A DNA stretch of 32,780 nucleotides from Alphaproteobacteria bacterium (GCA_014237925.1 JABACB010000012.1:1-32780), one strand, 5' to 3'. Counted from the first letter of the stretch, positions 1-32,780 are shown. Program-made: numbers and translations. Notes: a model not told the origin generated them from the letters alone.

Positions 1-704
1 AGCCTCTGCCGCGCGCCCTCCGTCAGAGGAAGTTTGAAACCCAACATCTTTTCGCTCGCACACAACAATCGCTCCAACGCCGCTTCGTCCAATGCCTCCA
101 TCACAAAAACTCGACAGCGCGAGACCAACGCAGCACGCAACGCAAAACTCGGGTTCTCCGTCGTCGCTCCGATCAAAGTGATCAACCCGCTCTCGACGAC
201 GGGCAGAAAAGCCTCCTGCTGCGCACGAGAGAAATGGTGAATCTCATCGACGAAAAGAACAAAACCCTTGTCGCAATGCTCCGCGTCGTGACGCTCCGCG
301 TCGTGACGCTCCGCGTCGTGACGCTCCGCCTCGGCGCGCTGAAAGACGCGCCGCAACTCGGCGACCGAGCCGAACACCGCAGAAAGTGTTTCGAAAGGCG
401 CTTGCTGGTAGCGCGCGAGCAGCCTTGCAAGCGAAGTCTTTCCGCAACCCGGCGGTCCCCACAGAATCATCGAAGGCAAGGACGCTTGCTCGAACAGCAA
501 TCGTCCTAAGGGTGCGTCGGCGGATAGCAGGGCTTCTTGTCCCAGCAGCTGTTGAAACTCTTGCGGTCGCAGACGCTCGGCAAGGGGAGCACGAAGAGGG
601 GGACGAAGGGGAGCACGAAGAGGAGCACGAAGAGGGGCTTCAAGGGATTCTCCGAAAGAGTCCGCAAGGGAGTCTTGATGCGGAGCAGGAGGGCGAGCAT
701 GCAT
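1..704 (-). CDS. rarA: Replication-associated recombination protein A (AAA+ ATPase), 3' end beyond window
   Basis: RarA/MgsA is a clamp-loader-like AAA+ ATPase that acts at stalled replication forks. The 234 visible codons show the family N-terminus (LAERLRP, residues 41-47), Walker A GPPGCGKT (83-90), Walker B LFVDEIH (150-156) and the sensor segment GATTENPSF (179-187); the C-terminal lid and tetramerisation domains lie outside the window. The start is ATG at 704, just after an in-frame TGA, 20 nt downstream of the quinone oxidoreductase gene, so the two are probably cotranscribed. Two in-frame tandem arrays are present: five 12-bp units encoding an APLR-like repeat at residues 23-42, and three 15-bp units encoding AERHD at residues 126-140, inside the AAA+ domain between Walker A and Walker B. 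The identification is firm; the effect of the repeats on function is unknown. Confidence 0.95.
   Translation of the reverse strand, partial: MHARPPAPHQDSLADSFGESLEAPLRAPLRAPLRPPLRAPLAERLRPQEFQQLLGQEALLSADAPLGRLLFEQASLPSMILWGPPGCGKTSLARLLARYQQAPFETLSAVFGSVAELRRVFQRAEAERHDAERHDAERHDAEHCDKGFVLFVDEIHHFSRAQQEAFLPVVESGLITLIGATTENPSFALRAALVSRCRVFVMEALDEAALERLLCASEKMLGFKLPLTEGARQR
285..329. repeat. 15-bp tandem repeat x3 in rarA
   Basis: Three perfect copies of GTCGTGACGCTCCGC (285-299, 300-314, 315-329). On the minus strand they encode AERHD three times, in the AAA+ domain of RarA. Confidence 0.98.
579..638. repeat. 12-bp tandem repeat x5 in rarA
   Basis: Five 12-bp units on the minus strand, each coding for A/P-P-L-R/A, in the N-terminal linker just before the conserved LAERLRP motif of RarA. 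Units differ by only one to a few bases. Confidence 0.93.
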
Positions 705-724
705 CGGTCAAAGCACTCGGAGCA

Positions 725-1723
725 TCACGGCAGCAGGACGAGCGCGCCGCTAGTTTCGCGCGCCTCCAAGCGGCGATGGGCTTCGCCTGCTTCGGAGAGG
801 GGGAGGGTGTCTGCGACCTCGACCTTCAAGCCTGTTGCGAGCATGGCGAAAAGGCGCTCCGCCGAGAGCTCCAAGTCTTCGCGCGAGGCGACATAGGCGA
901 GCAGGCTAGGACGGGTGATGAACAGAGAGCCTTTCTGCGAGAGCAGCGCGAGATCGAACTTTTCGACCGCACCCGAAGCGTTGCCGAAGGAGACCATCGT
1001 GCCGCGCTCCTTGAGCGAATCGAGCGCAGCACGAAAGGTTGCCGCCCCTACAGAATCGTAGACGACCGCAACGCCTTCGCCATCGGTGATGGCGCGCACG
1101 CGTTCGGCGATGCTTTCGCTGCGGTAGAGAATGACCTCGTCGCAGCCGTGTTGTTTGGCGATCAACGCCTTCGAAGCACTGCCGACGCAGCCAATGACAA
1201 AGGCTCCCAGCCGTTTCAACCATTGCACAGCGAGCAACCCCACTCCCCCTGCGGCTGCCATCAGCAACACGCGCTCCCCGCGCTGAACGGGATAGGTGCG
1301 ACAGACCAAGTATTCTACTGTCATGCCGCGCAACAGGCAGGCGGCGGCGGTCGTGAAATCGAGGTCGTCGGGAAGCGAGACCAAACGCGCTGCCTTGACG
1401 ACGCGCCGCGAAGCGTAAGCTCCCACCCCCGCTGAGTTGTAGCCCACGCGCGCGCCCGCCTTGAGGGTGGAAACGGCGCTGCCCACCTCGACGACAACGC
1501 CCGCCGCCTCCAAGCCCAGTCCGCTCGGTAGCGTCAGCGGGTACAGACCTTCGCGGTGGTAGATGTCGATATAGTTCAGACCCACCGCTTTATGCTCGAC
1601 CAAAACCTCGTCCGACGCAAGCGATGCCAGCGCATGCTCTTCAAGGCGCATGACGGAAGCGTCGCCCGTTTTCTCGATGACGATGCGTCTCGCCGTTCTC
1701 GATGCTGACTTGGATGTAGACAT
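725..1723 (-). CDS. NADPH:quinone oxidoreductase, zinc-free MDR family
   Basis: A 332-residue medium-chain dehydrogenase/reductase of the zeta-crystallin/QorA type, expected to reduce quinones with NADPH in the cytosol. Visible motifs are the N-terminal GroES-like fold with VGLNYIDIYHREGLYP (about 48-63), GLGLEAAGVVVEVG (about 68-81) and the Rossmann dinucleotide motif AAAGGVGLLAVQWLK (about 155-169). The catalytic zinc cysteines of alcohol dehydrogenases are absent, which fits the quinone reductase branch. It starts at ATG 1723, 23 nt after the amgK stop, and is followed by rarA after 20 nt, suggesting one transcript. The exact substrate cannot be read from sequence. No tandem array was seen here, unlike both neighbours. 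Confidence 0.92.
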   Translation of the reverse strand: MSTSKSASRTARRIVIEKTGDASVMRLEEHALASLASDEVLVEHKAVGLNYIDIYHREGLYPLTLPSGLGLEAAGVVVEVGSAVSTLKAGARVGYNSAGVGAYASRRVVKAARLVSLPDDLDFTTAAACLLRGMTVEYLVCRTYPVQRGERVLLMAAAGGVGLLAVQWLKRLGAFVIGCVGSASKALIAKQHGCDEVILYRSESIAERVRAITDGEGVAVVYDSVGAATFRAALDSLKERGTMVSFGNASGAVEKFDLALLSQKGSLFITRPSLLAYVASREDLELSAERLFAMLATGLKVEVADTLPLSEAGEAHRRLEARETSGALVLLP

Positions 1724-1746
1724 GCTCGTCTTCTCGCTGGAGTTGC

Positions 1747-2946
1747 TTAGGGGAGATCGTCGGTACGATAGCCGAAAATCCCTTCCTTAAGAGCTTTTTG
1801 CAGCTGGTCGCCGTGACACGGCATGAAGCGCGAAAACCACGCAGAAAGCGGTTGCAGGACGGGAGCGGTGCTTTGTGCGTCCAGCGCAAGGCTGCGTTGC
1901 AGCAAGGCATAGACGCGCGGGATGTGGCACGAGAGCGCCGTTTTTTCATCGCGCAAGGCGAGGCGTGCGAAAGTACCAAGCACGCGCGCGTGGCGTTGTG
2001 CGCTCCATGCGCGATAGTGCTGCTGAAAATGTTGCTCCGAAAAGGTGTTCTCGGAAAGAATGCTCCGCGCTCCTTTCAGGTAGCCACGAAGCAGGTGTTG
2101 TTGCAGGGAGGGAGCGAGGTCGCGCCGCGCGTCTTCGAGCAACGAGACGAGGTCGTAGGCGGGCGAGCCAAGAACGGCATCTTGGAAGTCCAATAAACCA
2201 CAGCGTTGCAAACTACCATGTTGCAACTCGCAATGTTGTTGCTCGCAATGTTGTTGCTCCGATGGTGCGTGCGGCGTGTTGTCTTGGGCGGAAAGATCGA
2301 TAGGGAGGCGCATCAGGTTGTCGACATGGCAGTCGCGCAACACCAGCACTTCGGGCAGGGGGGGAAGGCTTGTCAGCAACTCGTGCCAGCAGGCTCTCCA
2401 GCTTGCGCTTGTATGTGCTGTTTGCGCCGCGTTCGGGGTTGCATCCAGCGCGGGGATGTAGAAGTCGGCGAACACGGTGCTTTCGTCGCACCAGTCGTCG
2501 ACGGAGAAGGCGGGCAGAAACCGCTGCTGTGCTTGCTCGCGCGTGCGCAGCAGGTGGAGCAGGACGGCGACGGCATCTTCGTAGAGGGGTTTGGGATCTG
2601 CGCCTTGTTCCAACAAATATGTAAAGCTTTCGGAGCCGAAGTCTTCGATCTCCATGAAGCCTTGCTCAAGGTCGGCGTGGAGAATGTGCGGCGCACGCAA
2701 GCCCAAGCTTTGTAGAAATGTGCCGACGGCTTGGAACTGGCGCGGCTTTTCTTTTTGCGGTGGAGCGTCCATCAACAAAGTTGGCGGCAACATAGGCTGC
2801 GATGTAGACGCGCCACTGCTTCTTCTCAGCAAGCGCGTGTAGCAACGGCTGGAGGCGTCGGCTTGGAGCGGGACGAGCGTTGAGTCTTGGTGTCCGTGTT
2901 GTTCTAGAAAATGTCGACGCGCTTGCTCACGCGGGCAAGCAGACAT
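1747..2946 (-). CDS. amgK: AmgK-like N-acetylmuramate/N-acetylglucosamine 1-kinase (APH fold)
   Basis: A 399-residue phosphotransferase of the aminoglycoside phosphotransferase fold (COG3178 type), which in characterised proteins phosphorylates the anomeric carbon of MurNAc/GlcNAc for cell-wall recycling. Family signatures are the N-terminal ADASSRCYTR, the LLMDAPP strand, the catalytic loop LRDCHVDNLM and the metal-binding LLDFQDAVLGSPAYDLVSLLEDARRD. In other alphaproteobacteria this gene often sits beside tsaE and murU; neither is next to it here. Three 15-bp units between the catalytic loop and the LLDFQDA motif add an EQQHC-type repeat (about residues 229-243). The ATG at 2946 is preceded by a 130-nt gap that contains a 14-bp noncoding array. 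It heads the amgK-qor-rarA set. MurNAc kinase activity is inferred from family only. Confidence 0.88.
   Translation of the reverse strand: MSACPREQARRHFLEQHGHQDSTLVPLQADASSRCYTRLLRRSSGASTSQPMLPPTLLMDAPPQKEKPRQFQAVGTFLQSLGLRAPHILHADLEQGFMEIEDFGSESFTYLLEQGADPKPLYEDAVAVLLHLLRTREQAQQRFLPAFSVDDWCDESTVFADFYIPALDATPNAAQTAHTSASWRACWHELLTSLPPLPEVLVLRDCHVDNLMRLPIDLSAQDNTPHAPSEQQHCEQQHCELQHGSLQRCGLLDFQDAVLGSPAYDLVSLLEDARRDLAPSLQQHLLRGYLKGARSILSENTFSEQHFQQHYRAWSAQRHARVLGTFARLALRDEKTALSCHIPRVYALLQRSLALDAQSTAPVLQPLSAWFSRFMPCHGDQLQKALKEGIFGYRTDDLP
2216..2260. repeat. 15-bp tandem repeat x3 in amgK
   Basis: Units 2216-2230, 2231-2245 (CAATGTTGTTGCTCG) and 2246-2260. They encode EQQHC, EQQHC and a diverged ELQHG in the loop after the catalytic DxxxxN motif. 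Confidence 0.95.
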
Positions 2947-3010
2947 CGTTAGGGCAGGCGCAGAGGCTTCAAGGTACGAGAGAAGGGTTTAGGTAGTTTA
3001 GGTAGCGAAT

Positions 3011-3090
3011 CAAGACGCACTTCTCAAGACACATTTCTCAAGACGTACTTCTCAAGACTCACTTCTCAAGATGCACTTCTCAAGACGCAC
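3011..3090. repeat. 14-bp noncoding tandem repeat, about 5.7 copies
   Basis: CAAGACGCACTTCT and close variants start at 3011, 3025, 3039, 3053, 3067 and 3081. The array begins inside the last codons of the small membrane protein gene, whose stop is made by the repeat itself, and fills the gap before amgK. Its period is not a multiple of three. Confidence 0.97.
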
Positions 3091-3382
3091 CTTTGCTCCG
3101 CGCGAAGCGTGCGACGAGCCAAACGGGTAGCAAGACGGCGACCAGCACCAGCAACACGATGAAGCCGAAGATGAGGGCTGTCGCTAGCAAGGCTGTGATG
3201 AAAAACAGCAACAGGTAGCCCAAGAGAGAATTTTTGAAAGGGTTTTTTTTGCCGCCTGCCCGTTGTCGTACGAAGAAAGCCGTTGCGCTCCGTTGCGGAT
3301 GACGCCGCGCGGCACCGCGCTTGTCGCGCGGGTTGTAGGGCTTGGCTTGCAGATGTTCGACGGGTTTTTTGGCGGAAGACAT
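3080..3382 (-). CDS. Small membrane protein of unknown function
   Basis: A 100-residue protein with a basic, hydrophilic first half (about 1-50, rich in K, R, P) and a strongly hydrophobic segment (about 53-90) that can form one long or two short membrane helices, ending in ARFARSKGAS. It lies 14 nt downstream of rpmB and is probably read from the rpmB promoter. No ribosome-binding site stands out before ATG 3382. The last codons and the TGA lie in the first unit of a 14-bp repeat array. I do not recognise a family. The hydrophobic half and its position argue that the gene is real. Confidence 0.7.
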   Translation of the reverse strand: MSSAKKPVEHLQAKPYNPRDKRGAARRHPQRSATAFFVRQRAGGKKNPFKNSLLGYLLLFFITALLATALIFGFIVLLVLVAVLLPVWLVARFARSKGAS

Positions 3383-3396
3383 AACGAAGACACAGT

Positions 3397-3753
3397 TTAG
3401 GGGGTAGGATTGCTCTGAGAGACGAGGGAGGAAGAGACGAGGGAGGAAGCGTCCTTGTCGCTCGGTTTGTTCTTGGCGAGGCTTTTGAGAACGGTGCGCT
3501 TGAGCTTTTTGGCTTGCTCGGCGAGCTTGGCGTTGCGGTAGCCGAGCAGAAATTCGTCGAGCCCTCCTTTCTTGTCGATCGTGCGTAGCGTCGAGGCGGC
3601 GATGCGCAGGCGGATGTGTCGTTGCAAGATGTTGCTGTAGAGGCGCGTCGATTGCAGGTTGGGCTCGAAGCTACGACGTGTTTTGTTGTGCGCGTGCGAG
3701 ACATTGTTGCCGCGCATGACACGTTTGCCGGTGAGGGAGCAGGCTTTCGACAT
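3397..3753 (-). CDS. rpmB: 50S ribosomal protein L28
   Basis: Begins with the L28 signature MSKACSLTGKRVMRGNNVSHAHNKTRR and continues with FEPNLQ and the RLRIAASTLRTIDKKGGLDEFLL core of this large-subunit protein. At 118 residues it is somewhat longer than most bacterial L28 proteins; the extra part is a Ser/Leu/Val-rich C-terminal tail containing two copies of a 15-bp unit. A strong promoter (TTGACT, 18-nt spacer, TACAAT) ends only 8 nt before the ATG, so the mRNA is predicted to be leaderless or nearly so. No Shine-Dalgarno sequence is visible, consistent with this. The small membrane protein gene follows 14 nt downstream. Confidence 0.97.
   Translation of the reverse strand: MSKACSLTGKRVMRGNNVSHAHNKTRRSFEPNLQSTRLYSNILQRHIRLRIAASTLRTIDKKGGLDEFLLGYRNAKLAEQAKKLKRTVLKSLAKNKPSDKDASSLVSSSLVSQSNPTP
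3420..3449. repeat. 15-bp tandem repeat x2 in rpmB
   Basis: AGACGAGGGAGGAAG twice in succession, encoding the SSLVS-type repeat of the extra C-terminal tail of L28. Confidence 0.95.
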
Positions 3754-3761
3754 GGTGAGCG

Positions 3762-3791
3762 ATTGTAACGCTTTCTTTTGTTTCGAGTCAA
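3762..3791 (-). promoter_or_regulatory. Sigma70-type promoter of rpmB
   Basis: On the minus strand, TTGACT (3786-3791), an 18-nt spacer, then TACAAT (3762-3767). The A of the rpmB ATG lies 9 nt after the -10 box, where transcription would be expected to start or just after it. Confidence 0.75.
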
Positions 3792-3807
3792 GCGTTGCAA
3801 AGCTGCT

Positions 3808-3828
3808 GCGCGAGGCAATCCCTCGCGC
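3808..3828 (-). terminator. Hairpin downstream of tadA
   Basis: Perfect 8-bp inverted repeat GCGCGAGG / CCTCGCGC around a 5-nt loop, 12 nt past the tadA stop and upstream of the rpmB promoter. There is no clear T tract, so it may be a weak terminator or an mRNA-end stabiliser. Confidence 0.5.
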
Positions 3829-3840
3829 GACCTTGGGTCG

Positions 3841-4458
3841 TTACGTGCGTAGAACGCCTTTTTGTCCCTGACAATCCCGTCTCTTGTTTGCAGGATGGGT
3901 TTGGTTCTTTCTTAGCTTTTGAAAGAAATCTTTCAAAATCTTCTGCGCCTGCGTCTCGCGGATTCCCCCATAAACCTCGATTCTGCCGCGCGCTTGCGCT
4001 TCTGCAAGCAAATTTGCCCCATGCTCGACGGCACCGCCCTTGGGATCGAAAGCGGCAAAAACAAGTTTCTGCAAGCGCGCGTGCAAAAACGCCGCCGCAC
4101 ACATGGCACAGGGCTCCAGCGTCACATAAAGGCTGCAACCCTCCAGCCAGCGCGCGCGTGTTTTGTCGTAGCCTTGCGTCCGTTGTTGCTGACGCAGGCT
4201 CTCGCGGATGGCGAGCAGCTCCGCGTGAGCCGTAGGATCTCGGTCGCGTTCGATGCGGTTTTGCTTGAGCGCGAGCACTCGCCCGCAGGCATCCGCGACC
4301 AGCGCGGCGACAGGCACTTCGCCCAGTGTCGCCGCCTCGCGTGCGCTCTCGATGGCGCGTGCCATGAAATCTTGTCGGCAAGCTTGATGGGAATTCTGCT
4401 GAAAATCCTGCTGGAATTTTGTCGGCAATGCCGCGGCGGTTGTCGCTGTCCGTCTCAT
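3841..4458 (-). CDS. tadA: tRNA-specific adenosine deaminase TadA
   Basis: A cytidine-deaminase-fold enzyme that converts the wobble adenosine of tRNA-Arg(ACG) to inosine. The zinc site is complete: HAELLAI carries the His and catalytic Glu, and LEPCAMCAAAF the two Cys ligands. EVPVAALV and the C-terminal FDPKGGA segment fit TadA. I chose ATG 4458 because it overlaps the rhomboid stop as ATGA and has AAGGA five bases upstream. This gives 205 residues, with an unusual Gln-rich N-terminal extension (QQDFQQNSHQ) made of loosely repeated 12-mers. An internal ATG at 4365 would give a typical 174-residue TadA but lacks a ribosome-binding site. Last gene of the operon. Confidence 0.94.
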   Translation of the reverse strand: MRRTATTAAALPTKFQQDFQQNSHQACRQDFMARAIESAREAATLGEVPVAALVADACGRVLALKQNRIERDRDPTAHAELLAIRESLRQQQRTQGYDKTRARWLEGCSLYVTLEPCAMCAAAFLHARLQKLVFAAFDPKGGAVEHGANLLAEAQARGRIEVYGGIRETQAQKILKDFFQKLRKNQTHPANKRRDCQGQKGVLRT

Positions 4459-5099
4459 CGTCCTTGTGGGAGGCAGAGGAGAAGGGTTGTGAAGGCGAGT
4501 CCTGTGAAGAATCCGCCGCAGTGTCCGATCCATGCGATTTTTTCGTCCATCACAAAAGGCGCGATCAATCCGACGAAGGCGTTGAAGAGCAGCCACAGCG
4601 CGATGAATCGCCATGCCCTTTTGCGCGTTGCAAAGGGTCCTGGAAGGCGCGCTCTGCCCTTGACGATCGGATAGGCGCACAGCGCGCCCATGAGTCCGGA
4701 CACGCCTCCTGACGCGCCGATGCGTTGCGCCTCGCTTTGTTTGTCGATGAGAAATTCTGCGAACGCTCCGCCCGCCGCCGCCGAGAGAAAGACGACAAGA
4801 AAGAGCGTCGCATGCAAGCGCTTGACGATGGGCATGCCGAAGGCGAGCAGGAAGCCCAAGTTGACGAACAGATGCGTCGGGTTTGCATGCAACAGCACGT
4901 GCAAAAAGAGCGCGGGGAAGCCTTGCCAGTGGTAGAGCTTGTTGGGAACGAAGGCGAAGTGGTGGAGGAAGAGCTGGCTCACCAGCGGATCGCCGTAGGA
5001 CACCATGCCGTAGCAGACGAGGATGAGCGAGCAAAGCCCCCATACGACGAGCACGGAGGGATCAGGCTCTCTTGCGCGGGGGGAACGAGGCAGCGTCAT
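4455..5099 (-). CDS. Rhomboid-family intramembrane serine protease
   Basis: A 214-residue polytopic membrane protein. The rhomboid signatures are present: HVLLHANPTHLFVNLGFL (histidines and Asn of the second core helix), GASGGVSGLMGAL with the nucleophilic Ser, and GHCGGFFTG with the catalytic His near the C-terminus. It should cleave transmembrane substrates within the inner membrane; the substrate is unknown. The start is ATG 5099, overlapping the ftsY stop as ATGA, and the gene overlaps tadA by ATGA at its own end, so translation is probably coupled. It is placed after ftsY, the SRP receptor gene, but no functional link is shown. Confidence 0.92.
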   Translation of the reverse strand: MTLPRSPRAREPDPSVLVVWGLCSLILVCYGMVSYGDPLVSQLFLHHFAFVPNKLYHWQGFPALFLHVLLHANPTHLFVNLGFLLAFGMPIVKRLHATLFLVVFLSAAAGGAFAEFLIDKQSEAQRIGASGGVSGLMGALCAYPIVKGRARLPGPFATRKRAWRFIALWLLFNAFVGLIAPFVMDEKIAWIGHCGGFFTGLAFTTLLLCLPQGR

Positions 5100-6139
5100 G
5101 CGGGAGCGGGGAGGAGGTTGATCAATCCTTCGGCGAAGTTTTGCGCGCGGAAGAGCTCGATATCTCGAAGCCCTTCTCCCGCCGTCAGGTATTGTACGGG
5201 GAGGGGTTTTTTCTCTCGTGCCAAAGCGACGAGCGCCCCTGCGCACGCGCTGCTGTCGAGTTTCGTCAGCAACAGCCTGCGAACAGGCACGACGGCGGCG
5301 AACTGCTTCACCTGCGAGCGCAGAGTCTGTCCCAATGTTGCATCCAGGACAAGCCAAAATTCGATGCGCGGCGGCTTGTCCTGCATCGCCGCCTGCTTGA
5401 GAAGGGCGCGCTCGATCTTGCCGAGCTGCTGCATCAAGTTCGCATCCGAGTGTTGTCTGCCCGCCGTATCGATCAGGAGAACGTCGTATCCTTCCTCCGT
5501 TGCATCCTCCGTTGCCTCCTCCGTTGCATCCTCTTCTGCCTTTCCTTGCGTCTTCTTTCGAGCTTGCGCGAGCGCGTGGAAGGCGAGCGCGGCGGGGTCC
5601 GAGTGGCGTTCGGCTGCGACAAGCTCTGCGCCTGAGCGCGTAGCCCAGTCCTGAAGCTGCTCGGTGGCGGCGGCGCGGAAGGTGTCGCCTGCTGCCAGCA
5701 AGACGTTCGCGCCCTGCGCTCGATAGCGCGCGGCGAGTTTTCCCGCCGCCGATGTTTTGCCGCAGCCGTTCAAGCCCAGCAACACGACGACCAGCAGCTC
5801 CTTCTCGCCCCCCTTCTCGCCCCCTTTCTTGTCTCCTTTCCCGTCTCCTTTCTTATCCCGTCGTTCGGAGAAGAGAGAGATTTCCTCGGCTTCGCAGGCG
5901 CGCATCTTTTTGGCGACGAGCTCTCGCAATGCCGTCTGCACCTCCTCCATGCTGTCAGGGTTGCGGAATCCCCTTGTCGCAAGCTCTGTGGCGAGCTCGG
6001 ACGCGCTCTCGTATCCCAAGTCGGCTTCCAGCAACGCCTCTTCGATCAGCTCGCGCGCGGCGGGCGAAAGACGCGTTCCTGCAACACGACGCACGAAGGC
6101 GTTTTGCAAACGTTGTGCACTCTTGTTTAGAGCGAGCAT
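5096..6139 (-). CDS. ftsY: Signal recognition particle receptor FtsY
   Basis: SRP GTPase that docks ribosome-SRP complexes at the inner membrane. Motifs: the N-domain helical bundle (1 to about 110), G1 GLNGCGKTSAAGKL, DTFRAAATEQL, DTAGRQ, the G4 box TKLDSSACAG and the closing GEGLRDIELF. At 347 residues it has no long acidic A domain in front of the N domain, as in many short FtsY proteins. ATG 6139 overlaps the mtaB end by 13 nt and has a weak GGAAGAG upstream. Two in-frame 12-bp arrays are present: a KGDKKGGEKGGEK linker between the N and G domains, and a Glu/Ala/Thr-rich loop just before YDVLLIDTAGR. Confidence 0.96.
   Translation of the reverse strand: MLALNKSAQRLQNAFVRRVAGTRLSPAARELIEEALLEADLGYESASELATELATRGFRNPDSMEEVQTALRELVAKKMRACEAEEISLFSERRDKKGDGKGDKKGGEKGGEKELLVVVLLGLNGCGKTSAAGKLAARYRAQGANVLLAAGDTFRAAATEQLQDWATRSGAELVAAERHSDPAALAFHALAQARKKTQGKAEEDATEEATEDATEEGYDVLLIDTAGRQHSDANLMQQLGKIERALLKQAAMQDKPPRIEFWLVLDATLGQTLRSQVKQFAAVVPVRRLLLTKLDSSACAGALVALAREKKPLPVQYLTAGEGLRDIELFRAQNFAEGLINLLPAPA
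5493..5540. repeat. 12-bp tandem repeat x4 in ftsY (G domain loop)
   Basis: TCCTCCGTTGCA-type units at 5493, 5505, 5517 and a diverged one at 5529. They encode an acidic EEDATEEATEDATEE loop directly before the DTAGR strand. Confidence 0.95.
5801..5860. repeat. 12-bp tandem repeat x5 in ftsY (N-G linker)
   Basis: CTTCTCGCCCCC twice (5801-5824), then three related TTTCTTGTCTCC-type units. They encode a Lys/Gly-rich linker just before the G1 strand. Confidence 0.9.
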
Positions 6140-7566
6140 GGGGTCTCTTCCATGCGCGCTGTCAAGGTGTGGGCGCACGGCTGCTCCGCCGCGCTCAGAA
6201 TACGCGCTCTCACAAGGCTTCCCTTCACAAGACTCCCCGTGTCAAAATTTTTCCTGTCAAAATTTTCTTTGGCAGAATTTTCCCTGAGCTTCGCCCTCGT
6301 GGAGAGGCGCGCAATTTTGCCTGCAACCTTGTTGCAAGGAGGCAGCAGGCGTGTGCGCATGTTGTGGCGCGATCGACCGACGATGTCCTCTCCGCCTTCT
6401 TTGTTCTCGTCTCCCCCCTCGACGAGAAATCTGTCGCTGGTGGCGTAGAGCTCTTGCAAGAAGGCTTTGTGTGCTTCGGCGGCTTTCACGCGCAGCCTGC
6501 GCGCGCGCTCGCGCACGATGCCGCGTTCCACCTGCGGCATGCGCGCTGCCGGCGTGCCTTGGCGTGGCGAGAAGGGAAAGATGTGCAGCAGGTGCAACCC
6601 TGCGTCAGCGATGAGGGAGAGCGTGTTGTCGAACATAGCTTCGCTCTCGGTCGGGAAGCCCGCGATCAGGTCTGCTCCCAGCGCAAGGTCGGGACGTCTG
6701 GCGCGCAAGCTTCGGCAGAGCGCAACGGCTTGCTCGCGCGAATGGCGCCGTCGCATGCGTTTCAGAATCATGTTGTCGCCCGATTGCAATGAGAGATGCA
6801 GGTAGGGCATGAGCCGTTCCTCTTCGCCGAAAAGCCTTTGTAGAAGGGGGTCGAGCGCAGCTCCGTCGATCGAAGAGAGGCGCAGGCGTTCCAGACGCGG
6901 GCTCCGTCGTAGCACGGCTTCGACCAAGACCCCCAAAGGCGGGCGTTGCGGCAAGTCCTCACCCCACGAGGCGAGGTCGATGCCGCTCAAGACAACCTCC
7001 TTCACTCCGCGCGCGACCGCAAGCTCGACGCTCCGACAAGCAAGGTCGATATCCAACGAACGCGCGCCGCCGCGCGCCAAAGGAATCATGCAGAAAGTGC
7101 AACGATGGTTGCACCCCTGCTGCACAGGCAGCACGAACCGCGTGCGCTGGAAGGGTTGTGCGCTTTTCGTATCGAACGCTAGCAGCGGCGTACGCCTTTC
7201 GCGATCGGCACGGGGCAACATCGTTTCGGTGGCGAAGGCGTAGCTGCTGGCAAGCAGCTTTGTGTCGTTGCCTAGCACCTTCTCGACACCTTTCATCTTG
7301 CGATAGCTCTCGCCATTCAGGTGCGCCGCGCAACCCGCAACGACGATGCGCGCGTGCGGACGTTCGCGGTGGAGACGGCGAACCTTTTGCCGAACCTGTC
7401 GCTCTGCCTCAAGGGTTACCGCGCAGGAGTTGACGACGAGCGTCTCGTGCTGGAGAGACGATGCCTCTACTGGTGCTTGCAAACCTGGTGCTTGCAAGAG
7501 GGTAGCGATTTGCTCCCCTTCCGCGCGGTTGAGACGGCAGCCAAACGAGAAGACTCTATTCGTCAT
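6127..7566 (-). CDS. mtaB: tRNA N6-threonylcarbamoyladenosine(37) methylthiotransferase MtaB
   Basis: A radical SAM enzyme that adds a methylthio group to t6A at tRNA position 37. The N-terminal UPF0004 domain (about 1-110) has cysteines in FGCRLNRAE, VNSCAV and VAGCAAH for the auxiliary cluster. The radical SAM core has QQGCNHRCTFCMIPLARG (CxxxCxxC), and a C-terminal TRAM-like region follows. 479 residues, longer than most MtaB proteins, because the C-terminal third contains low-complexity inserts with two 15-bp arrays (KNFDR-like and GSLVK-like). ATG 7566 has AAGGA upstream; the gene follows dapF by 55 nt and overlaps ftsY by 13 nt. MtaB is preferred over MiaB because of the FGCRLN start. 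Confidence 0.93.
   Translation of the reverse strand: MTNRVFSFGCRLNRAEGEQIATLLQAPGLQAPVEASSLQHETLVVNSCAVTLEAERQVRQKVRRLHRERPHARIVVAGCAAHLNGESYRKMKGVEKVLGNDTKLLASSYAFATETMLPRADRERRTPLLAFDTKSAQPFQRTRFVLPVQQGCNHRCTFCMIPLARGGARSLDIDLACRSVELAVARGVKEVVLSGIDLASWGEDLPQRPPLGVLVEAVLRRSPRLERLRLSSIDGAALDPLLQRLFGEEERLMPYLHLSLQSGDNMILKRMRRRHSREQAVALCRSLRARRPDLALGADLIAGFPTESEAMFDNTLSLIADAGLHLLHIFPFSPRQGTPAARMPQVERGIVRERARRLRVKAAEAHKAFLQELYATSDRFLVEGGDENKEGGEDIVGRSRHNMRTRLLPPCNKVAGKIARLSTRAKLRENSAKENFDRKNFDTGSLVKGSLVRARILSAAEQPCAHTLTARMEETPCSL
6210..6286. repeat. Two adjacent 15-bp tandem arrays in mtaB
   Basis: TCACAAGGCTTCCCT-type units at 6210 and 6225, then TCAAAATTTTTCCTG-type units at 6242, 6257 and 6272. 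All are in frame and encode GSLVK- and KNFDR-like repeats in the TRAM region of MtaB. Confidence 0.92.
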
Positions 7567-7574
7567 TCCAAGTC

Positions 7575-7604
7575 CTTGTCTTGACGCTTCTTGTCTTGAC
7601 GCTT
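7575..7604. repeat. 15-bp tandem repeat x2 between dapF and mtaB
   Basis: CTTGTCTTGACGCTT twice in succession in the 55-nt gap; noncoding. Confidence 0.93.
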
Positions 7605-7621
7605 TTTGGGAGGAGAAGGCG

Positions 7622-8584
7622 TCATGCGAGCAGATGCGTTGTGCCGAAAAAGGCGTAGTCGGCGGGTCCTGTCATGACGACGGGTGCGCTGTCGCTCCGC
7701 CATGCGAGGTCCAAGTCTCCCCCCTCCATGCGCACGCAAACCTCGCGTTGCAACAACCCTCGTCGCACGCCTGCAACCACTGTCGCGCACGCAGCGCTGC
7801 CGCAAGCATGCGTGTTGCCCGCGCCTCGTTCCCAGACGAAAAGTTTGACGGCTCGTCCCCCCTCCTCAGCGCGTGCGAAAGAAATGTTTGCGCCAAAGCG
7901 GAACAGAGGATGTTTCTCCATCTTGATGCCGTGTTGCAACAGGTCTTGTTTCAAGCGCGCGTCAGACTTTTCGGAAAAGAAGACGGCGTGCGGATTGCCC
8001 ATGCTTACGCCGAAAGGTTTGTCGTAGCCCTTCCCGAATTTGTCGTGCGTAAGCGCCAAGGCTTCGCTTCGACAGGGTTTTGTCAAGCCCAGTGCTTCGG
8101 CAGAAAACTTCGGCACACCCATCTCGACGGCGATCATACGCTCCGACAGGCGTTCTGCGTGCAAGCGCTGTCCTGCGACGAATAACGAGAGTGTCCTTCT
8201 GCGGCGGAAGGTTCTGTCGTGGTCGAAGACATAACGCGCGGCGCAGCGCGTGCCGTTGCCGCAGGCTTGCGCTTGCGAAGCGTCGGGGTTGAAGATCGTC
8301 ATGTCGAAGGCGTCTGTTTTGTTCTTGGGTTTCGTCATCACCAGCAGCTGGTCGAAGCCGATGCCGCGGCTCCGCTGTGCTATCCGTTGCACGGCGAGCG
8401 AATCGAGCATGGCCAAGTCATGCTCGATGCTGTCATGCTCGATGCTGTCATGCTCGATGCTGTCATGCTCGATGCTGTTTGTCGCGTGCGTGCCTTGTCG
8501 CGCGTCGATCAGGACGAAATCGTTGCCGAGTCCGTGCATCTTGCAAAACGGCACTCGTGCGCTGTCGTTGCGTGCGAATTTCAT
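7622..8584 (-). CDS. dapF: Diaminopimelate epimerase
   Basis: Cofactor-independent epimerase converting LL- to meso-diaminopimelate for lysine and peptidoglycan synthesis. It begins MKFARNDSARVPFCKMHGLGNDFVLID. Both catalytic cysteines are present, in ACGNGTRCAARYV and in GAGNTHACGSAACATV. 320 residues, longer than typical DapF (about 270-290); most of the excess is a loop after VLIDARQG with four perfect 15-bp units encoding SIEHD. ATG 8584 overlaps the stop of the J-domain gene as ATGA. The dapF-mtaB-ftsY order occurs in other alphaproteobacteria. Confidence 0.96.
   Translation of the reverse strand: MKFARNDSARVPFCKMHGLGNDFVLIDARQGTHATNSIEHDSIEHDSIEHDSIEHDLAMLDSLAVQRIAQRSRGIGFDQLLVMTKPKNKTDAFDMTIFNPDASQAQACGNGTRCAARYVFDHDRTFRRRRTLSLFVAGQRLHAERLSERMIAVEMGVPKFSAEALGLTKPCRSEALALTHDKFGKGYDKPFGVSMGNPHAVFFSEKSDARLKQDLLQHGIKMEKHPLFRFGANISFARAEEGGRAVKLFVWERGAGNTHACGSAACATVVAGVRRGLLQREVCVRMEGGDLDLAWRSDSAPVVMTGPADYAFFGTTHLLA
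8417..8476. repeat. 15-bp tandem repeat x4, perfect, in dapF
   Basis: Four identical units of GTCATGCTCGATGCT (8417, 8432, 8447, 8462) encode SIEHD four times in DapF. The perfect identity suggests recent expansion. Confidence 0.98.
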
Positions 8585-9237
8585 GACGAGAGGATATTGT
8601 AGTCTTTGAAGAGTAGCATAGCCTGGTTGAGCTGGCTCATACGCTCGTGGTCTCCCTTGACGGCATCGGGGTGGAAGACAGAGGCGAGGTCGCGGAAGCG
8701 ACGGCGCACCTGCTCTTCGCTCGGGCGCACGCTCGCGCGCAAGCCGAAGATGTAGCATGCATCCTCCAAGGTGCGGCAGTTCGAGGGCAGGGGGCGAAAC
8801 GCCAACCGCTCGATGCCGCGCTCCAACTCGGCGATGCGCTGCTCGTTCTTGTCGTGTCGTGTCTTGCGTTGTGCGCGTTGCTTCGTGTTTTCGAGAGAGA
8901 GCGCCCATTCTCGCTTGTCCAGTGCCAAGGCGAGCGCGAGCGCCTTGCGGAGCGTGGCGGCGTCTTTGTCGAACGACAGGTTCTCTTTCAGGCGCACTTG
9001 CAAGCGCGGTTTGCGTTTCAAGGTCTCTCCCTTGTGTGCGCCGCTCTTGAGGACGACGGTGTCGCGTTCGAAAAGCGGCGGCTCGCCAGGATCTGTCATC
9101 TCGTCCAGCGCCTGCGGCGGCAGCAGAATGGCGACCGCGCGCAACAGGTCGCCTACGCTCACATTGCGCCGCTCGGCGAGCGCAAGCACTTGGCGACGAA
9201 ATGCCGCCGTGCATGCGATGGCGATGGGGTGTCCCAT
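8581..9237 (-). CDS. J-domain (DnaJ-like) protein
   Basis: A 218-residue protein whose last about 60 residues form a J domain: YIFGLRASVRPSEEQVRRRFRDLA, then the HPD tripeptide in SVFHPDAVKGDHERMSQLNQAM. Such a domain would stimulate the ATPase of an Hsp70 partner. The first about 150 residues, Arg/Lys- and Ala-rich with probable helices, are not recognised. I chose ATG 9237 (MGHPIAIACTAAF); an upstream in-frame ATG at 9291 would add residues coded by a noncoding-looking 7-bp repeat. The gene overlaps dapF by ATGA and heads the operon through tadA. The client and Hsp70 partner are unknown. Confidence 0.82.
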   Translation of the reverse strand: MGHPIAIACTAAFRRQVLALAERRNVSVGDLLRAVAILLPPQALDEMTDPGEPPLFERDTVVLKSGAHKGETLKRKPRLQVRLKENLSFDKDAATLRKALALALALDKREWALSLENTKQRAQRKTRHDKNEQRIAELERGIERLAFRPLPSNCRTLEDACYIFGLRASVRPSEEQVRRRFRDLASVFHPDAVKGDHERMSQLNQAMLLFKDYNILSS

Positions 9238-9250
9238 ATCGAAACCAAAC

Positions 9251-9285
9251 CAATTCTCAATTCCCAATTTCCAATTTCCAATTCG
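9251..9285. repeat. 7-bp noncoding tandem repeat x5
   Basis: CAATTCT, CAATTCC, CAATTTC, CAATTTC and CAATTCG in exact 7-bp register, in the 85-nt gap between the peroxiredoxin and J-protein genes. It is AT-rich against GC-rich surroundings and may overlap the operon promoter. Confidence 0.95.
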
Positions 9286-9322
9286 AGGCAAGTCAATTCT
9301 ATCGAAGTCTCTTCGCTCGAAA

Positions 9323-9856
9323 TCAATCGAGCTCTGTCAAGGCATCGAGCACGGCACCAGCAGAGCTGATGCGACATTCGCCGCGCGCCTCAGGGGCGGA
9401 GAGCCACCGTACCACGCCGCAATCGAGAATGACCGCAAAGCGCAGGCAACGTTTGCCCAATCCGAACGGCGACAAATCCGTCTCCATGCCGAAGGCGCGC
9501 GTCGCCTCGCGCGAAGCGTCGCTCAGCATCAAGAGCGGCGGCAGGTCGTCGCTCTCTTCGGCAAGCAGCGCGTAGCTCTCGCGCCACGCCTGCATGACGA
9601 AAGGATCCTGGGTCGTCAAGCAGGCGATGCGCTCCACGCCGTGGTCGCGCAACGCGGTACGCTCGCGCAGCACTTCGGGCAGGTGGTCTTTCGAGCAGAC
9701 CGGCGTGAAGGCGCCAGGCATGCCGAAAAGAACGCTGCGTCCTGTGGCAAAAAGGCTCGCGGAAGCGATACGCTCCACCTTCCCCTCTGTCAACACGAAG
9801 AAGAAGGTGTGCGGCAACGCCGCGCCTTGACGCAGGATGGGCTTCGCAAGGGGCAT
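9323..9856 (-). CDS. Prx5-type peroxiredoxin
   Basis: A 177-residue thiol peroxidase of the Prx5/AhpC-TSA family, which reduces peroxides in the cytosol. The peroxidatic Cys lies in the diagnostic GMPGAFTPVCSKDHLP segment, with the supporting Arg expected near GKRCLRFAVI. Several other cysteines (ACLTT, RCLRF, LDCGV, GECRI) could resolve the disulfide, but which one does cannot be said. It starts at ATG 9856, 8 nt after the stop of the ScsB-like gene, so the two form a redox pair on one transcript. No glutaredoxin domain is fused. The reductant is unknown. Confidence 0.92.
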   Translation of the reverse strand: MPLAKPILRQGAALPHTFFFVLTEGKVERIASASLFATGRSVLFGMPGAFTPVCSKDHLPEVLRERTALRDHGVERIACLTTQDPFVMQAWRESYALLAEESDDLPPLLMLSDASREATRAFGMETDLSPFGLGKRCLRFAVILDCGVVRWLSAPEARGECRISSAGAVLDALTELD

Positions 9857-9864
9857 ACTTGGCG

Positions 9865-12252
9865 TCACGGCTTGCTCGCTTGGTCGCCTGTTGAGTCGCC
9901 CGTTTGAGCGCGCGTCGTTTGGGCGCGTGTCGTTTGGGCGCGCAAGGTCTCGGCGTAAGCGAGCGCATCGAGAAAGGTCTTTTGTCCGTACATCTCGGGC
10001 AAGAGCAACACCTCGCCGGCAGGAGCGAACAGCGCGGTGAAGGGAATCGCGTAGCGGCGATGCTCGCGCAGGAAGGCTGCGATGCGCGCATCGTGCGAAG
10101 TCCAGTCGGCGCGCATCAACACGACGGGCAGCCGCGTCAAGCGTGCGCGCACGGCGGCAGTCTTGTAGACGCGCTGCTCGATCACCTTGCACGACAGGCA
10201 CCAGTCGGCGGTGACATTCACGACAACTAGATTATCAGAAGCCAAGAAGGCGGGAATGCGCTCGGGCGCGAAAGGTTGCCAGACAAGCGCCGCCGTCTCT
10301 TGCGAGGGCGAAACCCCAAGCTTCTGCTTCTCAAGCTTCTGCTGCTGCGTGTTTTCGTTCGGCAAAATGTTCAGCAGGACAGCGACGAGGACGGGGCTTG
10401 TCAAGAGGAGAGCCAACCGTACGGAAGCGAACGCTCGGCGCGGTACACCGCGTGCGTCTGCCTGCTGCTTTTTACGCAAGGCGAGGACGACGAGCAATGT
10501 CGTCGCAGCCAGTATACTGGCGGCGGTGAGCGAGAGCTGTTTTGCGAAGATAGAAAAGAGCCACAGCGAAGCGGCGAGAATGGCGAGCGCGAGAATTTTT
10601 CGTAAAATCTCCGACCACGCGCCAGGGGGAGGCAGGATTTTCGCAACCCTGCGCGGACAAACCGCTGCCAGCAACAGAGGCGTTGCCATGCCTGCGCCCA
10701 TGAGGGCGAACATGAGAAAGACGACGGGAGCCCGTTGCACGACGGCGGCGCTGAGCGCACTGCCGAGAATGGGAGCAGCACAAGGGGTTGCAAGCCAAGT
10801 CATCAGCATGCCCGTTGCGCACTCGCTGCCCCATTCTTTTCTGCGCGAGGTTGTTTCTTCGTTCAAAAAGGTTTTTCGGAATTTCTTTGAGGATTTTTTG
10901 AAAGGAATTTTTGCAGGGGCTTTTTCGCTGTAGGCGGGAAAGGGGAGGGACACGATTCGCCATCCGTCGCAAGCAAGCAGCAGCAGCAGCGCTGCGATCG
11001 AGCCGTTGAAGACGGGCCAGTGGAACTGGAACCCCCAGCCGAGTTTTTCTCCGCCGCTTTTCGCCAGTACCAGCACGAAAGCCAGCAGCAGGAAAGCGAG
11101 CATCATGCCGAGCGCGTTTGCCAGCAAGGCTCGTTGCAACTTGCTGCTTGTCTTGTTTGTTGTTTGTCGTTCTTTGCGGTCTGCGTCGTCGGCGCGCGCG
11201 AGCGAGGTGATCTTGATGGCGAGGACGGGAAAGACGCAAGGCATGGCGTTCAGCACCAAGCCGCCGAGGAAGGCAAGCACCACCAGTCCCAGCATCGAGG
11301 CGGAGCTGGGTAGAAGCGAGCTTGCTGCCTGAGCTTCGAGATGGGTGGAGGATTGGGTGGAGGAGGCGGAGGACGCAGAGGACTCGTAGGGTGAGCGCGC
11401 GAGCTCAGCCGTTGCCAGCACCGCTACGGGGGAGAGGTTGTCGGCGGCAAGGGTGACGCGCACAGAGGTGGCAGATGCGTCGCGTGCAAACCTTCCTTCC
11501 GCCGCAAAGCGCAGCTTGCGAGAGCCTTTCCCTTTCAGCGAGGTCAGCGCGAACAAGCCGCCTTGCTCGGCTGCCGCGCGCTCGACGATGAGACGCGGGT
11601 TGCGCAGAGGTTGCTCGCTCGACCAAGTTCCCTGCAACAAGACGCTCTGCTCCTCTTCGCCTGTTAATGTTAACTCTCCTCCCCCCCCTTCCCCTTCCTC
11701 TGTGGGAGAAGCGACCGGCAAGTAGGTGAGCCGTAGCCCCGCCTCTCGTCTCGATCCTTGTGCCGCTTCTTGTGGCACCTGTCGGAGCAGCGAAGCGATA
11801 AGACGGCGTTCCTGCTCGCCCGCAAGCTCTGTCGTCAGGGTCGTCTCGATCGGCAGACAGACTTGCGCGCAGGCGGCAAAGCTCACCGCAACACGCTCTC
11901 CTGCCTCGAAGGGCGAGCGCGTCGTGAACGGCAGCGCGGCGCGTCCCTCGTAGCCGTAGCTTTGTGCGCCGAAAAGATCGAAGGTCTGCGGAAAAGGCCA
12001 GAGGAAGGAGCTGGCGTTCGAGCGCCAGCTGAGCTCGGTCGGGAAGACATTGACCGTGTTCTTGCGCCACGAGATCTTCCACGAAGGGTTGAGCGAGAAG
12101 AACAACGCACCGCTCCTCTCGCCCGTCTGCAGCAGGCGCACAGAGCCATAGTCGAATTGTTGCGCGCGTGCGGACACGGGGGCAAGGCAGAGCAAAAGCA
12201 TCGCCACGAACAGCCTTCTAGAAGACATCAACGGGCTTGTCACAGGTCTCAT
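9865..12252 (-). CDS. ScsB/DsbD-like protein-disulfide reductase
   Basis: A 795-residue membrane enzyme that carries electrons from cytosolic thioredoxin to the periplasm. Order: signal sequence (RRLFVAMLLLCLAPVSARA); a periplasmic DsbD-N-like domain of the ScsB type (about 25-320, with FAACAQVCLP); a transmembrane DsbD domain with paired cysteines in LNAMPCVFPVLAIKI and LATPCAAPILGSAL; and a C-terminal thioredoxin-like domain with CxxC in TADWCLSCKVIEQ. Between the two membrane halves there is a Lys/Ser-rich insert (KSSKKFRKTFLNEETTS). The C-terminal tail holds three 15-bp units (AQTTR), and a 15-bp pair lies before the thioredoxin domain. ATG 12252 or 12228 could be the start; both leave the signal sequence. 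Followed by the peroxiredoxin gene after 8 nt. Confidence 0.9.
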   Translation of the reverse strand: MRPVTSPLMSSRRLFVAMLLLCLAPVSARAQQFDYGSVRLLQTGERSGALFFSLNPSWKISWRKNTVNVFPTELSWRSNASSFLWPFPQTFDLFGAQSYGYEGRAALPFTTRSPFEAGERVAVSFAACAQVCLPIETTLTTELAGEQERRLIASLLRQVPQEAAQGSRREAGLRLTYLPVASPTEEGEGGGGELTLTGEEEQSVLLQGTWSSEQPLRNPRLIVERAAAEQGGLFALTSLKGKGSRKLRFAAEGRFARDASATSVRVTLAADNLSPVAVLATAELARSPYESSASSASSTQSSTHLEAQAASSLLPSSASMLGLVVLAFLGGLVLNAMPCVFPVLAIKITSLARADDADRKERQTTNKTSSKLQRALLANALGMMLAFLLLAFVLVLAKSGGEKLGWGFQFHWPVFNGSIAALLLLLACDGWRIVSLPFPAYSEKAPAKIPFKKSSKKFRKTFLNEETTSRRKEWGSECATGMLMTWLATPCAAPILGSALSAAVVQRAPVVFLMFALMGAGMATPLLLAAVCPRRVAKILPPPGAWSEILRKILALAILAASLWLFSIFAKQLSLTAASILAATTLLVVLALRKKQQADARGVPRRAFASVRLALLLTSPVLVAVLLNILPNENTQQQKLEKQKLGVSPSQETAALVWQPFAPERIPAFLASDNLVVVNVTADWCLSCKVIEQRVYKTAAVRARLTRLPVVLMRADWTSHDARIAAFLREHRRYAIPFTALFAPAGEVLLLPEMYGQKTFLDALAYAETLRAQTTRAQTTRAQTGDSTGDQASKP
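9902..9946. repeat. 15-bp tandem repeat x3 at the 3' end of the scsB-like gene
   Basis: Units at 9902, 9917 and 9932 (GTTTGGGCGCGTGTC type) encode AQTTR three times in the C-terminal tail, beyond the thioredoxin domain. Confidence 0.94.
10318..10347. repeat. 15-bp tandem repeat x2 in the scsB-like gene
   Basis: AAGCTTCTGCTTCTC followed by AAGCTTCTGCTGCTG, encoding the QQQKLEKQKL linker before the thioredoxin-like domain. Confidence 0.9.
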
Positions 12253-12297
12253 CCTTCGTCTCGTTCTTGCGCCTCGTTCTTGCTCTGTGGCTTATTC

Positions 12298-12326
12298 TTG
12301 CAAAAAGCTTGCGCTTCGTCTACAAT
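12298..12326 (+). promoter_or_regulatory. Sigma70-type promoter of yqgE
   Basis: TTGCAA (12298-12303), a 17-nt spacer, then TACAAT (12321-12326). Predicted start near 12333, giving a leader of about 110 nt before ATG 12443. It supports translation of the long N-terminal tail of YqgE. Confidence 0.72.
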
Positions 12327-12442
12327 GGGTGACAAATGGGGGGAGGAGAGACAGAGAGCAAGACACGAAGAGACGAACAAGTCTCGGCAAGGCCCCCCCC
12401 TCAAGAAATCCTGTTGTGCAAGACCGTCGTCGAGGAGTTGTC

Positions 12443-13501
12443 ATGGTAGGAGAAAAGAAGAAAACAAGCAAAGCGCCTGCCAAAGTGCCTTCCTTGCCTG
12501 TCGAGGCTTCCGAACAACAAACCGAAAAGAAACGGGTTGTGCGCAAAGAATCGACAAGGCAGTCGGCGAAGCAATCGACAAAAAAAGCTTCCAGCAGAGA
12601 ATCGAGCAAGGAATCGCAGAAAAGCAAGGTAGCATCGCAGACAGCCCCCAAGGTAGCATCGCAGACAGCCCCCAAGGTAGCATCGCAGACAGCCCCCAAA
12701 GTAGCACCGCAGGAAGCACCCAAGGTAAGTTCCAAAGTAAGTCCCAAAGCAACGCCAAACATCGTGCCTAGCAAGGCGCGTAGCACCCCCTCCTCCATCT
12801 TGCAGAATATGACGCGAGAACGGCGAAAGCAGCGCGAACAGCGAGAACAACAAGAAGAATCGTTGCTGACAACAAGCACCACCCGCTCTCGCGTGGCGGG
12901 CGTACGCAAAGGCGCGCGCAAGGACGGGCAACAAGGTCGTTCGTCGGCGAAGGGTTACTGGCAAGGTCAGATGCTGCTCGCCAGCCCCGCCATCGGCGAC
13001 CAACGTTTCGAGCGTAGCGTCATCTACCTGTGTCATCAGGGCGAGGACGGTGCGCTCGGGCTGGTCGTCAACAAGATCGCCGAAAAGATCCAGTTCACCG
13101 ACGTGCTCGATCACTTGAACATTCCCTTTGCCTCCAGCTTCGAGCGCATCTCGGTGCATGTGGGCGGTCCCGTCGAAAGCAGTCGCGGCTTCGTGCTGCA
13201 TTCGCCTGAGAAAATGTTCGCAGGCACGATCGAACTCGGAGACCTGGCCATGACCGCCTCCGCCGACATACTCAAGCAGATCGCCGAAGGCAAGGGACCG
13301 AAGAATTATGTCTTCCTGCTGGGCTACGCGGGCTGGGGAACAGGACAGCTCGACAAGGAGATCGAACGCAACGCATGGTTGCATCTGCCCTTCGACCGCG
13401 ACCTCGTCTTCGGAGAGGACGACCAAGACAAATGGGCGCGCGCCATGCAGAAGCTGGGCGTCTCGCCGCATTTGCTCTCAGGAACTTCGGGCAACGCCTG
13501 A
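12443..13501 (+). CDS. yqgE: YqgE/AlgH family protein with a long Lys/Ser-rich N-terminal tail
   Basis: The C-terminal half (about residue 171 to 352) is a complete YqgE/AlgH domain: GQMLLASPAIGDQRFERSVIYLC, GALGLVVNK, HVGGPV, a GYAGWGTGQLDKEI motif and a closing segment with FDRDLVFGEDD. The biochemical role of this family is not settled. Usual members are about 185-200 residues; here about 170 residues are added in front, rich in Lys, Ser, Ala, Thr and Gln and including four 24-bp units (residues 62-93). The tail is probably real: ATG 12443 has GAGGAG upstream, a good promoter lies further upstream, and the repeats keep frame. It resembles histone-H1-like bacterial tails in composition only. 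Confidence 0.9.
   Translation: MVGEKKKTSKAPAKVPSLPVEASEQQTEKKRVVRKESTRQSAKQSTKKASSRESSKESQKSKVASQTAPKVASQTAPKVASQTAPKVAPQEAPKVSSKVSPKATPNIVPSKARSTPSSILQNMTRERRKQREQREQQEESLLTTSTTRSRVAGVRKGARKDGQQGRSSAKGYWQGQMLLASPAIGDQRFERSVIYLCHQGEDGALGLVVNKIAEKIQFTDVLDHLNIPFASSFERISVHVGGPVESSRGFVLHSPEKMFAGTIELGDLAMTASADILKQIAEGKGPKNYVFLLGYAGWGTGQLDKEIERNAWLHLPFDRDLVFGEDDQDKWARAMQKLGVSPHLLSGTSGNA
12626..12745. repeat. 24-bp tandem repeat x4 with 12-bp remnants in yqgE
   Basis: Three perfect 24-bp units (12626, 12650, 12674), a diverged fourth (12698-12721), then two 12-bp half-like units (12722, 12734). They encode a KVASQTAP repeat in the basic tail. Confidence 0.96.
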
Positions 13502-13518
13502 CCGCAGCAATCGAGAGC

Positions 13519-13564
13519 TTGGGCGGCTTGCTCCTTGGGCGGTTTATTCTTGGGCGGTTTACTC
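13519..13564. repeat. 15/16-bp tandem repeat x3 between yqgE and mlaA
   Basis: TTGGGCGG-led units at 13519 (16 bp), 13535 and 13550 (15 bp each). The array fills most of the 57-nt gap between the convergent genes and runs into the mlaA stop codon. Confidence 0.9.
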
Positions 13565-14668
13565 TTGGATATCGACGAAAGGGTCGTCCTGCTGGTTTGG
13601 AACAGAGGGCGCGAGTCCTTGGGTTGCGGGAAGATCTTCTGCGTTCAGAACTTGTAGCGCACGGTGATAGGCGTAGAAACGTCTTGTTGCAACATAAAAG
13701 TCGAGCGAGCCCTTCTCCATGGCTTCGATTTGATCGACGGCTTGAGAATAACTGTCGATGCCGATGAGGATATTCAGTCCGATGATGACGCCCGCGCTGA
13801 TGCCTGCGCCAGCACCCGTTTCGGCGAGCAGCAAGATGTCGGCACCGATATCGACGACGCTTCCTACCGTGTCGCGTATCGAGGAGGGACCCGTGAAGAA
13901 GGAGACGAAATAGGCTCCGTGTCCGATGCCGTAGTGAGCGAGCGTTTGTCCGAAATCCTCTTGAACTTGCGGTATGCCGAGGTGCTTCGAAAGGTTGATG
14001 AGACCTCCGAAGCCGAGCGTCGAATCGAGAACGAAAGAGAAGAAAACTTCCGAAGCCCGCTTGGCATTGCCTTGGGCAAGCGCATTGAGGAAGTCCGTCG
14101 TGCGCGAGAGGTTGCGGGCAAAGTTGATGATGGGGGCGGTGAGAGGGCGGGGAATCTTGCGCCACCCCTTGGCGAGCGGGCGCAAGAAGGCTTTGTCGAT
14201 GAAGAGGGTGGTGCGGAAGGCAGAGCGGTTGATTTTTTCTAAGGGATCGGGAAGCTTCGTCTGTCGTCGGAAAATTTGCGTCGAGGCAACGGGCTTACGC
14301 GATTCGAGCGAGGGAAGGTCGAAGGTGCCAGCAAGGCGGTAGCTCTTGGAAAAGGCATCCGACAAATTTCGTTGTCTTTGCGCTTGGCGAGGGGTTGGAG
14401 CATCTGCGTTGAATTTTTTTTGTGCGCGTCCCGTTGTGGGAAGAGGAGGAGGCAGAAAGTAGATTTTCGCAAAAGGATCCGCTGCTTCCGTCGCCGTCGC
14501 TTCTGTCGTCGTTGCTTCTGTCGCCGCTGCTTCTGTCGTCGTTGCTTCTGTCGCTATGTTTGCAGAAGGCAAGTCCTGCGTCGATGCGTCGGCTCGCGCG
14601 ACAAGAAGGAAGGCTGCGAGAAGGCTCGCAAGAAGGGGTGCGAGATTCGAGCGGAGCAACATCGGCAT
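13559..14668 (-). CDS. mlaA: MlaA/VacJ family outer-membrane lipid-asymmetry protein
   Basis: MlaA extracts phospholipids from the outer leaflet of the outer membrane and passes them to MlaC. Signatures: PDPLEKINRSAFRTTLFID, PLAKGWRKIPRPLTAPIINFARNLSRTTDFLNALAQGN, and FVLDSTLGFGGLINLSKHLGIPQVQEDFGQTLAHYG. ATG 14668 (or 14662) gives a clear signal peptide (LLASLLAAFLLVARADA); a TTG at 14731 is less likely. Two oddities: there is no cysteine after the signal sequence, so it is not an obvious lipoprotein, and about 110 residues of low complexity precede the domain, including five 15-bp Ala/Thr/Glu units. No mlaBCDEF genes are in the window. Possible -10 box TACAAT at 14732-14737. Confidence 0.92.
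   Translation of the reverse strand: MPMLLRSNLAPLLASLLAAFLLVARADASTQDLPSANIATEATTTEAAATEATTTEATATEAADPFAKIYFLPPPLPTTGRAQKKFNADAPTPRQAQRQRNLSDAFSKSYRLAGTFDLPSLESRKPVASTQIFRRQTKLPDPLEKINRSAFRTTLFIDKAFLRPLAKGWRKIPRPLTAPIINFARNLSRTTDFLNALAQGNAKRASEVFFSFVLDSTLGFGGLINLSKHLGIPQVQEDFGQTLAHYGIGHGAYFVSFFTGPSSIRDTVGSVVDIGADILLLAETGAGAGISAGVIIGLNILIGIDSYSQAVDQIEAMEKGSLDFYVATRRFYAYHRALQVLNAEDLPATQGLAPSVPNQQDDPFVDIQE
14484..14558. repeat. 15-bp tandem repeat x5 in mlaA
   Basis: GCTTCTGTCGTCGTT-type units at 14484, 14499, 14514, 14529 and 14544, encoding an ATEATTTEA-like stretch at residues 37-61, just after the signal peptide. Confidence 0.96.
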
Positions 14669-14770
14669 CAAACCTGACAACAATCGGAGGGTGGCGCTTG
14701 GGTAGCGCTTGTAGCGTTTCTTGTGTCGCAAATTGTATTGTTAAGCCCTCTCCCCAAGCGATTCGCGTCA

Positions 14771-14779
14771 TGCTATAAC
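14771..14779 (+). promoter_or_regulatory. Extended -10 promoter of galU
   Basis: TGC-TATAAC fits an extended -10 element; no good -35 is seen. A start near 14786 would leave a 47-nt, pyrimidine-rich leader with no Shine-Dalgarno sequence before ATG 14833. Confidence 0.5.
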
Positions 14780-14832
14780 CTTTCGCAACCCTTCGCAATC
14801 TTCTCTGCAATCTTTTCTTCCCTCTTCTTTCT

Positions 14833-15822
14833 ATGCCTCCTATCCGCAAAGCTGTCATTCCCGCTGCCGGGCTCGGAACGCGCATGCTGCCTGCGACGAA
14901 AGCTATTCCGAAAGAAATGCTGCCCGTCTTCGACAGACCGCTCATCCACTACGCTGTCCAAGAGCTCTTTCAAGCCGGCATCGAATCGGTTCTCATCGTC
15001 ACAGGACTGGGAAAGCATGTCATCGAAAACCATTTTGCCCAAGACCCAGCCCTCGAGCAGGAGCTGACAAGACAGAATAAGACAAAAAGTCTCCAACAAC
15101 TCCGCGAAGACCTCCCCCAAGAGGGAAGCATCGCCTTCGTACGACAATCACAACGGCTCGGACTCGGACACGCCGTATGGTGCGCAAGACACTGGCTGGA
15201 CCAAGAACAAGCGTTCGTCGTCTCTACGCCCGACGAGCTTCTGCAAGACAAGCCCTCCTGTATCGAACGCATGCTACAGCTCTACCGCAACCTCGACAGC
15301 TCCGAGGCGACATTGCTTGCCGCCATGTCCATGGAAGAAGAAGAAACGCAGCACTACGGCGTGCTAACCCCCCGCGAAGAGCCGAACGAAGATCGACTCT
15401 TTTCCGTAGAAAACCTTGTCGAAAAGCCCAAACGCGGCACTGCGCCTTCGACCTTCTGTTCGATCGGAAGGTACATTCTTCCCGCCGCCATCCTTCCCGT
15501 GCTAGAGCGAGCCGTCAAGAGGCATCCGCCGACGCAAGGCGAGATCCAGCTCACCGACGCCATCGTGCAGACCGCCAGTCCCGTCTACGGGTGGCTCTAC
15601 GAAGGCGAGCGTTACGACTGCGGTAGAATCGGGGGGTGGGTTGCTGCCAATGTTGCCATCGCAAGCGAGAAACACGACATGTCCGCACCTCACAGGTCCG
15701 CACCTCACTGGAAAGAGACGATCCGCGCCCTCAAGGACAACAACGCCATGGGTGACGCCAGGGGCGACACCAGGGATGACACCAGGGATGACACCATGGG
15801 CGACGAGGGCTGCAAGTCTTGA
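14833..15822 (+). CDS. galU: UTP-glucose-1-phosphate uridylyltransferase
   Basis: Makes UDP-glucose from UTP and glucose-1-phosphate, a precursor for lipopolysaccharide and other glycans. The N-terminus is diagnostic: RKAVIPAAGLGTRMLPATKAIPKEMLPVFDRPLIHYAVQE (nucleotide-binding loop plus catalytic Arg and Lys). Later motifs: LGLGHAVWCAR, VSTPDELL in the place of the usual LPDDL, VEKPKRGTAPS, GRYILP and GEIQLTDAI. 329 residues; the last about 30 form a repetitive Asp/Arg/Thr-rich tail. No Shine-Dalgarno is visible. The stop overlaps the TTG start of the next gene (TTGA), coupling it to the phosphosugar mutase that supplies glucose-1-phosphate. Confidence 0.97.
   Translation: MPPIRKAVIPAAGLGTRMLPATKAIPKEMLPVFDRPLIHYAVQELFQAGIESVLIVTGLGKHVIENHFAQDPALEQELTRQNKTKSLQQLREDLPQEGSIAFVRQSQRLGLGHAVWCARHWLDQEQAFVVSTPDELLQDKPSCIERMLQLYRNLDSSEATLLAAMSMEEEETQHYGVLTPREEPNEDRLFSVENLVEKPKRGTAPSTFCSIGRYILPAAILPVLERAVKRHPPTQGEIQLTDAIVQTASPVYGWLYEGERYDCGRIGGWVAANVAIASEKHDMSAPHRSAPHWKETIRALKDNNAMGDARGDTRDDTRDDTMGDEGCKS
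15682..15711. repeat. 15-bp tandem repeat x2 in galU
   Basis: TCCGCACCTCACAGG followed by TCCGCACCTCACTGG, encoding SAPHR/SAPHW near the C-terminus. Confidence 0.92.
15751..15810. repeat. 12-bp tandem repeat, about 4-5 copies, at the galU 3' end
   Basis: GATGACACCAGG-type units at 15751, 15763, 15775, 15787 and a partial one at 15799, encoding GDTRDDT-like residues in the last 25 positions of GalU. Confidence 0.94.
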
Positions 15823-17426
15823 ACGAGGACGCTCCCGCCTTCGACAGGAGCATCCTGCGCGCCTACGACATCCGAGGAGAGTGGCAAAAAACGCTGCACG
15901 CGCAAGACGCTTTCGCGCTCGGATGTACGCTCGGAGAACGATGGCGCAAGGAACAATGGCGCGGCGGCGGAGAAAGCCAAATTCTCGTTGCGCGCGACGG
16001 TCGTGCCAGCTCTCCCGCCTTGAGCCGAGCGTTATTGCTGGGCTTGGAGCAGAGCGGGGTCAAAGGAATCGATCTCGGCATCCTTCCCACCCCCGCCCTC
16101 TACTTCGCCGAAGCCGAAGCCCGAAGGGGTAGGAATCCGTCTGTAGAGAAAGGGGCGGCAGAAGCCAACAGCAAGGTTAATAGCGAGGTTAATGGCGAGG
16201 TTGTAGGGGCTGTCATGGTCACGGGTTCGCACAATCCGCCGCAGCACAACGGCTTCAAGCTCGTGCGCGAGGGGAAGCCTTTCTTCGGAACTGATTTGCA
16301 AAACCTGGCGGAGAGCATGGCAGGCGCGCCGCGCTTGTCCTCAACCTTGTCGCAATCCTTGTCGCAATCCTTGCCTTTGCCAGCAGAGAACACGCCGCAC
16401 GGGTGCGCGTGGCGCGAGGCTTACACGGCGCGTTTGCGCGAAGAAGACGCACGCAGCAAGGGGGGGACGCTTTCAAGCGTATGGGACATGGGGGCGGGGG
16501 CGGGTTCTGTCGTTGCCGAAGGTCTTGTGCCGCGCTTGCAAGGAGAGCATCGCCTTTTGTTTTCGCGCCTCGACAGCTCTTTTTCGGCGCGCTCCCCCGA
16601 TCCCAGCAAGGCGCAAGCGCTCGACAGATTGCGCGAGGAGGTTGTGCGCAACAAGGCGCAGATAGGACTTGCTTTCGACGGCGACGCAGACCGCCTCGTC
16701 GTTCTCACCTCGCAAGGCAAGCGTCTCAGCGGCGATCGACTCTTGCTGTTGTTCGCAACAGACCTGCTGCAGAACAGCGTTTTGCAGGACAGTGTTTTGC
16801 AGGACGACGCGCGTGCGCGAGGCTCTGCTCCACTGATTTTGTGCGACATCAAAACCTCGCCGCACATCTTGCGTGCCATCGAGGGGTTGGGCGGCAGAGT
16901 GGAGCTCGTGCAGACGGGACACGCGCACATCAAAAAAGCCTTGGCGGCTAAGGGTGCTTGCATGGCGGGCGAGGTGAGCGGACACCTCTTCTTCAACGAC
17001 CGCTACGGGGGCTACGACGATGCGCTTTATGCTGCGGTGCGTCTTTGCGCCATGCTGCGCTCGGGCTTTGCAATCGAGCGCGCTCTCGAAGTGCTTCCGC
17101 CCAGCGTTTCCAGCGACGAGTTGCGTCTGCCGATTGAGGAGCGTCGCAAGTTTTCGTTGGTGGCAGATGTTCAGGCTGAGCTTACAGCAAGGGAGAAGAA
17201 AGAAGCGTACAGTCTCTGTACGCTTGATGGTGTACGCATCGAACGTACGGATGGCAGCTGGTGGCTGTTGCGTGCGTCCAACACGGAGGCTGCGCTTGTG
17301 TTGCGTGCCGAGGCGAGCGAAGGGGGGGCTTGTCGTGCGCTGCTGGGGGAGATCGAAGATTTGCTTCGACGACACGGCTACAAGGTGCCGCAGCCCCTGA
17401 ACGAAACACGGCTTGTCGATTGCTAA
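15819..17426 (+). CDS. Phosphomannomutase/phosphoglucomutase
   Basis: A four-domain alpha-D-phosphohexomutase (AlgC type) interconverting 6-phospho and 1-phospho sugars. Motifs: LRAYDIRG at the N-terminus; the phosphoserine loop VTGSHNPPQHNGFKL; the Mg site FDGDADRLV; the sugar-binding GEVSGHLFFNDRYGGYDD; and the C-terminal phosphate-binding RASNTEA, where the usual final Pro is Ala. 535 residues, longer than the usual about 460, partly because of three in-frame insertions of 12- or 15-bp repeats in domains 1-3. Translation starts at TTG 15819, overlapping the galU stop. Together with galU it forms an activated-glucose/mannose unit for envelope polysaccharides. Confidence 0.93.
   Translation: MNEDAPAFDRSILRAYDIRGEWQKTLHAQDAFALGCTLGERWRKEQWRGGGESQILVARDGRASSPALSRALLLGLEQSGVKGIDLGILPTPALYFAEAEARRGRNPSVEKGAAEANSKVNSEVNGEVVGAVMVTGSHNPPQHNGFKLVREGKPFFGTDLQNLAESMAGAPRLSSTLSQSLSQSLPLPAENTPHGCAWREAYTARLREEDARSKGGTLSSVWDMGAGAGSVVAEGLVPRLQGEHRLLFSRLDSSFSARSPDPSKAQALDRLREEVVRNKAQIGLAFDGDADRLVVLTSQGKRLSGDRLLLLFATDLLQNSVLQDSVLQDDARARGSAPLILCDIKTSPHILRAIEGLGGRVELVQTGHAHIKKALAAKGACMAGEVSGHLFFNDRYGGYDDALYAAVRLCAMLRSGFAIERALEVLPPSVSSDELRLPIEERRKFSLVADVQAELTAREKKEAYSLCTLDGVRIERTDGSWWLLRASNTEAALVLRAEASEGGACRALLGEIEDLLRRHGYKVPQPLNETRLVDC
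16174..16209. repeat. 12-bp tandem repeat x3 in the phosphomannomutase gene
   Basis: AGGTTAATAGCG, AGGTTAATGGCG and a diverged third unit, encoding KVNSEVNGEV before the phosphoserine loop. Confidence 0.92.
16350..16373. repeat. 12-bp tandem repeat x2 in the phosphomannomutase gene
   Basis: TCGCAATCCTTG twice without change (SQSLSQSL), preceded by a related TCAACCTTG. Confidence 0.92.
16776..16805. repeat. 15-bp tandem repeat x2 in the phosphomannomutase gene
   Basis: AGCGTTTTGCAGGAC then AGTGTTTTGCAGGAC, encoding SVLQD twice, after the helix that follows the Mg-binding motif. Confidence 0.92.
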
Positions 17427-17516
17427 TGGAGAGATTGTTTCGTCTTATCAACAAGCGACGGGATTTTTAGGAACAAAAAGGCGTTGTCGTACCATCGACC
17501 TTGCAGCGCGGCATAG

Positions 17517-17589
17517 CGAGTCTGTCGCGCTCGCGCTTGTGCTTTTTGAGGAGCACGCGCTCGCGCGACAGATTTGCGCGACAGACTCG
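17517..17589. terminator. Long inverted repeat between convergent genes, probable bidirectional terminator
   Basis: CGAGTCTGTCGCGC (17517-17530) is perfectly complementary to GCGCGACAGACTCG (17576-17589). A nested alternative pairs TCTGTCGCGC with GCGCGACAGA at 17563-17572. It lies in the 251-nt gap between the converging mutase and pgeF genes. No strong T tract follows on either strand. Confidence 0.55.
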
Positions 17590-17640
17590 CCTGACAAATT
17601 TGCGCAACCCGAAGGCTTGCCTCTTGCGTTCCATCCGTCG

Positions 17641-17691
17641 ACATTATTCTTCTAGCAACATTATTCCTCTGGCGACATTATTCCTCTATCG
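17641..17691. repeat. 17-bp tandem repeat x3 at the 3' end of pgeF
   Basis: ACATTATTCCTCTGGCG-type units at 17641, 17658 and 17675. The last overlaps the final codons of pgeF; the other two are noncoding. The period is not a multiple of three. Confidence 0.95.
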
Positions 17692-18484
17692 CAATAACAG
17701 AAAGATTTCTCCCCCTCTCCTGCGCCCCCTCTTGCTGCGCCCTGCGATGACTGAAAAATCTGCGATCAGAGAAAGTGTCCGTACCCCGCTCTGACTTCTG
17801 CGCCGAACCCCCGCAGCCCAAACTCCGCACCTCCCCAACGCCGCATTCGCGCAAACAACCCCTTACATAAGCAGGCAGGTCGAAGTGCCACTGTTCGCCC
17901 TCGCGTACAAAAAAGCGGCGATTCTCTGCACTCTGCTTCCAAAAAGGTCTCGGAAATTCTTCGCCGACAGGATAGGAGGCAAGCTCGATCGTAGGCCCGA
18001 CGACAGCAAGCGTACGCCTTTCTTGCGCGCCGAGCGTACGCATGGAACGCAATGTCTCCTGAACGATGCCGCTGAGCGCACCGCGCCATCCCGCATGCAA
18101 AGCAGCGCATACGCGCGCATCAGGCTCGAACAACAGCACGGGCGCGCAATCCGCCGTATAGACGCACAGCAAAAGATTCGGCACGCAGGACACAAGCGCG
18201 TCCGCCTCAGGCGCCACGCCAGCGCGCGTCTCGTCCCAAAGGTCGCTCGTCTGACGAACGACGAACGCACGCGCCGAATGCACCTGCTTCACGCTGACAG
18301 CGCGCGCAACCCCCAGCGTCCTTCGCGCCGTCTCTTGCAACCTTGCGTTTTTGTTTTCCTGTCTGTCGTCCGTCTGGCTGTTTTCCTGCTCGTCTGCCTG
18401 CGCCGTGCGGTCGAAGAAGGCGTGACGCACGCCTCCCTTCTTTTGCAGCGAGGGGTCTTGAAGAAAGAAGGGAGCGTTCGACAA
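17678..18484 (-). CDS. pgeF: Laccase-domain (YfiH/PgeF) peptidoglycan editing factor
   Basis: A 268-residue cytosolic protein of the Cu-oxidase_4/YfiH family; characterised members remove wrongly incorporated L-Ser from peptidoglycan precursors. Visible motifs: SVKQVHSA, the metal-binding YTADCAPVLLFE, HAGWRGALSGIV, VGPTIE in place of the common IGPCI, and the C-terminal FFSHRR. The VGPTIE change removes the Cys commonly found there and may alter the metal site. The start is probably TTG 18484, 6 nt after the M23 peptidase stop, without a clear ribosome-binding site. Last gene of the five-gene operon starting at the response regulator. Proximity to a murein peptidase fits an envelope role. 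Confidence 0.88.
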   Translation of the reverse strand: MSNAPFFLQDPSLQKKGGVRHAFFDRTAQADEQENSQTDDRQENKNARLQETARRTLGVARAVSVKQVHSARAFVVRQTSDLWDETRAGVAPEADALVSCVPNLLLCVYTADCAPVLLFEPDARVCAALHAGWRGALSGIVQETLRSMRTLGAQERRTLAVVGPTIELASYPVGEEFPRPFWKQSAENRRFFVREGEQWHFDLPAYVRGCLRECGVGEVRSLGCGGSAQKSERGTDTFSDRRFFSHRRAQQEGAQERGRNLSVIAIEE

Positions 18485-18490
18485 GTCTGG

Positions 18491-19354
18491 CTACTGCGGG
18501 TTTGCGATGATCGCGCGCGGCAGCAGGAACTGCGCGTCCAGCCTTCGCGCAAACCAGTTGGCGCGCCAATCGAGGTGTGCGCCCGTAACCCGTCCTGTCG
18601 CGCCGATGGAGCCGATACGCTCTCCTTGCAAGACGCGCTGCTTCGGCACAACCTCGACGGTTTCCATGTGCAGGAAGGTGGATTGCAAGCCCTGTCCGTG
18701 GTCGATGATGATCGTCCCGCCGCTGTAGTAGAGGTCTTTTTCCGCCAGCCGCACGAGCCCAGCCGCAGGTGCTACGACGGGCGTGCCGATCGCAGCGGCG
18801 ATGTCGACGCCGAAATGCGGTCGCCGCGGCTCGCCGTTGAGAACGCGCTGCGAGCCATAGACACCGCTGATGCGTCCGCGCGCAGGCCAGATCCACGCGC
18901 CTGCAAAGTCTTGCCAATCGCCTTGCTGACGCCGTGCCGCGCCGATCTTGATGTTGTCGCGCTTGATGCGCGCAAGAACTTCGGGCGGAGGGGTGACCTG
19001 CTTCGGCGGCAAGCCGTCGATACGCTGGATGTCGTAGCGACGCGTTGCAACTTCGATGGCATGGCTTTCAAACTTCCCCCCCTTGCCGACAAAGGTCAAG
19101 ACGAGCGGACTTTGCTCGTCGCGCGAAAAACCGAAGACAAACTCTCCCTGAGGACCCAGCGGCACCTCGCGTCCGTCCAAGGTCATGGCTTGCAACGCGC
19201 GTGCGCGACCCATGACCACGCCGCCTTGCACAAAGTATCCTTTCAGTTCGAGCGTGCCGAGAACCTTCGTCTGCACCGCGAAGTGTTGCGCGTGCTGCGC
19301 TGCCGCGGCAAGCGGCAGCAGAAGCAGGGTTGCGAACAGAAGAAACGGGCGCAT
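18491..19354 (-). CDS. M23 family (LytM) peptidase, exported
   Basis: A 287-residue protein with a signal peptide (MRPFLLFATLLLLPLAAAAQ), a beta-rich N-terminal region (about 21-150) and a C-terminal LytM/M23 zinc peptidase domain. The domain has RPHFGVDIA (first His and Asp ligands), LHMETVEV, and GRVTGAHLDWRANWF, where the final HxH is HxD. This HLDW form is common in proteobacterial members, so I treat it as active rather than degenerate. It should cut peptide cross-links of murein in the periplasm. ATG 19354 is preferred; TTG 19363 is also in frame. It is 10 nt from xseA and 6 nt from pgeF. Confidence 0.92.
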   Translation of the reverse strand: MRPFLLFATLLLLPLAAAAQHAQHFAVQTKVLGTLELKGYFVQGGVVMGRARALQAMTLDGREVPLGPQGEFVFGFSRDEQSPLVLTFVGKGGKFESHAIEVATRRYDIQRIDGLPPKQVTPPPEVLARIKRDNIKIGAARRQQGDWQDFAGAWIWPARGRISGVYGSQRVLNGEPRRPHFGVDIAAAIGTPVVAPAAGLVRLAEKDLYYSGGTIIIDHGQGLQSTFLHMETVEVVPKQRVLQGERIGSIGATGRVTGAHLDWRANWFARRLDAQFLLPRAIIANPQ

Positions 19355-19364
19355 CACTAGCAAG

Positions 19365-21011
19365 TCACAGCTTCAAACTTTCTTGCCCCAAAGGGGACAA
19401 GGGTAGGGGGGACAAGGGGGACGAGGGGGACAAGGGCAGGGCGGGCGCGAAATCCGAAGAGGAAGAGCAACCCTGTCCACCCTGTCCACCCTGTCCGTCC
19501 TGTCGGCGAGGAAGCGCTCTATTGGCAGAAGGCGGATCGGCAGAAGGCGGATCGGCAGAAGATGGATTTGCAGAAGGCGGACTTGTCGTTTGGCAAGCGC
19601 GCGCCGAGAGGATGGAGCGGTCTGCGAACAGAGTATCGAAGACCCTGCCCTCAGGCAGCTCGCACGCCGAGCGCACGATGCGCTTGCCGTCGCGCACGAT
19701 GGCATAGCCGCGCTCCAAGACGCGCTGGAAGGAGAGCGACGCAAGAAGACGTCGGTTGCGCAACAGCCGCTCCTCGCCAAGCGCCACCTGCGTGGCGAGC
19801 GCGCGCCGCCGCCGCTTTTCCTGCTCGACAAGCCGCGCACGCGCACGCGCGAGCGCATCCAAAAGCCAGCGTACAGAAAGCCTTTGTCGCGCCAAACGTT
19901 CTCTCAACCTTTGCGCGAAACTGCCGAAGGCGTGGCGTAGCGTCAGCGCGCCATGGTGCAACCGCTCGCGCGCTTGCGTCGCGCGCATCTGCAGCGCGCG
20001 CGGCAGAGCGTGGCTTGTCGTTTGCAGCCTGCTCTCTGATTCTTCCAGACGAAGGTCTACGATGCGACGCGTGCGTTCGCAGCTGCTGCTGATGCGATCG
20101 AGCAAGGCAGCCCTTTGCGGCACGACCAGCTCGACCGCCGCCGTAGGCGTGGCGGCACGCAGATCGGCTGCGTGATCGAGCAGGCAGAGGTCGCTCTCGT
20201 GACCGATCGCCGAGACGACGGGCAGCGGACAGGCGACGGCAGCGCGTACGACCGTCTCTTCGTTGAAAACCCACAAATCCTCGATCGAGCCACCGCCGCG
20301 TGCAACGATCACGACATCCAAATCATCGAGCCCATCGCTGAGTGCCTTGCTTGCCAAAACCTCTTTCAACAGCGCGAAGGCTTGCAGCAGGCTACCCTCC
20401 GCCTCGCGTCCCTGCACGGCGACAGGAAAGAGCGCGGTGTTGACCGGACAGCGCTGACCCAGACGCTGACGGATGTCCTGCCATACCGCACTTTGCTCGG
20501 AGGCGAACACCGCGATGCGGCGCGGCAGAAGCGGCAGCTTGCGCTTGCGTTCCGTTGCAAACAATCCTTCGCCGGCAAGCTTTTGCTTGCGTCGTTCCAA
20601 CAGCTGCAACAGCGCGCCCGTGCCGGCGGGCTCAAGGGCTTCGACCACCAGTTGATAGCGCGAGCGCGACGGGTAGATCGAGAGCGCGCCGTTTGCAACA
20701 ACCTCCAGTCCCTCTTCGGGACGGTGTTTCAGACGCTGCGCTCTGCCGCTCCAACAAACGGCGTCCAGCACCGCCTTTTCGTCCTTCAGCGTGAAGTAGA
20801 GGTGTCCTTTGCTTGAGACCTTCACGCCCGACACCTCGCCGCGAACGCTGACCGTGGAAAATCGACCCTCCACATGCTCTTTCAGCGCACGCGACAGCTC
20901 GCTGACCGTCAGAGGATTGTTGCCGTCGACATGATCGCGCCCTGACACAAGCGCGTCTTCTTTCGCCCGCAAAGCAGGCGGTTGCAGAAACGAGGTCTCT
21001 GCTTGCGTCAT
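19365..21011 (-). CDS. xseA: Exodeoxyribonuclease VII large subunit
   Basis: The large subunit of the single-strand-specific exonuclease VII. It has the N-terminal OB-fold (LTVSELSRALKEHVEGRFSTVSVRGEVSG, about residues 34-62; GHLYFTLKDE), the catalytic core (VFASEQSAVWQDIRQRL; VIVARGGGSIEDLWVFNEE; SAIGHESD; ADLRAATPTAAVELV) and a long coiled-coil region. 548 residues; the C-terminal about 75 are a low-complexity tail with 15-bp units (SADPP-like), 9-bp units (GGQ) and a further 9-bp-like stretch. ATG 21011 overlaps the stop of the membrane protein gene as ATGA. The small subunit xseB is not in the window. Confidence 0.95.
   Translation of the reverse strand: MTQAETSFLQPPALRAKEDALVSGRDHVDGNNPLTVSELSRALKEHVEGRFSTVSVRGEVSGVKVSSKGHLYFTLKDEKAVLDAVCWSGRAQRLKHRPEEGLEVVANGALSIYPSRSRYQLVVEALEPAGTGALLQLLERRKQKLAGEGLFATERKRKLPLLPRRIAVFASEQSAVWQDIRQRLGQRCPVNTALFPVAVQGREAEGSLLQAFALLKEVLASKALSDGLDDLDVVIVARGGGSIEDLWVFNEETVVRAAVACPLPVVSAIGHESDLCLLDHAADLRAATPTAAVELVVPQRAALLDRISSSCERTRRIVDLRLEESESRLQTTSHALPRALQMRATQARERLHHGALTLRHAFGSFAQRLRERLARQRLSVRWLLDALARARARLVEQEKRRRRALATQVALGEERLLRNRRLLASLSFQRVLERGYAIVRDGKRIVRSACELPEGRVFDTLFADRSILSARACQTTSPPSANPSSADPPSADPPSANRALPRRQDGQGGQGGQGCSSSSDFAPALPLSPSSPLSPLPLSPLGQESLKL
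19390..19440. repeat. G-rich 9-bp-like repeats at the xseA 3' end
   Basis: Recurring GGGGACAAG and GGGGACGAG units encode the LPLSPSSPLSPLPLSPL tail of XseA. Confidence 0.75.
19470..19505. repeat. 9-bp tandem repeat x4 in xseA
   Basis: ACCCTGTCC at 19470, 19479 and 19488, then a diverged fourth unit; encodes DGQ/GGQ triplets in the XseA tail. Confidence 0.93.
19524..19583. repeat. 15-bp tandem repeat x4 in xseA
   Basis: GGCAGAAGGCGGATC at 19524 and 19539, then two diverged units at 19554 and 19569; encodes SADPP/SANPS repeats in the XseA tail. Confidence 0.95.
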
Positions 21012-22435
21012 GGTCGTAGCGTCGCGCTCGGCAATGTTACGAGCGTTGCGAGCGAGCGCAGGGCGAGCGCGCACAGGGCTGCGACGAAGAGGAGGGTTGC
21101 GACGCCTTGCGCCAGCTGTCCGATCCCTTGCGTGTGTTGCAAGGCGAGGAGGAGGACGGCTTGCGAGCCCTCGTTGCCGCTGCCTGCCAGCAATCCGAGC
21201 GTTGTCGCGAGCATCAACAGCGCGAGGGTGGTCGGCGGCGCTTTTTTGTGCAGGAGCGCCAAGGCGGCGCGCGTGAGCGCCGAGAGGGCGAGCAATGTTG
21301 TCGCCGAGAGGGCGGCGAGGCTTGCTTCGAGCAGCCAGCCCTCGTTCGGGTAGAGCGAGACGAAGGCTGCAAGCAGGGGTTTCAAGCCTTGCTCGTCGAG
21401 CAGCCATGTTTGGCTCAAGACGACGGGAGCTGCCGTCATGCCGACGAAGCCAAGCAGGCAGGCGAAGGCGAGGCAGAGAGAAAGAGCCGTTGCAGCTTTG
21501 CGCGCCGCGCTCGGTTTGGGAACAGCGTAAGGGACGCAGCAGAGCAGGGCGAGCCATCCGAAGGCGGGGCGAAAGATGCCGAGCGTCGCAAGCAGCGTGT
21601 CGGCGTTGATCGAGCTTTCGGTTGCAAGGGGCAAGGAGGCGATCGCGCTCGCCTTTCGGATAGCAACAAGGCACAGCGCGCCGTAGAAGAGCAGCACGCA
21701 GGGCAGCAGCAACAGCAACATCCACGCGATTGCCTTGTTCGGCTGCGGAAAAAACTGCGGCAGAGCCAGCACGAGCAAAAGCACCATGCCAAGGATACTG
21801 ACGAAACTGCTCGCCGTTATTGGCAAGGGGGCGTGTAGGCTTGCGTGCGCGGCTTGATGCCAAAACAGGTTTGCGAGCGTAGGCACAAGGTCGAGCAACA
21901 ACGAGAGCAGGCAACAGAGCGCAAACAGCATCACGCAAACGCGCGCCGTGTTGTAGGCGAGATTGCCTGCAGCAGGATCCCCAAACACGCGCAAGGCAAA
22001 ACGCTCTAACGGAGTTGTCGGGGTTGGCGGGGTTGTCGTCTTGGCGGTTGCTCCTGCAACGCTGCTGCTTTCGCACCACAGGAAGAAAAGGGCGAGGGGA
22101 GCGAAGAGGAAGAGCACGCGCAAGGCTTCGGGCGATTGTCGCACGAGCAGAGTTGCGGTCGTCGCTATCGTCTGGGGCGAGAGCCACAGCGCGAGCAACA
22201 ACAGCACGGGGGCAAGCGGCAACGCGGGCAGCGTGAAAGGAAAGCCGAAAAAGTCGAAAGTCGAGACAGGTTTCCCTGCTGCAAAGGAATCTGCTACGGG
22301 CGAATCTGCTACGGGCGTTCGCGCACGCCTGCGGGCGAAGCTTCCTGCCAGCAGGGAGAGCAGCACCAACGCCGCGCACAGCGCGAGTGCCGTCGGCACG
22401 ACGAGGGACCAAAGGTCGGCGAGCAAAGGTCTCAA
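21008..22435 (-). CDS. Polytopic membrane protein of unknown function
   Basis: A 475-residue, very Leu/Ala-rich protein with about ten or more hydrophobic segments, for example LVVPTALALCAALVLLSLLA near the start, FVSILGMVLLLVLAL and AIAWMLLLLLPCVLLFYGALCL in the middle, and LALLMLATTLGLLAGSG near the end. I do not recognise a family and see no kinase, transport or catalytic motif. It begins at TTG 22435, overlapping the response regulator stop (TTGA), and overlaps xseA by ATGA at its end, so it is translated within the operon. A 15-bp duplication (PVADS twice) lies after the first hydrophobic segment. Position after a regulator suggests a sensor or stress-related membrane function, but that is only inference. 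Confidence 0.75.
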   Translation of the reverse strand: MRPLLADLWSLVVPTALALCAALVLLSLLAGSFARRRARTPVADSPVADSFAAGKPVSTFDFFGFPFTLPALPLAPVLLLLALWLSPQTIATTATLLVRQSPEALRVLFLFAPLALFFLWCESSSVAGATAKTTTPPTPTTPLERFALRVFGDPAAGNLAYNTARVCVMLFALCCLLSLLLDLVPTLANLFWHQAAHASLHAPLPITASSFVSILGMVLLLVLALPQFFPQPNKAIAWMLLLLLPCVLLFYGALCLVAIRKASAIASLPLATESSINADTLLATLGIFRPAFGWLALLCCVPYAVPKPSAARKAATALSLCLAFACLLGFVGMTAAPVVLSQTWLLDEQGLKPLLAAFVSLYPNEGWLLEASLAALSATTLLALSALTRAALALLHKKAPPTTLALLMLATTLGLLAGSGNEGSQAVLLLALQHTQGIGQLAQGVATLLFVAALCALALRSLATLVTLPSATLRP

Positions 22436-23148
22436 GAAGTTTCGTCCCTCTCGGCGCGTGCCTCCAAGTTCAGGCGATAGCCGCCGAGTTCGGTAAGCAG
22501 CACCGAGGGTTCGTCGATGTTCGGCTCCAGCTTTTTACGCAGACGGTAAATGTGGGTTTCCAGCGTGTGCGTCGAGATCCCCTTGCCGTAGCCCCAAACC
22601 TCTTTCAGCATGACCGCACGCGAGACGGGCTTGTTGTGCGAGCGGTACAGCAGCTTCAGAATTGAGGCTTCCTTGTCCGTCAGCGGCGTCTTGTCCTTCG
22701 GGTCGTTCGTATCCAGCAGGCATCGCGCGTTCGGCTGGAAGCGAAAGCGTCCGATTCGGTATTCGGTGTCCTCGTGCTTTTCGTGAATTTTCAGATGGGC
22801 TTTCAGACGCACGAGAAGCTCGCGGAAACGGAAAGGTTTCGTGATGTAGTCGGTCGCCCCCGAATCGAAGCCGCCGACGATATCCTGCTCCGCGTCGTGG
22901 GCGGTCAGCATCAGGACGGGCATGTGGAAGCCTTGCTTGCGAATCTGCTGGCACGCCTGTCTGCCGTCCATGTCGGGCAGTCCGACATCCAACAGGACTG
23001 CATCGACAGGCTTGGCGGCGAGCGTGCGCAGCCCGTCTTCGGCGCTGTGCGCGACATCGACGCGATAGTCGCCCGCCTCGCACAGCTGGTCTGCAAGAGA
23101 TTGGCACAACAGGTCGTCGTCGTCGACGATCAGAATTCTTTGCGTCAT
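22432..23148 (-). CDS. OmpR/PhoB-type response regulator
   Basis: A 238-residue two-component regulator. The receiver domain (1 to about 120) shows the acidic pair in LIVDDDD, the phosphoacceptor Asp in DAVLLDVGLPDMDG, the Thr in LMLTAHD and the Lys in YITKPF. The C-terminal winged helix has TDKEASILKLL, LKEVWGYGKGISTHTLETHIYRLRKKL and TELGGYRLN. ATG 23148 is preceded by an excellent AGGAGG. A promoter (TTGCCA-17-TAGAAT) lies about 90 nt upstream with a 15-bp palindrome over its -35. It leads the membrane protein-xseA-M23-pgeF operon. No histidine kinase gene is in the window. Confidence 0.95.
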   Translation of the reverse strand: MTQRILIVDDDDLLCQSLADQLCEAGDYRVDVAHSAEDGLRTLAAKPVDAVLLDVGLPDMDGRQACQQIRKQGFHMPVLMLTAHDAEQDIVGGFDSGATDYITKPFRFRELLVRLKAHLKIHEKHEDTEYRIGRFRFQPNARCLLDTNDPKDKTPLTDKEASILKLLYRSHNKPVSRAVMLKEVWGYGKGISTHTLETHIYRLRKKLEPNIDEPSVLLTELGGYRLNLEARAERDETS

Positions 23149-23195
23149 CGCCTCCTTTCTAATCCTCCCGTACAAAACAAAAGAGCAGAGTCCGC

Positions 23196-23224
23196 TTGGG
23201 ATTCGTCCGTGAATGTTCTAGTAT
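23196..23224 (+). promoter_or_regulatory. Promoter candidate for the RHH_4 gene
   Basis: TTGGGA (23196-23201), 17-nt spacer, TAGTAT (23219-23224), start expected near 23231. It points at, and almost abuts, the opposite response-regulator promoter. Confidence 0.55.
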
Positions 23225-23238
23225 GCAACCTGGAGGAC

Positions 23239-23267
23239 ATTCTAACAGAACTGCCCTTGCCTGGCAA
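23239..23267 (-). promoter_or_regulatory. Promoter of the response-regulator operon
   Basis: On the minus strand, TTGCCA (23262-23267), 17-nt spacer, TAGAAT (23239-23244); start near 23232, leader about 84 nt to ATG 23148. Confidence 0.68.
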
Positions 23268-23269
23268 GG
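23255..23269. promoter_or_regulatory. 15-bp palindrome over the -35 box, candidate operator
   Basis: CCTTGCC-T-GGCAAGG is a perfect 7-bp inverted repeat with a one-base centre. It covers the -35 hexamer of the response-regulator promoter. Either neighbouring regulator could bind it; this is inference. Confidence 0.5.
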
Positions 23270-23371
23270 AGCAAGAACAAAGAGCAAAAACTCAAGAACT
23301 AAGAACTAAGGAGCAAGGAGCAAGAACAAGCGTAGCAAGCGCGGGGGGAGGCACTCAAAACGGAGGCAAGC

Positions 23372-23707
23372 ATGACAGGACACAAGGCATCGACGGACAA
23401 GCCCCGCCCTCGGCAAGGCTCCCGTCGCCCTGCGCAGGCAGAGCGGCGCTCGACGCTGTTGAGCCGCAACATTCGTATCGACAGACATCGCACCTCCGTG
23501 CGCTTAGAGCCTATCTTTTGGGATATTCTCACCCATGTCACCGAGCGCGAAAACCTTTCGGCGCACAAGGTTTGCACGCAGATCGCCGAGCGCGCTCCCA
23601 ATCTGCCCTTGACGAGCGCGATCCGAATTTTCCTTGTCGCCTACGCATGGCGCGCAGGGTTGCCGTCTGCGCTCGACGCCGTGCGCACAGGAAAACTTAG
23701 CTTGTGA
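23372..23707 (+). CDS. Ribbon-helix-helix (RHH_4) domain protein
   Basis: A 111-residue protein. The second half matches the RHH_4 family seen in alphaproteobacteria: LLSRNIRIDRHRTSVRLEPIFWDIL (ribbon and first helix), then ERENLSAHKVCTQIAER and LTSAIRIFLVAYAWR. The first about 30 residues are basic and disordered-looking. ATG 23372 has GGAGG about 7 nt upstream. It is divergent from the response-regulator operon and shares its 223-nt upstream region, which also holds AGGAGCAAGAAC-like short repeats. Such proteins usually bind DNA as dimers; the target is unknown, and the nearby palindrome is a candidate. Confidence 0.85.
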   Translation: MTGHKASTDKPRPRQGSRRPAQAERRSTLLSRNIRIDRHRTSVRLEPIFWDILTHVTERENLSAHKVCTQIAERAPNLPLTSAIRIFLVAYAWRAGLPSALDAVRTGKLSL

Positions 23708-23739
23708 GACAAATGTGAAAACAAGCGTGGAGACAAATG

Positions 23740-23812
23740 TGGAGCCGAGGGGAGTCGAACCCCTGACCTCTACAATGCCATCGTAGCGCTCTGCCAGCTG
23801 AGCTACGGCCCC
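23740..23812 (-). tRNA. tRNA-Ala (GGC anticodon)
   Basis: Read on the minus strand, it folds as a 73-nt cloverleaf: acceptor GGGGCCG/CGGCTCC with the G3:U70 pair that identifies alanine tRNA, D arm GCTC/AGAGC with AGCTGGCAG, anticodon stem CTACG/TGTAG around ATGGCAT (anticodon GGC), and T arm AGGGG-TTCGACT-CCCCT. The discriminator base is A; CCA is not encoded. It is transcribed alone, with a promoter just upstream. Confidence 0.96.
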
Positions 23813-23842
23813 ATAGTTTGCAGCGAAGTTGGTAGCGAGGCG

Positions 23843-23872
23843 ATTGTAGCCCGTTCGCGCAAGTTTTGCCAA
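23843..23872 (-). promoter_or_regulatory. Promoter of tRNA-Ala
   Basis: On the minus strand, TTGGCA (23867-23872), 18-nt spacer, TACAAT (23843-23848), about 31 nt before the mature tRNA 5' end. Confidence 0.62.
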
Positions 23873-23940
23873 TCCTTGCCGATACAATGACAATGACAAT
23901 GCAACGCCTCTTTTAACGACGCCTCTTTGTGCTGCTTCTT

Positions 23941-25827
23941 TCACACAGATTTTCTAGCGTCGCTTTTCATGTCCAGCAAACCTTCCAGCTGTTCGATCAT
24001 GCCCTCGATTTCAAGAAGCCCGCGCTGCCAAAAATCCTGCGCCGCAGGGTCGAGACCGAAAGTAGCAAGCAACTCCTTGTAATCACAACTGCCCCCTGCG
24101 GAAAGCAACTTCTCGTAGCACTTCTCGAAATCCGCCTTGCCGTTGCGGTAGAGCGCGTAAAGCACATTCACCAACCCGTCGCCGAAGGCGTAAGCATAGA
24201 CATAGAAGGGAGCATGGATGAAATGCGACACATAGCCCCAGTAGCAACGATAATGCTCGTCGAATCGAAACACATCGCCCAGGCTTTCACGCGCCGTCTG
24301 CATCCACAGGTCGCCGATCTCGTCGCTGGATAGCGGCGCTTCCCTGCGCCGCGCATGCAGCTTTTGTTCAAAGTCGAGGAAGGCTATCTGACGCACGACG
24401 GTGTTGAGCATGTCTTCGATCTTGCCCGCGAGCAAAGCACGTTTCTCTCCAAGCCCGTGCGCCCGCTCCAGCATCAGGTCGAAGGTCAGCTTTTCGCCGA
24501 AGACCGACGCCGTCTCGGCGAGCGTCAGCGGCGTCTGCGAGAGCAGGAAGCCTTGCTTGGCGGCAAGCGTTTGGTGGATGGCGTGTCCCATTTCGTGCGC
24601 GAGTGTCATGACATCGCGCGTCCTGCCGCGATAGCTCATAAGGATAACAGGGTGGGTATCGGGAACGCACGGACACGAGAACGCGCCCGACATTTTGCCC
24701 GCCCTCGGTGCTGCGTCGATCCAAGGGTTGTCGAAGAATCGTCGTGCCAATACGCCCATCTCGGACGAGAAGCCCCCGTAGGCAGCCAGCACCGTCTCGC
24801 GCGCCTCACCCCACGGGATGACGCGCGTCTCGGCGTTCGGCACAGGGGCAAGCCTATCCCAGTAATCGAGCTTCTCGCGCCCCATCCACCGCGCCTTCAG
24901 GCGATAGTAGCGATGCGACAGACGCGGATAGAAGGCGCGCACGCTTTCCACCAAAGCCGTCACGACTTCGCCCTCGATGCGGTTGTCCAAGTTGCGCGCT
25001 TCGATCGGATCGCGGAAGCCGCGCCGCTTGTCCTCCAATGCCTTGTCTTGGGCAAGCGTGTTCGTGATCGTCGTCAGAAGGGGAAGGTGGGAAGCCAGTC
25101 CTTTCCCCAAGGCATGCGCGGCATCGCGGCGAACGCTCGCCTGTTCGTCCGAAAGCTTGTGCAGCACTTCCGACAAGATGACATCTTCCTTCCCGATGCG
25201 AAAGCGCATCAAAGCTTCGCTCTCGTCGTAGAGCGTAATCCAGGCAAGGCGCGCCGTCAGCGACTTCTCTGCAAGCAACGCCTCCATGTCTTCCGAAAGC
25301 TGATACGGCTTGAAACGACGCAAGGCTTGAAGCCACGAGGCGTAGCGCGCCAAGCTCGGATCGTGCGTGCAAGATTCCCTCAGCGCGTCGTCGTCCAAGC
25401 CGTTCAGCTCCAGCGAGAAGAAAAGAACCGACTGCTCAATGTCGGTCAGCTGCTCTTGCAGCCCTTGACGAAAGCGCGCGACCGTCCCCTCGCTCAAATT
25501 CTCCGCATGCTTCAGAAAGGCGAAGACGCCCAAGCGCGCGACACGCTCCTGCAAACGCTCGTACTCGCACACGGCACCCCCCAAGGCTACGGACGAAAGG
25601 GTCGAGAGCCGTCCTTTGTACGCTCGTGAAAACTGCAACGCCCCCTCCCTGACAAGCTGCAAATCCTTCTCTAGCTGCGGATCCTCGATGCCCTTGTAGA
25701 GAGCGTCCAGCCGCCAACAGGGAAGATCGCTCAACTCGGCATGCCCGGCATGCTCGGCATGCTCGGCATGCTCGGCATGCTCGTTTTGCACTGCGTCGTT
25801 GTTCTCGATGGTGCTGTCCGCTGTCAT
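23941..25827 (-). CDS. pepF: M3 family oligoendopeptidase F
   Basis: A 628-residue cytosolic zinc metallopeptidase of the M3B/PepF group that cuts short peptides. The zinc motif HEMGH lies in MTLAHEMGHAIHQTLA, followed by ETASVFGEKLTFDLML, which supplies the third ligand Glu. FSCPCVPDTHPVILMSYRGRTRDV and the C-terminal HFIHAPFYVYAYAFGDGLVNVLYALY are typical of the family. ATG 25827 overlaps the lysK stop as ATGA, so both genes are coupled. The N-terminal tail (about 10-30) carries five 9-bp units (AEH repeated) ahead of the first conserved segment LPCWRLDALYKGIEDPQLEKDL. Confidence 0.95.
   Translation of the reverse strand: MTADSTIENNDAVQNEHAEHAEHAEHAGHAELSDLPCWRLDALYKGIEDPQLEKDLQLVREGALQFSRAYKGRLSTLSSVALGGAVCEYERLQERVARLGVFAFLKHAENLSEGTVARFRQGLQEQLTDIEQSVLFFSLELNGLDDDALRESCTHDPSLARYASWLQALRRFKPYQLSEDMEALLAEKSLTARLAWITLYDESEALMRFRIGKEDVILSEVLHKLSDEQASVRRDAAHALGKGLASHLPLLTTITNTLAQDKALEDKRRGFRDPIEARNLDNRIEGEVVTALVESVRAFYPRLSHRYYRLKARWMGREKLDYWDRLAPVPNAETRVIPWGEARETVLAAYGGFSSEMGVLARRFFDNPWIDAAPRAGKMSGAFSCPCVPDTHPVILMSYRGRTRDVMTLAHEMGHAIHQTLAAKQGFLLSQTPLTLAETASVFGEKLTFDLMLERAHGLGEKRALLAGKIEDMLNTVVRQIAFLDFEQKLHARRREAPLSSDEIGDLWMQTARESLGDVFRFDEHYRCYWGYVSHFIHAPFYVYAYAFGDGLVNVLYALYRNGKADFEKCYEKLLSAGGSCDYKELLATFGLDPAAQDFWQRGLLEIEGMIEQLEGLLDMKSDARKSV
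25739..25783. repeat. 9-bp tandem repeat x5 in pepF
   Basis: GCATGCTCG repeated at 25748, 25757, 25766 and 25775, with a one-base variant at 25739. Encodes HAEHAEHAEHAGHAE in the N-terminal tail. GCATGC is itself palindromic. Confidence 0.97.
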
Positions 25828-27485
25828 GACCGAGCGGCTTTTTGCAGCATGGCAATTCCCGCCTCCAACCCGTAGATTTTCAGAAAGCTTGCAAAGCGCG
25901 GACCTGTACTTTGTCCGAGCAGAACCTCGTAGAGCATTTCAAACCACGCGCGCAGCTTGTCCTCGTAGCCTTCCTCGCAGCCGACCGCATAGACAACCTT
26001 CTGAATCTCTTCCAACGCTGCGTCGGCGGGAAGCTCTTGCAGATTGGCGATAAGCTTGTCGATGGCGACCTTCTCGCTCGGAGCGGGCGCGCGGGGCGCG
26101 CACGAGGGGCGCACAAAGTCGCGGTCGTAGGCGAGCGCGTAATCCCAAAGACGCTGTATCGTGTCGCGCGCCGACGCAGACAAGTCGTCTCCCCCTGCCT
26201 CCAGCTCGCGTTGCAACAAGGGCATCCACGCCGTGTGGATCTTGTCCTGTTCGAGCGCACGGCTTTGCAAGCCGACCGCAGAGACAAGGTTTTGCAAAAG
26301 AGAAAAACTCGCGCTCTCAGGCACCGTCGACAAAACCTGACGCTCGATATGGAACACGGGATTCTCCACCTTTTCTTGTGCCTCGCTCGCTTTGTCGAAC
26401 CGTCTTCTGTCGCCCAAGTATTCGTCGAGACAGCGCGGAATGCAATCGAAGAAGAGTCGTTTCGCCGTCTTCGGTTTCTTGTACATGTAATAAGCCAGCG
26501 AATCGGCGCTCGCGTAAGTCAGCCATTGCTCGATGGTCAAGCCGTTGCCGCGCGACTTGGAGATCTTTTCGCCCTTCTCGTCTAGGAAGAGCTCGTAGGC
26601 AAAGCCCGCAGGAGGAGTGTTCTTGCTCATCAGGCGCAGAATCTGCTGCGACATCTCGGCGGAGGGAATCAGGTCTTTGCCGTACATCTCGTAGTCGATG
26701 TCGAGAACGAACCACCGCATTGCCCAGTCGGGCTTCCATTGCAGCTTGCACTTGCCGCCGAAGACGGAGGTCTCGCGTAGCGAGCCGTCAAGGTGGCGAT
26801 AGAGGATCGTGCCTTTCGTCGCATCGACCTCCTCTACAGGCACTTGCAACACCACGCCGCTCTCGGGACACAAGGGCAGGAAGGGGCTGTAGCTTTGCTT
26901 GCGCTCCTCTCCGAGCGAAGCTTGCATGAGCGCAAGCACGGGCTGGTAGCACTCCAGCATGCGCTGCAGCCCTCGGTCGAACTTGCCGCTTCGATAGCCC
27001 TCGGTCGCGCTTTGGAAGGTGTAGGTGAAGCCGAAGTCGTCGAGAAATTTTTTCAACGCCTTGTTGTTGTGCTGCGCATAGGACGAGCAACAACCGAAGG
27101 GATCGGGAACAGCCGACAGGGGCTTGCCGAGATGGGGGCGCAGGCTTTCGGGGTTGGAAATAGTTTCGGGAATTTTCCTGAGCCCGTCCATATCGTCGGA
27201 GAAGCAGACGAGTTCGCTCTCAAGGTCAGGCTCAAGGATAGAGAAGGCATTTCGCACCATGCTTGTACGCAACACTTCGCCGAAGGTGCCGATGTGGGGG
27301 AGTCCTGAGGGACCGTAGCCCGTCTGGAATCGAACGATCCGCTTCAGAGCGCTACTCTGCTGTGTCTGCTCGCGCTTGAGGCGGAGGCTGAGCTTACGCG
27401 CCTCGGCGAAGGGCCAAGCCTTCGCAGCAGCAGCGGCTTGGCGATAGTTTTCAGGCAGGGGATGGGGATGATGTTGTGCGCTCAT
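25824..27485 (-). CDS. lysK: Class I lysyl-tRNA synthetase
   Basis: A 553-residue class I aminoacyl-tRNA synthetase charging tRNA-Lys, the archaeal-type LysRS found in alphaproteobacteria and a few other bacteria. The HIGH motif is in TGYGPSGLPHIGTFGEVLRTSMV (about 56-78) and the KMSKS motif is ISKS in LDEKGEKISKSRGNGLTIEQW. SDDMDGLRKIP and DPFGCCSSYAQHNNK support the class I LysK assignment over GluRS. It starts at ATG 27485, 34 nt downstream of the DUF2335 gene, and overlaps pepF (ATGA). No tandem array was seen in it. Confidence 0.97.
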   Translation of the reverse strand: MSAQHHPHPLPENYRQAAAAAKAWPFAEARKLSLRLKREQTQQSSALKRIVRFQTGYGPSGLPHIGTFGEVLRTSMVRNAFSILEPDLESELVCFSDDMDGLRKIPETISNPESLRPHLGKPLSAVPDPFGCCSSYAQHNNKALKKFLDDFGFTYTFQSATEGYRSGKFDRGLQRMLECYQPVLALMQASLGEERKQSYSPFLPLCPESGVVLQVPVEEVDATKGTILYRHLDGSLRETSVFGGKCKLQWKPDWAMRWFVLDIDYEMYGKDLIPSAEMSQQILRLMSKNTPPAGFAYELFLDEKGEKISKSRGNGLTIEQWLTYASADSLAYYMYKKPKTAKRLFFDCIPRCLDEYLGDRRRFDKASEAQEKVENPVFHIERQVLSTVPESASFSLLQNLVSAVGLQSRALEQDKIHTAWMPLLQRELEAGGDDLSASARDTIQRLWDYALAYDRDFVRPSCAPRAPAPSEKVAIDKLIANLQELPADAALEEIQKVVYAVGCEEGYEDKLRAWFEMLYEVLLGQSTGPRFASFLKIYGLEAGIAMLQKAARS

Positions 27486-27519
27486 GGCGGCGCAAGGATT
27501 GGCAAGGTTTTTGGCAGGC

Positions 27520-28026
27520 TTACTTCTTCTTGTCTTTGTCCTTCGTGAAGATATCGGTCAGCCGCCCGAAGTAACCACCGATGAGAAAAGGCAGTGCCAT
27601 GAACCCAAAAAGAGCAGGCACCCATACCTTGTCGGTGTAAATTGTTGCAAGCGTTGCGGCTACCACGATCACCAAAATCGAAACGAAGGCAAACACCTGC
27701 GCCTTGTCTTTGCGGCGGCTTTCGGCGATACCCTGTTTTTGATAGTAATCATGCACAGAATTTCTCTCTTCACTAATTTGATCATGCTCCTTTTCTACGA
27801 TGCGCATCATGCGCTCAGGCAAATCTTTTTGTATCTCTTTGTACTTCGCAAGCTCTTTAGCAGGAGGCAAAGGATCTTCGTAGTGCTGTTCAACGCTGTG
27901 CTGCTCGACTCTAACGACACCCACCCTTGCAGAAGCAGGCATGGGCTTGCCCTCGTGTTCTTCTACAGAATCGGGTTGGGCAATCGCTCTTTTGACTCTC
28001 TTGCGTCCTGCTTTCCTCTCCGCCAC
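27520..28026 (-). CDS. DUF2335 family membrane protein
   Basis: A 168-residue protein with a cytosolic N-terminal region containing PLPPAKELAKYKEIQKDLPERMMRIVEKEHDQ, the DUF2335 signature, then two hydrophobic helices (about 110-131 and 136-155) and a Lys/Asp-rich end. The family is of unknown function and is often seen with mobile or phage genes. The start is GTG 28026, 4 nt after the preceding small gene, so the two are a unit. A 15-bp duplication (VEQHS/VEQHY) lies just before the signature. Unlike its neighbours it is not a housekeeping gene, so acquisition by transfer is possible. Confidence 0.82.
   Translation of the reverse strand: MAERKAGRKRVKRAIAQPDSVEEHEGKPMPASARVGVVRVEQHSVEQHYEDPLPPAKELAKYKEIQKDLPERMMRIVEKEHDQISEERNSVHDYYQKQGIAESRRKDKAQVFAFVSILVIVVAATLATIYTDKVWVPALFGFMALPFLIGGYFGRLTDIFTKDKDKKK
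27881..27910. repeat. 15-bp tandem repeat x2 in the DUF2335 gene
   Basis: Two related 15-bp units (27881-27895 and 27896-27910) with several substitutions, encoding VEQHS then VEQHY. Confidence 0.75.
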
Positions 28027-28030
28027 AAGT

Positions 28031-28297
28031 CTACTCTTGCTCCAGCACTTTCGGATCGACTTCTTCCATGCCCATGGCTCTTCTCAAGCCGTTGCCGACC
28101 GCAAGCCAGTCACGCGCGATACTCTTCCTCGCAAGTGCCTGTCTCTCCTTGGGCGTGCGCACGACAGGCATAAAAGTCTCAGTTTCAGGAGGATACAGCG
28201 TGATCCCCTCGAAAGAACTGCGCCCTGCATCCAGATAGAGCTTCTGTGTTTCGAGATCAAGAATCACCCGACGAATCAAGTCTTCTTCGGTCATCAT
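28031..28297 (-). CDS. Small protein of unknown function
   Basis: An 88-residue soluble, charged protein (starts MMTEEDLIRRVILDLETQKL; ends MGMEEVDPKVLEQE). No family is recognised. ATG 28297 (or 28294) follows GGAGAC at good spacing, and the gene has its own promoter candidate (TTGACA-17-GAGAAT) upstream. It precedes the DUF2335 membrane protein gene by 4 nt. A small soluble protein followed by a small membrane protein is compatible with a toxin-antitoxin or regulator-effector pair, but nothing in the sequence proves it. Confidence 0.7.
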   Translation of the reverse strand: MMTEEDLIRRVILDLETQKLYLDAGRSSFEGITLYPPETETFMPVVRTPKERQALARKSIARDWLAVGNGLRRAMGMEEVDPKVLEQE

Positions 28298-28402
28298 GGC
28301 TGTCTCCTTTGTTGTTGCCGATTGCCGTTGCCACAAAATTCACCCAAGCAAGTTCTTCGCCAAGCAACGAAAAGGTCGCTCATTTAAAGCAGATTGCCTC
28401 TA

Positions 28403-28431
28403 ATTCTCTATCCTCGTTGCTCTTTTGTCAA
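28403..28431 (-). promoter_or_regulatory. Promoter of the small-protein/DUF2335 unit
   Basis: On the minus strand, a perfect TTGACA (28426-28431), 17-nt spacer and GAGAAT (28403-28408). It lies in the 179-nt gap after putA, about 106 nt before ATG 28297. Confidence 0.6.
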
Positions 28432-28476
28432 GAGAAATTGTGCTGCTGCCCTTCCCTTCCCCCGTCTTGCGCCTCG

Positions 28477-31400
28477 CTAGCCCTTGCTGGCTGATAGTAG
28501 CAGCGAAGCGTTTCCCCCCGAAGCCGTCGTGTCCTCGCTGACGACGCGCTGCGCTGCCAGCAGGCAAACCTCGTCGTCGAGGCTTAACAGAAGCCGTCGG
28601 CGGTCTGGAAGCGCCGCAAGACGCACGCGCAACTTCCGCCGCTCGACTTCGTTCTCGCCGTCGAACAGGGCGACATGGCAGAGACGCAATCCCTCGTCGA
28701 AGAAGTCCTGCAGAGAAAGTCGCCGAAAGTGACCCTGCGGCGCAAGCGCACCAAGCTCATGCAGTCGAGCCTCTTCGTGCGGGGAGGAAACATCTTCTAT
28801 TTCCCTTGGCGCGCAGACGACGCGATTGCCGAAAGCGAAGGCAACGAGAACTTGTAGCGATAGGAAGTTCTTCTCGCCGCAACAAGCGACGACGCCTTTT
28901 TCTGTCGTGTAAAGCCTGTTGCGTTCGCCCGTCGTGCCGGGCAGGATGCCGTCGTTGGCGTAAGCTTCGTGCGCTCGTGCGAGCAAGCCTCGTGCGCAGG
29001 AACGCGCGCTGGCAGGCTTCCATGCGCGTATCGTCCTTTCCAGCCGAGCAAGCCTTTCAGGCACTGCTGTCCAAGAAGATTGAGAAACATCTTGAGAAAC
29101 ATGTCGAGAAAAAGAGGACGCAGCGCTTTCGGGGGTGGTATCGAAGACACCGATTGCAGGGGCGAGCAAGCTGCGCCATTCCGTCAGCCTTTCGCGCAAG
29201 GGGGGGCGCCAAGGAAGATTGACGGGTAAATCACGGCTGGCGTTGGCGAAGGAAGTGGCGAAGGAAGTGGCGAAGGAGGGCGAGTGTTGTTTGGCGCGCG
29301 AGAGTCGAAGCAAGAGATCGCCTCCCCCTGCTTTCGGACCTGTTCCCGACATCTCCTCGCCGCCGAAGGGCTGACAGCCCACGACCGCGCCGATCTGGTT
29401 GCGGTTCACATAGATATTGCCGCAACGCGCCTCGGCAACAGCCTTGGCGATACGGCTGTCGATGCGCGAATGGATGCCGAAGGTCAAGCCGTAGCCCATC
29501 GCGTTGATGCGCGGCAGAAGACGCGCGCGCTCCCTGTTCTCGTAGGTCTGCACATGCAAAACAGGACCGAAGACTTCGCGCGAAAGCATCTGCGTGTCTT
29601 CGATGCGAAAGATGTGCGGCGGCATCCAAAAGCCTTGCCGCGCCGTGCCGCCAGTCTTGCGCAGCTCCTTGGGCAGAGCCCCTCGATACAGCACGCTCGT
29701 GCGCTTGTCGTGCGCCATAGCTCGACACCACCGCTGTACATTGCTTTGCGCGGCACCGTCGATGAGCGGTCCCATGTCGCTTTCGATGTGCCACGGCAGA
29801 CGGAGTTCGAGTTCGCGCGTTGCCCCGACGAGCATGGGGAGCAGTCTTTTTTCGATATCTTTTTGTACGAAGAGAAGCCTCAAGGCGGAGCAACGTTGTC
29901 CCGAGCTTTGAAAGGCGGAGACGAGAACATCGCGCACGACCTGTTCTGCAAGCGCCGTCGAATCGACGACCATGGCGTTGATGCCGCCGGTCTCGGCGAT
30001 GAGAACGGCGTTGCCGAGAGCGGCGAGCTGGCGATCGATACGACGCGCCGTTTCCGGCGAACCGGTGAAGCAGACCGCTTCGGGCTTGGCGGATGCGATG
30101 GCACCCCTTCCTACGCGTTCTCCCGTGCCGAAGAGGCAGGCGAGAGCGCTGCGCGGCAAGCCCGCACGATAGAGCAGCTTGACGGCGAAATCGGCGATCA
30201 GGGGAGTTTGCTCGGCGGGTTTGGCGAGAACAGAGTTGCCGCAGGCAAGCGCGGCGGTGATCTGTCCGCAGAAGATGGCGAGCGGAAAATTCCACGGCGC
30301 GATACACACGACAAGCCCTCGTGCACGACGTTTGCGTGCCATGAGCTTGGTGCGTGCCTCGCTTGCGTAGAAGCGTGCAAAGTCGACCGCTTCGCGCACC
30401 TCTGCGATGCCGTCCCACAGCGTCTTGCCCGCTTCGCGCGACAGCAGGGCGATCATCTCGTACGCGTTTTCTTCCAGCAAGGCGGCGAAGGTCTCCAAGA
30501 TATTCGCGCGCTCGACAGGGCTTGTTTCCGCCCAAGCCTTGTGGGTCTTGCGCAAGGTTTGACAAGCGCACACGATCTCTTCTTCGGAGGCTTCGCTCAC
30601 ATTGCCTAAGATGTGTCCGTCGGCGGGCGACTTGCAGAGACGCGGAGGGCGTGGCTTCGTCGTGTTTGCGGACGAGTGCGCCATGCCCAAGTGCGAGCGT
30701 GCCTCGTAGATTTTGTCCAAACAGGCAGATGTTTCTTGCAGAAACACTTGTCGTGTGGCGATGTCGTTGAGATTCCAGCCGCGTGCGTTCTTGCGTGGTG
30801 CAAACATGGCGGGGGGCAGAACGATCTTCGGATGCGGAAGGACTTGGGCTTTGCGGTGTTTCAAGACGAGGGCAACAGGCTCTTCGACAAGGGCGCTTAC
30901 GGGAATGCGGCGGTCGAGAACTTGGTGGACAAAAGAGCTGTTCGCTCCGTTTTCCAGCATGCGTCGAACGAGGTAGGCGAGAAGATCTTGGTGGATGCCT
31001 ACGGGCGCGTAGATGCGCGTCGTGATCTCAGGCAGAGTGTTGTTCTTGTTGTGTCGGCGTATCGTCGTGCGCAGGTTTTCGTGCAGCACCTCGCCCATGC
31101 CGTGGATGCGTTGCAGCTCGAAGCGACGCTCGCTTTTTTCTTCTTGAGCGAAGGCGAGGATGGCGGTTGCGGTGTGGGCGTTGTGGGTTCCGAACTGCGG
31201 GAAGATGTGTTGCCGCATGGACACGAGCTTGCGTGCGCAGGCGAGGTAGGAGAGATCGGTCGAGCATTTGCGTGTGAAGACAGGATAACGTTCTACGCCG
31301 AGCGTTTGTGCGTGTTTGATCTCTGCGTCCCAGTAAGCGCCCTTGACGAGTCGAACGGCGATTCTTCGCTGCGATTGTTTCGCGAGTTCAAAGAGGAAAT

Positions 31401-32466
31401 CGAGCGTCGCGTAGGCATTGGTTCGATAGGCTTGCACGACGATTCCGAACCCGTCCCATTTTTTAGGCGATCTCTTTTGTTCGATCGAGTCAAGCTTGCA
31501 GAGGACAGACCCGAGGACGGAGAGCAGGAGGTCGGAGCGATCGGCTTCTTCGGCATCCAATGTGAGAGGTATGTTGGCCTTGTGCGCAGCGTTGACGAGC
31601 GAGGTCAGTCGCGCCACGAGTTCGCTGTCGACGCGGGCTTTCTTGCCGAGCTCGTAGCGCGGGTGGATGGCGGTGAGCTTGACGGAGATCCCGCAGTTGT
31701 CGTGAGGAGAGGTTGTTTGGGAGGCATGGGAACTCAGGCATTCGATCGCGTGGTGGTAGGCTTGGAGATAAAGTTGCGCGTCTTCTTCGCATCGCGCAGC
31801 TTCGCCGAGCATATCGTAGGAGAAGCGATATCCTTGGGCTCGCATGTTTTGCGCGCGTTGGATGGCTTTCGTTATGGTCTCACCGAGGACGAATTGTCCT
31901 CCCATGAGCTTCATGGCCTTAGCGATGGCGACGCGCACGACGGGCTCGCCGAGTCTTTGGACAAGTTTTTGCATCGTCGTGACGATGCCTGTGGTGTTTT
32001 GGAGGTCTTTAAGAATGTGTCCTGTGAACATGAGGCTCCAGTGGGACGCACTCAGGAGGAGGGATGTATGGTGGGCTGTGTTTTTGCGCCATGCTTTGCC
32101 GGTGACTTTGTCCTTGACGAGATCGTCTAGCGAAGGAGTGTCCGGAGTTCTGAGATAGGCTTCGGCGAGGCACATGAGAGCCGTCCCTTCGCGTGACGAG
32201 AAGTCGTATTCGTTGAGAAATTGTTGCATGACACCCGCAGGAGCGTCGCGGATTTTTACAGCGAGGGCTCTGGCTTCACGGGAGACAGATTTTCTGGTGA
32301 ATGCTGTGTGTTCCAGTTGTTGCAGAAGGTTTTGCGCGCAGGTCTCCTCAAGCGGTGTTTGGCGCGTGCGAGCGCGGAGAGCTTCAAGAGTAGAGAGCTG
32401 GGGAGAGAGCTGGGGAGAGGGCTGGGGAGAGGGCTGGGGAGAGGGTTGGGGAGAGGGCTGGGACAT
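28477..32466 (-). CDS. putA: Bifunctional proline dehydrogenase / P5C dehydrogenase (PutA)
   Basis: A 1329-residue enzyme oxidising proline to glutamate via P5C at the inner membrane. The FAD-dependent PRODH barrel (about 180-520) has CGISVKLTAIHPRYE, VVQAYRTNAYATLDFL, RLVKGAYWDAEIK, GTHNAHT and RRMLENGANSSFVHQ. The NAD-dependent ALDH half (about 610-1060) has APWNFPLA, ETGGINAMV (Glu 825) and SSGQRCSALR (Cys 859). The C-terminal domain (1060-1329) includes ILPGTTGERNRLY, as in long PutA types. The E. coli-like N-terminal RHH DNA-binding domain is absent; instead the first 25 residues are a SPQP repeat (five 12-bp units). A second array (SFATSFATSF) sits at 1064-1074, after the ALDH half. No Shine-Dalgarno; promoter candidate upstream. 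Confidence 0.97.
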   Translation of the reverse strand: MSQPSPQPSPQPSPQPSPQLSPQLSTLEALRARTRQTPLEETCAQNLLQQLEHTAFTRKSVSREARALAVKIRDAPAGVMQQFLNEYDFSSREGTALMCLAEAYLRTPDTPSLDDLVKDKVTGKAWRKNTAHHTSLLLSASHWSLMFTGHILKDLQNTTGIVTTMQKLVQRLGEPVVRVAIAKAMKLMGGQFVLGETITKAIQRAQNMRAQGYRFSYDMLGEAARCEEDAQLYLQAYHHAIECLSSHASQTTSPHDNCGISVKLTAIHPRYELGKKARVDSELVARLTSLVNAAHKANIPLTLDAEEADRSDLLLSVLGSVLCKLDSIEQKRSPKKWDGFGIVVQAYRTNAYATLDFLFELAKQSQRRIAVRLVKGAYWDAEIKHAQTLGVERYPVFTRKCSTDLSYLACARKLVSMRQHIFPQFGTHNAHTATAILAFAQEEKSERRFELQRIHGMGEVLHENLRTTIRRHNKNNTLPEITTRIYAPVGIHQDLLAYLVRRMLENGANSSFVHQVLDRRIPVSALVEEPVALVLKHRKAQVLPHPKIVLPPAMFAPRKNARGWNLNDIATRQVFLQETSACLDKIYEARSHLGMAHSSANTTKPRPPRLCKSPADGHILGNVSEASEEEIVCACQTLRKTHKAWAETSPVERANILETFAALLEENAYEMIALLSREAGKTLWDGIAEVREAVDFARFYASEARTKLMARKRRARGLVVCIAPWNFPLAIFCGQITAALACGNSVLAKPAEQTPLIADFAVKLLYRAGLPRSALACLFGTGERVGRGAIASAKPEAVCFTGSPETARRIDRQLAALGNAVLIAETGGINAMVVDSTALAEQVVRDVLVSAFQSSGQRCSALRLLFVQKDIEKRLLPMLVGATRELELRLPWHIESDMGPLIDGAAQSNVQRWCRAMAHDKRTSVLYRGALPKELRKTGGTARQGFWMPPHIFRIEDTQMLSREVFGPVLHVQTYENRERARLLPRINAMGYGLTFGIHSRIDSRIAKAVAEARCGNIYVNRNQIGAVVGCQPFGGEEMSGTGPKAGGGDLLLRLSRAKQHSPSFATSFATSFANASRDLPVNLPWRPPLRERLTEWRSLLAPAIGVFDTTPESAASSFSRHVSQDVSQSSWTAVPERLARLERTIRAWKPASARSCARGLLARAHEAYANDGILPGTTGERNRLYTTEKGVVACCGEKNFLSLQVLVAFAFGNRVVCAPREIEDVSSPHEEARLHELGALAPQGHFRRLSLQDFFDEGLRLCHVALFDGENEVERRKLRVRLAALPDRRRLLLSLDDEVCLLAAQRVVSEDTTASGGNASLLLSASKG
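29239..29274. repeat. 12-bp tandem repeat x3 in putA
   Basis: GGAAGTGGCGAA at 29251 and 29263 with a variant at 29239, encoding SFAT repeats between the ALDH and C-terminal domains. Confidence 0.93.
32398..32457. repeat. 12-bp tandem repeat x5 at the putA 5' end
   Basis: CTGGGGAGAGGG-type units at 32398, 32410, 32422, 32434 and 32446, encoding SPQP repeats at residues 4-23. Confidence 0.97.
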
Positions 32467-32493
32467 GGGCGAGAGTGTAGCAAATTCTTCTCG

Positions 32494-32522
32494 CTTGTAG
32501 GGAACGTGCTTTTTACGGACAA
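32494..32522 (-). promoter_or_regulatory. Promoter candidate of putA
   Basis: On the minus strand, TTGTCC (32517-32522), 17-nt spacer, TACAAG (32494-32499), about 28 nt before the ATG at 32466. Confidence 0.5.
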
Positions 32523-32574
32523 GAAGGCGTGTCGCGCGTGTCGCGCTTGTCGTGCGGGGGGGATGTCTGCAGAC

Positions 32575-32609
32575 TTGATTTCAGGACGCGGTGGGGGTAT
32601 GGTTACCCC
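32575..32609 (+). promoter_or_regulatory. Promoter and 6-bp inverted repeat upstream of the DUF1640-like gene
   Basis: TTGATT (32575-32580), 17-nt spacer, TATGGT (32598-32603). The inverted repeat GGGGTA-TGGT-TACCCC (32594-32609) covers the -10 box and could be an operator. A 9-bp GTGTCGCGC-like repeat lies just upstream at about 32530-32550. Confidence 0.45.
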
Positions 32610-32650
32610 TTGGGAGTTTGTGTTGAGTTTTGGAGAAAGAGAGGATTGTC

Positions 32651-32780
32651 ATGCTGGAGGAAGCGAAAAGAGTGTCGAACGGCGTGGTAAGTTTTGACAC
32701 GCAACGAGTGATCGATCGGCTGCGGGAGGGAGGCTGGGACGAAGGGCAAGCTCGTGCGCTTTGCGATGTCTTGCGTGCTG
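32651..32780 (+). CDS. DUF1640-like coiled-coil protein, 3' end beyond window
   Basis: The first 43 residues are visible: after a short leader comes VSFDTQRVIDRLREGGWDEGQARALCDVLRA, which matches the opening of DUF1640 proteins (FDT, a short helix, then G-x-x-x-x-QA). These are related to the mitochondrial CCDC90/MCUR1 group and end in a coiled coil and a membrane anchor, which are not seen here. ATG 32651 is preceded by AGAGAGGA. It is divergent from putA. Assignment is from the N-terminus only. Confidence 0.7.
   Translation, partial: MLEEAKRVSNGVVSFDTQRVIDRLREGGWDEGQARALCDVLRA

Follow-up and report, generated by a model that had tools for sequence, protein, structure and literature searches.

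The window analysed here, a stretch of 32.8 kb from an alphaproteobacterial genome, carries short tandem arrays in many of its housekeeping genes, and the underlying excess of short duplications is common to all five sampled members of the genus and reaches far beyond the window. The best explanation, and a highly probable one, is a frequent tandem duplication that acts genus-wide and is filtered by the reading frame. The window is contig C33 of the source assembly G000 (1.97 Mb, 409 contigs, 86 % complete, 3 % contamination). For comparison, we used four relatives of the same genus (G001-G004, with G002 as the sister species), one further member of the same order (G005) and 24 other Alphaproteobacteria genomes. 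The sampled sequence comprised about 514 kb of G000, roughly a quarter of its 1.97 Mb with many small contigs (read as N) omitted, 76-270 kb for each of G001-G004, 115 kb of G005 and 578 kb in total for the 24 other genomes. All assemblies of the genus are fragmented metagenome assemblies with a completeness of 64-86 %, and what is recorded are the standing arrays of one metagenome-assembled genome per species.

Searching the window with TRF resulted in 78 rows at a score of at least 30. After removal of overlaps, 36 arrays with a score of at least 50 remained, which cover 5.2 % of the window, compared to 0.0 arrays in first-order Markov sequences serving as null. This confirmed the many short arrays reported in a preliminary description made from the sequence alone. 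Each array consists of head-to-tail copies of a local unit, as in VNTR-type arrays, and the copies are frequently identical. Ordinary bacterial VNTRs and microsatellites are also head-to-tail arrays with a copy number that is likely to vary, but here conserved housekeeping genes are affected genome-wide, the periods form a narrow class and the whole genus is involved. The period was divisible by three in 31 of the 36 arrays, with 15 and 12 bp being the commonest. All clean arrays of other periods (14, 13 and 17 bp) are located between called genes, and the remaining two (23 and 25 bp) contain indels and are weak. For a strict count, we considered only perfect tandem duplications of 11-17 bp, of which the window contains 13 (0.45 expected at the background rate). 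Coding and intergenic DNA were separated using an in-frame hexamer gene model, which recovers the Pfam-supported genes of the window. The features are as follows:

278..333: 15-bp unit in 3.7 copies, (AERHD)n, in frame in an AAA ATPase (rarA-like) fragment, gene on the minus strand
582..635: 12-bp unit in 4.5 copies, 5' end or upstream region of the AAA ATPase gene
2227..2259: perfect 15-bp duplication, EQQHC, in frame in the APH-family kinase gene (amgK-like)
3010..3090: 14-bp unit in 5.8 copies, intergenic, beside but outside rpmB, not a multiple of three
3418..3449: perfect 15-bp duplication, SSLVS, in frame in the C-terminal extension of ribosomal protein L28 (rpmB)
5493..5541: 12/24-bp array, in frame in ftsY
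5800..5854: two adjoining 12-bp arrays, GGEK and GDKK, in frame in ftsY
7575..7608: clean two-copy 15-bp duplication between the mtaB-like gene and dapF
8417..8478: 15-bp unit in 4.1 copies, 100 % identical, (SIEHD)n, in frame in dapF
9901..9943: 15-bp unit in 2.9 copies, in frame at the C-terminus of the scsB-like gene
12625..12727: 24-bp unit in 4.3 copies, (KVASQTAP)n, in frame in the N-terminal extension of yqgE
14479..14554: 15/30-bp array, in frame in mlaA, mostly missing in the sister species
15677..15708: 15-bp duplication in galU, single copy in the sister species (locus L072)
15746..15804: 12-bp unit in 4.9 copies, C-terminus of galU, where the sister species has a 9-bp array of another unit
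16170..16202: 12-bp array in the phosphohexomutase gene
16334..16373: another 12-bp array in the same gene, one 12-bp copy lacking in the sister species
16768..16805: 15-bp unit in 2.5 copies, LLQNSVLQDSVLQDD, mutase loop, one copy in G002, with other units forming independent arrays in G003 and G004
17563..17605: 13-bp array, intergenic
17641..17688: 17-bp array, intergenic
19470..19504: 9-bp array, C-terminus of xseA
19524..19581: 15-bp unit in 3.9 copies, (PSADP)n, C-terminus of xseA
22287..22317: clean two-copy 15-bp duplication, PVADS, in frame in a gene without Pfam match, absent in the sister species
23706..23744: 12-bp array directly next to the 3' end of tRNA-Ala, not found in the sister species
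25735..25783: 9-bp unit in 5.4 copies, (EHA)n, in frame at the N-terminus of the M3 peptidase, no such array in the sister species
29244..29277: 12-bp unit in 2.8 copies, 100 % identical, SFAT, in putA
32392..32462: 12-bp unit in 5.9 copies, (SPQP)n, N-terminus of putA

Pfam matches support most of the genes named in the preliminary description, namely the AAA ATPase fragment, the APH family kinase, L28, FtsY (SRP54), an MtaB-like radical SAM protein, DapF, a DsbD-like ScsB, DUF179 (YqgE), MlaA, a GalU-like protein, the phosphohexomutase, XseA, the M3 peptidase and PutA. DUF2335 was not confirmed, and the 14-bp array beside rpmB is located outside the gene, which instead carries a 15-bp duplication. 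The assertion that units are unrelated between loci held: similar pairs made up 16 of 4092 for 12-bp units and 5 of 1702 for 15-bp units, compared to 7 and 2 after shuffling. Rickettsia palindromic elements likewise form in-frame insertions in many unrelated genes, but they are related mobile elements of about 150 bp encoding a conserved peptide (PMC10969869), whereas the units found here are unrelated local copies, mostly of 9-30 bp, and thus do not belong to this class.

The strict count yielded 39.1 perfect duplications of 11-17 bp per 100 kb in G000 (201 in 514 kb) and 8.9, 11.5, 21.0 and 33.6 per 100 kb in G001-G004, compared to 2.6 in G005 and 1.38 in the 24 other genomes (8 in 578 kb). 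None was found in the 249 kb of 15 further loci fetched with the mutase as query. Standing duplications of 11-16 bp in G000 therefore reach about 28 times the background, and shorter classes are not raised. The unusual density suspected at the outset is thus a property of the whole genus and is not typical of related Alphaproteobacteria. TRF arrays of 9-30 bp gave a comparable picture, with 6.1 per 10 kb in G000, 1.9-6.1 in G001-G004, 1.4 in G005 and mostly 0-1.6 in other genomes of the class; the maximum of 2.75 among the latter comes from a genome with 71 % GC, in which few of the arrays pass 90 % identity. A literature search, restricted to open-licence papers, found no matching earlier report. 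A close counterpart is another alphaproteobacterium with an exceptional content of tandem arrays, Ehrlichia ruminantium, described at the time as exceeding all bacteria reported so far in this respect, with slippage given as the cause (PMC3287509). Its 1.516-Mb genome contains 201 TRF rows with a mean period of 139 bp, covering 6.3 % of the genome, and the published table corresponds to 1.3 rows per 10 kb for E. ruminantium and 0.19 for E. coli (PMC3287509). Using the same TRF settings, we obtained 423 rows in 515 kb of G000 (8.2 per 10 kb, 3.6 % of the sequence), which is about six times as many rows per kb, with a mean period of only 20 bp.

The excess is confined to a narrow length class of about 11-16 bp with a sharp drop at 17 bp. 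Perfect duplications in G000 were distributed over the periods as follows: 38 of 9 bp, 7 of 10 bp, 12 of 11 bp, 83 of 12 bp, 15 of 13 bp, 10 of 14 bp, 55 of 15 bp, 10 of 16 bp, 2 of 17 bp, 6 of 18 bp, 2 of 19 bp, 1 of 21 bp and 3 of 24 bp. The other genomes pooled contributed six of 12 bp, one of 15 bp and 0-1 for each remaining length, which limits the excess by this count to about 10-16 bp. Periods of 5, 7 and 8 bp were close to the Markov expectation in G000; periods of 6 and 9 bp exceed it in other genomes too, and the 9-bp class of G000 is barely above theirs. A bump at 24-30 bp in the TRF data probably reflects doubled units. The rise does not concern tandem repeats in general, a point on which we depart from the preliminary description. 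Intergenic duplications pooled over the genus numbered 8, 14, 9, 15, 8, 10 and 2 for lengths of 11 to 17 bp, and since they spread over 11-16 bp, there is no intrinsic preference for multiples of three. By the same token, 15 bp, singled out earlier as the commonest period, is indeed among the commonest in the window together with 12 bp, but it is not special, being one of the two in-frame lengths within the size range.

Coding DNA showed a very different length spectrum. In G000, 103 of 105 coding duplications of 11-17 bp were in frame (12 or 15 bp) and two had a frame-breaking length (11, 13, 14, 16 or 17 bp), whereas 16 of 42 intergenic duplications were multiples of three and 26 were not. 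Expressed per 10 kb, in-frame lengths amounted to 2.26 in coding and 4.76 in intergenic DNA and frame-breaking lengths to 0.04 and 7.7, respectively. The same pattern was seen in G004, with 23 in-frame and no frame-breaking duplications in coding DNA and 5 and 11 in intergenic DNA. Coding duplications are almost exclusively 12 or 15 bp long, or other multiples of three, because other lengths shift the frame. Hence, duplications arise everywhere, genes lose the frame-breaking products and protein tolerance filters the rest. This is in agreement with the process first proposed; the accompanying statement that coding periods are always multiples of three applies nearly without exception within genes, and frame-breaking lengths do occur between them. 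Relative to intergenic DNA, about half of the in-frame duplications survive in genes. Among the residues encoded by the arrays, D, N, P, K, Q, E and S are overrepresented and W, Y, F, V and L underrepresented. Arrays become more frequent towards both gene ends and also occur in loops; tolerance explains the amino-acid bias. An asymmetry of purines and pyrimidines in the units (0.36 vs 0.25) was not significant between genes (p = 0.16) and is probably due to codon choice.

The comparison with the sister species revealed how quickly the arrays change. A region of 13 kb is syntenic with locus L072 (G002:C155, reversed) at about 76 % nucleotide identity and contains 18 of the window arrays, almost none of which recurs in the sister; the corresponding site there usually holds a single copy or nothing. 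Two or three copies of the unit in the window compare to one in the sister at 15677, 16334 and 16768. In the mutase loop, G000 has LLQNSVLQDSVLQDD, the arrays of G003 and G004 consist of KQELI and IIKKD, respectively, and G002 and G005 have no array. At the C-terminus of galU, the repeated unit is 12 bp long in G000 and a different one of 9 bp in G002. The arrays are thus independent local duplications at the same tolerant sites in different species. Between species, each represented by one genome, arrays differ at almost every site. As copies are often identical and almost no array is shared with the sister, array turnover is fast.

We considered several other sources of the arrays. Errors of metagenome assembly or binning might be suspected because the assemblies of the genus are fragmented and their smallest contigs read as N, but such errors would not respect reading frames only inside genes (103/105 vs 16/42), which excludes them as the main source. 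Furthermore, the excess was seen in five separate assemblies of the genus and not in other fragmented assemblies of the class, and the orthologues in the sister assembly are single copy, making an artefact extremely improbable. Some target-site duplications fall in an overlapping length range, so that the arrays might be scars of mobile elements or copies of a spreading palindromic element. However, the units of different loci are unrelated, the copies adjoin without intervening sequence, their length is variable (11-16 bp) and 32 clean duplications revealed no boundary motif, and we regard this origin as scarcely credible. Selection for variable, disordered protein segments, as in contingency or antigenic variation, would fit the disorder-promoting residues of the arrays and their position at termini and in loops. 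It is nevertheless very unlikely, since the arrays are denser between genes than within them and are found in cytoplasmic housekeeping enzymes such as FtsY, DapF, MutL and DnaE. Duplications might also form at a normal rate and be retained through a small effective population or a weak deletion bias, and the coding density of in-frame lengths, about half the intergenic one, does suggest weak purifying selection. Retention should raise every length, though, and only about 11-16 bp is raised; the identical copies and the near absence of arrays shared with the sister also point to fast turnover. Together, the narrow length class and the fast turnover argue for formation over retention, which is quite unlikely as the cause.

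A more serious competitor is slipped-strand mispairing between short direct repeats, raised by a defect in mismatch repair or proofreading, which had initially been offered as a possible cause. Many arrays have at least three copies, and perfect duplications in two copies frequently run into degenerate older ones (flank identity about 0.5), so expansion by slippage surely contributes, and a third of the clean duplications have a junction overlap of at least 4 nt. We therefore inspected the replication and repair genes. mutS, mutL, polA, recJ, dnaE and dnaQ are present, with intact key motifs where these were inspected: the MutS motifs (GDFYE, Walker A and B) are intact in G000, G001 and G004, MutL of G000 has its ATPase motifs, and the DnaQ exonuclease motif and the RecJ motifs were recognized. 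DnaQ and DnaE themselves carry arrays, yet are not lost. Among the replication and repair genes examined, none was lost specifically in the genus and none was visibly broken. Two candidates were discarded. The genus lacks SbcD, but so do nearly all genomes of the class tested, which makes it uninformative, and an insert in the PHP domain of DnaE is an unlikely cause, as G002 has the trait although the insert was not observed there. Homopolymers of at least 7 nt occurred in G000 at 52.9 per 100 kb (52.8 expected, order-3 Markov) and dinucleotide runs at 48.8 (46.2 expected), both comparisons being weak evidence because several other genomes lie below their own expectation; duplications of 5-8 bp were not raised relative to other genomes. 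Loops of 11-16 nt are not known as substrates of bacterial MutS. With repair genes present and short microsatellites not raised, a mismatch-repair defect is disfavoured, and slippage provoked by such a defect is an unlikely primary source.

The junctions provide hints on how duplications are founded. In 62 two-copy duplications with unrelated flanks, the overlap was 0-2 nt in 40 and at least 4 nt in 21, compared to about 59 and about 1 expected without any homology. As 40 of 62 junctions overlap by 0-2 nt, founding duplications often need little or no homology; a minority of them, and later array expansion, can use it. Each unit is a copy of sequence that the site already had. We infer from the standing excess a high rate of formation through an error of DNA repair or replication. 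A short product of strand displacement or gap filling, about one repair patch long (11-16 nt), might be kept and ligated rather than trimmed, the candidate intermediates being a 5' flap that is retained or a staggered nick that is filled in. After the second copy has arisen, arrays often grow further, and the longer ones would expand by ordinary slippage. Length and weak homology make such a flap or fill-in step plausible, if not quite probable, and variants of slippage rank next.

Flap-endonuclease mutators, i.e. yeast rad27 and E. coli polA 5' nuclease mutants, have tandem duplications of tens of bp as a main class of mutation and may resemble the genus in this, but their spectra are broader and their duplications are flanked by repeats. 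In contrast to these mutators, the PolA flap-nuclease motifs (DAxGKSFR, EADD, SSDKD and GDxSDNxPG) are present in G000, G001 and G004, where the pattern for the first aspartate motif of the 5' nuclease was unmatched. A search for Ku (PF02735), on which fill-in and blunt joining usually rely, found it in none of the five genus members and not in G005, and although the genus assemblies are 64-86 % complete, the five absences agree. Both the intact PolA motifs and the absence of Ku count against a flap or fill-in step, and the 21 junctions with at least 4 nt also fit slipped mispairing or hidden multiple rounds. In animals and plants, staggered or paired nicks give rise to tandem duplications via fill-in and end joining, a pathway that depends on Ku80 and ligase IV (PMC5730883). 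It shares with the flap or fill-in step the duplication of a protruding local segment with little junction homology and differs from it in this dependence on Ku.

A further reading, which we put forward only tentatively and consider rather unlikely, is that the lineage has an enzymatic process of its own, which would use a physical ruler of about 11-16 nt to copy sequence in tandem at random sites. Such a process would depend neither on loss of mismatch repair nor on homology-driven slippage. If true, it would represent a previously undescribed bacterial mutational mechanism with steady in-frame insertions into conserved proteins. Among small insertions, short tandem duplications form a major class. 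Their origin is disputed between slippage and nick repair (PMC5730883). A genus with a roughly thirtyfold excess that ends abruptly near 16 bp, and with intergenic DNA as a clean control for selection, makes the question of their formation testable: one would expect the responsible gene throughout the genus and a length limit that corresponds to an enzyme's footprint or patch size. At the same time, protein insertions in progress are visible in essential enzymes.

At the tRNA-Ala gene of the window, we observed a 12-bp array (a short head-to-tail tandem repeat, window 23706-23744) adjoining the 3' end of the gene, and this array is missing from the sister species (G002). The features considered here in the genome containing the window (G000) and in three relatives of the same genus (G001, G002 and G004) are as follows, with contigs given as genome:contig.

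Window 23739-23812: tRNA-Ala gene
L119:17159-17283 (G000:C66): dnaE PHP-domain insert, a 12-bp NPEA-type array in G000
L116 near 577-1590 (G000:C222): dnaQ
L024:5135-7276 (G000): mutL
G000:C333, G001:C11, G002:C307, G004:C15: recJ
L029 (G000:C360), from 382: long arrays with a 198-bp period

The PHP domain of DnaE carries an insert of about 35-40 aa in three members of the genus (G000, G001 and G004), and no such PHP-domain insert was seen in DnaE of G002. In DnaQ of G000, the C-terminal tail beyond the exonuclease domain is rich in arrays (SKQESKTE repeats), and a long open frame is likewise present at this position in G002.

Several arrays also lie within the MutL linker of G000. The usual endonuclease motif of MutL is DQHAAHE; it reads DAHAAHE here, as taken from the G000 sequence only. 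RecJ of the genus scored under the family cut-off, yet its motifs are intact, and the open frame of 650-828 aa exceeds the length found in most relatives.

The 5.2-kb contig L029 has 36% GC and a composition unlike the remaining sequence, and it may stem from contamination or encode a repeat protein.
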